Origin: Halovenus aranensis
GTDB taxonomy: Archaea; Halobacteriota; Halobacteria; Halobacteriales; Haloarculaceae
Assembly (NCBI RefSeq): GCF_900100385.1
Contig: NZ_FNFC01000002.1
Location: forward strand, 144,458 to 208,457
Direction of reading: 5' to 3'
DNA: 64,000 nt
Shown here: piece by piece, positions 1 to 64,000 of the stretch
Position numbering within the stretch: the first letter of the stretch is position 1
Layout: each line of letters begins with the position of its first letter
Translations under genes and position numbers: made by a program
The notes under the pieces: generated by a model
Databases searched by the model: none
What the model was told of the DNA's origin: nothing
Seen by the model: the letters and a program-made list of their open reading frames with translations, nothing else

Positions 1-2
1 GA

Positions 3-92
3 GTTCCAGACGAACCCGTGAGGGATTGAAGCCATCCCAGGTGGCCCATTGGACACCCGAAGGCGTTCAGACCAACCCGCGAGGACTAACCA
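3..92 (+). CRISPR. Trailer end of a CRISPR array
   Basis: Positions 3-32 match the 30-nt haloarchaeal type I-B repeat style: the GACGAACCC block, then a purine-rich stretch, ending ATTGAAGC. A spacer of about 31 nt follows at 33-63. Positions 64-92 hold a decayed copy that keeps CAGACCAACCC and GAGGA but loses the ATTGAAGC end. A still weaker copy may lie at 117-145 (CAGAC...GTGAG). Decay of terminal repeats is typical of the leader-distal end, so the array would run leftward out of the window and be transcribed on this strand. With one good repeat visible, a chance remnant cannot be excluded. No complete cas gene is seen in the window. Confidence 0.6.
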
Positions 93-355
93 TACCGACG
101 CCGACGCCACGGCCACCATCTCAGACAGGACTTCGTGAGACTCTCCACTCGGACGTTGCTTTGCTACAGACCTCAATATCATTTCAGCGCGTTTGGGCCG
201 TGATTCAGTCGTTCTGAGAGAGCGTGGCCAAGTTGAATCATATCACGTGAGTGGTATAATGTTGTAGTCAGAGACAACGCAGTGACCATCATCGGTCGTG
301 CTTCTTGTAAGGGTCTGCTTGCATGCTGTGCAATGCCGGGCAGTACCCTGCACGA
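93..355. other. No gene seen
   Basis: This stretch lies between the CRISPR trailer and the first possible gene. Apart from the very weak third repeat-like copy near 117-145, I see no convincing coding frame, RNA or repeat in it. Confidence 0.5.
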
Positions 356-584
356 CTATCGATTATCTGGGGCTGCCTGGCCACCGACGTTACTCCCGAT
401 TGACCCACTGGTAGTAATCAGTCCGAGACACGCAGCGACGGCGGCGAGCCACATCAGGACTGCAGCACCGGTGATACCGGCCTCGTACAGCGCTGTTCCG
501 AACACTATGTCTGCAACCACCAGCCCGACTGGATACAGTCGCGTCAGTGGGTCTGAGTGGATCATAGCGGTAACAGCGCGGAAA

Positions 585-589
<5 letters not shown>
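356..589 (-). CDS. Possible small two-helix membrane protein
   Basis: A 77-residue frame with two hydrophobic stretches (about residues 19-37 and 40-60) separated by a short turn, as in a small integral membrane hairpin protein. The first codons overlap the left-end hairpin of the neighbouring insertion sequence (585-604), so the insertion may have cut the true start, or the frame may be a remnant. I recognise no family. The overlapping frame on the other strand is rich in Ser, Ala and Arg and looks like a shadow. Confidence 0.3.
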
Positions 590-1947
<1,358 letters not shown>

Positions 1948-2106
1948 TTAGCTTACCCCCACACCCATTCCCAGTGCATGCTAGGAATGCTAATTTAGCC
2001 AGCACTGAATTCTAGCCATGCAGATCCCCGGGTACTTCCATACTGAGCGTTGCAAGCCACTACGTCCGAGGCAACGTCTAATCAGGATTTCAACAGAGCA
2101 ATTTGA

Positions 2107-2508
2107 TCAGACACGGTCGCTACTTTCTGGTTGATACGGGTCCCTCTGTGCCGGGACGACACGTAATCCAGCCTCATCATCGCGGTCGTAGACAACGACG
2201 CGGTCGTCGCCTTCAACAGGAAGAAGGCGGTGAACAATTGTTGCACTCACGCAGATTTCGCGACGACCGTTGCGACACTTGTAGCAAGCCAGAGGCTTCT
2301 GCTTGTCTGGCTGTCCCTCAACAATGCGGAATCCTGGACTATCGCCGTCAACGACCGAATAATCATCCGCGACATCCCACTCTGGCTTTGTCGTCGCGCC
2401 AGAGATTCGAAGGCGATACTCGGACAGTGTCACTGTCGTCTCGTACCCTGGCCCGCGCTCGATGACGTACGGCGACTCTGAGTTAGTTGCCACTGGACTC
2501 TCCTCCAT
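2107..2508 (-). CDS. Hypothetical protein, last gene of a small leftward operon
   Basis: 133 acidic residues with haloarchaeal composition. The middle contains a Cys-x2-Cys pair followed by a third Cys (ACYKCRNGRREIC), perhaps part of a small metal site. There is no signal peptide or membrane segment. It follows 2617-2895 on the same strand and is probably co-transcribed with it. I recognise no family. The competing frame at 2430-2852 is Arg- and Ser-rich and looks like a shadow. Confidence 0.55.
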   Translation of the reverse strand: MEESPVATNSESPYVIERGPGYETTVTLSEYRLRISGATTKPEWDVADDYSVVDGDSPGFRIVEGQPDKQKPLACYKCRNGRREICVSATIVHRLLPVEGDDRVVVYDRDDEAGLRVVPAQRDPYQPESSDRV

Positions 2509-2616
2509 TGGTAGCGTGCCGTATCTGGATGGCAGTGCCTGACTTGTGAACCGTCTGACTTCGGTTCACACGGCTGTAAGTTTCGATACTGGGACATAGC
2601 TTGCAGGACCGGCTCC

Positions 2617-2895
2617 TCATGACTGTACCTCCGTCGGGTGTTCGTGGTCTTGCTCTGTCTCGGCAGCTTCGGCAACCTCGCCGATAAACGCTTGACTTCG
2701 AATCTCGGCGGCGGTCCGATACTGTGAACTCTCCTCTGGCTCGCGGAGTTTGATCGAACTGGCGAGCTGACGAATCTCGTTGAGTTCGCGCAGGGTCTGC
2801 GGGGATGCTGGTGCGTCGCCACCGGGTGACTCGGGCACCGTGTCCTCCTCAAAGAATGCCCGTACGCGCTGTCGGACAGTGTGGAGGATAGTCAC
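2617..2895 (-). CDS. Hypothetical 92-residue protein
   Basis: It starts with GTG in a GTGA overlap with the stop of 2892-3182, which suggests translational coupling. The composition is acidic and probably helical: a basic N-terminal helix (ILHTVRQRVRAFF), then a glutamate-rich body. No motif points to a function. With its neighbours it forms a three-gene leftward unit that diverges from the repressor-like gene at 3241. Confidence 0.5.
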   Translation of the reverse strand: MTILHTVRQRVRAFFEEDTVPESPGGDAPASPQTLRELNEIRQLASSIKLREPEESSQYRTAAEIRSQAFIGEVAEAAETEQDHEHPTEVQS

Positions 2896-3182
2896 GACAA
2901 TCCCTCCGCGGACTGCCGGTGCGGCTGGCAGTCGTCACAGCCAGCGAGGAACCCTGTTCTCGAAGTTAGAGTGATTGGCAGTCGGTCCGTTCCCAACACG
3001 GTCGCGTTGGCTGTCCCAGTGATAGTGAAAATCGAACTGAGGTTTTTCACGATTGGAATGACGCGCTTGGCAGCGAGCGTTTTGGTGTGTGCCTGTCCCA
3101 TGAGTAAGACAATGAGCTGATAGAGTATCAAATTTGCCATTAGTATAGTAAAAAATAGACAGGAGTATCTAAAATACAACAT
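2892..3182 (-). CDS. Small membrane-anchored hypothetical protein
   Basis: 96 residues with one strongly hydrophobic segment at about residues 8-28, followed by a basic stretch (KTLAAKRVIPIVKNL) and a Cys-x2-Cys pair near the end. The 4-base overlap with the next gene supports it being real, although the base composition is less GC-rich than the surroundings. A shorter start at the Met preceding GQAHTK would remove most of the membrane segment. No family recognised. Confidence 0.42.
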   Translation of the reverse strand: MLYFRYSCLFFTILMANLILYQLIVLLMGQAHTKTLAAKRVIPIVKNLSSIFTITGTANATVLGTDRLPITLTSRTGFLAGCDDCQPHRQSAEGLS

Positions 3183-3240
3183 CTGTTCTAATAAAAGTCC
3201 GTCCGACGAAACTATACCGAAGCCTCATAATACACGGAAC

Positions 3241-3525
3241 ATGGCGAAAGAGGATAGGCAGCAGCAGGTTCTTCAATTTCTCGCTGAATACGATTTAGCG
3301 CTGCCACCTCGGGCGATTTACCGCAACTTACGACTCCACTACAATATTACGTTTGGCTACTCTAGCGTCGACAACTATTTAGATGAATTTGTCGAGGAGG
3401 GGCTTTGTGACCGTGTTGATCCCGAGAAATTGGAAGAGAGAGAACTCGTCAGTCTGCCATCTGGAAGAACTCACCGTGCGTACTATATTATAACTGAAAA
3501 AGGGAGAGACAAACTGTCTGATTGA
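3241..3525 (+). CDS. Winged-helix regulator of the haloarchaeal phage-repressor type
   Basis: 94 residues forming a compact winged helix. Helices at about residues 5-16 and 22-30 are followed by a recognition helix near SSVDNYLDEF and a wing ending in RAYYIITEKGRDKL. The layout resembles PadR-like and PhiH1-type repressors common in haloarchaeal proviruses. It diverges from the three-gene unit ending at 3182 with a 58-bp A/T-rich gap that must hold both promoters, the usual arrangement for a regulator controlling its neighbour and itself. The family is inferred from the fold pattern. Confidence 0.75.
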   Translation: MAKEDRQQQVLQFLAEYDLALPPRAIYRNLRLHYNITFGYSSVDNYLDEFVEEGLCDRVDPEKLEERELVSLPSGRTHRAYYIITEKGRDKLSD

Positions 3526-3869
3526 TTTCTATCTTGATTCAGCGAGAGAATCCGGGCGTGCATCGCGTAAGATCCGTGTCACTAACTACCGGAGACTGCC
3601 GGACGGGAACCCCAACGGTTAGTTTCGCCGGTGCCGATAGTTCACACACGGGTTCCGCTGACTCCCCACGGCTTTAGCTGGAGAGGAGGTCATCCGCTTT
3701 TACTACCGCAGAGCGTCATTATACAGACAACCACGCGGTGTCGCGTCCCGCTGAGGGAACACCCCACCGCCCAGGGTGCTGGAAGGCCGTGACCTACCCA
3801 GGGTCGCTGGCTGGTCGTGGGGTGGCCGACGCCGCGGATGCACCCGAGCAGTCATCCGTCTCTTCAGCC
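3526..3869. other. Intergenic region with an insertion-sequence end remnant
   Basis: There is no convincing gene. Positions 3665-3678 repeat exactly the 14 bases CCCACGGCTTTAGC found in the right-end hairpin of the tnpB element (1928-1941), but the second stem half is lost. This is probably a scar of a related IS200/IS605 element. An upstream in-frame GTG for the next gene exists at 3738, but the extra residues look non-coding. Confidence 0.45.
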
Positions 3870-4580
3870 ATGTCACACTCAGAGTCACAACACTCGACAG
3901 CCACAACAGAGTCGCCCTATGCTCGCGACAATTACTGGGGCTCGCTCGACCAGGACAACGACGACGAGCAGGGTCACGTCGAGACCTCGGGAACCGACCC
4001 AGCACAGTACCTCGCCTACCAGTACCTCTCGGACGTGGTCGACGTGGTCTGTGGCCGCACACTCGACCGACACGACCGCGAAATCGAACTGTCCGAGCCG
4101 TGTCTGTACCTCCCCAAAGAGAGTCGTCGCGAGCTGGGCGTCGCGCGCGATGGAACGCCAGACACGTGCCCAGCATGCGACAATGACCATCTCCAGCGTG
4201 TGGCCCCACTCCGACTCGAGTGTACGGCCGACGACTGCGACGAGTCGATTCTCGAAGACCGAACACTCCGAGTCATCGAGTACCGACAGCATCGTCACCG
4301 CCGCCGCATCAACCCTGAGACAGGCTGGATTAACTGGGGCGAGAGTACGAGTACGGACGTTCCCGATGAGATCGACGAGGATGTCTGGCTGCTCGCCGTC
4401 CACAACTATCTCGCGCAGTCAGAGTTGCGATACTCGCTCGTTGACGGCGCACTCACCTACGCAGAGCGGCTGTATCGCGACCCAAACCAGTCGACCGCAC
4501 AGGATGCCCTCGCGACGTTTATCGAGATGACGCGGCGCGTGTGCGATCCCGAAGCGGATGTGGGTTCGTTCCCAGCCTGA
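3870..4580 (+). CDS. Hypothetical protein with a zinc ribbon
   Basis: 236 residues from ATG 3870. The extension to 3738 was rejected because it reads as Pro/Arg-rich low-quality sequence. The N-terminus is Ser/Thr-rich and acidic. The centre has a Cys-x2-Cys pair (DTCPACDNDH) and a second pair of cysteines (CTADDC), a likely zinc ribbon. The C-terminal half is helical. There is no signal or membrane segment, so it is cytoplasmic, possibly nucleic-acid binding. It lies just left of the pseudo-tRNA and the large surface-protein operon. No family recognised. Confidence 0.6.
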   Translation: MSHSESQHSTATTESPYARDNYWGSLDQDNDDEQGHVETSGTDPAQYLAYQYLSDVVDVVCGRTLDRHDREIELSEPCLYLPKESRRELGVARDGTPDTCPACDNDHLQRVAPLRLECTADDCDESILEDRTLRVIEYRQHRHRRRINPETGWINWGESTSTDVPDEIDEDVWLLAVHNYLAQSELRYSLVDGALTYAERLYRDPNQSTAQDALATFIEMTRRVCDPEADVGSFPA

Positions 4581-4582
4581 CC

Positions 4583-4658
4583 CTGTATCGAGTTGTTAGT
4601 ATCGTGTGCTAACCTGAACGTCCAGATCGTTCGGGCGGGCTCAAGTCCCGCTGCGCTC
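4583..4658 (+). other. tRNA-like sequence, probable tRNA pseudogene
   Basis: Three hairpins are spaced as in a tRNA: a D-arm-like stem TTAG/CTAA (4596-4612), a 5-bp stem GAACG/CGTTC with a 7-base loop TCCAGAT (4616-4632), and a T-arm GCGGG/CCCGC with loop CTCAAGT (4635-4651). No matching acceptor stem can be formed, the variable region is only 2 bases and base 33 is C, so it should not function. It lies at the left edge of the large surface-protein operon and could be an old attachment site. Confidence 0.35.
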
Positions 4659-4751
4659 GTCGGGCCCGTGACCGCTTTCACGGTTTCCTGGCCTGACTAT
4701 TGCCAGCCGCATAGCGCGCTCAAAAAGACGTCACGTCAATCACAACAACCC

Positions 4752-5132
4752 ATGCATTCTTTCGAACGAGAGTTTTGGACCGTCGTTCTAGTGATTTTTT
4801 GCATACTTGATACTGTCACCACTGCAGTTGTCTTAACTCTCGGTGGCTACGAGTCTGCACAACCTGCCGGATGGTTTTATAGCCAGTTTGGTATCGCAGG
4901 ACTGGCACTACACAAGCTGTTGTTTGCTGTGGCTCTTGCTATCATCTGGGTTGCCTACCATCGATTGGATAATGTGTTCACCGATGGGACTGGTAGCTAC
5001 CGACTCTTGCTGCCGACACTGATAGCAAGCCGAGGGGCTTGGATTGTGGTCTGGAACGTGTCTGTGGTAGCTGAGCTACTTGGTGTCCCAACAATTGTTG
5101 ACATCCCGAATCCGAACGTGATGTTCCAATGA
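4752..5132 (+). CDS. Small polytopic membrane protein, first gene of the envelope operon
   Basis: 126 residues from ATG 4752 with about four hydrophobic segments (near 8-28, 38-64, 76-92 and 95-112). It ends in an ATGA overlap with the giant surface-protein gene at 5129, so the two are translationally coupled. An in-frame upstream start at 4593 lies inside the pseudo-tRNA and was rejected. The third-codon GC is lower than in later genes of the operon. The pattern loosely resembles DUF5658-type proteins, but I make no functional call. Confidence 0.65.
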   Translation: MHSFEREFWTVVLVIFCILDTVTTAVVLTLGGYESAQPAGWFYSQFGIAGLALHKLLFAVALAIIWVAYHRLDNVFTDGTGSYRLLLPTLIASRGAWIVVWNVSVVAELLGVPTIVDIPNPNVMFQ

Positions 5133-8100
5133 TCAGACAAACGCTATTAGACGATAAAAACAGTAGTACCGTCGCACCTGTTGCGTTGGCAATTGTCATT
5201 ATTGTCGGCTTACAGGTTGCTCCATTTTTGGCGATCGTTCGTGGTGCGGACACAAATCCATCATATTCGGTGTCTTCATCTAGTAATTCCCTGACACAGT
5301 CCTCTGAAAACAAGTTAGCCGTTATCGACGTTTACGACGGTACGAACGGGCCGTTCCTTGATTTAGCAACATCTAACGGTAAAGTGTACGGAGTCGGAAC
5401 AAATTCTGGCTCTACAGTTATCGATGCAAGTACGATGACGAATCTACAAAAATCTTCTCAAAAATGGGATATAATTAAAACTGCTGGAAGTTATGTCTAT
5501 ACCGGCAGTGGGACTGCGAAAGTCTCAAACAAGCTTGGCAAAGCGCCAAAAAGCAATATCTCAGATACAATTACGTCAACTGGCTATCAAGATATCGCAC
5601 TTAACGACTCTACCATATTTACCGGCGGATACAACGGTAACTATGTCATTGAACTACGCTCACGAAGTGATTTGACAAAAAAGAAAAGTATATCATGGGG
5701 AACATTTACACTTGGTATTGAGTACGCTGAGAATGAAGTATTTGTATTTGAGGGTAACTCGATATCCGTGTATGATACAGCACTTGAAACTGAGAAGCGG
5801 ACAACATCACAAACAAACGATCATCAGGATGGACTAGTATACAGCAATAAAGTTGTCACTGCAACTAATGATGGTGTAAGAATATTCGATAAAAACACTC
5901 TTACGCTAGAAGTCACTCAGGAGTGGGGTACTTACGTTCACGATGTTGCCGTCACTGATGATTATATTTATGCAGCAGGTGATAACGGTGTAGTCACTCA
6001 GCTTGATTGGAATGGGAATATTATCCACTCGCTTAACATCTCATCAAAAGGCATTAACTCAATTGAAGCAGATGACAATGGTGAGTCTATATTCGCGTCC
6101 ACGAACAACAACAAAATCCACAAACTCACCACCGGCCCCTTTGTAACTGGAACTGTCACAGACACTGATGGAAATGCAATTTCTGGAGCAACTGTTATTG
6201 GTGCTAGCTCAGAGATTGCAACCGACCAAGATGGCTCATATACCCTTCCTCTCAATACGTCAGCTACTAGTTCAGATGTTGAGATAACCGCTCAGAGTTT
6301 AGTTGATGAAAATACCAAGAAGGTGTCCGTACCCGCATCAAACGTTGATTTTACGCTGGCAAACGGCGATGTCGGGGGTCAAGTTCTCGCCTGCTCGCCA
6401 GACGATCTCAATTGCGTTGACCCGTCGCCGCTCCCGAATGCCACTGTCGAGATCGTCGGCTTAGACCACGTTGAAATCGAGAACTATTTCAGCGATATCT
6501 CTTCACCGGAGGAAGCCAAGCAGAAAGCTGAAAATATCCTCGAAGACGCGCGCTCGTGGGACATCAATTTTGACGCAGACTTGAGCGTCTTCGAAGATGT
6601 TGCCAATGCCAATTCGGAAGCGACGTACCCACTGATTCACAGTCCTGAAGACTGGGGTATCCGCGGTGACTCATCACTGACTGACAAGTTCATCGCGGGC
6701 GAACGACCAGATCTCGAAAACCCGATGGTCACGGTTCCAGCCGACGAGGAGGTTATACTGAGCCTGTGGGACCCGACACAGCAGAGCACTGGCTTTCTCG
6801 ACAACCTCTTCGAAGACTTCGCCTCGGAGGATGTCGTCGGCTCGCCGGTCGACGGCAAAGTCGACATCACACAGCTCGGGCCGAGTGGTGAGGACATGGG
6901 AACTACGGGTCTTCCAATTAAATCTGACGTGCAGTCCGTCGATGTAAGCGAACCTGTTGGCATTACGACGGGCACAGAAGAGGTTCCTGTTCGGTCGTTC
7001 ACCTTCTCCGAGGGATTCTACGAGGTGAGTGTTGAGGACTCATCGGCTGCGTACATCGTCAAAGCCGGCGACCCAGATGTTGAAGAGCTGTATCCTGGCT
7101 ACTTCCACGACCTAAAAGACAAACAGGGAGAGTTGCTTGACAAGGCAAAGAAACTGGAGAACTTATCAAACGCTGGCATTCTCAACACGACGACCGTGCA
7201 GGCCGACGAAAACGGCCGCTGGAGTGCGGACCTTCCGTCGTCGACAAAGACTGTCGGTGTCACTGCTTGGAAGGGGCCGAAGAACTTGCTCGACGTGCAA
7301 GATATCGAGAACGCCGACACATCCGTCCAAGCATACATCCAGAACCTCCGCTCGGAAGCCATCACACAAATTGAGTCGCAGTTAGAATCGACCATCGACG
7401 ACCTGGTCGCGAAGGGGCAGGATATTGAGAATCCAGAGGACATCCGGAACATCAGCGATGTGGTGAACTCAACGGAGGTATCGTTATCCGACATCAAATC
7501 TGAGATGAACCAGTCGAACTTCGAGAACTCACTCCTTGATGAGAAAATCTACGCGCCACGCGAGCCCGTCGAACTCTCGGTCGGTGAGAACGCAGATATT
7601 GAGACGACACGCGTGGCTGCGGACTCGTTCATCAATCCCGGTATCTACAACGAGATTGTCAACTCACAGTACGAGGAGTTCTTGAACGACCATCTCGACT
7701 CGCTGTTCTCGGAACTGGACGTGCCGCTTGATGAGATTGACAGTCTGGGGCAACTGGACTCGTTCTTACAGGACTTACTCAAAGACCGCGAGGAAATGAC
7801 GAGTCGAATTGACGAGATGGAGTCGTTGATAGAGCGTCTGAAAAACCAGCAGGGGCAACTCAGCGAAGAGGAACTGCGGCAGATTCTCGGCGAACTTGAC
7901 CTCAACACAAACATCGAGAATATCGACGAACTCAACAAGGCCATCGCCGAGCTGGGGAACATCTTCCCAGAGGACCCGAGCAACGAACCGCCGGAGGACC
8001 TCCTCCAGCGGATATCCGCGCTCGAATCGACGATTTCGGCACTCGAGGAAACCGTCTCCAGCCCTGATGACACGAGCGAGATAACGGATGGCCTTTACTC

Positions 8101-9247
8101 GGGCGAATTCCACTTCCCCTCGGAAGTCGCTGCCGACAGCACGACGGTCTGGATTGACTGGGCAGACAGCACGAACGCCCGGCAGATAACAAACCCGGAG
8201 ACGGGCGACCCAGTTACGTCCGAGCCAATCCAGGGGAGCAGCCGTCTCTCGGATGAGTACTGGTCTATCTCCGGCTCGGGACTGTTCGGAGATGCGGACG
8301 TCGTCTCCATTGAGGACGTGCCTATCCCGGACGATATGGCAATTGCCGACGTGCGCGTCGAGACAGTCGCCGGTGGTGCACCGAAAGAAAGCGAGAACTC
8401 GGTTCAGAACCCGGCATTCAGTGGCGATATCCCGTCACTCTCGTCGGTTGACCTCTCGACGCTCCGCCCGGCGGCTGATGACCAGGTCCGCGTCAACCTC
8501 GTGGCTGACAAGAGTCGGTACGAGCGCATCGTGGACGTGAGTGCCTACGGCCCGAACGGGAACCCGACGAATGCAGAGGTTGACCGTGTTGAGGATGCTG
8601 CACTTGTCTCGATGAACGGGACGGGAGCGCACTGGATAGAAGTGGTGTACCAGTCCACGAGTGGGCACAACTTCACGCACGACTTCCAGCTACAGGCAGT
8701 TGGTGACGGAGGCGGTACGCCCGCGCCGACAATCCAGTTCGACCGCGGGCCGAGCGGGACCATCGGAATGGCCGGTGATGGTGTTCGCGAGGTGAACATT
8801 GAGGAATTGCCCGCCCAGAATAAGGCCAACATCGAGGTCGTGGCGGCGGACACGGACATCTCTGGCCTGCACGTCCGAACGCTGAACCAAGTGAGCGCTG
8901 AAACCATCAGCGTCGACGTTGTGGCTGGCGACGAGCGCGTGAGCGTCTCGAAGCATGTCACCGTCTACTTGCACAAGAACCTCGCCGACGACACGCTTGT
9001 CTGGCGGAATGGGGATGCAGTCCCGCACGCCGGAAATCCGTTCGGGGAGTATCTCAAGGAGGACGGCTTGGTCTTGACCTACTCGGATGATACGGGGAAG
9101 GTAGACGTGTCGCTGGAGCCTGACCCTGGAGTACTTGACCGCGCACAGCACTGGATTGACCTGCAAATTCAGAGCTTCCCGTCGCCGTTCGCACTGATAC
9201 CAGCCGTCCTTGCACTCCCGTTCATCCGCCGGAGGTGGTTTGTGTGA
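5129..9247 (+). CDS. Giant membrane-anchored surface protein with propeller-like head and coiled coil
   Basis: 1372 residues. A hydrophobic segment at about 15-38 is a signal anchor or uncleaved signal. Residues 60-330 show repeated short strands of the kind seen in beta-propellers. Residues 335-405 look like a carboxypeptidase-regulatory (Ig-like) domain (GTVTDTDGNAISGATV). The middle is acidic. Residues 850-975 are strong heptad coiled coil. The C-terminus ends in a hydrophobic helix followed by RRR, a membrane anchor. This is the architecture of an external stalk or adhesin with a cytoplasmic tail. The first third of the gene (to about 6360) is clearly AT-richer than the rest, suggesting a swapped head. 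The stop overlaps the protease start (GTGA). Confidence 0.8.
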   Translation: MIRQTLLDDKNSSTVAPVALAIVIIVGLQVAPFLAIVRGADTNPSYSVSSSSNSLTQSSENKLAVIDVYDGTNGPFLDLATSNGKVYGVGTNSGSTVIDASTMTNLQKSSQKWDIIKTAGSYVYTGSGTAKVSNKLGKAPKSNISDTITSTGYQDIALNDSTIFTGGYNGNYVIELRSRSDLTKKKSISWGTFTLGIEYAENEVFVFEGNSISVYDTALETEKRTTSQTNDHQDGLVYSNKVVTATNDGVRIFDKNTLTLEVTQEWGTYVHDVAVTDDYIYAAGDNGVVTQLDWNGNIIHSLNISSKGINSIEADDNGESIFASTNNNKIHKLTTGPFVTGTVTDTDGNAISGATVIGASSEIATDQDGSYTLPLNTSATSSDVEITAQSLVDENTKKVSVPASNVDFTLANGDVGGQVLACSPDDLNCVDPSPLPNATVEIVGLDHVEIENYFSDISSPEEAKQKAENILEDARSWDINFDADLSVFEDVANANSEATYPLIHSPEDWGIRGDSSLTDKFIAGERPDLENPMVTVPADEEVILSLWDPTQQSTGFLDNLFEDFASEDVVGSPVDGKVDITQLGPSGEDMGTTGLPIKSDVQSVDVSEPVGITTGTEEVPVRSFTFSEGFYEVSVEDSSAAYIVKAGDPDVEELYPGYFHDLKDKQGELLDKAKKLENLSNAGILNTTTVQADENGRWSADLPSSTKTVGVTAWKGPKNLLDVQDIENADTSVQAYIQNLRSEAITQIESQLESTIDDLVAKGQDIENPEDIRNISDVVNSTEVSLSDIKSEMNQSNFENSLLDEKIYAPREPVELSVGENADIETTRVAADSFINPGIYNEIVNSQYEEFLNDHLDSLFSELDVPLDEIDSLGQLDSFLQDLLKDREEMTSRIDEMESLIERLKNQQGQLSEEELRQILGELDLNTNIENIDELNKAIAELGNIFPEDPSNEPPEDLLQRISALESTISALEETVSSPDDTSEITDGLYSGEFHFPSEVAADSTTVWIDWADSTNARQITNPETGDPVTSEPIQGSSRLSDEYWSISGSGLFGDADVVSIEDVPIPDDMAIADVRVETVAGGAPKESENSVQNPAFSGDIPSLSSVDLSTLRPAADDQVRVNLVADKSRYERIVDVSAYGPNGNPTNAEVDRVEDAALVSMNGTGAHWIEVVYQSTSGHNFTHDFQLQAVGDGGGTPAPTIQFDRGPSGTIGMAGDGVREVNIEELPAQNKANIEVVAADTDISGLHVRTLNQVSAETISVDVVAGDERVSVSKHVTVYLHKNLADDTLVWRNGDAVPHAGNPFGEYLKEDGLVLTYSDDTGKVDVSLEPDPGVLDRAQHWIDLQIQSFPSPFALIPAVLALPFIRRRWFV

Positions 9248-10896
9248 CAGACATGACCGATAACATTGACAACACTGACACCGAGACAGACGTACAGTTC
9301 GACGAGGAACAGACCCGTCGCGAGTTCATGCTCGGCGCGGGGACGGCCGCAACGGCCGCTACACTCCCGTTTGGCCTTGAATCAGCGTGGCTGAACACGG
9401 TATCACTCTCTCCACTGGCGGCCGAGAACATCGACCTCTTTGGCGGACTCTCCGCTCGCGATGAAACGCTGTTACACTCCGATAATCGCGTCTCGATGCA
9501 CGTGCCGTTCTCCGGCTCGGAGTCAGACATTCAGGCGTGGGTTGACGAGTCCGACGACCGCACGCTCGTGTCGGTCGATACGGCGACGGAGACAGCGACT
9601 ATCATCATGCCGCTGTCCGATGTTGTCTCCCGTGTCTTCTCGTCGCCATCGCTGAGCGACCAGGAGTGGGTAGATACGGAGCGAGATATCGACATCCGAA
9701 CGGAACTCTCGCGGCCAGAGCCTGTCGACCTCGACGATGATGCATCTGTCCCAGTCAGCCGACTGGAGCGGGTGGCACTTGGTTTCGATAACGTCTCCCC
9801 GCTGGACAAAGGCAACGGCGTTGCATTCAGTGAGGATGCCTCCAAAGGCTCGCTCCGAGCGGCCCGCCAGTCGACGAACGCACCGGACTCCTTGGTCCAG
9901 GGCGCAGCGACCGGCAACGTGACCGTGGCGGTCATCGACACCGGTGCGAACACCGCTGGCGGCGCGGTCTTCGGCGGCACCACCATCCTCGACGCGAGCT
10001 GGAACGCTATCTCGGACACGACGGTGGCCGAGGGGGGTGTCGACGCGGTCGCCGACGGCGCTGGGCACGGCTCACACGTCGCTTCGACTATCGCAGCGGA
10101 CCCCGGAAACGGAGTGATGGAGGAGTACACGGGCTACCTGCCGGGCTGTGATTTGCTCGTCATCAAGGCGCTCGGTGATGATGGAAGCGGCAACACGGAC
10201 AATATCGCCCGCGCGGTCACGTACGCGGCAGACCAGGGCGCGGACCTGCTCTGCATGTCGCTCGGCTCACCCGTGTGGAGCGTCGAACTCGACCGGGCCA
10301 TCTCGTACGCAGCTGGGAGTGGCGTCGTCCCGTTTATCGCTGCGGGTAACGCCCGAACGCGCCAGACGTGGGTCGCCTCGCCTGCCGACGCCGGCGACGC
10401 GGCCGCCATCGCCGCCGGAACCATCGCCAGTCAACCCAGCGACATCGAAATCGCGTACTTCTCGAACATCGGTCCTGACCCCGGCACGCGCGACCTCTCA
10501 GGCGGCGCGACAGAAGGCAGTGACCCCGATCTGGCTGGCCCAGGAATGAAACTGGACGCCCTCGTTGCGGACTCCGCCGGTGACACGTCGTTCAAGGCGC
10601 TCTCTGGCACGTCGATGGCAACGCCGTGTGTTGTCGGAGCGGCGGGCCTTGTTTTAGCCGAGACGAGCGTCGGGGCCGACGACCTCGTTGCCCACATGCA
10701 GGACCACGCGCAACGACTCGAACAGGCGGGCGTTCACGAGGCAGGCGCGGGCTACCCGGACGTAGACCGTGCAATCAACGGGACCGCGACTGCCGACACG
10801 CAGGAGACGATCCGGACAGACGAGGCACAGACCCGTGACACAGCCTACGAGCGGCTGAGTGACGCACAGGGTGGCTTCCTCGCTGGACTCTTCTGA
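9244..10896 (+). CDS. Tat-exported subtilisin-like serine protease (S8)
   Basis: 550 residues from GTG 9244, which overlaps the previous stop and follows a GGAGGTGG ribosome site at 9231-9238; ATG 9253 is the alternative. A twin-arginine signal (RREFMLGAG) lies near residue 25. The catalytic triad is intact: Asp232 (AVIDTG), His275 (GHGSH) and Ser457 (LSGTSMATP), with oxyanion Asn369 (AAGN). A pro-region of about 180 residues precedes the domain, and no C-terminal anchor is seen. Its position between surface-protein genes suggests it processes or remodels the products of this operon outside the cell, an inference from context. Confidence 0.92.
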   Translation: MTDMTDNIDNTDTETDVQFDEEQTRREFMLGAGTAATAATLPFGLESAWLNTVSLSPLAAENIDLFGGLSARDETLLHSDNRVSMHVPFSGSESDIQAWVDESDDRTLVSVDTATETATIIMPLSDVVSRVFSSPSLSDQEWVDTERDIDIRTELSRPEPVDLDDDASVPVSRLERVALGFDNVSPLDKGNGVAFSEDASKGSLRAARQSTNAPDSLVQGAATGNVTVAVIDTGANTAGGAVFGGTTILDASWNAISDTTVAEGGVDAVADGAGHGSHVASTIAADPGNGVMEEYTGYLPGCDLLVIKALGDDGSGNTDNIARAVTYAADQGADLLCMSLGSPVWSVELDRAISYAAGSGVVPFIAAGNARTRQTWVASPADAGDAAAIAAGTIASQPSDIEIAYFSNIGPDPGTRDLSGGATEGSDPDLAGPGMKLDALVADSAGDTSFKALSGTSMATPCVVGAAGLVLAETSVGADDLVAHMQDHAQRLEQAGVHEAGAGYPDVDRAINGTATADTQETIRTDEAQTRDTAYERLSDAQGGFLAGLF

Positions 10897-10907
10897 GGGA
10901 GGATACA

Positions 10908-11687
10908 ATGCCAACGCGACGCCAATACTTGCAGTCCCTCGCAGCCGCGGGTGGCGCGACCGTCGTTGTCGAGAGTGCCAGTGCGGCGGATTTGGATGAC
11001 ATCGACAGCGAGTACAGCCATGTTGACACCAGCTTCGAGCAGGCAACTCTCGAACAGTTCCAGCCACGCCTGCTCGTTGACGGCGAAACAAGGCCGAACC
11101 TTCGCAACCAGCTCGCGTGGGTGGCGCGCTCGGACGAGTACGACACAACGGCGTGTTGCTACGTTACGCGATACTCGCATCAAGAAGGACTCACCGGGCT
11201 GGACAGCCACCTCTACGATACCGAGCCAGTGTACGTGTTCGTCGACGAGGACGCTGGCACGGTCGACGAAGTCATTTTCACGGGCTGGCACTGGAACGCG
11301 GCCGCTGTCTCTGGCTCGGCAGCGCCGCTGTCAGCACAGCGGACTGACACAGAGACACACGTCTCGTTGACTGTCGTCTCGCCGTGGCACAACTACGTGC
11401 TTGCGCGACCCGATTCGGGCGCGTTCTTTGGGCTGACAGACTGGCACGCCCGCCGGTCGTATCTCGTCGATAACGGCCTGTACGAGCGCGGTGCTGTGGA
11501 GGCGTTTGAGGAACCATGGACGATGCACTCGGACCACGGCGCTCGCGGTGGCTGGTGGAACGAGAAACTGTTCCTCCAGGCCGACGGCCCGCTCCCAATC
11601 CGCGTCAACATCGACTACCTCACGATGCGCGTGTGGCGACGAATCGGCATTCGTGGCTGGTCTGACCGTGCCGAGAACCTTCGATAA
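10908..11687 (+). CDS. Tat-exported hypothetical protein
   Basis: 259 residues starting with a Tat signal (TRRQYLQSLAAAGG) and an Ala-rich cleavage region near residue 27. The mature part is rich in Trp, His and Tyr and has mixed strands, with no recognised catalytic motif. A strong GGGAGGA ribosome site precedes ATG 10908, 11 bases after the protease stop, so it is co-transcribed with the protease. It is probably an extracellular or membrane-surface component. No family recognised. Confidence 0.7.
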   Translation: MPTRRQYLQSLAAAGGATVVVESASAADLDDIDSEYSHVDTSFEQATLEQFQPRLLVDGETRPNLRNQLAWVARSDEYDTTACCYVTRYSHQEGLTGLDSHLYDTEPVYVFVDEDAGTVDEVIFTGWHWNAAAVSGSAAPLSAQRTDTETHVSLTVVSPWHNYVLARPDSGAFFGLTDWHARRSYLVDNGLYERGAVEAFEEPWTMHSDHGARGGWWNEKLFLQADGPLPIRVNIDYLTMRVWRRIGIRGWSDRAENLR

Positions 11688-11809
11688 CTCATCAATGTCA
11701 CTGCCATACTACACACTCCAGAACCCGCCGCCGCCACCGGTCCCACCACCGGTTTCGATGTCGGTGGCCGTTGTATCGTCCGCTCACTACTTGCAGTTCT
11801 CAAACATCA

Positions 11810-12913
11810 ATGAGACAGTACCTACCAGACGCACGGATAGCACAGCTTTTCGTCGTGTTGCTAGCTGTCGGGGCAGTCATCACGGCTGGTCCGATGGCAG
11901 CCTCGGCAGCGACTACGGTGACGCTAGCCGGCGACGGGACCGACACCATCAACAACTTCACCGCCTCAGAGAACGACTACATCGAGTATTCCGTGTCATC
12001 AGATGGGACGGATTTCAGCACTGATGGAACCACGACCATCAAGATGAACATCACCCACAACGGGGTGGAGCACGCGACCTACTCGAACGACTCTGTTGAC
12101 GGCGCTTCGGCGTCCCACTTGATCAGACTCTCGCAGGCCGAGCTGGATACGCTCCCGGGACAGATCAACCAGACGACGACGGTGAACGTCACCACCTGGG
12201 GGGTGGACTCGAACGGCAACATCGCGACGACGGCCAATGAGTTCCAGGTAGACATCGTCTTCGATGAATCGCGGTCGGTCATGTACATCGAGGATGACAG
12301 CGACTCTGCAGTCGACGTTGAGGAGGTCGACGACGGCCTCCTGTCGATGAGTACGCTGTCTTCACTCAACCCGTTGAGTGACGATGACGATGAGATGGAA
12401 AACAACTACCACATTGAGGAGGACCGCGACGTGGTCGGCAACACCACAACGGTCCACATCAAAAACGCGGGCGATGATAACCTGACGAGTGCTTTCGAGG
12501 ACAGCGCGGACGGTTACGACGACAGCGGAACGCCAGTCCTCGGTATGAGCGTGCTGGCCGACGACGAGGTAATTCCGGTCTTCAATTCGGAGCGGAATGA
12601 CGACATCGTCGACGCCAGCGACACGTACGCGGTCTACGAGGGTAACGGCGACCTTCGCATCGAAATCGGCGACGACTATGGGAGCAGTGACACAGTGACG
12701 CTCCAGAGTTCGTCAGCCGACCCGCTCAGCGACAGTATCGACATGTCGCTGTCGGACGTGGAGAGCGCGTACAACGACGGCCTCAGTAGTTCGGACATCC
12801 GCGACCAGTTCGGCATCTTGACGTGGGTGTTCTCGTTCTCGCCGCTGCTGCTCGGCGGTATCGGCGTCATCACCGTGCGGCGGCGTCGGCTCAAAGGCGA
12901 GACGGAGGCGTAA
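11810..12913 (+). CDS. Exported surface protein with C-terminal membrane anchor
   Basis: 367 residues from ATG 11810. It has a Sec-type signal (LFVVLLAVGAVITAG, cleavage near ASA), a very acidic Thr/Asp-rich ectodomain, and a C-terminal hydrophobic helix (about 335-355) followed by RRRR. This is the topology of haloarchaeal S-layer-like or spike-like proteins. It ends 1 base before the next gene. The 122-base gap upstream holds a proline-rich frame (from 11695) that I did not accept. The specific role is unknown. Confidence 0.7.
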   Translation: MRQYLPDARIAQLFVVLLAVGAVITAGPMAASAATTVTLAGDGTDTINNFTASENDYIEYSVSSDGTDFSTDGTTTIKMNITHNGVEHATYSNDSVDGASASHLIRLSQAELDTLPGQINQTTTVNVTTWGVDSNGNIATTANEFQVDIVFDESRSVMYIEDDSDSAVDVEEVDDGLLSMSTLSSLNPLSDDDDEMENNYHIEEDRDVVGNTTTVHIKNAGDDNLTSAFEDSADGYDDSGTPVLGMSVLADDEVIPVFNSERNDDIVDASDTYAVYEGNGDLRIEIGDDYGSSDTVTLQSSSADPLSDSIDMSLSDVESAYNDGLSSSDIRDQFGILTWVFSFSPLLLGGIGVITVRRRRLKGETEA

Positions 12914-12914
12914 T

Positions 12915-13187
12915 ATGGCACAGCGTAGCCAAGCACTCTGGCGGATTCTCGCACTCTTGTACGGCATGACTATCGCCGCGTTCATCTCGGGCATCGTCAC
13001 GCTCGTCGGCTTCATCTGGATGCTTGTCGACATCCCGTGGCAGCTAATCACCGGCCGCAACGACCTCTCCGAAGACTCGGGGCCGGCGTCGCTCGTCAGC
13101 ACGACCATTCTCTGGAACACAGAGATGCTGATTTTCAGTCTGACGGGCGGTGGGCCAAAGCGCCTCGTCTGGCTGCCCGGACGGTAG
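12915..13187 (+). CDS. Small membrane protein
   Basis: 90 residues with a long hydrophobic stretch at about 12-45 (one or two helices) and a more polar C-terminal half with a second weak hydrophobic patch. Its ATG lies directly after the previous stop, so it is translationally coupled to the anchored surface protein. It may be a membrane subunit of the complex encoded by the operon. No family recognised. Confidence 0.6.
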   Translation: MAQRSQALWRILALLYGMTIAAFISGIVTLVGFIWMLVDIPWQLITGRNDLSEDSGPASLVSTTILWNTEMLIFSLTGGGPKRLVWLPGR

Positions 13188-13215
13188 CGGCCGCAGCTAA
13201 CTGGAGAGCGACCTT

Positions 13216-13271
13216 GCAGGACTGGTTGTGAGCCACAGCAGTGGCTTGTCGGGTTCGAGTCCCGACCCTGC
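13216..13271 (+). ncRNA. tRNA-like structure between two genes of the envelope operon
   Basis: A closing stem GCAGG/CCTGC (13216-13220 with 13267-13271) encloses two hairpins. One is AGCCAC/GTGGCT with a 4-base loop (13231-13246). The other has a 6-bp stem GTCGGG/CCCGAC with the canonical T-loop TTCGAGT (13248-13266). This is the 3' half of a tRNA without a D-arm or a usable anticodon loop, for example the variable arm, T-arm and acceptor of a Ser/Leu-type tRNA. It ends 5 bases before the next start codon. It could be a tRNA fragment, an attachment scar or a structured leader. Confidence 0.38.
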
Positions 13272-13276
13272 CCTCG

Positions 13277-13957
13277 ATGAGTCAGCAAACCAATCCAACA
13301 CGGCGACAGGTGCTTCGGCGGACCGGTGCCGGAGTAGCGACCGTCGCGACGGCCGCCGCTGGCGGGACGGCTCTGGCTGGCCGTGGCACGGCAGACTCCG
13401 GCCCGTCGGGCCTGTTCGCCGACGAAGAAATCTCGTACAGTGAGGCAACCTTCGGCTACGTGACCGGGCTGATGACCGGTGTCCGCGCGTGGGCGTCCAA
13501 CGAATTAACGGGCTCGTCGTCGCTGCGCCTAGAAGGCCACGTCGACGACATCGTCGAAGAGTACTGCGACCACGAGCAGGACTGGGTGTCGTGGGTTAAC
13601 GACCGCGACCTCGGGAGCGCTGACCGCCAGTCGGCGGCGATAACGTTCGAGCATGGCGACGAGGAGACGACGCGCTACGTGCGAGCCGATTACGACACGA
13701 GCGCTGAGGAGTACGCCGGCACGACCTTCTCGACGGACGCTGTTGACGACCCGGATATCACGGCGACAATCCGCGGGATTGCTGTCGAGAACGCCGCCGA
13801 CGAGCTGGCCGACCTTCACGCAGAGTTCATCAAGCCCAACGAGGATATCTCGACGGGCTACGCGTCACGACTGGCGGGCCGGTACACAATCGGCAACTCC
13901 GAGGGAACACACATCACGAGCAGCCTCCTCGGCGAGTTCTCGACGGAGGGGCTGTAA
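13277..13957 (+). CDS. Tat-exported hypothetical protein
   Basis: 226 residues from ATG 13277. The Tat signal is clear (TRRQVLRRTGAGVATVATAAAGG). The mature protein is acidic, about 190 residues, with an early segment YVTGLMTGVRAWASNEL and no cysteine pairs or catalytic motif that I know. The in-frame GTG at 13241 would run through the tRNA-like sequence and was rejected. It is the third Tat substrate in the operon, which implies folded extracytoplasmic parts. No family recognised. Confidence 0.68.
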   Translation: MSQQTNPTRRQVLRRTGAGVATVATAAAGGTALAGRGTADSGPSGLFADEEISYSEATFGYVTGLMTGVRAWASNELTGSSSLRLEGHVDDIVEEYCDHEQDWVSWVNDRDLGSADRQSAAITFEHGDEETTRYVRADYDTSAEEYAGTTFSTDAVDDPDITATIRGIAVENAADELADLHAEFIKPNEDISTGYASRLAGRYTIGNSEGTHITSSLLGEFSTEGL

Positions 13958-13959
13958 CC

Positions 13960-14184
13960 ATGCTCCGGACGCTGACTAAGTCTGTTGAGAGCGTAGCACA
14001 GTCTGTGACCGATGTCGCCAACGCCCGAGCCAGGGCGCTGACGAATCTTGGCGAGACGGCGCTGATGGCCACCGTCGCGCTCATCGTGTTGCTCATCATC
14101 GCCGTCCTGCTGGTGGTGAGTCCGACAGCGGGTGTCGGCTTCGCTGTCATCGCCGGCGGTGGCTACTGGCTGCTCTCACGGTGA
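13960..14184 (+). CDS. Small membrane protein (74 aa)
   Basis: A basic/polar amphipathic N-terminal half (residues 1-30) is followed by a long hydrophobic region (33-72) that can make two helices. It begins 2 bases after the previous stop, and its stop overlaps a GTG of the next gene. Tiny one- or two-helix proteins recur through this operon and may be stoichiometric membrane subunits. Confidence 0.6.
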   Translation: MLRTLTKSVESVAQSVTDVANARARALTNLGETALMATVALIVLLIIAVLLVVSPTAGVGFAVIAGGGYWLLSR

Positions 14185-14189
14185 TCGCA

Positions 14190-14444
14190 ATGAACGTCCC
14201 GACTCCGATTCCGAAGTCCGTCGTCGGCTGGGTCCGGCGACTCTGGACAGGCAGTACAGCACTCCAGGTCTGGCGGGCACTCCTGCTCGTCGTGTTTGTC
14301 GCCTTCGCGGGGCTGCTCACGGCTGTAGGCCCGCTGGGTTGGATTCTCGGCGGTATCATCGTCACAACGCTCGTCAGCGATTCCATCCGCGCCGTTGTCA
14401 CTGACCTCTGGAACGCGAACCTGTACGAACTATCAGTCCCATGA
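14190..14444 (+). CDS. Small membrane protein (84 aa)
   Basis: Hydrophobic helices lie at about residues 27-50 and 53-72, and the C-terminus is polar. ATG 14190 follows a GGTGA ribosome-site-like element; the alternative GTG 14181 overlaps the previous stop and would add three residues. The stop overlaps the next start as ATGA (14441-14444). No family recognised. Confidence 0.6.
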   Translation: MNVPTPIPKSVVGWVRRLWTGSTALQVWRALLLVVFVAFAGLLTAVGPLGWILGGIIVTTLVSDSIRAVVTDLWNANLYELSVP

Positions 14445-15376
14445 CTCGCACACATCGCCGACTGGCGTTCATCATCGCGGCGCTGACTGTTGTCTCGAGT
14501 GTGGCCGTGCTTGCCGTCGCTGGCAGTAGCGTGGTCACACTCGATGACGACACGGGCCTCTCGGACCAGTCGACTATCGAGCAGTTCGACGAGGAGGGGC
14601 TGGTCCAGGTCAACCACGTTTCGCCGAAGATGACGTTCACCGTCGCCGAGCAGAGCAGCGACGTGGGCGTCGACGGCATCCAGTACACGGATTTCGATAC
14701 CATCTATCTCAAACTCAGTCACGAAGAGTCCATCGAGCGGACGGTTCGTATCCACATTCCCGAGGGCTACTGGCACCCGCATCCAGACGAGATTGATGCT
14801 ATCGACAGCGACCTCACGATGTCGATGGAGCCAACAGGCGACGGCGCGTCCGCTGTTGAAGTCCACTTCGAGGGGCGTGAGAGTGGCGTTTTCCAAATCA
14901 AAAAGCAGGCGTCGCTGGTGTTCCACGCCAGAGAGTACACGCAGTCTTGGCTGTCGAACCAGACGGGCATCGACCTGCCGAGTCTTGCACCTGAGAGCGA
15001 CGGCTGGGAGTACGTCCCGATGACCGAACTTAGCCGGGAAGAACCGACGTTCGGCATCCGTCCCGATGGCGATAGTCTCACACTCCAGTACGATGCCGCG
15101 AACTCGTCAGACCCGAACGGCAAAGAGTGGCGGCCACTCCCCAGTTGTGACTCGCTGACTGGCGGCGACGCGCCTGTCTGCTCCTTCGAGCAGGAGGCCG
15201 ACAGCGAGACGGTCGTCTACGTGATGACGCAGGTTGAGAATCCGCCGGATGTCCGCTTCAAGGCTGAGGGTGGGTTCCTCGCGCAGTTGCGTGCCTCGCT
15301 GGACGAGGCAATTTTCGATATCCCGAAGGAAGCCGTCGAGAGTGCCCGCGACTGGGTTGACGACCTGCTGTCCTGA
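14441..15376 (+). CDS. Membrane-anchored extracytoplasmic protein
   Basis: 311 residues. An N-terminal hydrophobic segment (about 8-28) acts as a signal or anchor, and the acidic domain that follows contains two cysteines (SCDSL and VCSF) that could form a disulfide outside the cell. The C-terminus is amphipathic rather than a membrane helix. It is coupled to the preceding gene by a 4-base overlap. No family recognised; the context suggests a structural envelope component. Confidence 0.65.
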   Translation: MTRTHRRLAFIIAALTVVSSVAVLAVAGSSVVTLDDDTGLSDQSTIEQFDEEGLVQVNHVSPKMTFTVAEQSSDVGVDGIQYTDFDTIYLKLSHEESIERTVRIHIPEGYWHPHPDEIDAIDSDLTMSMEPTGDGASAVEVHFEGRESGVFQIKKQASLVFHAREYTQSWLSNQTGIDLPSLAPESDGWEYVPMTELSREEPTFGIRPDGDSLTLQYDAANSSDPNGKEWRPLPSCDSLTGGDAPVCSFEQEADSETVVYVMTQVENPPDVRFKAEGGFLAQLRASLDEAIFDIPKEAVESARDWVDDLLS

Positions 15377-15388
15377 ACGGAGATAACC

Positions 15389-15604
15389 ATGAGCTTGTTA
15401 GAACTACCAAACACATCGAAAGGGGTACTGATAGCACTGGCAATCATCGCTGTCGTCGTGAGTGCGCTGTTCGCGTCGACGCTGTTGACGGTGGCGGTCG
15501 CCGCGGTCATCATCGCGATACTCACGTACTTGGTGTACATCGTCGGCAGCCGGATTCACCGCTGGCTACTCAACGCGTCGGTCACGCCGGGGCGATCATC
15601 ATGA
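15389..15604 (+). CDS. Small membrane protein (71 aa)
   Basis: Residues 13-52 are almost entirely hydrophobic and can form two helices; the C-terminus is basic. Its stop overlaps the start of the next gene (ATGA at 15601-15604). It belongs to the same run of tiny membrane proteins as its neighbours. Confidence 0.6.
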   Translation: MSLLELPNTSKGVLIALAIIAVVVSALFASTLLTVAVAAVIIAILTYLVYIVGSRIHRWLLNASVTPGRSS

Positions 15605-15858
15605 GTGCGATATTGCTGGCAGTTGTCGGGGTTCTGGCCGCGCTCGGGATTGCGTACTGGTATCCAGAGCGGACGGAGTGGGCACTACAACGCATTCTGG
15701 TTGCACGGCGGGCCATCTTCTCTGCAGTGGCCGTTCTCACAGCGTTCATCTTCTTAGGTACCGGGAGTCCGATCTTGGTGACTGTCGGCTTCGTGATGAT
15801 TGTGTTGATGGTCTGGACCGTGTTTTTCGAGACGAATATCGAGGAGGCGGTGAGATAA
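15601..15858 (+). CDS. Small membrane protein (85 aa)
   Basis: Three hydrophobic segments (about 2-20, 36-54 and 55-75) with few charges between them. It is translationally coupled to the preceding gene by ATGA. The next gene begins 1 base after its stop. No family recognised. Confidence 0.6.
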   Translation: MSAILLAVVGVLAALGIAYWYPERTEWALQRILVARRAIFSAVAVLTAFIFLGTGSPILVTVGFVMIVLMVWTVFFETNIEEAVR

Positions 15859-15859
15859 G

Positions 15860-16384
15860 ATGCAACGCAAACTCGACGGACTAGAGCGGCTTCGTGGTGA
15901 CGTCGAGCGACTGGTCAAGCGGAACAGCCTCGACGAAGATGTTCGATACGAACTGAACGAGAGGCTGCGAGAGGCTGACCGTCTCGCCGAAGTTGTTCTC
16001 GTCCGGGATGGTTTTCTCGACTTCCTGAGCAGACACATCTCGCATGAGCACACGCGATACACACAACCGGAGCGGTTAGGCAACGACGGGACAGAGCGAC
16101 AGGAACCGCTCTGTCTCTGTAACGACCGGTACTGTCCACTCAAGAAGGGAGAGCTTCCACGGCAGATTCGCGTCGCTGACGACCCGCGTGAGGCGATGCG
16201 TACCTACGCCGACAGCCATGCTGGTGAACCGGTCGTCATCCACGATGCACGAGACGAGTTCCGGGAGCGCGTTGTCGACTGCTGGTATCAGCATCGTCGC
16301 ATCCTCAACTGCGCGCAGAACAACACGCTCCCCGACGAACTGGGGGCATCGGGACAGTCGCATCAGGAGCCGGCTGACGACTAA
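15860..16384 (+). CDS. Cytoplasmic hypothetical protein with a cysteine cluster
   Basis: 174 residues, charged and helical at the N-terminus (a coiled-coil-like stretch from residue 3 to 50). A cysteine group LCLCNDRYC lies near residue 85, with further cysteines near the C-terminus, possibly a metal site. There is no signal or membrane segment. It is the last gene before a 57-base gap and the ATPase gene, so it may be a soluble partner of the ATPase. Confidence 0.6.
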   Translation: MQRKLDGLERLRGDVERLVKRNSLDEDVRYELNERLREADRLAEVVLVRDGFLDFLSRHISHEHTRYTQPERLGNDGTERQEPLCLCNDRYCPLKKGELPRQIRVADDPREAMRTYADSHAGEPVVIHDARDEFRERVVDCWYQHRRILNCAQNNTLPDELGASGQSHQEPADD

Positions 16385-16441
16385 CCCGTCTTTGTTATAA
16401 TTCTGCTATAGTCTGTCGATAATCACCAACGAGATTCAATC

Positions 16442-18724
16442 ATGTCATCAGACGACCACCGAACGAAAGTCGATTTCACAGTCAGCAAAGAGTCAAAGCG
16501 TCAGTACTGGGACCGCGAGGAACGCATCGAGGCACTCATCGAGAAGTGTTCGCGATGCCTGGAACACGGCACTCAGGAAAAGTACCAGTTCGCCGCGCAG
16601 AAGTTGGCGGGCGAGTTGGGACCACTGCTTGAGGCCCACACCTCTCGCCACCTGCTGTCGTTCGACGAGGCAGTTACCGACCACGAGGATTGGAATTTTG
16701 CCACCTTCGCTCGCTGGTACGACGAGCAAGAGTCGTTCATTCGCTTCTTCCGGACAGAGTATCTGACTGCGAGCCAGTCGCGCCGGGAGTGGTACGTCGA
16801 CGGCTTGGAGGCCGCACTTCGCTCGATGACAGCGATTGCCGAGCAGTCCGGTATCGTCCACGACGCGTATGCAGGCCGCGCCGACGCCGTCGGCTTCGAA
16901 ATGAAACTGGGTGAGCATCTCCAAGACGGCGAGATGGATATCGGCGACCCGCTGGAGTTAGTCACTGACAAGCAGGTTGATACGCTCAAGTGGCTCGTCT
17001 GTGGCGGGACTGGGTTGGGCAAGTCGACTGGAACCGAGCGATTCATCGAAGACTATCTCGCCGCTTCACAGCGTCCTGGTCGGGACTACAAAGTCTGTGA
17101 CATCCTCGGGATGCGGCAGGGAGAGAACTGGCTGCCGGACGTGCCTCAGCAACAGGATGACCTTCGCCGCGTTCGCGAAGAGCATGGCCTACCGCCCTCG
17201 TTCGTTGACCACGACGACTACGAACCGCCGGAGATAGAGATTCTTCATCCGATAACCCAGGGGTTCAGCAAGCATCAACTCCCCTTCGATGTCGATGCCG
17301 AGGAGTTCGTCGTGCGACCGTTCACTGTGCCAGCCTCGGCGTTCCGAAAGCCGGTGATGGTGTCGCTGCTCATGTCTCGTCTCTCCGAGAGCGAGGAGGC
17401 CACCATCCGCGAAGTGTACGACGATATCGAGCAGGCGAAAGACGACTGGTCGCTGAAAGACCTCGCCGACGAAATCGCCGGCCGCCAAGAACTCTCGGAC
17501 AAGCACAAGAGCAAAGCAATCGGCGTGTTGCGGTCGCTCCAGAATGAAGGGTTCATCCGCACCGCTGCAGACCAACACACGCTCGACTGGGACGCTGTCC
17601 TCAGTGATACGGACACGTACTCGATTTTTTCACAATCGCTGTGTGACAGCGACCTCTCTGCGCTGATGACGTTCGCGTATCTGCTCGACTCCATCTACCG
17701 ACAACGTGAGAACAGCAATGCCGACTCCGAGGTTGTGCTGGTGATGCGAGAGCTCTGGGAAGTGATGCCCCATACTCGTCGACGGTCGTTCGACGCTCGT
17801 GAAGCGGCCGTCCAAGAGGCAATCGGCCAGATCGGCATGAAGGTCATGCGCCAGAACCGACACGCCGGAATCCATGTCGTCGCAGATACACAGGAGCCGA
17901 ACGACCTCCTGAAATCTATCCGCGAACTGTTCAACCACTACGTCGTCTACTCAGCGAACAAGGACACCATCGACGACATTTTCGAGTGGACACAGAACAA
18001 CCGGACGCGGTCGTTCTGGTCGACGATGACGGCGAAGGCAGGGCAGGCTGGCGTAGTTGGGCAGGCAGAACCAGCTATCGAAAATCGGGATATCGAGTTT
18101 ATCTCTCCAGTCGAAGTGACGCCACCGTCACATCACCACTTCGACGTGAAACGTGACGGGACTGGCTGGCACGCCCGAGCCAAGTACTTCACACCCCTCG
18201 AAGTGTGCCCAGAGTGCGACAGCGACGCTATCGAGCGGAGCGAGGATGGTTACTACGTCACCTGCACAGAGTGTGGCGAGCGGTCGCTGGATGGCTCTGG
18301 TGGCCGCTGTGAGGAACTCCGCCGGCCAGCATCGACTGACGCGGTTCACTGGCAAGATGAGGTACCACCAGAACTCGAGATAGACCCCTTTGGCGAGCAA
18401 GTCGGTGGCGGCACCGCGCCAGATCCAGAGACGTTCCCAGTCCGAGCGTTCGCTTACGAGTGCCTCACTCGCGCGCCAGGAACGAATACGGCGAAGAAAC
18501 ACATCTACGCCGCGTTCAACGAGTTCGCAGCCGACCACGGCCACGACCGCTGGGACTTCGACTCCCGAAGTAAACTCACAGAGTTCGGCACAGCGCTCAA
18601 ACAACACATCGAGGGGTCCCTCAAGTCGACGACTGTCGAGACGCCCGAAGGAGACGCAAAAGCCTATCAAGACCTGCGACTCACCAAGATCGGCACCGAA
18701 TACCGAGATATGACTGGGCGGTGA
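16442..18724 (+). CDS. HerA/FtsK-superfamily ATPase with a C-terminal zinc ribbon
   Basis: 760 residues, cytoplasmic. The Walker A loop GGTGLGKST is at 188-196. The Walker B strand VVLVMRE is at 431-437, with the usual Asp replaced by Arg but the catalytic Glu kept. A sensor-like strand VVADTQEPNDL (479-489) carries the conserved Gln of HerA/VirD4/VirB4-type ATPases. A zinc ribbon follows at Cys589, Cys592, Cys608 and Cys611, then a helical C-terminal domain. Such ATPases pump DNA or drive secretion and assembly at the membrane; here it is the only motor in an operon of envelope proteins. It has its own upstream gap and may be separately transcribed. Confidence 0.82.
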   Translation: MSSDDHRTKVDFTVSKESKRQYWDREERIEALIEKCSRCLEHGTQEKYQFAAQKLAGELGPLLEAHTSRHLLSFDEAVTDHEDWNFATFARWYDEQESFIRFFRTEYLTASQSRREWYVDGLEAALRSMTAIAEQSGIVHDAYAGRADAVGFEMKLGEHLQDGEMDIGDPLELVTDKQVDTLKWLVCGGTGLGKSTGTERFIEDYLAASQRPGRDYKVCDILGMRQGENWLPDVPQQQDDLRRVREEHGLPPSFVDHDDYEPPEIEILHPITQGFSKHQLPFDVDAEEFVVRPFTVPASAFRKPVMVSLLMSRLSESEEATIREVYDDIEQAKDDWSLKDLADEIAGRQELSDKHKSKAIGVLRSLQNEGFIRTAADQHTLDWDAVLSDTDTYSIFSQSLCDSDLSALMTFAYLLDSIYRQRENSNADSEVVLVMRELWEVMPHTRRRSFDAREAAVQEAIGQIGMKVMRQNRHAGIHVVADTQEPNDLLKSIRELFNHYVVYSANKDTIDDIFEWTQNNRTRSFWSTMTAKAGQAGVVGQAEPAIENRDIEFISPVEVTPPSHHHFDVKRDGTGWHARAKYFTPLEVCPECDSDAIERSEDGYYVTCTECGERSLDGSGGRCEELRRPASTDAVHWQDEVPPELEIDPFGEQVGGGTAPDPETFPVRAFAYECLTRAPGTNTAKKHIYAAFNEFAADHGHDRWDFDSRSKLTEFGTALKQHIEGSLKSTTVETPEGDAKAYQDLRLTKIGTEYRDMTGR

Positions 18725-19052
18725 CGATGGTCGGAATAAATCCAACCAATTACGACATACAAACCCACAGACGGAACGACCATTTCAACCATTTCGACCT
18801 GATTTACCCCGGCTACGGTCTAGTGACTACCCTTCGCGCGCATCATCCGCACGCACGATTCAATTGTTCACTGAGAAAGAATAGTCTCGCAGGCACTGTC
18901 CTCGAGCTGGGCGAGCGAGTTCCGGACACACCCAAAATTTTCGCGCGCGGGTCATTGGCCGACCGCCCACCTCCAGTATAGCTATATTCTATCGGCAGTC
19001 AGCAGACAGCCAGCCTACAGCATCGCTATAGAACAACTATACTCATTCTTCC
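18725..19052. promoter_or_regulatory. Intergenic region with a widely spaced inverted repeat
   Basis: AGTATAG at 18975-18981 is matched by CTATACT at 19037-19043, and GCTATA recurs beside both copies (18981-18986 and 19025-19030). The right copy lies just upstream of the ATG at 19053, close to where a promoter is expected. This may be an operator or promoter for the last four genes. A frame at 18721-18981 overlaps the ATPase stop but reads as non-coding. Confidence 0.35.
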
Positions 19053-19400
19053 ATGCACAACACCACACCACAAATCATCGCTGAGGGGACCGTCATCCCC
19101 AACGGGGATGCAGCACAGGTCTACTTCGAGAAAGCCTACACGCAGCAGATCGGCTTTCCGCTGGAACCGGGCAACAGGTTCACATCGTTGCTGGTTCCCG
19201 ATCAGGCCATCGTCTTGCTTCCAGAGCGAGCCGATTTCTCGTTCCCCGTCGACGTGACTGTCCGCTCTGCAGACCAGTACCAGCTCGACATCGAGATGCC
19301 CGATAGTATCGACACGCGAGACAAACACCGAGCAGAAAGACGACCCGCCGATATAGAACGGGGGAATAGCCTTTCTGACGACAGAGGTGAGCGTCGATGA
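19053..19400 (+). CDS. Hypothetical protein, first gene of the distal envelope block
   Basis: 115 residues. Residues 5-85 are a mixed strand-rich domain, followed by a charged tail (KHRAERRPADIERGNS). There is no membrane segment. It is coupled to the next gene by an ATGA overlap. No family recognised. Confidence 0.6.
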   Translation: MHNTTPQIIAEGTVIPNGDAAQVYFEKAYTQQIGFPLEPGNRFTSLLVPDQAIVLLPERADFSFPVDVTVRSADQYQLDIEMPDSIDTRDKHRAERRPADIERGNSLSDDRGERR

Positions 19401-20356
19401 ATCAGGCATCAACGACGACTAACAAGCGATTTGTCGGTCAGCCGAACCAGGACCTCGACGAAATCTCTGACCCGCACACCATCGAAGACGACTCCAAGAC
19501 CTCACTCACCGAGCGTATCCGAAACAACTGGATAAAGGCCGCCTTCGGGACCGTCTTCGGCGTCGTCGGCCTCGCGATTGCACTGACCTACACGAGTTCG
19601 CTCTACCCCGAACTCGCCGGCAATCGCTACGTCCGGCTGGGCGTCCCGCTCCTGCTGTGGACGGCACTCATCGCATACGCCGCCGACCAGCGTCGCCTCG
19701 GACTGCTCTCGGGATACGACTGGCTCGTCCTGTCGACCGAGGACGGCCCCGTTCGCTTTGTCGGCGAAGCCCACACCGAGGGGACGCCGACGTTCGTCCC
19801 CTACAAGGGGTTTGACCGGCTGGGACGGCCACGCGGCCCCTACACAGTCGAAGAAGTAAACGAGCGACTACCAGATACCATCTCGAACCACACGACGGAC
19901 GCCGATGACCCGGCCCGGATTCGGTTGCATCCGGCTTTCGTCCAGCTTGCGAGTACCGACCTCGGACATGTCATCACGCAGGAGACGACCGCGCTCGCGA
20001 GCGACTATCCTGCGAGTGAAGCGACCCACCACGCGCCAGAACCAGAACTCATCCGACAAGGAGTCTCGGAGGAACTCAAGCGGACAATCGAGCAAGAGCG
20101 CGAAGAGGTCCAGCAACTTCGCGACGAGATGGAGATGATGCGGCGACAGCTCCAGAACGCGAAAGACAACGGTGCGAAGACGACGGAGGAGATGATGGAA
20201 GAGTTCCTTGAGTTCTACGAACGGATAGAAGTGGCATCGAGTCGCTCTCGAACGAACGTCGACACGGCAACGAACGGCGATATGCCGGTTGGGGATACCG
20301 CACTCCAGACGCGGATGAATCAGGTCGAGCAGGAGGTGACGCCCGATGATGACTAA
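19397..20356 (+). CDS. Two-helix membrane protein with cytoplasmic coiled coil
   Basis: 319 residues. Membrane helices lie at about 48-68 and 75-96, then a soluble domain, and a strong coiled coil at about 222-285 (EELKRTIEQEREEVQQLRDEM region). The composition is GC-rich like the following genes. Its end overlaps the next gene by 11 bases. The topology suits a scaffold linking membrane and cytoplasmic parts of a complex. No family recognised. Confidence 0.65.
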   Translation: MNQASTTTNKRFVGQPNQDLDEISDPHTIEDDSKTSLTERIRNNWIKAAFGTVFGVVGLAIALTYTSSLYPELAGNRYVRLGVPLLLWTALIAYAADQRRLGLLSGYDWLVLSTEDGPVRFVGEAHTEGTPTFVPYKGFDRLGRPRGPYTVEEVNERLPDTISNHTTDADDPARIRLHPAFVQLASTDLGHVITQETTALASDYPASEATHHAPEPELIRQGVSEELKRTIEQEREEVQQLRDEMEMMRRQLQNAKDNGAKTTEEMMEEFLEFYERIEVASSRSRTNVDTATNGDMPVGDTALQTRMNQVEQEVTPDDD

Positions 20357-21977
20357 CGCTGTTTCGACACGCCGGGTTGCTTGGCGCCTAGTCGTCTTCG
20401 TGGCGGTCGTGCTGGCCGTCGGCGTCGCCGTCGCGACCGCGCCGGCCGCAGCACAGTCGACTGTCGACAACAACCAGTCCGCCAGCGCGGCAGACCTCAT
20501 TGTCGAACAGCCCAACTACGTCGACACCGACGTGCAACGACAGTCACAGGACGGTATCCCCGTCTATATCGTCGAGGGAGAGACCATCCACGTCGCCCCG
20601 GAGAACTTCGAGATGGACGCCGTCGAGTCGTTCGGCCTCGTGACTGGTGCAGGCTCGCTCTCCGCTGATGACGAGTGGGGGCGCTACACGCTGGACACGG
20701 GCGGCGAAACCGGTTCGTTCCGGCTGTATTGGGAGACGACAGAGACAGTTACCGTCGCGCAGGGCAACAAAACGACGACCGAGGAGCGCGTCGAGCGATT
20801 CGAGGCTATCGTGCGCGTCGACGACCAAGCGGACGTGACGGTCCTCTCCAGCGCGCAGGCCCAGCAGACACAGCAGGACGCCCAGCGCTGGCAGGAGTTC
20901 AACGCGACGGTTACTGACATCCGCAACTCGGATATGGTCGGCCACATCTTCTCCGAGCCGCAGTCCAACGAGGATGTCATCCAGGGGATGATAAACGCAT
21001 ATCTGACGAGTCGGTCGCCGTTCCACCTACTCTCCGGTGGCTTCACGGCTGGCGTCATTATCATGTCGACGACCGTGGGCGGGCTGTTCCTGCTCGGGCT
21101 GCTCAAAATCCCGGACCTGCTCATCGTCCGCCGGGTCTGGGCCGAAGTGCGTCGGTACCGCGGACTCGAAGAAGAGGAAGGCGATATCTCTGAACGCCAG
21201 GAGCAACTCGACTTCGAGCGCCGGATGGCGAATCTCTCGAACTGGGAGTTGAACGACATCCCTTCGGTCACCGACCACGAGGCCGCCGAGCTACGCAAAG
21301 CCGGACTCGGTGAGAACCCACTTGAGATGTTGCTGACGCTGGTGTACGGCTTTGCGCCGGAGCGTCTGAAAGAGACGGAATTGCTCGCGATGGGCGACGA
21401 CGGTTACGCCTTCCAGGTCGACAGTGACGACAAGGTGGCTGCGGACGGCGGTTCACCGGTACGTGTTGTTGATCTTGATGCAGAACTGAGGCCGGGTGAG
21501 ACACTGGCCGAGCGCGATGACCTCCGCGAGATCGACCCGACGGCCACCGACTGGGACGAACTCGTGGCCGGCGTCTCACCGGACGATGCCCGGCTCTGTG
21601 AGTTCGACGTGCGTGAGGCCGACGTGGACCCGGCGGCAATCGACCGGGAGATGCCATCGCTGGACCTACGCTCGCTCGTCGAGGAGTTCGATTTCTCCGA
21701 GTGGGCGTTCGAGGATGACGAGCGTGTAGGGGAGATCCTCGTCGAGTTCATGGAGCTAATCCGCGACCACCCGGTGACCGATGACGACGGCCAGGTCGAC
21801 GAGGTGCGACTCCAGCTTGAGCAACTCCTGCAGGTGATGCAGTTCGCTCGCGATACCGAGCAGTTCCCCCACGCCGACAAGCTGGCCCAGCACTTCCAGG
21901 CCGCGACCCGCGCGTACGACCAAGACGACGACCTACACGAGTTCCTCCAGAACCATCGAGACAATCATGATGCATAG
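20346..21977 (+). CDS. Signal-bearing single-pass membrane protein
   Basis: 543 residues. It has a Sec-type signal at 1-37 (cleavage near PAAAQS), an extracytoplasmic domain to about 220, one membrane helix at about 232-256, and a large acidic cytoplasmic domain of nearly 290 residues. This type I topology, with a big domain on each side, suits a transmembrane coupler between outer components and a cytoplasmic machine. It overlaps both neighbours. No family recognised. Confidence 0.68.
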   Translation: MMTNAVSTRRVAWRLVVFVAVVLAVGVAVATAPAAAQSTVDNNQSASAADLIVEQPNYVDTDVQRQSQDGIPVYIVEGETIHVAPENFEMDAVESFGLVTGAGSLSADDEWGRYTLDTGGETGSFRLYWETTETVTVAQGNKTTTEERVERFEAIVRVDDQADVTVLSSAQAQQTQQDAQRWQEFNATVTDIRNSDMVGHIFSEPQSNEDVIQGMINAYLTSRSPFHLLSGGFTAGVIIMSTTVGGLFLLGLLKIPDLLIVRRVWAEVRRYRGLEEEEGDISERQEQLDFERRMANLSNWELNDIPSVTDHEAAELRKAGLGENPLEMLLTLVYGFAPERLKETELLAMGDDGYAFQVDSDDKVAADGGSPVRVVDLDAELRPGETLAERDDLREIDPTATDWDELVAGVSPDDARLCEFDVREADVDPAAIDREMPSLDLRSLVEEFDFSEWAFEDDERVGEILVEFMELIRDHPVTDDDGQVDEVRLQLEQLLQVMQFARDTEQFPHADKLAQHFQAATRAYDQDDDLHEFLQNHRDNHDA

Positions 21978-23967
21978 CTTCATCGCAACGACCGGCCGGA
22001 CTGTCCTGCAAACGTCCGACCTCAATGTCCCTGAGCGAACACAGGGGCAGTTCGTGCTGTCGCTGTTTGCGGTCGCGGTCATCATTATCGCACTGCTCGC
22101 GGCCTACCGACGGACGCGATTCGCCGGTCTCGACGGAGACGCCGCGGAACACAAGAGCGCGCTGCTGGGTGCGATGCGCGAGCAGACGCCCGAAACCCTG
22201 CATATCCCTCGGAGTGCCGACGTCGACGACTACCGCGAGAACCTCGTCGACGCCTTCGACCGAGTCGAGAAGCGAGCTCGTGAGAACGCTGCCGTTGCGC
22301 ATAACCCAGAGCGGGTGCCCGTCAGGGAGGCAGCGCGGAAGGTCGCACGGTCGCTGTACGAGTCCAGCGAACAAACACTACCGACGGTCCCACAGGCGAC
22401 GATTCGGGTGGGCGTGTTGGCGATTGCCGTCGCAGTCCTGGGCGCGCTTGCCGTCTCGACCGAGTGGATTGTTGACCAGCTCACCCGGGACGCTGGTGGC
22501 GGTGGCGGGCCCGGACTCGGGGCGCTCGTCGGCCATGCCGTGTCGCTGACCGAGAGTGCCGTCGACGGCGTCATCTCCGTCTTGGCTGTCTTCCCCGGAG
22601 CGGTCGAACTCGCGGGCATCCTGTTCGCTATCGGTGTTCTTGCGTTCACAATCCTGTACGAGAACTATCTACTGATGGCTGTCTTACTGGGCCTTCTCGC
22701 CGGCGGGATTGCTGTGCTCGACCGCGAAGTCCCTGACGAGATCGACACTACGTTGTACCGCCATGACCGGTCGTCGCTCATGCTGGTGAGCGTCGGCGCT
22801 GTCGTCGCGGTGTGGCTCGCCGGCGTCATCCCGACCGCCACCGGGGCACTCATCGGCGACGTTGACCTCATCGTCGTGACCATCCCGTTCCCGACGCTCG
22901 GGGCAGGGCTCGGTGGGCTGCTGTCGCTCGGGACCGTCGCACTCCTGTTGCGGATGGCGTTCCGGTCCCTACGGGTTCGGATGCGACACGCGGCGACGAT
23001 TGACTGGGACGAGGGACCGGACCTCCTGGTTGCCGGCTATCTCGTGACAACCTACGTCGGGTTGGGGCTCGCACTCGTGGCTGCCCCGCTCGTCCCGGCG
23101 TATCTGGCCGCGATATTCGTCCAGGGTGCAGCCGTCGAGATTCTGGCGGCGCTGTTCATGGCCGACGCACTGGTTCAGGTCGGGCTGCTAGCGGTCGTGT
23201 TGGCCGTCTGTGGTGGTATCGCGTACGTCGCGCGGGATCAGTGGGACGATGTCCACGCCGCCGTCTCCGAGGCACTCTCTCGACAGGCAGTCCGGCTCGC
23301 GCTGTTCCGTCGCGGGACGACCATCGGCGCTGGACTGTTCGCGTTCGCGCTGTTGTACGCCTTGCTCCGGAGCGCGGTGCTGGCGCTCGCCGGGGCGCTA
23401 CTGTTCGGAGCGGTCGTCCACGCAGGGTACGTGATTGTCGACCGTGCAGCGCACCGCCTCTCGCTGGTTGGCGATGCTGACCCACGGGGACGCGGCGCGC
23501 TCATCCAGTGTTATGCGCTCCCGGATGCTGACGAGGACTACCATCTCGTCGCGAAGGTCGGGAGTGAGTATCGCGTCTCCCGGCGAGACGTTGACGCAAC
23601 CGTCGACGACGTACTGCGCGTGGCCGATGCAGCACAGCATGGCGATGACCCACCGATAGTCATCGGCCGGAAGCGTGCCGAGGACCTGCTCGAACTCGGG
23701 CAGGTCGACGCGGATGTCGTCGACGAACTGCGCGAACGCGTCCGGAAAAAACTCCGCTACCAGACACAGCCCGGCGACCGCCAGGTCTCGAAAGACGAGC
23801 TCGAAGAGATGATGAGTGAGTTCCCTGAGTCAATCTGGCGGCCGCAAATCGAGCACTGGGAGCAGTTGGGCATCCTCATCGACCACGGCGACCGTCTGGA
23901 GCGGACCGGCGACCCGTGGAGTGCCGACGGGCTTTCGCTTTCCGGGCAGAATCGGGCCGGCCCGTAG
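21967..23967 (+). CDS. Large polytopic membrane protein
   Basis: 666 residues. One helix lies near 27-46, then a charged domain to about 130, then roughly nine or ten hydrophobic helices between about 138 and 500, and a soluble C-terminal domain with winged-helix character (about 515-650). It overlaps the preceding gene by 11 bases and ends the operon. The channel-like size suggests the central membrane component of the system. No transporter motif is recognised. Confidence 0.7.
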   Translation: MMHSFIATTGRTVLQTSDLNVPERTQGQFVLSLFAVAVIIIALLAAYRRTRFAGLDGDAAEHKSALLGAMREQTPETLHIPRSADVDDYRENLVDAFDRVEKRARENAAVAHNPERVPVREAARKVARSLYESSEQTLPTVPQATIRVGVLAIAVAVLGALAVSTEWIVDQLTRDAGGGGGPGLGALVGHAVSLTESAVDGVISVLAVFPGAVELAGILFAIGVLAFTILYENYLLMAVLLGLLAGGIAVLDREVPDEIDTTLYRHDRSSLMLVSVGAVVAVWLAGVIPTATGALIGDVDLIVVTIPFPTLGAGLGGLLSLGTVALLLRMAFRSLRVRMRHAATIDWDEGPDLLVAGYLVTTYVGLGLALVAAPLVPAYLAAIFVQGAAVEILAALFMADALVQVGLLAVVLAVCGGIAYVARDQWDDVHAAVSEALSRQAVRLALFRRGTTIGAGLFAFALLYALLRSAVLALAGALLFGAVVHAGYVIVDRAAHRLSLVGDADPRGRGALIQCYALPDADEDYHLVAKVGSEYRVSRRDVDATVDDVLRVADAAQHGDDPPIVIGRKRAEDLLELGQVDADVVDELRERVRKKLRYQTQPGDRQVSKDELEEMMSEFPESIWRPQIEHWEQLGILIDHGDRLERTGDPWSADGLSLSGQNRAGP

Positions 23968-24255
23968 CCATCAGGACTCTGTAGACGAAGTAGTCTCCCT
24001 GCCGTACTGTATACCAGTTGTTGAAAATACAGCTGAGTTATTCAGCTAAGCAATAGTGATAGACCGTCTCCTCGCAAATCTACTGAATAGAATCATCGTG
24101 CTTTCAACTACTGATACACCACCTGTGTTGACCGAACTACAACTCCGCGTTCCAGTCTGCTTTCAGTGCGTCATACAATCAGTTTTCAGCTGATCAGTAG
24201 GACTACGAACTGAATCTTGGGAAATTACTATATTAAAATATATTGGTTCTGGTAC
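23968..24255. other. Intergenic region with a weak terminator-like hairpin
   Basis: The stretch is A/T-richer than the genes on its left and I see no gene in it. A short hairpin AGCTGA/TCAGCT (24031-24047) lies 63 bases after the operon stop and may mark transcript ends. The region separates the envelope operon from the cassette-like array and probably contains the junction between them. Confidence 0.4.
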
Positions 24256-24280
24256 GCGAGATGGAGGGCGCGTATCTCGC
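24256..24280 (+). repeat. Dyad repeat, copy 1 (outermost left)
   Basis: Arms GCGAGAT and ATCTCGC flank the core GGAGGGCGCGT. Compared with copy 2 (27501), the third arm base pair is changed on both sides (A:T to G:C), so the dyad is preserved by compensatory change. It lies 4 bases beyond the stop of the methyltransferase gene on the minus strand. Confidence 0.8.
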
Positions 24281-24284
24281 ACAG

Positions 24285-24965
24285 TCAGGGTGCGACACCG
24301 ACAGTCAGCAACGTCCCCCACGTCCGGTACCGATCAATCATTGCTGCACGCGTCTCCCACTCTTCGGTTGGAAACTCACTTTCGGGCGGGATGTCGATAT
24401 CTTCATCCGGGATTGTGTCCTGTGTGGCGACGGACAGCCCGCTCTTGCGGAACAACGTTCGATACTCCTGTTGACTCCACAGATACATCGGAAGATCGAT
24501 GCGCTCTCGCCATCGGTGTGATTGTTCGGATTCTTCAAAGAAGTTCACCGCACAAAAGAAAGTTCCACCAGGTCGGAGGACACGCCGGATTTCTTCAAGC
24601 ATCTCAAGCGGTTCACTGGCGAAAAAGAACGCCTCCATACTCCAGATGTGGTCAATACTATCGTCGGCTATCGGAAGGTGATGAAAATCCCCAACTGTGT
24701 AGCTGATATTGTTCGCATCAGTGTACTCACGTGCGTTTGTTACCATTTCCGGACTCACGTCAAGGCCAATCCCCTGACCAATATGGCGTGTCTCGTTGAG
24801 TGCGCGGAGCACATACCCTGAGCCAGTGCCGAGATCAAGAATCGTATCGCCCTGTTCAATGGGGATCCGAGCAAGCGCACGTTTTGCTGTGTGCCAGTGG
24901 GTCTCTTCCATCTCACGGTCTCGTCCGGATGCTGCCCACTGGTCGAATTCACTCCGGATGTGCAT
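24285..24965 (-). CDS. SAM-dependent methyltransferase (class I)
   Basis: 226 residues from ATG 24965; an in-frame extension to 25022 adds a Cys-rich stretch that looks non-coding. Motif I is ILDLGTGSGY near residue 43, with a following acidic residue (GLDVSPEMV) for SAM binding, and a RVLRPGGTF motif typical of UbiE/COQ5-like small-molecule methyltransferases. The substrate is unknown. The gene fills one cassette between dyad copy 1 and the reverse copy at 25063. Confidence 0.88.
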   Translation of the reverse strand: MHIRSEFDQWAASGRDREMEETHWHTAKRALARIPIEQGDTILDLGTGSGYVLRALNETRHIGQGIGLDVSPEMVTNAREYTDANNISYTVGDFHHLPIADDSIDHIWSMEAFFFASEPLEMLEEIRRVLRPGGTFFCAVNFFEESEQSHRWRERIDLPMYLWSQQEYRTLFRKSGLSVATQDTIPDEDIDIPPESEFPTEEWETRAAMIDRYRTWGTLLTVGVAP

Positions 24966-25062
24966 TAGTTGGGAGTACCTACGCAGGCAACAAAGGAACA
25001 TCGGTTGATAACTATCTCTCAATACGCTCTCGCTGCTGTGGTTCTCTTCAGCAAGTACTGTC

Positions 25063-25089
25063 TGCTGACTTTACGCTCTACATTTTGCG
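25063..25089 (-). repeat. Dyad repeat, diverged copy in reverse orientation
   Basis: It starts TGCTGACTTTACGCTCTA, identical over 18 bases to the copy at 34409, and ends TTTTGCG. Read on the minus strand it matches the main consensus at its outer bases, but the arms no longer pair well. It lies 64 bases beyond the stop of the PIN gene. Confidence 0.55.
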
Positions 25090-25129
25090 CGCCTGTGCTG
25101 ACATCTCTCGGATAGGTCACTCTACCTCA

Positions 25130-25156
25130 TTCAAGATAGAACGCGCGTATCGGTCA
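25130..25156 (+). repeat. Degenerate dyad repeat (left half only)
   Basis: The left half TTCAAGATAGAACGCGCG matches the consensus left arm and core at most positions. The right arm is replaced by the last codons of the PIN gene. It is possibly a half-site left by recombination. Confidence 0.35.
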
Positions 25157-25588
25157 CTCCGGCTGATATGGGTTGGTTGCAGTGTCGAGGCGGTAGATGT
25201 CTTCGGCGGCGTCGAAATCGTCGTCGAACGCGTAGAGGTAGCCGAGCCCCTCTGCTTGCATGTATGCGACGATGCACGCGTCGACGAATGAAAACGGGGC
25301 GTGTTGGCGAAAGAGTGCCTTGGCTGTGGCGAACTCGTCGGTCGTCAATGAGTCGACGTGGAACCGTGTGTTCTCCTCGACTCGGTCGAGAAAGTCCGTC
25401 GCGGCGTCGTGACCGGCGTGTGTCGTGAGCCCGTTCAACGTCTCAGCGAGGACGAAATCGATGACGACCGCTTCGGGGAGTGTTGCGTTGTCGACTCCCT
25501 GTAGGATAGGGAGGGCGTCGTCGTGGGCACTGTCCTGTTGGTACGCTGCAGCGAAGAGGACAGTCGTATCAACGAGCGCCCGCGGCAT
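25154..25588 (-). CDS. PIN-domain ribonuclease toxin (VapC-like)
   Basis: 144 residues. Acidic residues of a PIN active site appear in order: Asp7 (ALVDTTVLF), Glu in VLAETLNGL, Asp in FVDACIVAYM and a late FDDDFD cluster. PIN toxins cleave RNA and are held inactive by the antitoxin encoded just upstream. Its start follows directly on the antitoxin stop, the usual VapBC order. Confidence 0.85.
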   Translation of the reverse strand: MPRALVDTTVLFAAAYQQDSAHDDALPILQGVDNATLPEAVVIDFVLAETLNGLTTHAGHDAATDFLDRVEENTRFHVDSLTTDEFATAKALFRQHAPFSFVDACIVAYMQAEGLGYLYAFDDDFDAAEDIYRLDTATNPYQPE

Positions 25589-25834
25589 CTATTCGACGCC
25601 CCAGACATCGTGGTCAGTGGTGACCTCTGTCGTCTGGTCACCGTCGTAGCCGTCGAAGTCACGGAACGTGCCGCGACGCTGCTGGACGACCTCGACGCGG
25701 AGCGTTCCGTTGTCTTCGATCTGCCATCGGAGTTTGTCGCCGTCGTTGATATCGAGCTTCTGGCGGATGTGAACGGGGATATTCGCCTGATTGCCCGACA
25801 CTTTGCTCTCGGAATCAACGCCCTCACTACTCAT
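25589..25834 (-). CDS. AbrB/SpoVT-type antitoxin (VapB-like)
   Basis: 81 residues. The N-terminal swapped-hairpin DNA-binding domain is recognisable (ANIPVHIRQKLDINDGDKLRW), followed by an acidic tail that would wrap the toxin. It is immediately upstream of the PIN gene with no gap. It should bind its own promoter in the A/T-rich region to the right (25835-26068), where I see no other gene. Confidence 0.82.
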   Translation of the reverse strand: MSSEGVDSESKVSGNQANIPVHIRQKLDINDGDKLRWQIEDNGTLRVEVVQQRRGTFRDFDGYDGDQTTEVTTDHDVWGVE

Positions 25835-26068
25835 AGGTGGCTATAGGAGGTGAGACCTGATAAACGCTAGTGTGCTCTCACACTATTTGGTCCGCGTGAT
25901 GGATAGACAGTGCAACTAATCAGTTGATTCGTCCAATTCACGGTGAAACCAACCCACGAGAATGATTATCTAACACGCTATCGATAACAGTTGTTGCAAA
26001 TACGATTTCTTTATTCAGTCTGCGGCGTGATTTTTTCGTGCCGATTCTCCCGTCTCACATGAGTTATC

Positions 26069-27001
26069 TCACCCGGTGACCTTCGTCTTTTCCTCTGATT
26101 TCTGACACTGATTCGAGCGGGGTTCGACGGGCTTCACTCGGAGCTCTCCGAAGCCGTACTTCGAGTGACTCCCGACCCGGAGGATGACGCTCTTCGTGGT
26201 CTCCACCGGACGGTCGCCCTCGTAGAGGACCACCTGCCCGTGGTCCACCGTCTGGAGTTTGTACACCTCGCGTTGCTCCAGCACCTTCTCCTCGCGTTCA
26301 CGGAGATCGCGGCGATCCTCCTTCCACCACCACGGCACGTCCTGGTCGTGAGCGTTCGGGTACTCCGACTCCAGCACGAACGGCGTCACGAGTTCGAGGA
26401 TGAACGCCTCGCCGTCTTCGAGACGCGAGTAGTCCAACGCCTCCAGGTCTACGACCTGCGTGTCTTTCAGCCCCGTGATGCCGTAGCCGTAGTTGCGCTT
26501 CCCGCCGAACTGGAGGCCATCTAGGTCGCTCTCGTTGAGCGGGAGGACGTCGTCGTGGTCGGCGTGCAGGTACACGTTGATGTACCACTTCGTCGTCTGC
26601 TGTTGCTTCCGCGCGTCGTCGGGCTTCCCCATGATGGTCTCGTGGGACAGCGCCGGATGGCCGCTCTGGACGCGGATGTCGTGGGTGTTTAGTGCGTCTC
26701 GCGGCCGGGAATCGAGGAGCCACGAGTGGGACGCCTGCCGCATCAGAAACAGGTCGTCGTAGGACTCCACGTCCGGAAGGCCGCTTCCGAGGTACGGCCG
26801 GATGCCGCTCTGCGAGTGCTCCTCGGGGAACGTCCCGAACTGGCCGGGGACGAAGACGCCGTGACTCGCGTTCAGGTGGCGGTGGACGTCGTGCGGGAGT
26901 TGCTGACCGAGCGCGTGCATGATGGCGTTCCCGCTCACGTAGTAGGGGTGGCCGATGTAGTCCATCTCCAGCTCCCACTGGACTTGCTGGATGCGCGTCA
27001 T
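26069..27001 (-). CDS. RAMP-type protein, CRISPR Cas5/Csm4/Cas6-like, orphan
   Basis: 310 residues from ATG 27001. Two glycine-rich loops typical of RAMP (ferredoxin-like) folds are present: FGGKRNYGYG at 165-174 and SKYGFGEL at about 280-287, the first followed by a strand like those in Cas5, Csm4 and Csx10 proteins. The N-terminal IGHPYYVSGNAI segment is also RAMP-like. RAMP proteins bind or process crRNA in effector complexes. The gene overlaps (ATGA) the end of a truncated upstream gene, so it was once part of an operon. No other cas gene is present. The subtype is undecided, and another RNA-binding role is possible. Confidence 0.5.
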   Translation of the reverse strand: MTRIQQVQWELEMDYIGHPYYVSGNAIMHALGQQLPHDVHRHLNASHGVFVPGQFGTFPEEHSQSGIRPYLGSGLPDVESYDDLFLMRQASHSWLLDSRPRDALNTHDIRVQSGHPALSHETIMGKPDDARKQQQTTKWYINVYLHADHDDVLPLNESDLDGLQFGGKRNYGYGITGLKDTQVVDLEALDYSRLEDGEAFILELVTPFVLESEYPNAHDQDVPWWWKEDRRDLREREEKVLEQREVYKLQTVDHGQVVLYEGDRPVETTKSVILRVGSHSKYGFGELRVKPVEPRSNQCQKSEEKTKVTG

Positions 27002-27126
27002 CGGTCGAACGCCTCCCGGAAGTCCTCGATGTACTGGAGCGCGGTAGACCACGCGCCGATCCGGCGGAGGTTCGCGTCCAGCACCATGTCGTACTTGTCG
27101 TGAGCGGCGTCGAGCGGGTGTTGCGG
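26998..27126 (-). pseudogene. 3' remnant of the gene upstream of the RAMP gene
   Basis: About 40 codons read well as protein (ending ALQYIEDFREAFDR) and stop in an ATGA overlap with the RAMP start. The frame meets a stop just right of 27130, so the 5' part of the gene is gone. The fragment would be the C-terminus of a larger protein, plausibly another subunit of the same complex, but it is too short to identify. Confidence 0.55.
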
Positions 27127-27222
27127 AACATCCGATCAGTCAGCGTTGAAGAGATTGCTGAGTGGCTGAAAAGTGGTGAGATCAACGAAGAGCGGTTCAC
27201 CCTCGGTAGCGCAAAGCTTTAG
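27118..27222 (+). pseudogene. 3' remnant of an unknown gene facing the opposite way
   Basis: From about 27127 the plus strand reads like coding sequence (VEEIAEWLKSGEINEERF) and ends at TAG 27220-27222. It has no start of its own. It meets the minus-strand remnant back to back near 27125, so the two fragments mark a deletion or rearrangement breakpoint. The parent gene is unknown. Confidence 0.4.
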
Positions 27223-27251
27223 ATCTGTAGTAGGCATACTACATAACACGA

Positions 27252-27347
27252 ATGAGTCTGAAACAGACGGACGATGAAGATCTGGACGAGCAGATCGACC
27301 GGATCATCGAAGAAGACCGGGAGATCTTCGACGCGCTCGACAGCTGA
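27252..27347 (+). CDS. 31-residue acidic micro-protein
   Basis: The frame MSLKQTDDEDLDEQ...FDALDS is strongly acidic with haloarchaeal composition. It resembles the short antitoxin-like or DUF7557-type peptides often found next to toxin genes. An AT-rich stretch with a near-palindrome AGTAGGCATACTAC (27229-27242) lies just upstream and may be its promoter or operator. It lies to the left of dyad copy 2. No partner gene remains. Confidence 0.4.
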   Translation: MSLKQTDDEDLDEQIDRIIEEDREIFDALDS

Positions 27348-27500
27348 GTTTCTCTGCAGTTGTGCGGTATTTTCGGCGTAGTGCTCAGAGCCCGGACTCT
27401 CACCGAAGTCACGGTTTATCACATAAACCGTGAATTGCTGAATACAGATGCGAACTGACTGGTGAAGAAACTACCAGGTGAAAATAATATTTTGCTGGCA

Positions 27501-27527
27501 TGCAAGATGGAGGGCGCGAATCTTGCA
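27501..27527 (+). repeat. Dyad repeat, copy 2
   Basis: Perfect 8-bp arms TGCAAGAT and ATCTTGCA around the core GGAGGGCGCGA. This is the most symmetrical copy. It lies 77 bases beyond the stop of the minus-strand gene at 27605. Confidence 0.85.
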
Positions 27528-27604
27528 CGGCTATCTGCCAGGTTCAGGGGTCCGAATCGATATTACCAGTGCGGTCAGCTATCGCGTTGACACACATCTT
27601 TACT

Positions 27605-27940
27605 TCAGGAACCGAATTGAAAGACGAGCTGCAACGCTTGTGGGAGGGGAACGCTAATTCCGATCTGTGTCCACATCGTGACTGTTGAGGGGTACTCACG
27701 TGTTGTTCGCACCTGTTCTAGACGGTGCTGGATTTCTTCCAGACCCTCATCACCTGCGAGATTTGAATTGTGAATATCGTATGGATAATCAAGCATCCCG
27801 CGAATCTGTTTCCCGGTTTTGTCGGTTTCCCGTTCTTTCTTGTCTGACATAATGGTGTGTACTCGGTACATTGAATAGCCGATTGAAACGATTCCAACCA
27901 GCCACAGTGCTGTGAACATGACCCCGAGGCGGTTCACCAC
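27605..27940 (-). CDS. Single-helix membrane protein in the recombinase cassette
   Basis: 111 residues with one hydrophobic N-terminal helix (about 8-25) and a charged cytoplasmic or external domain. The first codon is GTG 27940, two bases beyond the recombinase stop; an internal ATG at 27919 is an alternative. The tight spacing suggests co-transcription with the recombinase. No family recognised. Confidence 0.5.
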   Translation of the reverse strand: MVNRLGVMFTALWLVGIVSIGYSMYRVHTIMSDKKERETDKTGKQIRGMLDYPYDIHNSNLAGDEGLEEIQHRLEQVRTTREYPSTVTMWTQIGISVPLPQALQLVFQFGS

Positions 27941-27942
27941 GT

Positions 27943-28674
27943 TCAGTGATTAAATGCCTGCCGAACACGCTCGTCTTCGGCCTCTTGGTCAAGATACCAG
28001 GAACGTCGGTCGTCGTCTTTGTGGATGCGCATGAGTGTCTGTCGCGTCACGTTCGGCGTCTCTGCCGCAGCTGACCGATAGCTCTCTCCGTTCTCGATTG
28101 ATCCGAGCGCGTCGGCAATGTCGTGAAAGCCAGCTTCGCCGTCATCGTAGTCGGGGGAAAAGTTCGGTCGAAGATAACCCTCAACGGTAATGAAGCCAGC
28201 CGGAACCTGTCCGACCCACTTCCCTTCGTCTTTCGCCCGTGCGATGCCAGCCTCGGTGCGCCGAATCAATGAGCGACGTTCTTCAGCGGCAACTGCCGCG
28301 ATGACATCTGCGACCATACGGCCATGACCGTCGGGCTCGACCTTCCGGACGCTCCCGTTGGTGACATTGATTGTGACTTCGTTGTCTTCACAGGCGTCGA
28401 AAAATCGCTGGGCGAGAAACCCTTTCCGGGCGATGCGCGAAATTTCCCACACGACGACGTGCGAGTACTGCCCGGCTTCAATAGAGTCGATGAGTGCGTG
28501 GAACTCGTCGCGGTCCTCGCTGGCCCCGCTGGCCTGCTCGGCGTAGACATCAACGTCGCCGAGACGGAGGTCGTGGTCAGCGAGCCAGTCGGTGATTGCA
28601 TCGCGTTGGTGTTTCTCTTCCTGGTCGGCAGTCGACCGTCGGATGTACACCGCAAAATCGTCCGATTTGGACAT
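27943..28674 (-). CDS. Small serine recombinase (resolvase/invertase type)
   Basis: 243 residues from ATG 28674; the upstream extension is a Cys-rich non-coding read. The catalytic motif YIRRSTADQ places the nucleophile at Ser14. Other family motifs follow: VVWEISRIARKGF, then the long helix region GRMVADVIAAVAAEERR and TEAGIARAKDEGKWVG, and a short C-terminal HTH-like domain (YRSAAAETPNVTRQTLMRI). Such enzymes cut and exchange DNA at short dyad sites of about 26-28 bp. The gene lies between dyad copies 2 and 3, so it is the natural candidate to act on them (inference). Confidence 0.9.
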   Translation of the reverse strand: MSKSDDFAVYIRRSTADQEEKHQRDAITDWLADHDLRLGDVDVYAEQASGASEDRDEFHALIDSIEAGQYSHVVVWEISRIARKGFLAQRFFDACEDNEVTINVTNGSVRKVEPDGHGRMVADVIAAVAAEERRSLIRRTEAGIARAKDEGKWVGQVPAGFITVEGYLRPNFSPDYDDGEAGFHDIADALGSIENGESYRSAAAETPNVTRQTLMRIHKDDDRRSWYLDQEAEDERVRQAFNH

Positions 28675-28822
28675 GGTCTGATTACATCCCGCTACAATAT
28701 AAAGAATGTTCCTCGCGTACAGTCTGTACGCGAACGCACGTTCGCACACAGGACAAATTAAGTATTGCCCTCCTCTATCTAATAAATATATATTATGTCT
28801 TTGACAATAACACCGACTAACA

Positions 28823-28849
28823 TGCAAGATAGAAGGCGCGTGTCTTGCA
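28823..28849 (+). repeat. Dyad repeat, copy 3
   Basis: Arms TGCAAGA and TCTTGCA with core TAGAAGGCGCGTG. It lies 148 bases upstream of the recombinase start and 48 bases beyond the stop of the 79-residue membrane protein. Confidence 0.85.
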
Positions 28850-28897
28850 CTCATCACCTTCTGATTACAGTGAATCAAATCGGTCAGTAGAGAAGTG

Positions 28898-29137
28898 CTA
28901 CTTGCTTCGTTTCCTGGGCTCTAACCCGTATTCTTCTGGGTTGTACTCACCGAGAACGAGTACAGACAGTATCAATGTTCCAGACACAACTAGAGAAACC
29001 CAGAACATATCTAAACTGAGTGGGCCAACGGTCCTCAAAGTACTGCCTGGGCTAGAAAATATGATCGTCATTGTTGCCCCACACACTCCGAGAATGGGGA
29101 GTCGGTAATGGTGAATTGTCGTTAATATTCGAAGCAT
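28898..29137 (-). CDS. Two-helix membrane protein alone in a 0.43-kb cassette
   Basis: 79 residues with hydrophobic segments at about 11-31 and 43-63 and a charged C-terminus (YNPEEYGLEPRKRSK). The start is ATG 29137. It is the only gene between dyad copies 3 and 4, which makes this the smallest cassette. No family recognised. Confidence 0.5.
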   Translation of the reverse strand: MLRILTTIHHYRLPILGVCGATMTIIFSSPGSTLRTVGPLSLDMFWVSLVVSGTLILSVLVLGEYNPEEYGLEPRKRSK

Positions 29138-29500
29138 GTTTCAACGATTTCTGCAATTCCTAGTGCTAATATTGTTTGCGAATGATTGATCCAGGGCAAA
29201 TAGTGACCGGTGAGGTGTGCTTCTTGCCAGATATTCATCAGAAGTGCTGTGCAAGATAGAAGGCGCGAGTCTTGCACGCAATCAGATCCCAATTTTGGCA
29301 TCTTGAGCACTTCAACATCGGAAGGACACATCTCACTTTGCTCAAACTGGATTGGCTGCGGCTTTCCGCCAGTTGTGATAGGTTTATTTGGAATATCACA
29401 TTAACCGACGTGGAAAATCTGCCATACTCAGCTGTTAGAGGCGCGTACCACTGTTAGACTTATATACCTAACGACACTTTACTACTGGGCACCTACCTGA
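29138..29500. other. Gene-free stretch containing dyad copy 4
   Basis: 363 bases without a convincing gene, lying between divergent genes. It holds dyad copy 4 (29250-29276) and, near its right end, A/T-rich sequence (TTATATACCTAA at 29459-29470) that could be the promoter of the PepSY gene. Confidence 0.5.
29250..29276 (+). repeat. Dyad repeat, copy 4
   Basis: Arms TGCAAGA and TCTTGCA with core TAGAAGGCGCGAG, identical over all 27 bases to copy 5 at 31324. It is the only copy not placed just beyond a stop codon. Confidence 0.85.
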
Positions 29501-30157
29501 ATGTGGAGGCACGAAAAAGTGAACTTCAATCGTCGAACGGTGTTTGGAGCAGTCGGCGTCATCGCACTCACTCTGTTCGTCATTGCCGGCAGCGGCCTGG
29601 CAATCGCGCAGGACTCGGGGTCTACCCCAGTGGATGACGGCGATGGTGATGACTCGATTGCAGAAAGTAACGTCTCACTCTCCGAGGAGGAGGCGATTGA
29701 TATCGCAACCGCCGAGGCTGACGGAGACGTTGAGGAAGTCGAACTCGAAAGCGAAGACGGCACACCCGTCTACGAGGTCGAATTCGTGACAGCAGATGGC
29801 TCGGAAACCGAAGCGGCTGTCCACGCGAACGACGGGACGGTCCTCGAAACGGAGGCAGAAGACGAGGAGGATGAGATGGAAGAAGACGACGAGATGGAAG
29901 AAGACGACGAGATGGAAGAAGACGACGAGTCCGTTGCGCCCGGTAACGTCTCACTCTCCGAGGAGGAAGCGATTGATATCGCAACCGCCGAGGCTGACGG
30001 AGACGTCGAGGAAGTCGAACTCGAAAGCGAAGACGGCACACCCGTCTACGAGGTTGAGTTCGTGACAGCAGATGGCTCGGAAACCGAAGTGGCTGTCCAC
30101 GCGAACGACGGGACGGTGCTGGAGACCCAGACTGAAGACGAGGAAACTGGCGAGTAA
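29501..30157 (+). CDS. Exported tandem-PepSY protein with acidic linker
   Basis: 218 residues. A signal sequence with basic start and hydrophobic core covers about 9-36. Two nearly identical PepSY-like domains (about 57-123 and 148-213) share EEEAIDIATAEADGDVEEVE. They are joined by a linker with three tandem DEMEED units (nine-base repeats near 29872-29925). PepSY domains inhibit proteases or bind peptides at the cell surface. A possible partner is the subtilase of this window, but that is only a suggestion. The DNA of the two domains is also nearly identical, so the duplication is recent. Confidence 0.8.
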   Translation: MWRHEKVNFNRRTVFGAVGVIALTLFVIAGSGLAIAQDSGSTPVDDGDGDDSIAESNVSLSEEEAIDIATAEADGDVEEVELESEDGTPVYEVEFVTADGSETEAAVHANDGTVLETEAEDEEDEMEEDDEMEEDDEMEEDDESVAPGNVSLSEEEAIDIATAEADGDVEEVELESEDGTPVYEVEFVTADGSETEVAVHANDGTVLETQTEDEETGE

Positions 30158-30240
30158 AAGCAAATTCAGTCCCCTGCTCGATCAACACGCCCTATCGACC
30201 CACCAACCATTTAGTCGCATTCAACATACTCTGAAATCCG

Positions 30241-30537
30241 ATGACAGAAATTGAACTGTTCGAACCGGATACGCTCATCCGGACGCTCACGCTATTAATT
30301 ACCTTGGTGGTGTTTTTTATCACAGCACTTGCGTACTATCGTACCCGAGTGAGTCGCGTTCTAATACTCGCGCTGCTCGCTGCGCTGCTCGCTACCGACC
30401 TCCTTCTGGAAGTCGGTGACGAATTTCTCGAAGAGGGCATCCCCTACTTCGAGTTGCTCACGAGTCTGTTCGCGCTCGGGATTTCACTCCTGTTGTTGGC
30501 GACGGTAGTGTGGCGCTTCGAGCGGGAGCCATCATGA
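30241..30537 (+). CDS. Three-helix membrane protein
   Basis: 98 residues with hydrophobic segments at about 13-33, 38-54 and 70-90 (the last ends VVWRFEREPS). It lies between the PepSY gene and an HTH regulator on the same strand and may share their transcript. Haloarchaea often pair such proteins with the two-domain regulator that follows, suggesting a sensor or co-regulated partner. Confidence 0.6.
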   Translation: MTEIELFEPDTLIRTLTLLITLVVFFITALAYYRTRVSRVLILALLAALLATDLLLEVGDEFLEEGIPYFELLTSLFALGISLLLLATVVWRFEREPS

Positions 30538-30589
30538 CGCTTCAAACACACTGAGTCGGCTCATATGAACGGAACTGAGGGCACACACG

Positions 30590-31129
30590 ATGGGTAGACG
30601 CAACTCGCACGACAACGAGGAAGATGTTCTGGAGTTGGAGACACGCAAAGAAATCTTCGAGTACGTGCAGGCAAATCCGGGGGCCCACTTCAGCCAACTC
30701 AAGCGCGACCTCGACATGGAGACGGGGCTCGTACAGCATCACCTATCCACCCTCGAAGACTACGACGTGCTTACCAGCGAAGATCACCAGGGCAAACGCC
30801 GACTGTTCGTCGCCGAGGAACTTACCGAGGAGGAGCGGGCAATCCTCTCCTCACTTCGGTACGAGACGACACGTCACATTCTGCTGTTTTTAGTAGAGGA
30901 GTCAACGGCCCGGAACGGAGCGATCGCCGAGGAACTCGGTGTGTCACCGCCGACGGTGTCCTGGCACGTCTCACGCCTCGTCGAAAACGGAATTGTATCC
31001 GAGGTAGAGGATGGCCGAACCACCTACTATACTGTCGCTGATGAAGACCTCACCATGCAACTCCTGGTGCGATATCAGGAAAGCTTCGTTGACAGAGCTG
31101 TCGATAACGTGCTTGATTTCTGGGGCTGA
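30590..31129 (+). CDS. Two-domain ArsR-like winged-helix regulator
   Basis: 179 residues with two winged-helix domains. The first (about 12-72) includes NPGAHFSQLKRDLDMETGLVQHHL. The second (about 85-150) includes ARNGAIAEELGVSPPTVSWHVSRL, followed by a wing. The tail is a short helix. Such MarR/ArsR-type tandem regulators are abundant in haloarchaea. No metal-binding cysteines are present, so the signal is unknown. It is probably co-transcribed with 30241-30537. Confidence 0.82.
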   Translation: MGRRNSHDNEEDVLELETRKEIFEYVQANPGAHFSQLKRDLDMETGLVQHHLSTLEDYDVLTSEDHQGKRRLFVAEELTEEERAILSSLRYETTRHILLFLVEESTARNGAIAEELGVSPPTVSWHVSRLVENGIVSEVEDGRTTYYTVADEDLTMQLLVRYQESFVDRAVDNVLDFWG

Positions 31130-31189
31130 GCGATCAAAATGAGCAATAGGGAATCGGACAGAACAGCGCCCAATCTTCAGTTCTCTCGG

Positions 31190-31216
31190 CGCAATATACA
31201 CCCTCTGAATCTTGCA
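31190..31216 (+). repeat. Degenerate dyad repeat near copy 5
   Basis: GCAATAT and ATCTTGC arms are kept at the right distance, and GAATCTTGCACGG matches the right half of copy 2, but the core has changed. It lies 60 bases beyond the stop of the HTH regulator and 107 bases before copy 5, so copies bracket this junction. Confidence 0.5.
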
Positions 31217-31323
31217 CGGGTTTTCTGATGGAATTCAGATAGATCGCAATCCAGAGCGATACATCCAGCCCCTAGACTGAGCGCTACAGAAACAATCAGG
31301 TGAATGTGATATTTGACCTAGTA

Positions 31324-31350
31324 TGCAAGATAGAAGGCGCGAGTCTTGCA
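31324..31350 (+). repeat. Dyad repeat, copy 5
   Basis: Identical to copy 4 over 27 bases (arms TGCAAGA/TCTTGCA, core TAGAAGGCGCGAG). It lies 40 bases beyond the stop of the minus-strand gene at 31391. Confidence 0.85.
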
Positions 31351-31390
31351 CCACAAGTCAGTCCGTTCTCCCTTCTATGTCTGAAATTGG

Positions 31391-31936
31391 TCACTCAGGG
31401 TCGTCGTTCCACTTGATGTAGTACGCGAACTGTTCTGATTGACGCGGTCTAGTTCGCTCAATTCTCAACGGGCTGGCACCTGTCGAGACGAGCGCACCCC
31501 GGATGCTTCCCTTGGTAATATCGGGCGGGTAGGGGAACGCATCGGTTACACCGAGCCGCGCCTCGCGTGATCCCTCTTTTTCGAGTGTATACCGGCCGAT
31601 GGGGTACTGCTCGGCGGGGTCGTCAAACCAGTCCTCTGGGAGTTCTGCGAGGCGTTGAAGGGCCGCGTAGCTGGTCTCACACTCCGATTGTGTCGACGCT
31701 TCTCTGGCCATGACTGCGCCAGCTGATGCGACTGGCTTCGAGCCGAACTCTCGGGCGATCTCGCTGATAGAACCGACTACCGCCTCCGCTGGATAGGTTT
31801 CTGTTTGCTCCAACGTGGTGATGCCGCGGTCGGCCAGCAGGTGTCGTATCTTCCGCCCAAATAGCGGGGAAACCCGGTCGGCACTCCACACCACCCCCAT
31901 CACAGCGACTCCGTGAATCTGTGTTTCGTTGTTCAT
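31391..31936 (-). CDS. Sensor-like hypothetical protein, paralogue A
   Basis: 181 residues. It shares with 32074-32655 and 33090-33629 an N-terminal VSPLFGRKIRHLL helix, a middle YPAE segment, and a C-terminal LGVTDAFPYPPDITKGSIRG motif. The layout (helical N-half, then an alpha/beta half) recalls V4R/heme-NO-binding-like sensor domains, but no ligand residue is certain. There is no signal or membrane segment. It is the promoter-distal gene of a minus-strand pair in one cassette. Confidence 0.65.
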   Translation of the reverse strand: MNNETQIHGVAVMGVVWSADRVSPLFGRKIRHLLADRGITTLEQTETYPAEAVVGSISEIAREFGSKPVASAGAVMAREASTQSECETSYAALQRLAELPEDWFDDPAEQYPIGRYTLEKEGSREARLGVTDAFPYPPDITKGSIRGALVSTGASPLRIERTRPRQSEQFAYYIKWNDDPE

Positions 31937-32073
31937 GTCTCGTGTAACCTGGTTCGACTCTCGTTGGCTCCCTCTCGCTGGTCGGTTACGCCGGCGTCAG
32001 GTATTGAGTGGCAGCACGTTAGCGCTGAACATGAATATACTTGATTGATCAAGCGGGGTCTTCGATGCTGGGG

Positions 32074-32655
32074 TCACCACGACAGTCGAAACGCCCGTCG
32101 TTCCGGGTTCTTTTGTGCGTCTGTTGGTTGGGTTTCGACTTCTTTGCCTCGAACGACTCCATTTGTAATCGTTGAGGTTAGGCCTTCGGTGCTGCCCTGT
32201 GCGATGCCAGTGTGGTACGGGAAGTCCTCGGTAACCCCCATCCGGCACGTTGTGGCATCGATTCGTTCGTATGTGTACCCGCCAATCGACCGACCAGACT
32301 GGGCGTCGACGTTCCGATACGAGTCGTAGTGGAGGGTATCGTATTGCGATAGCATATCGTGTGGCGAACTCACGTCGTCTGGAAGTGGAACATCCTGGCC
32401 CATGCTTCGGCCAATCTCGAATGTGGTACCGTCTCCTGCTTTGGATGCGATTTCTTGGACGGCCTTGAAGAATGGTCTCGCGGGATACCAGTCGTCTGTT
32501 TGAACGTCTTCGATACCATTCTCTGACAGAATATTACTCATTTTCTTTTTGAACACTGGGGACACAGCAGACATAGACTCGATTGTGCTATTAATATACA
32601 GTCCCGTGATTTTGATGTTATCCCGGTACTTCGAGGTGTCGACCTCTCGAATCAT
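32074..32655 (-). CDS. Sensor-like hypothetical protein, paralogue B
   Basis: 193 residues. It has the family motifs VSPVFKKKMSNIL, SMGQDVPLPDDV and RMGVTEDFPYHTGIAQGS. The QDVPLPDDV block is shared closely with paralogue C but is lost in A, so B and C are the closer pair. The last residues are basic and may be frayed. Function unknown. Confidence 0.65.
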   Translation of the reverse strand: MIREVDTSKYRDNIKITGLYINSTIESMSAVSPVFKKKMSNILSENGIEDVQTDDWYPARPFFKAVQEIASKAGDGTTFEIGRSMGQDVPLPDDVSSPHDMLSQYDTLHYDSYRNVDAQSGRSIGGYTYERIDATTCRMGVTEDFPYHTGIAQGSTEGLTSTITNGVVRGKEVETQPTDAQKNPERRAFRLSW

Positions 32656-33089
32656 GTTCCATAATTACTCAGAGAGGGAGTAACCGATTCTGCATTAATT
32701 CTAAAACAACCGCAAAACCTGAATATCCATGCCACCCGTACATAATCAAACTCAGAGCTGAGTTCATAAGTATGTCACAGAGTAGCTGCTGACGCTGTTG
32801 CGTGGCACCAGTTGTTCGAAACCTTCTACGGAGTACTATGCGACTCGTCAACGCTACTCGGCCTTCGGCCTGCGTTGCTCCTTGGGGAAGAGGGCTTACC
32901 GCCTGCAATCAGCTAATCTGGTGAAACGGCACAAGTGTGATATTGTTACTAATTGTCGTGCAAGATGCATCGCGCGAGTCTTGCAGACTCATATCTCTTG
33001 AGTTTTCTGGGACCTGGATGTTGTGACTGGATCTGACATATGATGTTTCCAACATCCGCTGAACGGAGCGGTGCAGGAACTACCCGTTA
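32656..33089. other. Gene-free stretch containing dyad copy 6
   Basis: 434 bases without a convincing gene. Frames at 32669-32908 (minus) and 32798-33001 (plus) look like shadows or an old transposon scrap. Dyad copy 6 is at 32959-32985. Confidence 0.45.
32959..32985 (+). repeat. Dyad repeat, copy 6
   Basis: Arms TGCAAGA and TCTTGCA are intact, and the core is TGCATCGCGCGAG, with changes only on its left side. It lies 104 bases beyond the stop of paralogue C. Confidence 0.82.
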
Positions 33090-33629
33090 TTACCACTCAA
33101 TCTCATAGGCGCACATTTCATCAGGATTTGCATTAACCTCCGATATGACGACCGCCGCCGCCGACCCGCTTGTCGTTGATTCAACAATTCCCTTAATTGA
33201 TCCCTTCGCGATCTCTTCCGGGTACGGGAACTTACTAGTAACACCCATTCGTACGGAGTTCTCTCCTGTCTCTTCGTATTTATACCCTCCAGCAGGGCGC
33301 TCTTCGCTCGCGTTTCGATATGCGGCTTGTTGTGCTTCGTCGGCGATTGCTAGCGCGTCTTTTGGTCCGTCAACCTCCTCTGGCTGCGGCACGTCCCGAC
33401 CCATCTGAGTACCAGCTTCTAAAATAGTTTTACTTCCGATGTCTTCTGAAGCTCGGTTGACGGCTTCAACAAAATGTTCTGCCGAGTACCAACCGTCTGC
33501 CTCTGGATCTTTAATGCCATGCTCTTCCAGCAGTTCTCGAATTTTTCGTTCAAATACTGGCGACACTTCACCAGCACTCTCAGCCATACTTACAATGTAC
33601 CGTCCTGTAACTTCCGCTTGCGAATCCAT
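33090..33629 (-). CDS. Sensor-like hypothetical protein, paralogue C
   Basis: 179 residues from ATG 33629, chosen so that the N-terminus (MDSQAEVTGRYIVS) matches the start of paralogue B; ATG 33653 is possible. Family motifs are VSPVFERKIRELL, QMGRDVPQPEEV and RMGVTSKFPYPEEIAKGS. It lies just downstream of an HTH-10 regulator on the same strand, so it may feed a signal to that regulator. It is less GC-rich than the chromosomal genes. Confidence 0.68.
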   Translation of the reverse strand: MDSQAEVTGRYIVSMAESAGEVSPVFERKIRELLEEHGIKDPEADGWYSAEHFVEAVNRASEDIGSKTILEAGTQMGRDVPQPEEVDGPKDALAIADEAQQAAYRNASEERPAGGYKYEETGENSVRMGVTSKFPYPEEIAKGSIKGIVESTTSGSAAAVVISEVNANPDEMCAYEIEW

Positions 33630-33691
33630 ACATACGTGTGACAGTCTCATCAAGTTGAAATGGATGCTTACATATGTAAGTGAATATCAAT

Positions 33692-34348
33692 TCAATCGTT
33701 ATCACTTCCAATCAACCTCTGTCGAATCAGACGCCGCTGGCCCCGGCGCAGCCGTTCTGAAACGGCTTGGCGAGAAATCCCGAGTTCATCACCAATTTCT
33801 GCCAGTGTGCGCTTGCGAGGTATATCGAAGTACCCCGTTTCTAGTGCTTTGACAAGTGCTTCGCATTGCTCAACAGTCAGGGTATTTCTCTCATTCCAGT
33901 CTGGGGCACCCGGCCTGTCGACTGTGTTAATATTCAACTCAACGCCAAGCTCGGTACAGAGTTCCTCAAAAACGGTGAACCGAGAACGATCAGGAAATGT
34001 GTAGTGAACAAGCCAGCCGTCATTGTCAGGTTCTCGCGCTGCGTATGAGACAGTGGCCCCGTTCTCAACAAGACCACGGTACAGTTGGATGTCTCGTGCA
34101 TCTTGAGCGTACTCAATAGAGTATCGCTCTCGTCCGTCAATTGTCACAAGATGCTCATACTCAGCGACCGTCGGGTCCTCGTCTAAGCACGACTCAAAGC
34201 GCTCTCGATTTCTGGTGTCCGCCCAGACAATTGCTCGCAGCGGAACTTGTTTGGAAGCATCCAGATTATCCACTGTCAACTTCGCCTCTGAGAGTTCCTC
34301 CACCGTGTCAGCAAGGAAATACGAACCTGTCAGTATCTCAGCGCGCAT
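33692..34348 (-). CDS. HTH-10 (Bat-type) transcriptional regulator
   Basis: 218 residues. The N-terminal domain is the GAF-like region seen in short bacterio-opsin-activator-like regulators. The C-terminal HTH_10 has the typical start LTVEQCEALVKALETGYFDIPRKRTLAEIGDELGIS and the recognition helix RQAVSERLRRG. It precedes paralogue C by 62 bases on the same strand. Its promoter lies in the 34349-34408 gap, next to the reverse dyad copy. Confidence 0.9.
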   Translation of the reverse strand: MRAEILTGSYFLADTVEELSEAKLTVDNLDASKQVPLRAIVWADTRNRERFESCLDEDPTVAEYEHLVTIDGRERYSIEYAQDARDIQLYRGLVENGATVSYAAREPDNDGWLVHYTFPDRSRFTVFEELCTELGVELNINTVDRPGAPDWNERNTLTVEQCEALVKALETGYFDIPRKRTLAEIGDELGISRQAVSERLRRGQRRLIRQRLIGSDND

Positions 34349-34408
34349 AATATACTATCTGTCATCACGTTACAAAATAGTACCACCATTGATTGGCAGG
34401 GCGGCTCA

Positions 34409-34435
34409 TGCTGACTTTACGCTCTATATCTTGCA
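34409..34435 (-). repeat. Dyad repeat, diverged reverse copy (outermost right)
   Basis: It begins TGCTGACTTTACGCTCTA like the copy at 25063 and ends TATCTTGCA. Read on the minus strand, it matches copy 4 at about 18 of 27 bases by eye. It lies 70 bases beyond the stop of the HTH gene at 34506. Together with copy 1 it delimits the array. Confidence 0.6.
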
Positions 34436-34505
34436 CTGGTTCACCGACCAAAACACAGACAGATACCGCTGTTTCGATATGTTCAGTAAGAACCGTTCAG
34501 GATAT

Positions 34506-34742
34506 CTATCTTATAGAAGCATATTCCTCTTTTGGCTCAGGGTCAATAACTGCTGAATATCGAGTAGGTTCGGAACCCTCGCCACCTTCTTTCTTCAACC
34601 AGCCCATATCGTGCATTGTTTCGAGCGTATCTCGTGCCGTACGCTCGCTTATCTCTAGGCCGTTCGTGAGGTCTGTCGGGTGAACACTGTCCTTCGAGAG
34701 TGCAACATTCCAGATTTTATCTCGCATTGTGTACGTCGCCAT
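34506..34742 (-). CDS. Small winged-helix regulator
   Basis: 78 residues that are nearly all winged helix: helix DKIWNVAL, helix HPTDLTNGL, recognition helix SERTARDTLETMHDMGWL, then a wing. This suits autoregulation. Two near-identical A/T-rich palindromes lie at its start and upstream (34744 and 34826). It belongs to the right end of the array or to the element beyond it. Confidence 0.75.
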   Translation of the reverse strand: MATYTMRDKIWNVALSKDSVHPTDLTNGLEISERTARDTLETMHDMGWLKKEGGEGSEPTRYSAVIDPEPKEEYASIR

Positions 34743-34743
34743 G

Positions 34744-34841
34744 TTGAAGATATATTCAAGACAATGCTAAATAACCTTGGTCTAAATCTGTCGATAACAC
34801 GGGCAAGAATACCTGAATACAGGTTTAGAATATATATTCAA
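34744..34841 (-). promoter_or_regulatory. Paired operator-like palindromes upstream of the small regulator
   Basis: TTGAAGATATATTCAA (34744-34759) and TAGAATATATATTCAA (34826-34841) agree at 14 of 16 bases and are both dyads. The first begins 2 bases upstream of the start codon (34742). Two spaced copies next to a winged-helix gene suggest repressor binding and autoregulation. An additional short palindrome (ACCTGAATACAGGT) lies at 34811-34824. Confidence 0.5.
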
Positions 34842-34876
34842 CACAAACAATCTCCACAACCGCCGTTGTATTTTTG

Positions 34877-34940
34877 CGCCGCCGGCAGGCGGCGTGCCCT
34901 TAGGCACACGCCCTAAGGGGGTATTCCCGCCGAGCGGGAA
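34877..34940. other. Cluster of three perfect hairpins
   Basis: Three stem-loops follow each other almost without gaps: CGCCGCC/GGCGGCG (34877-34894), CCCTTAGG/CCTAAGGG (34897-34919) and TTCCCGC/GCGGGAA (34924-34940). A run of T (34871-34875) lies just to the left. The position is between the cassette array and the leftward provirus-type operon. It could be a terminator region, a structured RNA or a single-strand origin or transfer site. The rest of 34743-35090 holds no gene. Confidence 0.6.
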
Positions 34941-35090
34941 CGACCGCCGCATCCGGGTAGAGTGAGCGCCGTGATAACGCCGACAGCCGAGCCGTCTAAT
35001 CCAACCGTATTTGGAGGGTATCAGTGGATTACGAAATATTAGTTGTACAAAACCGACCGAAGAATAGTGTTGCCACTACCGAGGGCCGCG

Positions 35091-36755
35091 CTACCGGAGA
35101 GTCTTCAGGGGGGCGCAGTAGTGCTCGCCTCTCGCGAGATCGACCTCAACCAGCAGTTCGTCGACGTCGACGCGCTGGCGGTTATCGGAAATCCAGGCGT
35201 GATACAGGTAATCGAGCGCCTCCTGGAGCGTCGGCTGGGGTGCGCCCTTATATTCGGACATGAGCGTATCGATGCGGACCTTCCCGCGGTCGGTCTCGCC
35301 TTCGGGCGGGATGAACTCCGCGCCGTACTCGGCGAGCCACCGGGAGACCGCCGAGTTCGCCGACTGGTTCACTTCGATGTCAAACAGCTTCGCCGCCCGG
35401 TCCGCAGCGCTCTCAATCGCGTGCTCGGCGGACTGGACGATGCCGCGAATCTCCTCGGCGATCTTCTGGGAGACGAACCGGACGTGACCCTCGCGGTTCT
35501 CCAGGACACCGTCGAGACGCTGGAGTGCCCGGTAAATCGTCGACAGCGAGTATCCCGAACTCTCTGCGAGGTCGTCGACAGGCTGGCCGCCGTCCGTCGC
35601 GACCGTTTCGACGATCTCCGTGTCCGAGACGTTCATATCCCGGAGAACCGTCATCAGAAGGTGATCCTGCTCCGCCTCCAAGCGCGGGAGCGGGTCCTCG
35701 TTCAGCGGAACTGCCTCGGCGCGAGGCCGAACCCCGAAATGGTCGTCAGCGACGAATACCGTGTTTCCACCACCGCCAGAGCCCGAGCTGCCATCGTTGT
35801 TTGCCGCATCGCCGATATCGACTGGAATGTCCGCCCAGTGGAGGACGTTGATGACCGTCTCGTCGATCTCGTCCAGGAGCTCGTCGCGCTTGCACCACCG
35901 AAGGCTCGTCGAGCTATTCAGACTCTTTCGGAACAGAACGCCGAGCTTCGGATGATATAGTGCGTCCTCAGGGTCGAAGTTGTCTGGGTTCTCGGGAAGA
36001 TAACTCTTCAACTGTTTTCCGTAGGAGTGGTGGGGGACAAGCTTGCTGGCACTCGCTGAGTGAAACTCCATCCGGGTATTGTAGCCGACCTCTTTCTCGT
36101 TGTCCCACTTGTACTCCCCCTTCGTTCCCTTCTGATTGGAGAGAAGCATCGTCATGCGGTCGAAGAGCCCGCCCTGCTGGATGAGCTTCCGGTTCCACTC
36201 GCGCGTGATGCGTACGTACCGTTCGAGTTCCTCGATACGGCCGCCCTGTGGTTCACGGAAGTACTGGTGGTCGAACGATGTCCCAGCAGCTTCAGCAATC
36301 TCCTGAAGCGCTCGTGGGAGCAGAGTCGGAATCTCATCGAGCCCGAGATTCGACGCCTGGAACTGAACCGTGATGCCTTCGCGAGCGTCCAGATGGTCGA
36401 ACGCAACAGAAATCCCATCGCCGGTCTCGTAATGCTGCATCTCCGGGAAGCGTGGAGAGATGTTGAAATGGCACTTCCGCTCGCCGTCGCCCTGAAGATG
36501 CAACTCGAACTCGTACAGACGCTCCTCGACGTCGTCGTGTGGCCGGGGTGCGAAGCCGCTTTTCGAATAGTTCAGCGAGATGTCGAAGTGCTCGCCATCG
36601 AGAACAGTCTGGATATCGGCGTAGCCATCGAACTCGTTGATGAGGAGACTACCCACCGTCCAGTAGGGGTCGAGCCCGTTGTACCGGTGGATTGTCTCCG
36701 GATGATAGTAGAGATGGCCCTTCGCCTCGTGAGTGGCTGGTTTGATCTGGGGCAT
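35091..36755 (-). CDS. DUF7845-type provirus protein with C-terminal HTH
   Basis: 554 residues. The N-terminal 300 residues are typical of a haloarchaeal provirus/plasmid family I associate with DUF7845. A Ser/Gly linker (about 345-352) leads to a C-terminal part with a winged-helix-like segment (VDDLAESSGYSLSTIYRALQRL, about 415-436). It starts two bases after the methyltransferase stop and ends the leftward operon that begins at 39498. Role unknown; DNA binding is likely. Confidence 0.7.
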   Translation of the reverse strand: MPQIKPATHEAKGHLYYHPETIHRYNGLDPYWTVGSLLINEFDGYADIQTVLDGEHFDISLNYSKSGFAPRPHDDVEERLYEFELHLQGDGERKCHFNISPRFPEMQHYETGDGISVAFDHLDAREGITVQFQASNLGLDEIPTLLPRALQEIAEAAGTSFDHQYFREPQGGRIEELERYVRITREWNRKLIQQGGLFDRMTMLLSNQKGTKGEYKWDNEKEVGYNTRMEFHSASASKLVPHHSYGKQLKSYLPENPDNFDPEDALYHPKLGVLFRKSLNSSTSLRWCKRDELLDEIDETVINVLHWADIPVDIGDAANNDGSSGSGGGGNTVFVADDHFGVRPRAEAVPLNEDPLPRLEAEQDHLLMTVLRDMNVSDTEIVETVATDGGQPVDDLAESSGYSLSTIYRALQRLDGVLENREGHVRFVSQKIAEEIRGIVQSAEHAIESAADRAAKLFDIEVNQSANSAVSRWLAEYGAEFIPPEGETDRGKVRIDTLMSEYKGAPQPTLQEALDYLYHAWISDNRQRVDVDELLVEVDLARGEHYCAPLKTLR

Positions 36756-36757
36756 CT

Positions 36758-38179
36758 CTACTCACCACCTGTGTCGCATGGCGAGGATTCTCGGCCGCCG
36801 TCAGTCTGAACCAAAGTGGTCTGAGCATCGTCCTCAAGGAGACGCTCGGGTTCCTCGACAGTCACGCCGACCCGCTTCTGAGCGAGCGCGACGTAGTCCG
36901 GATTCAGGTCGATCCCGATGAACCGCCGGCCGAGGTCCTTAGCGACCATGCAGGTCGTACCAGCGCCGGCGAACGGATCGAGGACGATGCCGGCGTCGGT
37001 CTCGTCGGTGTCGCAGTCACAAGCCTGCGACCAGCCCGCGGTCTCGTGGGCGGTCAGGGTGATCTCTCGGAAGTATCCGCCGAGGACCTCCTTCGCCTCT
37101 CGGGCGAGTACCTCGGCGTCTTCGCCCGCCTTCCCGAGTCCGACTTGGTGAACCTCAGTGTACCCCGCGTCGTTGAATCCGACCCGGCGAACCGCCTCTA
37201 AGTGCTCTTCGGTCAGGTCAGACTTGTCGAAGCGGTCAAGTGCCTTCTTAAGCTGCTCGCGCTCTATCTCCGACCGGTCTCGCTCCCAGACGGGAACTTC
37301 CTCGACGTCACGCTCGTATGGAGTCCCGCACGCAGCGCACACTGTGGGTGGGCACGAGGACTTGATCGGCGCCTCGCACAGCTCCGGCGGGTAGACCGCG
37401 AAGTGGGCCTCGGGGAACGCCTTCACCGGGATCTCGAACACGTCGCCCGGATTCTTCCCGTTGGGGTGCAGCGCGTCCTCGGGCTCGGTACCGATATACT
37501 CGTCATCCTGATTTTGCTCGTTCGGGTAGGCGTCGGCGGCCGTGCCTGAGGTGTTGTAGTCGTAGCGTCCGCGCCGCTCCAGGGAGGACTCCTTATGCGG
37601 CTCGCGAACCGCGTCCAGGTCGAACCAGTAGTCCGGTTCCGGCGTCAGGTGGAAGACGAACTCCTTGTGCTCGTGAAGTCGGTCTTTGACCGGGTGCGGC
37701 ATCGGGTTCGGTTTCACCCACGGGCAGTCCGCCCGGACGATCCAGCCGGCATCCTCGAGGGCGATAGCGACGCGATGGGGGACAAGCATCTTCGACTTCC
37801 GGCGTAGTGCTCCGCTTCGTGCCGGGGTCTTGCCGGGGTAAGCATCCCGGCTGCGGTGGTTCGCCTCGTCGTCCTTCGATTGTGCGCCCCAGGACCCAGC
37901 GAACGAATCGCCGAGATTAAGCCACCAACTCCCATCCTCGCGAAGAACGCGCCGCAACTCACTGGCGACGTCGAGGAGTTCGCTGATGTACTCATCGAGA
38001 GAGTCTTCGAGTCCGATTTGACCGTCGACGCCGTAGTTCCGGAGCCCGAAGTACGGCGGCGAAGTCATCGCCATGTGGACCGACGACTCTGGCATCTCGG
38101 CGAGGGTTTCCGCGGCGTCTCCCTGGTGGATGTCACTGGCCCAGGATTCATCAAAGGCGTCTGTGTCCTCACTTGCCAT
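36758..38179 (-). CDS. DNA methyltransferase (beta class, N4-cytosine or N6-adenine)
   Basis: 473 residues from ATG 38179; the extension to 38206 is unlikely. The catalytic motif IV is TSPPYF (39-44) near the N-terminus, and the SAM motif I DPFAGAGTT is near the C-terminus, the beta-class order. SPPY most often means N4-cytosine methylation. A cysteine cluster (VCAACGTPY) in the middle suggests a zinc site. No restriction endonuclease gene is adjacent, so it is an orphan, as is common in haloarchaeal proviruses, where it may protect or mark element DNA. Confidence 0.9.
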   Translation of the reverse strand: MASEDTDAFDESWASDIHQGDAAETLAEMPESSVHMAMTSPPYFGLRNYGVDGQIGLEDSLDEYISELLDVASELRRVLREDGSWWLNLGDSFAGSWGAQSKDDEANHRSRDAYPGKTPARSGALRRKSKMLVPHRVAIALEDAGWIVRADCPWVKPNPMPHPVKDRLHEHKEFVFHLTPEPDYWFDLDAVREPHKESSLERRGRYDYNTSGTAADAYPNEQNQDDEYIGTEPEDALHPNGKNPGDVFEIPVKAFPEAHFAVYPPELCEAPIKSSCPPTVCAACGTPYERDVEEVPVWERDRSEIEREQLKKALDRFDKSDLTEEHLEAVRRVGFNDAGYTEVHQVGLGKAGEDAEVLAREAKEVLGGYFREITLTAHETAGWSQACDCDTDETDAGIVLDPFAGAGTTCMVAKDLGRRFIGIDLNPDYVALAQKRVGVTVEEPERLLEDDAQTTLVQTDGGRESSPCDTGGE

Positions 38180-38600
38180 CGGGCTCACCTCCGTCAGTCC
38201 GCGCACGCATTCGGTTCAGTTTCTGATGCGCGCTCAGGTTCTCCTCCTCGTCCTCGCTGTCTCCTCGCTCATCCTCGTAGAACGACGGCGGACGCCGTGG
38301 GCCGAACTGAAGCCGCTCTGGCCGCTCGCCTATCTCCTGAAGCGTGTCCTCGCGTTCTTCGAGTGCGCGGATAATGCCGGTCCTTGTAGGACGGTCGAGC
38401 GCCCGCTCGACAGCAATCCAGCCACGGATAACCTCGATACGGTCGATTCCTCGAATCCGAGCCATCGCCAGCTGCCGCTTGTCGCTGTCTTGGATGAGGT
38501 CGTGATCGAGGAACCGGGCGGGGTCCTCACCAAAGTCCCTCCGGAGCCGGGCGAACTCTTCGCGGTCGTGCCCAGCCGCGTGCTGCGAACTACTCGGCAC
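38169..38600 (-). CDS. Hypothetical helical protein of the provirus operon
   Basis: 143 residues, highly charged (many Arg, Glu and Asp) and mostly helical, with no cysteine, signal or membrane segment. It overlaps the gene before it and the methyltransferase after it by 11 bases each, so translation is coupled. It could be a small DNA-binding partner. No family recognised. Confidence 0.6.
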   Translation of the reverse strand: MPSSSQHAAGHDREEFARLRRDFGEDPARFLDHDLIQDSDKRQLAMARIRGIDRIEVIRGWIAVERALDRPTRTGIIRALEEREDTLQEIGERPERLQFGPRRPPSFYEDERGDSEDEEENLSAHQKLNRMRARTDGGEPDGK

Positions 38601-39498
38601 GGTTGCTCACCTCCGATTCCCTGAGAATCGTCGTCCAGGTGAGCTTCGCAACCTCTCGTCGCCCGTTGTCGTACCAGCTCCCAGCCAGCAGGTCGTTGAC
38701 GACGGCCGCGGGCACGACGATCTGCGCGAGAATTGGCGTCTCCGGTCGAGGTGCGTAGACGGTGAACCAGTAGACGCCCGTGTTCTCCGTCAGCTGCTCG
38801 TGGGCCTCACGCTTGATGTACCACCGACCCGACACCGTTCCGTCGCCGTTCTGGACTTCGGGCAGGCAGCCTTTGATCTCGACTGGCGTGTCAGTCTCGA
38901 CAACACAGATGCTCCCGAAGGGACGCTCTTCGGTCGGCGTGAGTGCGGTCGTGGTGACGGCGTCGTGCCACGCTGCTTCGCGGTCGCCCACCGTCGCGAG
39001 ACCCTCTTCGCCGTCGATGACAACACTCTCGACAGAGCTACCAGTCCGCTTCGGGTGCATCGGGTTCTGTGGGACTCTGGTTCCGCCGTCGGCGATGACC
39101 TCTTTCGAGCCGTCCTCGTGTGAGGCCGCCTGGTCGAGCCGATCTCCCCAGAGGTCCTGGAGGTGCTCTGTCTCGCACTCTCGTCGGACATCTGTGGGTT
39201 CGGACGGGCCAGGGTGAAGTGAGTGAGGCCAGCCGGTGCCGTTGACGAGTGCTTCCGGACAGTGGCCGTTGTTGTGCTCGACAGCGGCGGTCTGACAGAC
39301 GAGAACTTCGTCGGACCGTGGATGCACGTAGCGAACTCGCAGCGTGCGGTGGTTTCGGAGTGCAACAGAGACTGCGAGCAGGCGCGGGCCGGTCCGATGT
39401 TGCCGATGGTAGGCGTCAGGATGATCGAGCCAGGAGGGCGGGACGGGCTGGTACTCGTCGCCGTCGTGCTCGACGGGCCACGGCGTCACGGCCGACAC
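38590..39498 (-). CDS. Hypothetical protein, first gene of the leftward operon
   Basis: 302 residues with mixed alpha/beta character, several Trp, His and Cys residues, and a C-terminal domain (about 215-295) rich in strands. It is the first gene inside the accessory region as seen from tRNA-His, 81 bases from the tRNA 3' end. No integrase signature is present. No family recognised. Confidence 0.55.
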   Translation of the reverse strand: MSAVTPWPVEHDGDEYQPVPPSWLDHPDAYHRQHRTGPRLLAVSVALRNHRTLRVRYVHPRSDEVLVCQTAAVEHNNGHCPEALVNGTGWPHSLHPGPSEPTDVRRECETEHLQDLWGDRLDQAASHEDGSKEVIADGGTRVPQNPMHPKRTGSSVESVVIDGEEGLATVGDREAAWHDAVTTTALTPTEERPFGSICVVETDTPVEIKGCLPEVQNGDGTVSGRWYIKREAHEQLTENTGVYWFTVYAPRPETPILAQIVVPAAVVNDLLAGSWYDNGRREVAKLTWTTILRESEVSNRAE

Positions 39499-39579
39499 CT
39501 CCGTTGAGCAGCCGCTATGCGAGACGCTGAAACGTTGAAAACAGCCGCGTCAGGCGCGGACGTTAAATAATTCGGCTGA

Positions 39580-39651
39580 GTCCGGGCGCGGGAATTGAAC
39601 CCACGTCTTGGCCACCACAAGGCCAAAGGATACCACTACCCCAGCCCGGAC
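39580..39651 (-). tRNA. tRNA-His (GTG anticodon)
   Basis: A full cloverleaf reads on the minus strand: acceptor TCCGGGC/GCCCGGA, D-loop GGTAGTGGTA, anticodon stem TGGCC/GGCCA with loop TTGTGGT (anticodon GTG), and T-arm with loop TTCAATT. The extra G at -1 (39651) paired with C73 (39580) is encoded, the hallmark of tRNA-His. There is no intron. Its 3' end faces the accessory region, the usual orientation for an integration target. The first bases leftward (39499-39579) carry no gene. Confidence 0.95.
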
Positions 39652-39736
39652 ACGCACTCGTTGGTTACCGAGTAGGATAAATATACGTTACGGACTGGTA
39701 CCGGTGCTGGCAGGTGATATCGCCTCCCACGGCGGC

Positions 39737-40216
39737 TCAGGACTCGTCAGTGTCGATTGTAACGCGGTCGCGTTCGAGCGCGAGCCGAAACGTCGGCACA
39801 GTCGTCCGGACACGCTCGACGATGCCCTTGTCGACGAGAGTGTGTAATGCAGACCGCACCTCGTCGACGTCAGTGTCGAGTTCCCCTTCGACGTCGTGGA
39901 GCGTGGCGACGACGCTCTGGGGTTCTGTGTCGGGCGCTGGAAGGACTGCGACAATCGATGCCTGGAGGGGTGTTCCTCGGACAGAACGGTCGTCGGCGGG
40001 CTCCTCGCCGTCGATGAGGCCGACCGCCTCCGGCGTTGCACAGATGAGACTGTCCTCGTTCCGGTAGTAGTAGTCCCCGAGTTCGGATTCGAGGTAGCTG
40101 TGGACCTCGCTGCCACTTTCCATCCCCCAGCGCTCCTGTAGGTCGGCGTTTTTTGTGGGCTGTAGCTCGACGATATCCGCCAGCCGCTCGCGTGCCTCCT
40201 CCTCCGAGAGTGTCAT
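39737..40216 (-). CDS. DUF5797 family protein
   Basis: 159 residues, all cytoplasmic. An N-terminal helical domain (EEEARERLADIVELQPTKNADLQERW) and a C-terminal winged-helix-like half (VRSALHTLVDKGIVERVRTTVPTFRL) suggest a DNA-binding protein. It matches a conserved haloarchaeal family that I recall as DUF5797. It is the first chromosomal gene beyond tRNA-His on this side. Confidence 0.75.
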   Translation of the reverse strand: MTLSEEEARERLADIVELQPTKNADLQERWGMESGSEVHSYLESELGDYYYRNEDSLICATPEAVGLIDGEEPADDRSVRGTPLQASIVAVLPAPDTEPQSVVATLHDVEGELDTDVDEVRSALHTLVDKGIVERVRTTVPTFRLALERDRVTIDTDES

Positions 40217-40250
40217 ATGTCTGCTCGTACTACAACCAGAGTTATCCCCA

Positions 40251-40709
40251 TTATGAATTCTCTTGGGCGGCCCCGAGCATGTCTGTCACGTTCTCCCAGT
40301 GACTCCCTTTCCAGAAGTGCTGCCCACAGGCGGTACACCGCCAGATGTCCTCTGTCTGTGGGTCGGGTGCGTACTCTGGCGTCGGCTCGTCGCCGCCGAC
40401 ACGCTCGACGATACCGTTACAGGCGCTACAGCGCTCGGGCGTCTCGGGCAGTGACAGGTCGAAGCCGGCCTCTCCAAGCGTCGAGAGCATCGTCTCGGTG
40501 TCCCGTGACTCGAGCAAGAGCGCATCGTGTGTCTGTGCGGCGAGGTCGGCGTCCCGCGTCAGCAGGGTTCGATTCTCATCTTCGGCGACAGCGCGAATCT
40601 CGTCGTCGGTTTCGAGGTCCTCGTCAAGTACGTATACGGTGTCGTATCCACACATCCGCAGATACGTCGTGAGCCGACCGAACATCGCGTCAGTCACCAC
40701 GCCAGTCAT
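40251..40709 (-). CDS. Mut7-C domain protein (PIN-like with zinc ribbon)
   Basis: 152 residues. The N-terminal PIN-like half shows the acidic pattern of Mut7-C proteins (MFGRLTTYLRMCGYDTVY, then TRDADLA). The C-terminal half is a zinc ribbon with two Cys-x2-Cys pairs (CSACN and CTACG). The family is predicted to be a ribonuclease or RNA-binding protein. It overlaps polX by an ATGA. Confidence 0.88.
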   Translation of the reverse strand: MTGVVTDAMFGRLTTYLRMCGYDTVYVLDEDLETDDEIRAVAEDENRTLLTRDADLAAQTHDALLLESRDTETMLSTLGEAGFDLSLPETPERCSACNGIVERVGGDEPTPEYAPDPQTEDIWRCTACGQHFWKGSHWENVTDMLGAAQENS

Positions 40710-42448
40710 GAGAGGAACGAGCGCACCTCAGCGATGGGCCACGCGTTCAATACGTCGTCTGGCTCGGCCCATCCCCGCCTGGCGACGTGGACGCCGTAGC
40801 GAGCGAAGTCGTAACTCGACGGACGGTGTGCGTCCGTGTTGACGGCGACGGTCGCCCCCTGCTCGACGGCGCGTTGAACGAGGCGGCCGGCGAGGTCCAG
40901 ACGGTTCGGGTTCGCGTTGATTTCGAGGGCAGTCCCGTGCTCGGCCGCGACGGCGCCGAGTCGCTCGATGTCTACGTCCATCCCCTCGCGTTGATTGAGC
41001 TGTCGGCCGGTCGGGTGACCGATAATGTCGACTTCCGGGTGACGAGCGGCCGCCGCGAGCCTGTCGGTGCCGTCGCCATCGAGGTCAGCGTGTGGCGAGG
41101 CGACAATCAGGTCCAGTTCAGCGAGTACGTCGTCGCCGACAGAGATGGCGCCGTCGGCGTCGATGTTCGCCTCGATACCGGCCAGCACGTCGATATCGGC
41201 CTCGTCTTCGGCCGCACGAATCTCGGCACGCTGGTCGCGTATCTCCGCGTCGCTGAGGCCGACTCCGCCGACCATCCCCGGACCGGTCGCGTGGTCGGTG
41301 AGACAGACGTACTCGTGGCCGAAGTCCGCCGCGGCCGCGACCATCTCCGCGACGGTGTTGTCGCCGTCGGACCACTCAGTGTGGGTGTGGAGGTCGCCGC
41401 GCAAGTCTTCGGGTTCGACAAGTGCGGGCAACTCCTCGCCTGCGGCCGCTGCGACCTCACCCCGGTCCTCGCGCAACTCTGGCGGGACCCACGCCATCGA
41501 GACGGCTTCGTACATCTCCGTCTCGGTCTCACCGCCCACCCGCTCGCCGGCCCGCTGGTGTTCCTGTCTGTCGTCGGCCAGGGCGGAGACATCGAAGACG
41601 CCGTACTCGTTTATTTTCAGTCCGCGGTCGAGTGCACGATTGCGAACGGCCACGTTGTGGTCTTTGCTCCCGGTGAAATACTGCAACGCAGCGCCGAACT
41701 CCTCGGGGGCAACGACACGAACGTCGACACGGACCGCACCCACCCGGATGCTCGCTTTCGTCGAGCCGGCTTCGATGACGGCACTCGCGTCGGGATAGTC
41801 CGTGAAGGCGTCGATGACGGCCTCGGGGTTGTCGCTGCCGACGAGTACGTCCACGTCGCCGATAGTCGGCTTCCAGCGTCGAATCGACCCCGCAAGCTCG
41901 CAGCGAGAGACTGCGTCGTGGTCTGCGAGATACGTACGGACGCGCTCGCCTCGTGGCCGTGCCTCGCCGAGTAGCTGACGCTCGTGGGCCTCGCGAGCGA
42001 ACGGGATGCCGTCGAGAATATTTTGCTCGGTCTTCTCGCCGAACCCGCGCAGGTCCTGAATCTCGCCGGCCTCGGCTGTGGCTTCGAGGTCGTCGAGGGT
42101 CTGGACGCCCAGTTCCTCGTATAGCTGGCCAACTGTCCGCGGGCCGACGCCTTCGACTCGGGTCAGGGCGTCTATCTCGACGGGAAGCTCGGCTCGTAGC
42201 TCCTCTAATTCGGCGATTTCACCGGTCTCCAGGTACTCGACGACCTTCGAGGAGATGGCGTCACCGACATCGTCGATTTCCGCGACCGCATCGGTTCCCT
42301 CGGCAGCCAGCGCCTCGATGTCGACGGTATGGTCGCGGATGCTCTCGGCGGCACGCTCGTAGGCCCGTGGCTTGTAGTCGACGCCTTGGGCGTCGAGTCG
42401 CATGGCAAACTCTTCGAGCAGGGCGGCGACCTCGTCGTTTCGCGTCAT
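40706..42448 (-). CDS. polX: DNA polymerase X family protein with PHP domain
   Basis: 580 residues from ATG 42448. Helix-hairpin-helix motifs (about 85-150) are followed by the nucleotidyltransferase palm with GSIRRWKPTIGDVDVLV (metal-binding Asp-x-Asp), and a C-terminal PHP phosphoesterase domain beginning DLHTHTEWSDGDN. Bacterial-type PolX enzymes fill short gaps in base-excision repair, and the PHP part supplies 3'-5' exonuclease activity. The start was chosen because 42448 gives an ATGA overlap with the upstream gene. Confidence 0.95.
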   Translation of the reverse strand: MTRNDEVAALLEEFAMRLDAQGVDYKPRAYERAAESIRDHTVDIEALAAEGTDAVAEIDDVGDAISSKVVEYLETGEIAELEELRAELPVEIDALTRVEGVGPRTVGQLYEELGVQTLDDLEATAEAGEIQDLRGFGEKTEQNILDGIPFAREAHERQLLGEARPRGERVRTYLADHDAVSRCELAGSIRRWKPTIGDVDVLVGSDNPEAVIDAFTDYPDASAVIEAGSTKASIRVGAVRVDVRVVAPEEFGAALQYFTGSKDHNVAVRNRALDRGLKINEYGVFDVSALADDRQEHQRAGERVGGETETEMYEAVSMAWVPPELREDRGEVAAAAGEELPALVEPEDLRGDLHTHTEWSDGDNTVAEMVAAAADFGHEYVCLTDHATGPGMVGGVGLSDAEIRDQRAEIRAAEDEADIDVLAGIEANIDADGAISVGDDVLAELDLIVASPHADLDGDGTDRLAAAARHPEVDIIGHPTGRQLNQREGMDVDIERLGAVAAEHGTALEINANPNRLDLAGRLVQRAVEQGATVAVNTDAHRPSSYDFARYGVHVARRGWAEPDDVLNAWPIAEVRSFLS

Positions 42449-42897
42449 CGCCCTTGCCCCCGTCCGACCCCGTGTGTCGAGTCGCTGTCCTGGCCGAGTG
42501 CCTTCTGGAGGAACTTCATCCATCGCTTGCGGTCTGCGACCGCCTGCGCGCTGGCCTCCTGTTCGAGGTCGACTGGTCCGAGCTGTTCCAGAGCGTTCAG
42601 CGCCCTGTCGATGCCGATGATTGCCTCGGCCAACTCCTCGCCGTCCTCGTAGCTGATATTTTCCTCCTCGATACGCTGTTTACGCTCTAGACGCTCGCGC
42701 CGGAGGTTCTTTTTTGCCTGCTCGACGCGCTGTCGCTCGCCCGAGGGCACGGTGTCGCGCTGTCGAATCTCGAAGACGAACGCCTGCAAATCGAGTTCCT
42801 CTCCCTGTATGGTGATGGCGTCGGGAATGTCGACTCCGACTGTCGCACCCTCGCGTTCGACGCGCTCGAGTAACTGCTTGCGCTGGAACTCTTTCAC
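42445..42897 (-). CDS. DUF5788 family protein
   Basis: 150 residues with high charge. A strand-rich N-terminus (VGVDIPDAITIQGEELDLQAFVFEI) is followed by a long helical stretch (about 55-130). It belongs to a conserved haloarchaeal family that I recall as DUF5788. It overlaps polX by 4 bases and sits between polX and archease, so it is probably housekeeping. Function unknown. Confidence 0.75.
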   Translation of the reverse strand: MKEFQRKQLLERVEREGATVGVDIPDAITIQGEELDLQAFVFEIRQRDTVPSGERQRVEQAKKNLRRERLERKQRIEEENISYEDGEELAEAIIGIDRALNALEQLGPVDLEQEASAQAVADRKRWMKFLQKALGQDSDSTHGVGRGQGR

Positions 42898-42936
42898 ACG
42901 ACCGTATACTCGCCTGGGCTACTTCGCTTCTTCGCC

Positions 42937-43335
42937 CTACACGTCGAAGACGACATAGAGCTCCCACTCGTCTCCTCGGTCGGTAATCTCCATCTCCGAG
43001 TAGGTGACCGCCTTGAGGTCCCTGGCGTCGACGGCGTCGAGTCCGACACCGCGGTAACTCCCGCCAACGCGTCCGTCGTCGACGGTGACCTCGTTGTCGA
43101 CCGGCAACACGCCCCGAATGTCGCGTTCGTATATGAGTTCGTCGAGGTAATCGAACAGCAGCGCATCTCGGGATTCGGCAGTGACGGAAATCTGGTGGCG
43201 CTTCCCGCCGTCGGGGACATCCTCGCACATCGCGGCCGCCATCCCGTCTGCAACAGCGCCGAAGGCGTCGCCCAGCGTCGCCCCCGTCGCGGCGACGGCG
43301 ATATCGGCCGTGTGGTCGCGGAGTTCGAACGACAT
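42937..43335 (-). CDS. Archease, activator of the RtcB RNA ligase
   Basis: 132 residues, the usual archease length. Family motifs are FELRDHTADIAVAATG at the N-terminus (with the metal-binding Asp) and VTYSEMEI near the C-terminus (archease normally has a KA.T....L.V pattern there). Archease speeds guanylylation of RtcB in tRNA splicing. It lies on the same strand as PolX and its neighbours but may have its own transcript. Confidence 0.92.
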   Translation of the reverse strand: MSFELRDHTADIAVAATGATLGDAFGAVADGMAAAMCEDVPDGGKRHQISVTAESRDALLFDYLDELIYERDIRGVLPVDNEVTVDDGRVGGSYRGVGLDAVDARDLKAVTYSEMEITDRGDEWELYVVFDV

Positions 43336-43428
43336 GACCCGGGGTAACGGTAACGCGACCGAAAGGGTTGCGTTGTCGCGGCGGTGGAACGACAGGAATT
43401 ATTATTCAGCCCACCTAACCGTAAGCTA

Positions 43429-43911
43429 GTGAGCGTCAACATCCGCCGACTGGAGGTTGCACCTGGCAGTGACGACCACGTGGAGGCAGCCTGGCGGCTA
43501 AAAGAGCGTATCCGACGCAACGAAGGCGTCCTTCGCCAGCGCAAGAACTTCTTCTCCAGTGCGTACACCCGCTCGCGTGTCTTCCTCTACAAAGACGAGA
43601 CCCGCGGACGGCTCATCGGCTTCGCCACGGTTCGTCGCGACGGCTATCTTCTCTTTCTGGCCGTCGACGATGACTACCGTGGTCAGGGGTTTGGCAAACG
43701 CCTCATCGCCAGAGTTGCCGAAGAGTTCGGACGCGTGACCTGTCACGCCCGGACGACCAACCGCAACGCGCTGAATTTCTACCGCGGCCTCGGGTTCGAG
43801 ACTGTCCGCCGTATCGAGAACTACTACGAGGACGGTGGCGATGCCTACTACCTCCAGCTCGGCGACGACGCCAGCATCAGAGAGAAGCTGGCGTCGCTGC
43901 TACGACGGTGA
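43429..43911 (+). CDS. GNAT-family N-acetyltransferase
   Basis: 160 residues from GTG 43429; the extension to 43384 is rejected because it overlaps likely promoter sequence. The acetyl-CoA loop is DDYRGQGFGKRLI, and the later motif NALNFYRGLGFE is typical of RimI-like GNATs. The substrate is unknown (protein N-termini or small amines). It is divergent from the archease gene with a 93-base gap. Confidence 0.88.
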   Translation: MSVNIRRLEVAPGSDDHVEAAWRLKERIRRNEGVLRQRKNFFSSAYTRSRVFLYKDETRGRLIGFATVRRDGYLLFLAVDDDYRGQGFGKRLIARVAEEFGRVTCHARTTNRNALNFYRGLGFETVRRIENYYEDGGDAYYLQLGDDASIREKLASLLRR

Positions 43912-43935
43912 GCGAAACACGTTCCGCCCGTGGCT

Positions 43936-46900
43936 TCAGGCCTTGACGCCCGTTATCTCGAACCGTGCGCCGCCGCCATCACTCTCGGTGACACGAATCG
44001 CCCAGCCGTGGGCGTCGACGATTTCTTCGACAATTGCGAGCCCGAAGCCGGTGCCGTCCTCTGCTGTCGAATACCCCATCTCAAAGATGTCTTCACCCGC
44101 TGGAACGCCCGGCCCGTCGTCGGCGACGTAGAAGCCGCCGTCGAGCGTGCCGACGGTGATACAAACGGTGGAATATTCTGGACTCGTCGCGGTGGTGCCG
44201 TGTTCGACGGCGTTGCTGATGAGATTTTCGAGCAGTTGCATCAGTCGCACGCGGTCCGCCTTGAGTGTGAGGTCTTCGGCCAGTAGTAGCTCTGCCTCAC
44301 CCGTCTCGACGGTCTCCCAGGCCTGCTCGACGGCCTGTCTGAGCGACACCGATTCGAGGTCGCCGAGGTCGTCGCCCTGATGTGCGAGTGTCAGCAACTC
44401 TTCGAGCAGTCGGTCCATCCGGCTGATTGCCCGGTAGCTCCGTTCGAAGTGCTCCGTGTCGCCGGTCCGCTCTGCCAAATCGAGAGACAATTCGAGTGTG
44501 TTCAGCGGGTTCCGCAGGTCGTGGCTGACGATGCTGGTAAACGCGTCGAGTCGCTCGTTTTGCTCTTTTAGCTCCTCTTTTTGCTCTCTGAGCTGGTCTT
44601 TGTCCGTGAGCTGTCTGAGCTTCACCGCCGCGTGGTCGACCAGCAACTCGGCGAACTCGCGGTCGTACTCGTCGAACGCAGCCACGCTCGTCGAGACTGT
44701 CTGGAAGGTCCCGAACGTGCCGATTGGAATCGTCAGCACCGACCGGTAGTCGTTGTCCGCAGGGGTGATATCGTACTCCCGTAAGTCGTCGACGAGAATC
44801 GCCTCCTGATGGTTGTATGCCCGACCCGCGAACGTGTCGTCGTCTTCCAGCGACGTACTCTCGTAGTAGTCGCCGCCGTTCATCTCCAGTGACCACGCCT
44901 CCTGGATGAGCTCCCCGTCTCGCTCGACGTCGATCGCCACGAGATCGAATTCGAGGATGCGTTCCGCCGTCGCTGTGACTGTCTCGTACACCTCTGCTTC
45001 CGACTCGGCTCGTCCGATTTCGGTCGCCGCATCGTGAAGCGCAGAGAGTGTCTCCTCGCGTTCCTCTCGCCGTGCGACCGTCTCTTTTTGTGTGAGCGCG
45101 CTGGCGATGATGTGTGCGCTCACCTCCATCAAACCGAGTGTCTCGTCTGTCCATGGGGCAGTCGCGTCCGTCCAGTCGAAGCCAATGAATCCGATTGTCT
45201 CGTCGTGGCGGGTAAGGGGGACTGTAACGATAGCGTCGATTTTCCCGGCGTCGAGCGTCTGTTGCAGGTGTGTGGCTTCGGGCGGGAGGTCGTCTACGTC
45301 CGGGACTGTCACCGTCTGCTGGTCGACTATCTTCGGCATGAACCACGAGAAATCGCCGGTGTCGAGGCCTTGAAGTGTCGCTTGCTGGGAGTCGACGCCG
45401 GGTGCACACCACTCGTGAGTGTTGTCCATCACGTCGCCGTCGTCTGTGAACTCGAAGATGTAGCTCCTGTCTGCGCCCTCGTACTCGCCGATGCGTGCGA
45501 GTGCCGTCTCTATCCGGTCGTCGACTTCCTCTTTGCTGGTGCCTATCAGCTCCGACGAGATGTCGATGATTCTCTTCTGTAACTCCTCGCGGCGCCGCTG
45601 TCTCGTAACGTTGCGGGCTGTCCCGACCACGCGGTCGACGCGACCTTCGATAGCAATTGGTGTCAAAACCACCTCCCAGGTGCGCCGCCCGCTTTGACTG
45701 ACCTGCTCAGTGTACGTCGTCTTTCGATTCCGTGCGACGCACTCCTGATACTCCGTTTTCAGCTTCGCATCCGATATCTCTGACAGTGCGTCGGGACGCG
45801 TGCTCCCGTCTTCGCCCACAACGGGTTCGGCCAGCCGTTTGACCTTGAGTGTGTCTCCTTCCTCATCGAGCAAGAACAGCGTCTCGTCGGTGTGCTCGAA
45901 GACGCTCTCGTACTCGTCTTTCAGCGCTTCGAGTTGTCGTTCGTGACGCTTTATCTCTGTCACGTCGTTGAACGTCGCGAGCACGGCCGGTCGACCCTCG
46001 TACTGGATGCGCGAAGCAGAGAGGTCGATGACTCTGTGCTGGCCGTCTTCGGCTGTCATCTCAATCTCGTAGTTTTCGGGCGGTTGGTCGCCGTCGACTC
46101 GACTTTCGTACCGCGTTTCGACCAGTTCGTGGTATTCCGGTGCGATTATCTCGGTGAAGCGCTGTCCGCGCAGTTCTGTGTCATCCTTGCCCGTCAGGAC
46201 GCACATCCGGTCGTTGACGAACTGTATCGTCTCGTCCTGAACGATGACGACGCCGTTGGGGCTCTGGTCGAGTAGCGTCCTGTAGAGTTGCCGACTCTCC
46301 TCGTGTTCTCTGGCCTGTCGCTTTTGTGCCGTGATATCGGTCGCGACACCGACTGTCGCGTATACCTCTCCGTCCTCGAACAGCGGTGTAATCCGGGTCA
46401 GGAACGTCCGGTTGCCGTCTTTTGTCTGGACCTCCTCTTCGAACTCGACCGACTCACCCGCGTCGAGAGGCGCCCTGTCGTTTGTCTTGAACTGGCCGGC
46501 CAGCCTGTCGCCAAACAGTGTCTCGGGTGTCTTTCCAGTCATGTCGGTATCGCTCGGGATACCAAACATCTCTCGGCAGTTCTCGTTTATCAGCAGGAAC
46601 CGACTCTCGCTGTCCCGCATCCAGATTGCGGACTTGACGTTGTTCAGGATGGCTTCGAGCTGTTGGGTTTTCTCTTCGAGAGCCCGCTTTTGCTCTCTGC
46701 GTTCGGTGATATCACGGAAATAGACGAAGATACCCTCACTGTCTTGTGCCGGGAAGATGCGTTCTCTGTACCACCGACCGGGGTTGATATCAGACTCGCT
46801 CTCGACGGTTTTTGCTTCCTGTTTGTCGAGTACGTCTCTGTATTCCGACAGCGTTTCCGGTCTTCCTTCGGAACTGAGCTCGTCGTATGGGGTACCGAGT

Positions 46901-47457
46901 AACTCCTCACGCGAGTGCCCTATCAGTCTCTCTGCCTGTTCGTTGACCTCTGTAACGACCATCTCGTCGTCGAGTTCGACGTACCCGTCGGTAATCCGTT
47001 CGAGGGTCCGCTGTCGGCGCTGGTTTGCACGCTCGGCACTCTGTCGCGCCCTGTGTTGCTCGACGACGTTCTCGATTCTGTTTGCCAGCACGGTGAACTG
47101 GCTCGTCTCGCCTCGCTTCTGGATGTAGTCGGTCGCACCAGCCGAAATCGCCTCTGCTGCCACCTCCTCGGACCCCTTGCCGGTGAACACGATGACCGGT
47201 AACGTCGACCACTCTGCCCGAATCGCTTCGAGGAACTCGATGCCATCCACCTCCGGCATATCGTAGTCGCTCACCACACAGTCGTACTCCCACGCACTGA
47301 TATTGTCGAGCACTGCTTCCGGGCCGGTGGCAGTCTCGACTTGGAGCTGTTTGCTTCGCTCTTCCAGAAGCGTCTCCGACAGGTCGGTAAAGCCAGCGTC
47401 GTCGTCGACGTGTAGCACCGTAATCTGGCCCGACATGTCGCTCATACTGTTTTTCAT
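43936..47457 (-). CDS. Multi-domain histidine kinase (receiver, four PAS, two GAF, kinase)
   Basis: 1173 residues, soluble. The order is a receiver domain (12-130, phospho-Asp64 in SDYDMP), four PAS domains (about 148-258, 265-385, 392-510 and 515-630), two GAF domains (about 640-790 and 800-960), a HisKA segment with His979 in SHDLRNPL, and an HATPase with N-box LLENLISNAVEHG, G1 DDGPGVP and G2 GTGFGLAIVEEI. All phosphotransfer residues are present. Such hybrid sensors are common in haloarchaea and integrate redox, light or small-molecule signals. No cognate regulator is adjacent. Starts at residues 5 and 8 are also possible. Confidence 0.93.
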   Translation of the reverse strand: MKNSMSDMSGQITVLHVDDDAGFTDLSETLLEERSKQLQVETATGPEAVLDNISAWEYDCVVSDYDMPEVDGIEFLEAIRAEWSTLPVIVFTGKGSEEVAAEAISAGATDYIQKRGETSQFTVLANRIENVVEQHRARQSAERANQRRQRTLERITDGYVELDDEMVVTEVNEQAERLIGHSREELLGTPYDELSSEGRPETLSEYRDVLDKQEAKTVESESDINPGRWYRERIFPAQDSEGIFVYFRDITERREQKRALEEKTQQLEAILNNVKSAIWMRDSESRFLLINENCREMFGIPSDTDMTGKTPETLFGDRLAGQFKTNDRAPLDAGESVEFEEEVQTKDGNRTFLTRITPLFEDGEVYATVGVATDITAQKRQAREHEESRQLYRTLLDQSPNGVVIVQDETIQFVNDRMCVLTGKDDTELRGQRFTEIIAPEYHELVETRYESRVDGDQPPENYEIEMTAEDGQHRVIDLSASRIQYEGRPAVLATFNDVTEIKRHERQLEALKDEYESVFEHTDETLFLLDEEGDTLKVKRLAEPVVGEDGSTRPDALSEISDAKLKTEYQECVARNRKTTYTEQVSQSGRRTWEVVLTPIAIEGRVDRVVGTARNVTRQRRREELQKRIIDISSELIGTSKEEVDDRIETALARIGEYEGADRSYIFEFTDDGDVMDNTHEWCAPGVDSQQATLQGLDTGDFSWFMPKIVDQQTVTVPDVDDLPPEATHLQQTLDAGKIDAIVTVPLTRHDETIGFIGFDWTDATAPWTDETLGLMEVSAHIIASALTQKETVARREEREETLSALHDAATEIGRAESEAEVYETVTATAERILEFDLVAIDVERDGELIQEAWSLEMNGGDYYESTSLEDDDTFAGRAYNHQEAILVDDLREYDITPADNDYRSVLTIPIGTFGTFQTVSTSVAAFDEYDREFAELLVDHAAVKLRQLTDKDQLREQKEELKEQNERLDAFTSIVSHDLRNPLNTLELSLDLAERTGDTEHFERSYRAISRMDRLLEELLTLAHQGDDLGDLESVSLRQAVEQAWETVETGEAELLLAEDLTLKADRVRLMQLLENLISNAVEHGTTATSPEYSTVCITVGTLDGGFYVADDGPGVPAGEDIFEMGYSTAEDGTGFGLAIVEEIVDAHGWAIRVTESDGGGARFEITGVKA

Positions 47458-47550
47458 AGGAGTGCCTGACTCATAAAAACATGCCTATAGTTACCATTTC
47501 ACTCGAAACAACGAGTCTCTCGCTACCTTGCCAGAGGCAGTCACGCCCGC

Positions 47551-48414
47551 TCATTCGTATGTGGTCGTGAAGCCGCCGTCCCAGAGCAAGTCACCGCCGT
47601 TGAGGTGTCTGCCGTGGCGTGAAAAACCGAAGGTAAACAGATTCGCGACCTCTGTGGGTGTCATCATCTCCTTCGTACGGGCTTGACCCAGCATGACATC
47701 CTCGATGACCTCCTGTTCGGAGAGTCCTCGCTGTTGGGCCGTCTCTGCAATCTGGTCGACCATCAGCGGCGTCAGGACATAACCCGCAGACACCGAGAAG
47801 CTCCGTAACTTCCCGTCACCTTCTGCCGCAATCGACCGCGTGAGTCCGTTGAGTGCGTGTTTGGCGACGATGTACGCCGGCTTGCGCTCGGTGGCATATC
47901 GACCGTGTACCGAGGACATGTTCGCGATTGCGCCGACACCGTCCTCGGTTGCCTCGATGTGGGGGATTGCGTCTCTGGCGATGAGAAACGGCGCGCGCAC
48001 CATCACGTCCTGGAGCTGGTCGTACCGCGCGGTCGGAAACGACGTAATTGGGTCGATATGCTGGAGGCCGGCGATATTGGCCACGTATCGCAGCGTTCCC
48101 TCGTCTGCGGCCGCCTCGACGACAGCGCCGATGTCGTCCTCGTCTGTCAGGTCCGTCTCGACGCCGAGAAAGCGACCCGCCGCGTCCAGTTCGGCCGTGA
48201 TTGCTGTTGTGTCGTCGAGTCCCGACTCGTCGATGTCGGCACCGACGACGGTCAGCCCGTTGACTGCGAGCGCGACTGCCGTCGCCCGCCCGATACCCGA
48301 CGCCGCACCCGTGACGAGCGCGACTGTTCCGGGCGAAAATCGGCTGTCGTCGACGACCAGCAGGTCCTCGCGTGTCAACTCCGGCGCTTGCAGGTCTGAG
48401 GGTTCCCCCGCCAT
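47551..48414 (-). CDS. Short-chain dehydrogenase/reductase (SDR)
   Basis: 287 residues from ATG 48414. The Rossmann motif TGAASGIG is near residue 37, NIAG follows mid-protein, and the active site is Ser (MSSVHG) with YIVAK (Tyr-x3-Lys). An Asp at the end of the second strand (ADIDES) predicts NAD preference. The C-terminal GGDLLWDGGFT is like 3-hydroxybutyrate dehydrogenases. The substrate is not certain. Confidence 0.9.
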   Translation of the reverse strand: MAGEPSDLQAPELTREDLLVVDDSRFSPGTVALVTGAASGIGRATAVALAVNGLTVVGADIDESGLDDTTAITAELDAAGRFLGVETDLTDEDDIGAVVEAAADEGTLRYVANIAGLQHIDPITSFPTARYDQLQDVMVRAPFLIARDAIPHIEATEDGVGAIANMSSVHGRYATERKPAYIVAKHALNGLTRSIAAEGDGKLRSFSVSAGYVLTPLMVDQIAETAQQRGLSEQEVIEDVMLGQARTKEMMTPTEVANLFTFGFSRHGRHLNGGDLLWDGGFTTTYE

Positions 48415-48520
48415 GCATGTCGCTGACACGCCGTTGGGATATGGTTCCCCGGGTTAATTACCCAACCGTGGCACCCACCAGATGACAAACCCTATGGTAT
48501 CGCTGCCAGAATGAATCGAC

Positions 48521-49696
48521 GTGAACGAGCGGACGCTTGCGTATCTGCGCGGCCGGTTCGGCGATTACTATCGTGGTGGGGCCGTCGACCAGCCGCTGGA
48601 TGCCCACGCACGCGAGTGGGGATACGTTCCCTGGACCGAGGGCCCCGGCGAGACGTACGTCCGTCACAACTCGCTGCTTGATTTGGGTGACCTCGATGAC
48701 TTTCTCGCGCGAGAACGGCCACGACACGTCTACTTCTCTGCGGGCCGGTACGACGACCCCAGCGAGAAGACGATGGACGGCAAAGACTGGCAGTCCTCCG
48801 ACCTCATCTTCGACCTCGACGCCGACCACCTCCCCGGGACGACGCCGGACGACAGCTACGGCGAGATGCTCGCCGCCTGCAAGGAGGCACTGTCCCGGCT
48901 GCTCGAGTTCCTCCGAGACGACTTCGCCTTCGAGGATCTCGAAATCGTCTTTTCTGGGAGCCGGGGCTATCACGTCCACGTCCACGACGACAACGTCCAG
49001 ACACTCGACAGCGACGCCCGCCGCGAAATTGTCGACTACGTCCGCGGCATCGGCCTGGAGTTCGACGCGCTTGTCGAGGAACAGACTGTCGCTGGCTCTG
49101 TCGGCCGAGAGAGTCCAGCGAGCAACCGTTACCTCCCGACTGACGCCGGCTGGGGAAAACGGGTCCACCAGGAACTGCTCTCGGTGATGCAAGAGGTGCG
49201 GGAGATGGACGAACACGAGGCAGTCCCGGCCCTCCAGGAGTACGATGGTATCGGCCAAAAGAAGGCAGAGACGGCCTACCAGTTCGCACAGAACCGGTTT
49301 GTCGAGATAGAGGAGGGCAATCTCTCTGCCCACAACGTCTTTGAGAACCTCGCAGAGCAGTTCGCACCGGCGGTCGTCGCCGACCAGAACGCACAGATTG
49401 ACGAGCCGGTCTCGACAGACACGAACCGACTGATTCGCCTCCCCGGCAGCCTCCACGGCGGGAGCGGCCTGGTCGTCCGACCGATTCAGGCCGACGAACT
49501 CGACGCGTTCGACCCGCTGACCGATGCTGTGCCGGAGACGTTCTCGCGCCACGATATCACCGTCGACGTGACAGCTCCCGGGACTGTTCGCCTCGGTGGC
49601 GATAGTTTTACACTGGAGGAGGGCATTCATTCCGTTCCAGAGTACGTTGGCGTATTCCTGATGACCCGAGGGCGCGCCGAAAAGGGCAAAGAATGA
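48521..49696 (+). CDS. priS: DNA primase small (catalytic) subunit
   Basis: 391 residues from GTG 48521. The catalytic acidic triad motif is FDLDADHL, followed by SGSRGYHVHVHDD, which matches the archaeal/eukaryotic PriS active-site and basic-binding motifs. Late residues (LIRLPGSLHGGSGL) are the conserved primase motif. It synthesises RNA/DNA primers with PriL. It is followed after 19 bases by the GINS gene, a replication pairing conserved in haloarchaea. Confidence 0.96.
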   Translation: MNERTLAYLRGRFGDYYRGGAVDQPLDAHAREWGYVPWTEGPGETYVRHNSLLDLGDLDDFLARERPRHVYFSAGRYDDPSEKTMDGKDWQSSDLIFDLDADHLPGTTPDDSYGEMLAACKEALSRLLEFLRDDFAFEDLEIVFSGSRGYHVHVHDDNVQTLDSDARREIVDYVRGIGLEFDALVEEQTVAGSVGRESPASNRYLPTDAGWGKRVHQELLSVMQEVREMDEHEAVPALQEYDGIGQKKAETAYQFAQNRFVEIEEGNLSAHNVFENLAEQFAPAVVADQNAQIDEPVSTDTNRLIRLPGSLHGGSGLVVRPIQADELDAFDPLTDAVPETFSRHDITVDVTAPGTVRLGGDSFTLEEGIHSVPEYVGVFLMTRGRAEKGKE

Positions 49697-49715
49697 CAGA
49701 CGACGCTGTGATACC

Positions 49716-50597
49716 ATGGACCTGAACGAACTGCAGTCGGTACGCGACCGCGAGCGACAGACCGACAAGCTCCAGCAGCTGCGCGAGTCGTTTTACGCCG
49801 ACGCGGGCTCGTTCATCCAGCAGTTACACGCCGAGCGCGACCGTGCCGTCGAGCGTGCCGATGACCCCTTCGACTCGCCGGAAGTCCGCCAGTTGACCGA
49901 CGAAATCAAGACCGCCGAGCAGACCGTCGAGGCAATTTACGAGAAACGCGTCGGTAAAATCGTCAAGGCGGCGTCGTTCGCTGCGGCCGACCTCCCGGCC
50001 GAGTCCGACGGCATGACCGCCGAGGAACAGGAACTGTTCGACGACCTCGTCGGCAACATCAAGGCCAATCGCGAGCGTGTGCTGGCGTTGCTTGACGGCG
50101 ACGAGCCGCCGACCGACACGGACACGCCAGCGCCGACAGAGGGTGACGAGCCGGCTGCCGCCGGCGTCAGCGGTGCCCCAGAGCCGGCCGAGACGCCGGC
50201 TGGCTGGGACGAGACAGCCGAGTCTGACAGCGTTACCGCCGCCGACGCGATGGGTGGCGCCCCATCGCCAGAGACAGAGCCAGCGGCCACGGGCGACGCT
50301 GCGTCACAGACTAACGAGCCGCGTCCGCCGGCCGACGAGGCCGTCCCGCCGTCGGCCGACCCCGTCGACCCGCCCGTCCGGAACGACGGTGGAACCGCCA
50401 CGGAGCAGCCACAGTCAGACACTGACGAAGCGGTTCAGCCCGATATCGAACGCCAGCGCGTCCAGATTCTCGACGACGTGGAGACGTTTCTCGGGTTCGA
50501 CGACCGAGATTACGACCTCGAACCCGACGACGTTGTCTCGTTGCCCGCCGGCAATGCCGATATTCTCCTCGAACAGGGCGTCGCTCGCGAACTCTGA
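49716..50597 (+). CDS. GINS complex subunit of the replicative helicase
   Basis: 293 residues. The N-terminal helical A domain (about 1-130) begins with LQSVRDRERQTDKLQQL, a long Pro/Glu/Ala-rich disordered linker spans 135-240, and the C-terminal B domain is VQILDDVETFLGFDDRDYDLEPDDVVSLPAGNADIL. This is the archaeal Gins51-type order. GINS joins MCM and GAN (RecJ-like) in the CMG helicase. It is directly downstream of priS, so the two are likely co-transcribed. Confidence 0.92.
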   Translation: MDLNELQSVRDRERQTDKLQQLRESFYADAGSFIQQLHAERDRAVERADDPFDSPEVRQLTDEIKTAEQTVEAIYEKRVGKIVKAASFAAADLPAESDGMTAEEQELFDDLVGNIKANRERVLALLDGDEPPTDTDTPAPTEGDEPAAAGVSGAPEPAETPAGWDETAESDSVTAADAMGGAPSPETEPAATGDAASQTNEPRPPADEAVPPSADPVDPPVRNDGGTATEQPQSDTDEAVQPDIERQRVQILDDVETFLGFDDRDYDLEPDDVVSLPAGNADILLEQGVAREL

Positions 50598-50662
50598 GCG
50601 CGAAAACGGGCGCTTTTGCTCTGCCACAAAGGTTTTGAGAACCCCCCGAGAACGTAGCCAAC

Positions 50663-51316
50663 ATGGTCGACGCTATCGCGATTGGGATGGTTGCCGCCGG
50701 TGTCGTACTGTTATTTGCCGGGGCGGCGTTGTCGGTGTACGGTGCAGGACTGCTCGGTGCCGTCCTCGGTGGCGGCGGCGGGTATCTGGTTGCGCCGACA
50801 ATCGCCGATGCGGCAGGTGTCGAGGGCGCTGTTGGCCTCGCACTTGCCGTAGGGGTTGGCGCGCTCGTCGGCGTCGGCGTCACGTACGTTCTGCTGTCGA
50901 TGGCGATTGCAGCGATGGGGTTCGCCGTCGGAACCTATCTTGGCGTCGTCGCAATCGACCCCATCGTTGGGACTGATTCGCTGGTGATGACCGTCGGTGT
51001 CGGTCTCGGAACCGGTGTCGCCCTGGCGTTTCTGGGGCTGTTTTTGACCCGGACGACGCTCATCATCATCACGTCGTTCATCGGGGCAGCGCTGGCGTCA
51101 CAGTCGATTACCCAGGAAGCAATCATGGACGCAGCCGACGAGTTCCCGACGCTCGACCCAATAGTCTTCGACGCCTCGGAGCCCCTGTTTCTGGGGTTGT
51201 TTGCGCTGGGCGTCCTCTCGCAACTCGGGCTATTCAAGCTCGGCTGGGTGACGAAAATAGCGGGCTATCTCCCCGGCGCGAGCGTCCTCCGTGACTCGAA
51301 GGAGGAACCAGCCTGA
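50663..51316 (+). CDS. Polytopic membrane protein (DUF4203/TM7S3-like)
   Basis: 217 residues, very hydrophobic, with about seven helices including Gly-rich segments (AVLGGGGGYLVAP). The pattern fits the DUF4203-like family of unknown function. The C-terminal tail is short and charged. It has its own start 65 bases after the GINS stop. Confidence 0.75.
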   Translation: MVDAIAIGMVAAGVVLLFAGAALSVYGAGLLGAVLGGGGGYLVAPTIADAAGVEGAVGLALAVGVGALVGVGVTYVLLSMAIAAMGFAVGTYLGVVAIDPIVGTDSLVMTVGVGLGTGVALAFLGLFLTRTTLIIITSFIGAALASQSITQEAIMDAADEFPTLDPIVFDASEPLFLGLFALGVLSQLGLFKLGWVTKIAGYLPGASVLRDSKEEPA

Positions 51317-51365
51317 CCTGCTACCTCGGGCAAACGGTTAACTTCAGGCCCTGTGATTGGGGCGT

Positions 51366-51740
51366 ATGGCAACCGGCGTCGAAACATCGGTACTCGTGTT
51401 CGCGGTCAGCTTACTCGTGGGTGGATTCGGCATCCACGTCGGGTCCAAGTTCGCGCTGAAATCGCGTGAATTCTCGTATGCGGTCGTCACCGCGCTGTTT
51501 GGTGCGCTGGCCTGGGCGCTCGTCGAACTCCTGTTCAGTCGGGTTGGCGTGGGTGGACTGCTCTCTTCTGTCGTCGCCTTTCTCGTCTGGACCTGGGTCA
51601 TTCGTTCCCGGTACGAAATCGGCTGGATTCGCGCGACTGTACTCGCACTCGGCGCGTGGCTGGGTGCGGTGTTCGCCTTGCTCGTTCTCGCTGTTGTCGG
51701 CGTCGGTGACCTCGACGCGCTGGGTGTGCCTGGCGTGTAA
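51366..51740 (+). CDS. Four-helix membrane protein
   Basis: 124 residues from ATG 51366 (ATG 51357 adds three residues). Hydrophobic helices are at about 6-26, 39-57, 63-81 and 93-117. It is found in the cluster priS-GINS-membrane proteins-nnr. No family recognised. Confidence 0.68.
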   Translation: MATGVETSVLVFAVSLLVGGFGIHVGSKFALKSREFSYAVVTALFGALAWALVELLFSRVGVGGLLSSVVAFLVWTWVIRSRYEIGWIRATVLALGAWLGAVFALLVLAVVGVGDLDALGVPGV

Positions 51741-51809
51741 CACTCCGGAGCCGGAAGTCGACTGCCGACTCCCCGGACAGTTATCAGGGAGCCAGCCAAA
51801 CCTCGTCGT

Positions 51810-53240
51810 ATGCTAACAGGCTCGGAAATGGCGGTCGTCGACGCGAACGCCGAGGCCCTGGGGGTGCCCCGCAAGCAACTTATGGAGTCGAGTGGCAACG
51901 CAGTCGCCGCCACAATCCGTGAGATTGCCTCGCCAGACGACACCGTCGTCGTCGTCGCGGGACGGGGCAACAACGGGGGCGACGCTTTCGTTGCGGCGCG
52001 GTTTCTCGACGAGTTCGACGTGCAAGTTCGTCTGCTCGGACGGGCAGAGACCATCACCACAGACATCGCACGCAAAAACTGGGACGCGCTGCTCGCCGCC
52101 GAGTACGACGCCACGGAGGTCCGTGACTCGACGGCGATAGACCTCGGCGACGCAGACGTCGTGGTCGACGCGATGCTCGGCACTGGTATCAGCGGTGACC
52201 TACGCGAACCCGCAGCGACCGCTGCTGTTGCGATGAACGAAGCCGAGGCTCCCGTGCTTTCTGTCGACGTCCCGTCCGGGCTGGACGCAGAGACCGGAGC
52301 CACAGCACCTTCGGCTGTCGAGCCAGACCACGTCATCACCTTCCACGACACCAAACCGGGTCTCGACGACCTCGATGCCACCGTTCGGGTCGCCGACATC
52401 GGCATCCCGACGGGCGTCGAGACGTTCGTCGAGCGCGGCGACTTGCTTCGACTCTCCCGAGAGACAGAGAGTCACAAGGGTGACCACGGCGAGGTACTCG
52501 TCATCGGTGGCGGTCCCTACACCGGGGCCCCGGCGCTGACGGCACAGGCTGCTCTCCGAGCGGGTGCCGACCTCGTCAAGGTCACCTGTCCTACCTCAGT
52601 TGTCCACGAGGTCCAGGGGTACAGCGAGAACCTCATCCTCTATCCGATGCAAGGGCGGCGACTCGAACCCGGTCACGTCGGTCCGGTGATGGAGTACGCC
52701 CGCGAACACGATTCTCTCGTCATCGGGCCAGGTCTCGGCGACGACGAGGAGACCCTCGAAGCCGCGAGAGCTATCATCGAATCGTACGACGGGACCGCTG
52801 TTGTCGACGCTGATCCGCTCCAAATCGTTCCGGAGGTCGAAACCGAGGCCGACCTCATCTGTACGCCCCACCAGGGCGAACTGGCGGCGATGGGCGGACC
52901 AGCGGCCGAGGACTGGCGAGAACGGCGGTTTCTCGTCGACGGGTTCGCCGCGGACCTCGACCACACGATGCTCGTCAAGGGGAACTACGATATCGTCGCC
53001 GACGGCGAGCACAGCCGGGTGAGCCGAACCGGCAATCCAGGGATGACCGTCGGCGGGACGGGTGACGTGCTCGCGGGCGTGACCGGCGCGCTCACCGCGC
53101 AACTCGACCCGTTCGATGCCGCCGCAGTCGGTGCATTTGTCACCGGGCGTGCCGGCGATATCGCCGCTGAAACGTACGGTAACGGACTGGTGGCGTCAGA
53201 CCTGTTCGATTCGATTCCCGAGGCTATGGACCCGTCGTAG
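51810..53240 (+). CDS. nnr: Bifunctional NAD(P)HX epimerase/dehydratase
   Basis: 476 residues. The N-terminal YjeF_N epimerase domain (about 1-210) shows VVAGRGNNGGDAFVAARFL and DVPSGLDAETG. The C-terminal ribokinase-like dehydratase domain (about 222-476) shows GNPGMTVGGTGDVLAGVTGAL, with the catalytic Asp in GTGDVLAG. The fused enzyme repairs hydrated NADH and NADPH using ATP or ADP. It is convergent with hflX, with 2 bases between the stops. Confidence 0.95.
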   Translation: MLTGSEMAVVDANAEALGVPRKQLMESSGNAVAATIREIASPDDTVVVVAGRGNNGGDAFVAARFLDEFDVQVRLLGRAETITTDIARKNWDALLAAEYDATEVRDSTAIDLGDADVVVDAMLGTGISGDLREPAATAAVAMNEAEAPVLSVDVPSGLDAETGATAPSAVEPDHVITFHDTKPGLDDLDATVRVADIGIPTGVETFVERGDLLRLSRETESHKGDHGEVLVIGGGPYTGAPALTAQAALRAGADLVKVTCPTSVVHEVQGYSENLILYPMQGRRLEPGHVGPVMEYAREHDSLVIGPGLGDDEETLEAARAIIESYDGTAVVDADPLQIVPEVETEADLICTPHQGELAAMGGPAAEDWRERRFLVDGFAADLDHTMLVKGNYDIVADGEHSRVSRTGNPGMTVGGTGDVLAGVTGALTAQLDPFDAAAVGAFVTGRAGDIAAETYGNGLVASDLFDSIPEAMDPS

Positions 53241-53242
53241 CC

Positions 53243-54571
53243 TCAGGCTGACGGGCTGGTTTCGACGAGTTGTTGGGCCTTCGAGCGGGATTGCTCGACC
53301 ACCTGTGGTCGCGCTTCGAACTCGACTGTCACCTCGTCGGCGTGGTCGCCGTACTCGACAGTCTGGACGTACGCGTTGTCGTGAATCCAGGAGACGACGC
53401 TCATTGTGTCTTCTGTCATCGGCATCACCAGCCGTTCGTGTTTGTAATCCGGTAATTCGTCGTGGACCCGCTCCCAGAGCCGGTCGATACCGTCGCCGGT
53501 TTTTGCGCTGATGACGACTGGATTCGGCGCGAGCGCCGACAACCCCTCTTTTTTCCGAGTGATTTCGTCGTCGTCGACGGTATCACACTTGTTGAGGACG
53601 GTGACGATAGGTGCCTCGTTGCGCTCGTAGAGCGTATCGTGGCAGGTGACGACCTTCTCGTGAATCTCGTCCATCGGCTCGCTCACGTCGACCACGAGCA
53701 AGACCAGATCCGCGCGGTAGACTGCATCGAGCGTCGATTTGAACGACTCGACCAGCCAGTGGGGCAAATCGGAAATGAATCCGACCGTATCGGTCACGAG
53801 CACGTCTCGGCGGTCGATATCGCCCTTGCGCGTCGTCGTCCCGAGCGTGGTGAACAGTCGGTCTTCAGACTCCGCTGTCGAGTCCAGGTCTGGGTGGATG
53901 TCCTCGTTTTCGTCGACATCGAGGTCGGCTGCGAGCTGGCGCAACAGCGTCGATTTCCCCGCGTTCGTGTAGCCGGCGAGTGCGACCAAATCGAATCCGG
54001 ACTCCCGGCGTTGTTCGCGGCGGTGTTGGTCGTCACGCTCTATCTGTTCGAGTTCGTCACGGATGCGCGAGATGCGCGCCTTGATGTCGCGTTCACGGCT
54101 TTCGTCGTACTCGCCAAGCCCCATGAAGCCGGGCCGTTCGTCACGCTTGGCGAGGCTGGCCTTTGCTTCTGCTCGGGGGAGCTCGTAGCGCAACTCTGCG
54201 AGTTCGACCTGGAGTTGGGCTTTCCGTGTCTGTGCGCGCTGGCCGAAGATTTCGAGAATGAGACGAAATCTGTCGATGACACGCACGCCTTCTGGGAGCT
54301 TGTTGCCGACGTTGTACGTCTGGTAGGGACCGAGTTCGTTGTCGACGATGACCGCCGTCGCGTCCGTCGCCGCGACGGTCGCCGCGATTTCCTCGACTTT
54401 CCCCTCTCCGAAGTGATAGGCGGGGTCCTCTGTCCGGGTTTGGGTGACCGACTCCAGCACACGATAGCCGGCCGCCTGTGCCAGGTCGCGGACTTCCGCT
54501 GTCTCCGCCTCGCCCGACCGAACCCGCTTGCCGATTACCGCTCGTTCGGGTGGTGTGTCTCTCTCTGTCAC
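53243..54571 (-). CDS. hflX: GTPase HflX
   Basis: 442 residues. The N-terminal HflX domain (about 10-185) includes FGEGKVEEIA and DRFRLILEIFGQRA. The GTPase domain has G1 GYTNAGKST, G3 DTVGFISDLP and G4 NKCD. HflX binds ribosomes and splits or rescues stalled ones; archaeal copies may have a similar role. It is divergent from the signalling genes on its right by only 27 bases. Confidence 0.95.
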   Translation of the reverse strand: MTERDTPPERAVIGKRVRSGEAETAEVRDLAQAAGYRVLESVTQTRTEDPAYHFGEGKVEEIAATVAATDATAVIVDNELGPYQTYNVGNKLPEGVRVIDRFRLILEIFGQRAQTRKAQLQVELAELRYELPRAEAKASLAKRDERPGFMGLGEYDESRERDIKARISRIRDELEQIERDDQHRREQRRESGFDLVALAGYTNAGKSTLLRQLAADLDVDENEDIHPDLDSTAESEDRLFTTLGTTTRKGDIDRRDVLVTDTVGFISDLPHWLVESFKSTLDAVYRADLVLLVVDVSEPMDEIHEKVVTCHDTLYERNEAPIVTVLNKCDTVDDDEITRKKEGLSALAPNPVVISAKTGDGIDRLWERVHDELPDYKHERLVMPMTEDTMSVVSWIHDNAYVQTVEYGDHADEVTVEFEARPQVVEQSRSKAQQLVETSPSA

Positions 54572-54598
54572 TTACGCCTGTGTACGGTACCATGATAT

Positions 54599-56245
54599 TT
54601 AAATGCCAGTTCCAGTACCGCTCTCGGGCGATTCGACGCGCGGTAGCGTCACCGTGACGGCGCTCCCATCGTCGGTTTCGGCGAAGGCAATCGTCCCGCC
54701 GAGGCGTCGGACTCCCCAGTAGACAAACCAGAGTCCAACGCCGGTCCCGTGGCGCAACGGCGTCTCCTCGCCGTCGAGCAACACGGCCTGCTCGTGTTCG
54801 GGGATGCCCGGGCCGTTATCACAGACGGTGATGGCTACCTCGTCTGGCCCTGACTCCAGTTCGACAGTGGCTCGTGGCTCGCTCTCGCGGCTGTGTTTCA
54901 GACCGTTGTCGATGAGTTCTTCGAGGACACCCTCTAGGATATCTCGATTCGTCCGCACTGTGACCGCTGTCGTGGGGTCGGGTACCTCGATGGTGGCGTC
55001 AGGGTATGCCGTCGAGGCGGTGTCGACGAGTACAGACGCTAGGGCGACGAGGTCGACGCGCTCACGGTCGACGCGTTCCCATTCGAGCAACTGCTCAGCC
55101 CGCGAGACTTTCTCGCCGAGGTCACTGATATCGCGTGCTGTCTGTCTGATACGCTCTCCGTGTTCGACTGCGGCCGCCGGCGGCACACTCTCGTCTCGGA
55201 GCGGCTCTGCGAATCCACGAATCGAGTCGAAGCTATTGCGCAGATTGTGTCTGAGAACGCGGTTGAGCACCGCGAGTTGCTGTTCGTGTGTCTGCTTGTC
55301 GGTCACGTCACGGAACAGATACACGGTCCCGACCGTTCGGTTCGTGCTGTCTTCGATTGGAGACTCCGTGATGTCGTACTCGCGCCGGCCGCTCGACGTT
55401 TCGATGCTCACCGGACTGTCGGCGCTGGCTGCGGGCGAGACCCCGACTGCCGCCGATACGGGGCGACCCAGTGACGACCTGTCGATACCGAATGCGTCGT
55501 TGGCCGTTCGATTGCTGTCGAGCAATCGCCCACCACGGTCGGCGACGATGACGGCTTCGGTCATCTCGTCGAGAACGCTGTCACGGGCCAGGTAGCCGGC
55601 GCTTGGCTCGGTCTCGAACAGCGCACAGCGGTACTCGGCAAGCAGACACAAGACTCCTGTGAGGCCGAGTAGGCCGAGAATCAGCCAGCTGACGAGTTCT
55701 GTCAGCGACAGCTGTTCGGCAACCACTGCACCCACAATCCAGATACTCACTAGCACCGACCCGACGCCCGCGACGACGAGCGCGCGCCCCAGCGGGAGGT
55801 CGTCGTATGTCACGCCCGCCCGAACGACGAGGAATACGCCGAACAGCCCCAGCGAGAGCACCACGAGATTCAGCACCGATACCACCAGCCAGTACGGTGA
55901 CCCGACGGTGAACGCGTTCAACAACAGTACCTGCACACCGCTGGCGAGCAGACCGAACCCGACCAGGCCCGCGAGACGGGGCCGGGTCATCGCGGGACCT
56001 CGCCCCGTGTATTCGAGCGCGAACCCACTCCAGAGAAGCGTCCCCAACACCAGGCCAAGTGCGACCGAGACGTTCCAGTCGAGCACCGCCTCGCTGGTCA
56101 CGAGGCCGCTGGAAAGTGCGAGGACGACTCCGAGCAATCCGAAGGGAATTGCCCCCGGTCGGCCCCGTCGGCGCAGGGCGTGGGCACCTGCCCAGAGGTT
56201 GAGGACGCCGACGACTGCCCCGAGTGCGACGAGCGCGGTACTCAC
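54599..56245 (-). CDS. Membrane histidine kinase (7TM sensor, PAS, kinase)
   Basis: 548 residues. Seven N-terminal helices lie within about 5-205 (the 7TM sensor region of haloarchaeal kinases), followed by a PAS domain (about 222-315). A kinase core carries His333 in LRHNLRNS, N-box LEELIDNGLKHS, G1 DNGPGIP and G2 GTGVGLWFV. All catalytic residues are present. Its start overlaps (ATGA) the stop of the degenerate sensor upstream, so the two are made together and may form a hetero-complex. Confidence 0.92.
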   Translation of the reverse strand: MSTALVALGAVVGVLNLWAGAHALRRRGRPGAIPFGLLGVVLALSSGLVTSEAVLDWNVSVALGLVLGTLLWSGFALEYTGRGPAMTRPRLAGLVGFGLLASGVQVLLLNAFTVGSPYWLVVSVLNLVVLSLGLFGVFLVVRAGVTYDDLPLGRALVVAGVGSVLVSIWIVGAVVAEQLSLTELVSWLILGLLGLTGVLCLLAEYRCALFETEPSAGYLARDSVLDEMTEAVIVADRGGRLLDSNRTANDAFGIDRSSLGRPVSAAVGVSPAASADSPVSIETSSGRREYDITESPIEDSTNRTVGTVYLFRDVTDKQTHEQQLAVLNRVLRHNLRNSFDSIRGFAEPLRDESVPPAAAVEHGERIRQTARDISDLGEKVSRAEQLLEWERVDRERVDLVALASVLVDTASTAYPDATIEVPDPTTAVTVRTNRDILEGVLEELIDNGLKHSRESEPRATVELESGPDEVAITVCDNGPGIPEHEQAVLLDGEETPLRHGTGVGLWFVYWGVRRLGGTIAFAETDDGSAVTVTLPRVESPESGTGTGI

Positions 56246-57888
56246 GGCGGCTCACCACCGACCCGTCCCGCTACTGTGGTGCTCTCTCCCTCGGTTCCGG
56301 GTTCGTCGGCCGCTGGCAGCTGTAGCGTCACCAGTCCGGCTCTCTTTCCGGCGTCGCTCTCGCTGGCGGTTCTGACGGTGCCGCCGGCCGACTCCACGGT
56401 CAGGCGTGCGAGTTCGAGAGCGGTCTCGCGGAGCGCGTTTGCAGTTGTGTCTTCGGCGTTGAGTGTCACCTCAACGGCCTCGCCTGTCGCCTCAATGGTC
56501 ACGTCGATGGCTTCGGTGGGGGTATCGACCCCGTCGGACACCAGCAGTTCAAGCACCGATTCGAGCAGCGGCGGCTCGATGGCGGCTGGTGGCGGTGACC
56601 TGTCGCCTACCACCGCTGGACTGTCCTCTATGACACTGTCGGCGACTGTGGCCACGTCGCTTCGCTGTGTGTCGTCGTCGGCCAGCCCACGCTCGACTTC
56701 CCGGACGTAGGTGAGGAGTGTGATGAGATTCGTCGTCGTGGTCCAGATTTCTGTGCCCGACTCGGCGGCGTTCGCTGGACTGTCTGCGATGTCGTCTGCG
56801 GCCGATTCGAGCGTTTCCATGCGTTCAGAGACCGTTTCGACGAGAAAGCGATTCAACACCGCCAGGCGACGTTCGCGCTCGCGGCGGTCGGTGATATCCT
56901 GACAGACAACAAGATGGCCCAGTGACCGTCCCTGCTCGTCGGTCACCACTGTCGCGTTGATTGCAACGACAGTCTCCGCAAGCTCGACACGGGCCGACTG
57001 GTCGGTCTGTGTTAGCTCGTCGAGCGAGAAATCGCCGGGAACCAACACCGACCAGTCCTCGCCGAGCAGCCGGTCGCTGTCGACCCCGAACAGGGCTTGG
57101 GCCGCTGGGTTCAGGTCCTGTATCTGCCCGTCTTGACCGACGACGACGATTCCTTCCGTCATCTCGCGTATCACCCGTTCCCGCCCGAGAACGCCCGCAA
57201 GCGGGAGGGATTCGAACATCGAATAGTGACGGATGGCAAACACGAACAGCAGGCTGCTCACCAGCACCGAACCGGTGAACACCGGCGGCGAATTGAACCG
57301 GAGAAACAGCCAGGCGCTCCCGAACAGCGTCCCCGCAGCCAGAGACAACACGGCAGCTTCCCGGACCAAAAGCGGCCCGAGACGGGTCGCCTCGTCGAGG
57401 ACGAGAAAGACGCCGACGATTGCGAGTACAAGCACTAAAACGAGACTGACGACCAGAATCGCCTCGACGACTCTGGTCGTCAGTGCTATCCCCGTCGCTA
57501 CGAGAAACAGGCTGCCGGCCTCCAGAACGAACAGCCCGCCGACGGTCGCCGCGACAAGCCGCGTCACCCACGTCCCGCGTCCGGTGTACGTGAAGACGAA
57601 CACCGTCCACAGGCCGAGGACGGCAATATAGCTCGTGAGAACAGCCGAAATCCAGAACACGTCGGCAAAGTCCTCGCTGACTCGCCGTGCCAGAACGGTG
57701 TGTGTCGGCGTGAGATGGACGTGAAGGAGGTGGAGGACGGCCGTGCCGGCTAGGGTCGCCGCCAGCCCAAAGAGGGGCCGGGCGGTCGGCTCCCGTCGGC
57801 GGGACCACATGACCGCCAGAAAATAGCCAGACCCGAGGATAGCCGCGACTGCGAGACCGGCCGACGGCAGCGACGTTTCGATGACCAT
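56242..57888 (-). CDS. Degenerate 7TM-PAS sensor lacking kinase residues
   Basis: 548 residues from ATG 57888; an extension to 57975 is basic and unlikely. The layout matches its neighbour: seven helices, then a PAS domain (EGIVVVGQDGQIQDLNPAAQALFG). But the His-box reads LAVLNRFLVETVSERM where the neighbour has LNRVLRHNLRN, so the phospho-His is missing, and the ATPase region has no N- or G-box. It probably arose by duplication and now modulates the kinase encoded downstream rather than phosphorylating (inference). Confidence 0.85.
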   Translation of the reverse strand: MVIETSLPSAGLAVAAILGSGYFLAVMWSRRREPTARPLFGLAATLAGTAVLHLLHVHLTPTHTVLARRVSEDFADVFWISAVLTSYIAVLGLWTVFVFTYTGRGTWVTRLVAATVGGLFVLEAGSLFLVATGIALTTRVVEAILVVSLVLVLVLAIVGVFLVLDEATRLGPLLVREAAVLSLAAGTLFGSAWLFLRFNSPPVFTGSVLVSSLLFVFAIRHYSMFESLPLAGVLGRERVIREMTEGIVVVGQDGQIQDLNPAAQALFGVDSDRLLGEDWSVLVPGDFSLDELTQTDQSARVELAETVVAINATVVTDEQGRSLGHLVVCQDITDRRERERRLAVLNRFLVETVSERMETLESAADDIADSPANAAESGTEIWTTTTNLITLLTYVREVERGLADDDTQRSDVATVADSVIEDSPAVVGDRSPPPAAIEPPLLESVLELLVSDGVDTPTEAIDVTIEATGEAVEVTLNAEDTTANALRETALELARLTVESAGGTVRTASESDAGKRAGLVTLQLPAADEPGTEGESTTVAGRVGGEPP

Positions 57889-58003
57889 AGCTGACGGTCC
57901 GTGCCCTGAAAGAGAGCCGTGAGACCTACGGTGGACTCTCTGTGTGACAGTGGGGTGTGTTCTGCGTGAAGCCATATTAAATGGCGGGCTCGGTTTCGTG
58001 CGG

Positions 58004-58027
58004 TCTGGCGATTTAAAACGCGCCAGA
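58004..58027 (+). promoter_or_regulatory. TATA element framed by a 7-bp inverted repeat
   Basis: TCTGGCG (58004-58010) and CGCCAGA (58021-58027) flank TTTAAAA (58012-58018), an archaeal TATA-like element. CTGGCG recurs at 58035-58040. The start codon of the kinase at 58071 follows. A regulator bound to the repeat would cover the TATA box, so this is probably a repressor site. Confidence 0.45.
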
Positions 58028-58070
58028 ATACAGACTGGCGTTTAGGTCGCCGGAGAGAAATCTATCAGCA

Positions 58071-60044
58071 ATGGACTCAGACCGACGAGCCGATGGACCC
58101 GACCCCCCGGACGACGGCTTTGTCACCGATGATACCCCTCCCGTAGACTCGCTGACTGTCGGCTACGTTGGCACGGACCTGACAGACGCCGTGAAGACTG
58201 CCTTCGAAACGTCGGCCACACCGGTATCGTTCGAGGTTATGGCTGTCGAAGACGGCGAGGCCGGGTTGGCCCTGTTCGAGTCGGGCGCTGTCGACTGCCT
58301 CCTCAGTCGGTACGAACTGCCCGATATGACCGGCATCGAGTTGCTCGACAGCGTCCGCGCCAAAGCGCGTGCCTTCCCTGTTGTCCTTCTCGCTGTGGCT
58401 GGCTCCGAACAGCTTGCAAGCCGGGCCATCGCTGCGGGCGTCACCGACTACATTCCTGCTGGAGACTCGTCGCTGGCCGACCTCCCTGCTCGTCTCACGG
58501 CCGCGACAGAGCGCGCCCGCACTGACCGGCCCGACTGCGTCGAGGCTGCTGTCGAGGACGCTGCCGCTGCTATCGTCATCACGGACACAGACGGCACAAT
58601 CGAGTACGTAAACGGGACCTTCGAAGAGATAACGGGCTACTCCAGCGAGGAGGCAGTCGGGCAAACCCCACAGATTCTCAGCTCAGGAGCCCACGACGAA
58701 GCCTATTACGAGGAGCTTTGGGAGACGATTCTCGACGGTCGCGTCTGGGAAGAGGAGACGATCAACGAACGCAAATCCGGCGAGCGCTACGTCGCACGCC
58801 AGACGGTCGCGCCGGTAACAGACGGTGACGGGGATGTCGACCGGTTTGTCGGTATCCAGCGCGACGTGACGACACGCCGCCCGCTCGAAACACAGGTCGA
58901 GCGGTCGGCGCGAACGCTCTCGGCCGTCTACAACCTCACGTCAGACACAGAGATGTCCCTCGACGAGAAAATCGAGGCCGTCCTCGATGTTGGCTGTCGT
59001 CACCTCGATTTGCCCGTCGCCTACGTCACCCGTATCGAGGACGGCACCCAGCACGTTATCGCCGCCAGCGGCGACCACGACCTGATTCAGGAGGGTACGA
59101 CAGACCCGCTCGGGCGGACTTACTGTCGGAAGACGATAACCCAGGCCGAACCGCTTGTCGTCGACGATGCAGCCGAAACCGACTGGCAGGACGACCCAGC
59201 CTTCGAGCGGTTCGGGCTACGGTGTTATCTCGGGGCTCGCATCCAGGTCGACGGCTCGACGTACGGAACGCTCTGTTTCGGCGGTGAACGTCCCCGTGAG
59301 GAGCCGGTGTTGTCGGCGCTCCAGTCGACTGTCGCGACGCTCGCCAACTGGCTGGGATACGAGATAGCACGCCACCGATACGAGTGGAAGCTCGAACGGA
59401 AAAATCAGCGCCTCGACGAGTTCACCTCTATCGTCTCACACGACCTGCGAAACCCGCTCAACGTGGCGATGCTCCGGCTCGAACACGCCCGCGAGGCCGA
59501 CCACCCACGCGAGCATCTCGACGGTATCGCCGACGCACACGAACGCATCTCGACGATTATCGAGGACACGCTGACCCTCGCCCGCGACGGCCACCTCGTC
59601 GAGGACCTGGAACACGTCTCGGTCGGTGAGATTGCCACGACCTGCTGGGAGACTGTCGAGACACCACAGGCGACACTCGATATCCGGGAGGACCCACAGA
59701 TAGAGGCAGACCCCGACAGACTCAGACACGTCTTCGAGAATCTCTTTCGCAACGCGGTCGAACACGTCGGGCCGGACGTGACTGTCAGCGTCGGTGAGAC
59801 GGCAACCGGCTTTTTCGTCGCAGACGACGGTCCCGGTATCCCCGACTCGGCTGCGGTCTTCGAGTCGGGCTATTCGACCAGCCAGAACGGGAGCGGGTTC
59901 GGGCTCGCCATCGTCGAACGGATTGTGAAAGCACACGGCTGGTCGGTCACTATCACGGCGAGCGAGGCCGGCGGCGCGAGATTCGAGTTCGACACCGGCG
60001 ACGACGGCGACCGCTCGCTCGAACCGACCTGTCTTCTGAACTGA
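58071..60044 (+). CDS. Histidine kinase with pseudo-receiver, PAS and GAF domains
   Basis: 657 residues, soluble. The N-terminal receiver-like domain (about 26-145) has CLLSRYELPDM where the phospho-Asp is expected, so position 80 is Arg and cannot be phosphorylated. A PAS domain (about 160-275) and a GAF domain (about 280-435) follow. The kinase core has His457 in SHDLRNPL, N-box VFENLFRNAVEHV, G1 DDGPGIP and G2 GSGFGLAIV. It may sense through PAS/GAF with the pseudo-receiver for protein contacts. It is transcribed away from the sensor pair on its left. Confidence 0.92.
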   Translation: MDSDRRADGPDPPDDGFVTDDTPPVDSLTVGYVGTDLTDAVKTAFETSATPVSFEVMAVEDGEAGLALFESGAVDCLLSRYELPDMTGIELLDSVRAKARAFPVVLLAVAGSEQLASRAIAAGVTDYIPAGDSSLADLPARLTAATERARTDRPDCVEAAVEDAAAAIVITDTDGTIEYVNGTFEEITGYSSEEAVGQTPQILSSGAHDEAYYEELWETILDGRVWEEETINERKSGERYVARQTVAPVTDGDGDVDRFVGIQRDVTTRRPLETQVERSARTLSAVYNLTSDTEMSLDEKIEAVLDVGCRHLDLPVAYVTRIEDGTQHVIAASGDHDLIQEGTTDPLGRTYCRKTITQAEPLVVDDAAETDWQDDPAFERFGLRCYLGARIQVDGSTYGTLCFGGERPREEPVLSALQSTVATLANWLGYEIARHRYEWKLERKNQRLDEFTSIVSHDLRNPLNVAMLRLEHAREADHPREHLDGIADAHERISTIIEDTLTLARDGHLVEDLEHVSVGEIATTCWETVETPQATLDIREDPQIEADPDRLRHVFENLFRNAVEHVGPDVTVSVGETATGFFVADDGPGIPDSAAVFESGYSTSQNGSGFGLAIVERIVKAHGWSVTITASEAGGARFEFDTGDDGDRSLEPTCLLN

Positions 60045-60081
60045 GAGTAAGCCCCAACTGAGTTACAGCGACATCGGTGTG

Positions 60082-61857
60082 TCACTGCGTGTATCCAACA
60101 CCCTCCCGTATGTGGGTAGAGTCGTTGGAACGACTGTGAATCGGCTTACCGCCGTCTGTGCGCGGGCTTGCCTTCGGTGACCCGGATTCGAGCGTAAACG
60201 TTTCGAGCAGTGCCTGCAGGTCCGTCGCTCGCTCCGAGAGGTGCTGGATGTTCCGGCTCGCTTCAGAGATAGTCGCCGTCTGCTGTTGGGCAACGGCGGC
60301 GAGATTCTCGGACTCGCTCGTCGTCTCCTCGCTGACGTTTGCCACGTCGTCGACCATCTTCACCACTTCCTGTGTCGTCGTCGCCTGGTCGTCTGTCGCG
60401 TTGCTGATTTCCTGGACTGTCGTGTCGACGGCGTTTACCTCCTCGACGATGTCCTCGAAGTTATGCAGCGTCGTCTCGATGGTCTCGACACTGTCTGACA
60501 CCTGGTGTTCGAGCGCTCGAACGTCGTCGACAGTCTCGGCCGACGCCGTCTGGACGTCCTCGATGCGCTGTTGGATTTCGGCCGCGGAGTCCTGTGTCTC
60601 CTCTGCAAGCTGTTTGACCTCGTCGGCGACGACTGCGAACCCATCACCGGCGTCCCCGGCCCGGGCGGCCTCGATGCCAGCGTTGAGCGCGAGCAGATTC
60701 GTCTGTTCGGCGATGTCTTCGATGAATGAGACGATATCGTCGATTTCCCCAATCTGGTCGACCAGCGACTCGACTGCGGTCGCGGTCCGACCGATTCCGG
60801 CTTCGAGTTCGTCGAGTTCCTCGATTGCGACCTCGGCAGACTCTCGTCCCTCGTGGCTCTGTTCGGCGGCGTGACTCGCCGTCTCGGCCGCCTCGTTCGC
60901 CGAGGCGGCAATCTCTTCGACGGTCGCAGACAGCCTGTTCATCTCTGCGGCGACCGTCTGGAGGTCGTCGCTTTGCTCGGCGGCACCGCTGGATATCTCC
61001 TGGGTCGAGCGTGCCACCTGGTCGCTTGCGGCGTCGATTTCGTCCATCTGTGCTGTGGCCGAGTCACTCGCGTCTGCGACATCTCCGGCGAACGTCTTGA
61101 CCTCCATGACCGTGTCGCCGAGGGTTCCCACGAGCTCGTTGTACGCGTCGACAAGCTCGCGGTACTGGTCGTCGCGCACGTCGAGGCTGTCTCCGTCGAT
61201 GGTCGCAGTCAGGTCACCGTCACGTGCCTTTCGAGCGGCCTCCCCGAACGCGTCCACGAGAGCTTCGAGACGCTGTGACCGCGCTTCGAGTTCCGCCGTC
61301 ATCTCCTCTAGCTCCGTGGTGTAGGATTCGAGGCTGGCGGCCATTTCGTCCAGCGACTCGCCGAACGCCCCTGGCACGTCCTCTGTGAGCACCTCGTCGT
61401 CGAACTCCTGGCGTGCGAGTGCGTCGGCCTGCGCCGAAACTGTCACCAGATATTCCTGCATCTCCGCGAATGCGGACGTGAGGCTGCCGATTTCGTCTCG
61501 CTGGCTCGATTGCTCGATGTCGACATCGAGGTCGCCTTGGGCAATCGTCCGGGCCGCCTCGTCGAGGGCGACTATCGGTCGGGTGAAGTCGCGACGAACG
61601 ATGAGTAACGTGTTTACCAGCGCCAGTATCGCAGCGCCGAACAGTGCCGCCGAAAACACGTACCAGACGATGCCCGAAAGCACGAACGGACTCACGAAAA
61701 GCGCGACAGTCGCACCGAACTGGAGTACCACGGCCGTGACCACCTTCCGTTCGACCGACTCGGTGACACCGAGACGGTCCATCATCCACCACAACAGGTC
61801 CTCGTACCGTTGTCGAAACGACTTCCGGTGTTGACCGGAACGGGGTGACGCTGACAT
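60082..61857 (-). CDS. Methyl-accepting chemotaxis transducer (Htr-type)
   Basis: 591 residues. Two membrane helices (about 41-63 and 69-92) have almost no external loop, so the signal is probably intracellular or membrane-borne. HAMP-like segments follow (about 93-147 and near 205-255), then the signalling domain with hairpin tip [42 protein letters not shown]. Gln/Glu pairs in the helices suit methylation. It would signal through CheA/CheW, whose genes are not in the window. The C-terminus carries a basic tail. Confidence 0.95.
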
Positions 61858-62018
61858 ACCGTACAGTCCCTGAACAGCTAGTAAATAACCGCGGCTCCGT
61901 TCTCAGTGTACGGGAACAGCGGCCGCCTGACTGCTCTGTGGGAGAGACCTGTTACTGAATTCTCACGCATTGGTAAGCACCGCGCTCATTTTTCCGTTTA
62001 GCTACTCGAATTTACAGT

Positions 62019-62639
62019 ATGTACGACCACATCCTCGTTCCGACCGACGGGAGTACAGGCACTGCCCACGTCGCGCTCCACGCCATCGAACTGGCGGAAA
62101 TCCACGGAGCGACACTACATACGCTCCACGTCATCGACGCCGCGCTGACCGGCCATCTCACAGATGCCGGCATGTCGACGGATTCGCTGGACGACCGCGC
62201 CCACCAGGCCGTCGAGACTATCGAGCGGATGGCCAACAGACACGATGTCGACTGTCACACCGCAGTCCGGAGGGGAAGTCCGGCCGAGACGATTCTCGAC
62301 TACGCAAACGGCGAGGCAATCGACGTCATCGTCGCTGGGACCCACGGCCGCTCTGGCGTGAAACGTCACCTCGTCGGGAGCGTCACCGAGCGACTCGTCC
62401 GTCACGCGAGTTGTCCCGTGCTCTCGGTCCGACTCCCCGACACCGACGTGACCGTCGAAGACGAAGGCCACGCGCGTCGTCTCGTCGAGGAAGCGCTAGA
62501 CGACGAGGGGTACGACGCTGCCGACATCGACATCGAGCGGCAGTTGAGCGTCTGGGTCGCCCACGCCGACACCGATAGCGGGGAAGCTGTGGTCTACCTC
62601 GACCCGACGACCCAGCGCACCAGCGTGTTGGGTCAGTGA
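62019..62639 (+). CDS. Universal stress protein (UspA family)
   Basis: 206 residues. The first 140 form one USP domain with the ATP-binding motif GTHGRSGVKRHLVGSVTERL. The C-terminal extension of about 60 residues (VEDEGHARRLVEEALDDEGY...) is acidic and not a second USP copy. It sits between the transducer and an HTH-10 regulator. The intergenic stretch upstream has an A/T-rich promoter-like patch. Confidence 0.9.
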   Translation: MYDHILVPTDGSTGTAHVALHAIELAEIHGATLHTLHVIDAALTGHLTDAGMSTDSLDDRAHQAVETIERMANRHDVDCHTAVRRGSPAETILDYANGEAIDVIVAGTHGRSGVKRHLVGSVTERLVRHASCPVLSVRLPDTDVTVEDEGHARRLVEEALDDEGYDAADIDIERQLSVWVAHADTDSGEAVVYLDPTTQRTSVLGQ

Positions 62640-62701
62640 GAGACAGACGACGCCCTCGGCTCAGTGTGGCTGCATTCTCACGCCGTAGGACTGGACACGC
62701 T

Positions 62702-62710
62702 ATTTTATAA
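62702..62710 (+). promoter_or_regulatory. TATA box for the HTH-10 gene
   Basis: ATTTTATAA lies 27 bases upstream of the start codon at 62737. That spacing places transcription start at or near the ATG, the typical leaderless haloarchaeal arrangement. Confidence 0.6.
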
Positions 62711-62736
62711 TCCGAGCATATGAAGGGTAACATACG

Positions 62737-63378
62737 ATGGCACACTCAGGCTGTCAGAGTCACGGCCGGACCGGCACGAGCGGCGGGCCGGCGTTGCGCG
62801 CTCAGTTAGCTATCGAGCCCCACTCCGAATCCAGCTGTGCCGTCGCCAGCGCGGGGGTCGACGCGACGGCAGTCACACAACAACTCAAATCGTGTGTCTC
62901 TGAGGAGGACACGGCCGAGTGTCACGCGGAACTCTCGTTCGACGACGCCGAGACGGAACGACAGTACCTCTCTTCGTCTGTCTCCAGCCAGTGTATCTGC
63001 CCGGTGTTCAAAGAGCACGACTGCATCCCGTCGATACGCGGTGTCCGGTCGGGGTCGATAGTTGTCGTCCTCACAATTCCGGAACGGAGCGTCCTGCGCG
63101 AGGTCATCAGTGGACTGCGGGCGGTCGGTGCCACCGTAACGGTGGACTGGCTGGTCGACGGCACTGACTCCACGGCGACCACTGAAATCGACGTGACTGC
63201 TGTCACCGACAAACAGCGCGAGGCGATGGAGTGTGCCCGTGAGATGGGCTACTACGACACGCCCAGACGCGCCGACCTCGGCGACGTGGCCGAGGAACTC
63301 GGCATCTCTGAGTCTGCGACGTCACAGCGGCTCAACGGAGCGGAATCGAAACTCGTCGCGGCCTTTCTCGACGAGTAA
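62737..63378 (+). CDS. HTH-10 (Bat-type) transcriptional regulator
   Basis: 213 residues. The N-terminal domain is Cys-rich (HSGCQSHG, LKSCVSEEDTAEC, SSQCICPVFKEHDC), a possible redox or metal sensor. The C-terminal HTH_10 reads VTDKQREAMECAREMGYYDTPRRADLGDVAEELGIS with recognition helix ESATSQRLNGAE. It is close to uspA and the signalling genes and may control some of them. Confidence 0.88.
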   Translation: MAHSGCQSHGRTGTSGGPALRAQLAIEPHSESSCAVASAGVDATAVTQQLKSCVSEEDTAECHAELSFDDAETERQYLSSSVSSQCICPVFKEHDCIPSIRGVRSGSIVVVLTIPERSVLREVISGLRAVGATVTVDWLVDGTDSTATTEIDVTAVTDKQREAMECAREMGYYDTPRRADLGDVAEELGISESATSQRLNGAESKLVAAFLDE

Positions 63379-63379
63379 C

Positions 63380-63715
63380 TCAGCTCTTTTCGACTTCGAT
63401 TACCTCGGTCGCAACGGCCTCGGGCTCGATGCCGAGCCGGGCGAACTGTGTTCGGACGTGCTCACGGGCCGCCTCCAGCGCTTGGTGTTTCGAGCTGAAG
63501 CCGCGTGGCATCGGTGACTCGAAGGCGACCTGTATCTCTTGACCGTCGATGACTTGGCTACTGCCGCCGCTGTCGACCTCGTAGAACTCGTCACAGACCC
63601 AGACGTAGGGAGCGTCGCCGTCGGGACTGCCGCTGAACTGTGGCGGCTCTTCGCCTTCCTCGTAGACGGTTCCCGTCAACGCCGTTCCGCCTGCGGCGCC
63701 GCGAACGAGCAACAT
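63380..63715 (-). CDS. DUF7113 family protein
   Basis: 111 acidic residues, strand-rich, ending in a helical segment (KHQALEAAREHVRTQFARLG). It matches a conserved haloarchaeal family that I recall as DUF7113. It is convergent with the HTH-10 gene, with 1 base between the stops. Function unknown. Confidence 0.72.
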   Translation of the reverse strand: MLLVRGAAGGTALTGTVYEEGEEPPQFSGSPDGDAPYVWVCDEFYEVDSGGSSQVIDGQEIQVAFESPMPRGFSSKHQALEAAREHVRTQFARLGIEPEAVATEVIEVEKS

Positions 63716-63855
63716 GGCCCCATATAAGACGCCAGCGGACTAAAGCTGCGCGCTCGCTGCAACAACCTCGCGCTCTCGCCGCGAACCCGCCGCCCCCTTG
63801 CGTCTGCCGGCTGTCCGACGCACACTTATTTGGCTCCTGTGCAAACGGTCTCGAC

Positions 63856-63999
63856 ATGGTTTCGGACGACGATGACGAACTCGTCGCGGTCGAGGTCGAG
63901 CTCCCCAGGGAGCTGTTGGCAGAGATAGACGAACTCGCCGTCTTGGAGGGATACGAGACTCCGAGCGCGGTTGTACAGGAAGCTCTCGACCGAGGGTAA
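63856..63999 (+). CDS. Ribbon-helix-helix (CopG-like) DNA-binding protein
   Basis: 47 residues, complete. The strand VAVEVELPRELLAEID and the two following helices (DELAVLEGY and PSAVVQEALDRG) give a ribbon-helix-helix fold. Such small proteins act as dimeric repressors or antitoxins. Its promoter lies in the 140-base gap after 63715. The next gene, outside the window, may be its partner. Confidence 0.75.
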   Translation: MVSDDDDELVAVEVELPRELLAEIDELAVLEGYETPSAVVQEALDRG

Positions 64000-64000
64000 C

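Follow-up and report, generated by a model that had tools for sequence, protein, structure and literature searches.

Genes of the block and their surroundings

The window analysed here is a stretch of 64,000 nucleotides (C42:144458-208457) on contig C42 (318,875 bases) of a 3.29-Mb haloarchaeal assembly. Within it, a block of about 19 kb at 4752-23967 is intact, with every ORF on the plus strand. ORFs overlap by 4 bases at 5129, 14181, 14441, 15601, 18721 and 19397, by 11 bases at 20346 and 21967 and by 13 bases at 9235, so the ORF calls bear out a preliminary description of co-directional genes with 4- and 11-base overlaps. ORF numbers below follow pR1SE (Halorubrum lacusprofundi, KX687704); pR1SE-type loci are called type A, and those arranged like the window type B.

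4752..5132, +: 126-aa membrane protein, weak DUF5658 match
5129..9247, +: ORF6 homologue of 1372 aa with hydrophobic termini (BLASTP to pR1SE ORF6, E 3e-44)
9235..10896, +: ORF7 homologue, Tat-exported subtilase (Peptidase_S8, E 2.6e-31; pR1SE ORF7, E 6e-48)
10908..11687, +: ORF8 homologue, Tat-exported, 259 aa (pR1SE ORF8, E 5e-19)
11771..12913, +: ORF9 homologue, surface protein anchored at its C-terminus (pR1SE ORF9, E 1e-5; TM prediction)
12915..13187, +: ORF10 homologue, short membrane protein that matches the type A ORF10 profile at 97%
13241..13957, +: ORF14 homologue, third Tat substrate, 238 aa (profile match 99.9%)
13960..14184, +: 74-aa membrane protein in the variable region
14181..14444, +: 87-aa membrane protein found in most type-B loci
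14441..15376, +: ORF17 homologue, N-terminally anchored surface protein (47% to L002; profile match 96% to type A ORF17)
15389..15604, +: 71-aa membrane protein at the ORF18 position
15601..15858, +: 85-aa membrane protein, probable ORF19 homologue (profile match 70%)
15860..16384, +: soluble protein of 174 aa, CxC-x3-C motif at its centre (in 17/17 type-B loci)
16442..18724, +: ORF25 homologue, ATPase of the FtsK/HerA type that has a zinc ribbon and a Pox_D5-like tail (profile match 99%, 540 columns)
19053..19400, +: ORF20 homologue, 115 aa (profile match 98%)
19397..20356, +: ORF22 homologue, membrane protein with C-terminal coiled coil (profile match 97%)
20346..21977, +: ORF23 homologue, N-terminal beta domain, two TM and a long cytoplasmic part (profile match 95%)
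21967..23967, +: ORF24 homologue, polytopic, about 14 hydrophobic peaks (profile match 96%)

For the first gene, ATG 4752 is the likelier start codon, the alternative being TTG 4593; the product has no homologue in the compared loci and is therefore accessory at most. An 86-aa ORF at 18721-18981 gave no BLAST match against the compared plasmids and is probably not a real gene. The ORF6 homologue has a carboxypeptidase-regulatory-like domain (Pfam) and, judged from its sequence, appears to be the anchored stalk of the envelope module; its length and hydrophobic ends agree with the 1372-residue stalk described earlier. Also confirmed were the Tat-exported subtilase and two further Tat substrates; the Tat motifs are RREFM in ORF7, RRQYL in ORF8 and RRQVL in the 238-aa protein. 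The catalytic residues of the subtilase are intact, with Asp235, His278, Asn372 and Ser460 invariant across an alignment of 31 homologues. At least six membrane proteins under 100 residues had been claimed, and we count five (starting at 12915, 13960, 14181, 15389 and 15601). A low-confidence AF2 model of ORF23 from four sequences (pLDDT 51) has 10 strands in residues 46-160, and Foldseek found weak beta-sandwich matches only (best E 0.013).

GC content is lower over some 60 kb that include the block (C42 about 120-180 kb), and there is an integrase at C42:116888. Genes flanking this region are conserved in the genus but are not adjacent in relatives. A search for a clean insertion site found no tRNA-His repeat and no long direct repeats at the island ends. 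Left of the block are a type I CRISPR-Cas operon (Cas3, Cas_TM1802; L077:7324-17000), with its last array repeat at window 3-32, and two Cdc6-like genes (L077:3531-4574 and 6082-7116). The latter, together with repeats of 34 and 32 bases at a spacing of about 9.4 kb (C42:119964 and 129383), possibly mark a replication origin of the element. A 414-aa ORF at window 696-1940 (+) reads like a TnpB-family protein. Beyond the block, a very high GC3 ORF at 26069-27052 (-), overlapped by an alternative frame, has a weak PADLOC Cmr3 match (E 1e-7) and no Pfam family; a serine resolvase follows at 27943-28878 (Pfam E 5e-28). Three adjacent small ORFs at 31391-33653 (-) have stretches in common (for example VSPVFxxKI) and seem to be one gene in diverged copies. 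At 35091-38206 (-), near tRNA-His on the right side of the low-GC region, a DUF7845 protein with a winged HTH adjoins an N6/N4 DNA methyltransferase.

Relation to pR1SE and occurrence of type B

As relayed by PMC10818511 (citing Erdmann 2017), pR1SE spreads in membrane vesicles carrying plasmid-encoded proteins. BLASTP places homologues of its ORF6-7-8-9 in the block in the same order, which is the arrangement used to recognise cluster 1 of apHPVs. A tblastn search with the 259-aa Tat protein found 18 haloarchaeal plasmids, pR1SE included. The same search with the ATPase found four complete circular plasmids, all with the same gene series (Halomontanus rarus, 76 kb; Salinigranum rubrum, 39 kb; Natrinema pallidum, 71 kb; Natronorubrum daqingense, 55 kb). 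By BLAST, the second half of the block matches these four plasmids, and against pR1SE only the ATPase is matched (E 1.5e-4). Since the rest of this half was beyond BLAST, family profiles were compared. We gathered 17 type-B and 21 type-A loci, and the profile matrix used all 17 type-B and 4 type-A loci. Matches are one-to-one for ORF10, 14, 17, 19, 20, 22, 23, 24 and 25, with every other cell at or below 22% except for a duplicate column in which the ORF16 and ORF17 seeds converged on the same proteins. Most of the second half (module 2) is therefore homologous between the types. Profile comparison detected no homology between the 71-aa protein (15389..15604) and ORF18.

Gene order in type A is 17-18-19-20-21-22-23-24-ATPase, and in type B it is 17-71aa-85aa-174aa-ATPase-[AAA-VWA]-20-22-23-24. 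In PMC10818511, gene order within clusters is conserved in all complete apHPVs and cluster 2 runs 17-21-23-24-25, with the ATPase last, whereas every one of the 17 type-B loci has its ATPase gene between ORF19 and ORF20. ORF22-24 are inverted in two loci (G017 and G305). Of the six apHPV markers (ORF6, 8, 17, 21, 23 and 24), of which PMC10818511 asks for at least five, all but ORF21 were matched with profiles made here in place of the published HMMs and score limits. No type-B protein matches the ORF21 profile. The 174-aa protein, present in type B only, is about as long as ORF21, and both have Cys motifs near the centre, though the motifs differ and profile comparison detected no homology between the two; that it stands in for ORF21 is possible, and a guess. 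The ATPase is of the ORF25 type, with the profile match extending over 540 columns and the REL and TQ motifs shared with type A.

Like pR1SE and the apHPVs, type B has two modules with a variable region between them, homologous ORF6-10 and ORF14 in the same order, and homologues of ORF17, 20, 22, 23, 24, 25 and probably 19. It differs in the position of the ATPase, the missing ORF21, the extra Cys-motif protein, the AAA-VWA pair of some relatives and a module 2 too diverged for BLAST, the ATPase excepted. By these comparisons type B reads as a divergent, rearranged second lineage of the probable DNA-loading genes of pR1SE and not as an unknown machine. The earlier term ‘unrecognised’ thus fails for the kind of machine, which is related to pR1SE, and holds for the arrangement of its second half; no description of type B was found in the open-licence literature searched, in which pR1SE is taken up after PMC10818511 by two reviews. 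A survey of conserved gene order, also proposed in the preliminary description, found the synteny on plasmids and integrated elements. The order is common to 17 loci from many genera, far beyond chance.

Type B occurs in 15 of 391 haloarchaeal genomes, beside 27 with the pR1SE type, and so adds about half as many carriers again. The type-B ATPase profile gave 15 strong matches (E <1e-70), and five others (1e-9 to 1e-13) are type-A ATPases; the type-A profile matches 28 genomes, one of them weakly. This genome search replaced a pattern scan of genome contigs, which had found two loci only. Both types occur together in two genomes (G120 and G090). Besides the four complete circular plasmids (39-76 kb), chromosome-sized contigs carry type B in at least 5 of the 15 genomes. 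ORF8 was found in 41 of the 391 genomes, at 55 places: 33 near a type-A ATPase, 16 near a type-B ATPase and 6 near neither. All 15 type-B ATPases have an ORF8 within 15 kb, and this marker accompanies almost every core of either type.

Some loci show further variation. Three type-A ATPase genes have one in-frame stop each (G116:C1:30887, G090:C35:29332 and G280:C52:40141) and are perhaps decaying copies. The envelope module of the Natronorubrum daqingense plasmid has two subtilase genes (L005:4-1587 and 5973-7511). Several plasmids, with both types represented, have genes annotated with a type IV pilin N-terminal domain next to the core (L003:24858-25780, L007:16167-16634, L008:587-1105 and L010:10744-11190); the window has none there.

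The ATPase and the exchange of modules

The Walker A motif of the window ATPase reads GGTGLGKST. The protein matches FtsK_SpoIIIE (Pfam E 8e-4), PADLOC HerA (E 3e-5) and a zinc ribbon (E 0.003), weakly in each case but in a consistent way. FtsK-HerA ATPases have a conserved Gln following strand 4. In the alignment, a Walker A-like motif, DTQ/DSQ and, where Walker B is expected, RE[LM] are conserved in each of the 17 type-B ATPases, with Arg in place of Asp before the Walker B Glu. The features of the FtsK-HerA superfamily (Walker A, acidic Walker B end and conserved Gln) are all present. The zinc-ribbon HerA/FtsK ATPase described earlier therefore stands for the window, but not for the type, as only 5 of the 17 have a zinc ribbon. 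An AF2 model from four sequences had no confident core (pLDDT 48). Sequence search of the PDB gave no match for the type-B ATPase profile and one weak match for the type-A profile.

C-terminal tails of type-B ATPases are of more than one kind. The window ATPase and some relatives have a Pox_D5-like tail (Pfam E 3.7e-5 to 0.11), and six type-B ATPases have a short tail around NGxSxRxIRxxIPNNPxTGNPYS, which had no database match and which we read from its sequence as a putative helix-turn-helix. The AAA-VWA pair is present in five of the six short-tail loci and in none of the 11 others. This suggests an association and no more, since the four independent pairs that agree are too few for significance.

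The two modules have different histories. A single change is enough to divide type A from type B in the ORF22 tree (support 100). The ORF7 tree requires 11 type changes, where shuffling the labels gives 10.7, and a single type-B clade is rejected for it by an AU test (p 7e-8); the ORF8 tree requires 12 against 11.6, and the ORF14 tree 10 against 12.2. These are quick trees, and the argument rests on the change counts and not on single branches. The envelope half (ORF7 and ORF8) is shuffled between the two loading lineages as if at random, and by its tree the ORF14 homologue is exchanged with it. Individual pairs show the same mosaic. G362 (type B) and G085 (type A) are 47, 73, 64 and 42% identical in ORF6, 7, 8 and 14, but only 24% in ORF17, beyond which nothing is significant except a short ORF20 stretch. 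In contrast, G362 and G203, both type B, are 28, 38 and 26% identical in ORF6-8 but 51-76% in module 2. The exchange point falls between ORF14 and ORF17, a region described as variable in PMC10818511, and the ORF17 homologue (14441..15376) is the first gene of the loading module. Host family was considered as a driver of envelope exchange; it gave a weak signal on both modules and is not claimed.

An earlier proposal assigns vesicle structure to cluster 1 and packaging to cluster 2 (PMC10818511), and the exchange of envelope genes supports this two-part reading. We lean slightly toward a broader view, in which haloarchaeal vesicle plasmids would combine a shared, freely moving envelope module with a separately evolving module for DNA loading, of which there would be no fewer than two kinds of ancient divergence (pR1SE type and type B), the tail of the type-B motor being swapped too, with the AAA-VWA pair. 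PMC10818511 lists 41 apHPVs, and 34 of 38 incomplete elements are cluster-1-only and read as possible remnants. If the broader view is true, many ‘incomplete’ elements in which only cluster 1 was recognised would be complete type-B elements.

Proposed function and alternatives

We consider it likely, by homology to pR1SE, that the block serves a mobile element of the pR1SE kind as its transfer core. This element, integrated into or joined to a chromosome, would form plasmid vesicles and load them with DNA by means of its ATPase. This explanation is preferred because ORF6-9 lie in pR1SE order and module 2 matches one-to-one by profile; because the synteny is the same in 17 type-B and 21 type-A loci; because ORF8 lies near every type-B ATPase and the core is found on complete circular plasmids; and because the clean ORF22 split, set against shuffled ORF7 and ORF8, is joined by the mosaic pairs. 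Counted against it are the different ATPase position and the missing ORF21, which was found in pR1SE vesicles.

Module 1 (5129-13957: ORF6-10 and ORF14) would form the outer face of a membrane vesicle, built from the stalk and a coat protein, both anchored, and from partners exported by the Tat route, and the exported subtilase ORF7 may mature the envelope proteins. Module 2 (14441-23967: ORF17-20, ORF22-24, the 174-aa protein and the ATPase) would form a membrane complex. Its FtsK/HerA-type ATPase would recognise the double-stranded DNA of the element, probably via the C-terminal tail, and pump it into the budding vesicle, which would later deliver it to another cell. Homology of the parts, their order, the intact catalytic residues and the separate evolution of the two modules are observed; that type B makes such vesicles, what each protein does and that the ATPase drives loading, we infer. 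Vesicle assembly was one option of the preliminary description, and it gains support from the homologous pR1SE proteins found in plasmid-carrying vesicles, as PMC10818511 reports (citing Erdmann 2017). Evidence for plasmid transfer in vesicles built with plasmid-encoded proteins comes from a single plasmid. Another loading module, and envelope genes swapped in nature between the two types, support the proposed split between envelope and loading, and type B supplies small complete plasmids such as that of Salinigranum rubrum.

The preliminary description also offered a conjugation-like apparatus, which we now think unlikely. In such contact-dependent DNA transfer the ATPase would act as VirB4 or TrwB and the surface proteins would join cells, with vesicles as a by-product. 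The FtsK/HerA superfamily ATPase, the multi-membrane-protein complex and the long anchored stalk would suit it, and conjugative type IV secretion (VirB4, TrwB/VirD4) likewise has an ATPase of this broad superfamily together with membrane proteins. However, no pilin, no VirB-type channel proteins and no relaxase (Pfam, block proteins) were found in the block, and the four type-B plasmids were all typed non-mobilizable, by MOB typing built on known relaxases. Transfer of pR1SE, moreover, needs no cell contact (PMC10818511).

Somewhat less probable still is that the host has retained the integrated locus as a domesticated system, for secretion or at the cell surface, which no longer moves DNA. 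Chromosome-sized contigs in at least a third of the type-B genomes would fit, as would the window locus, where no clean ends or att repeats were found; the same core on complete circular plasmids argues for a mobile element instead, as do window genes that are intact yet absent from other members of the genus in the sample.

Membrane-enveloped archaeal viruses such as pleolipoviruses likewise have an anchored spike-like protein, an ATPase and a membrane particle, but the gene set here is much larger. A true virus with an undescribed membrane virion, the remaining earlier option, is nonetheless very improbable: although an ATPase of packaging type, together with a protease for maturation, is reminiscent of viruses, the ten largest proteins gave no convincing PHROG capsid match and three proteins had no match among 50,697 phage records. 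The type-B core does lie on two IMG/VR contigs classed as viral (L079/L080, IMGVR_UViG_3300046051), but such contigs can be misclassified plasmids. No complete pR1SE-like element was found in IMG/VR by PMC10818511; the two type-B contigs are identical in the stretch compared.
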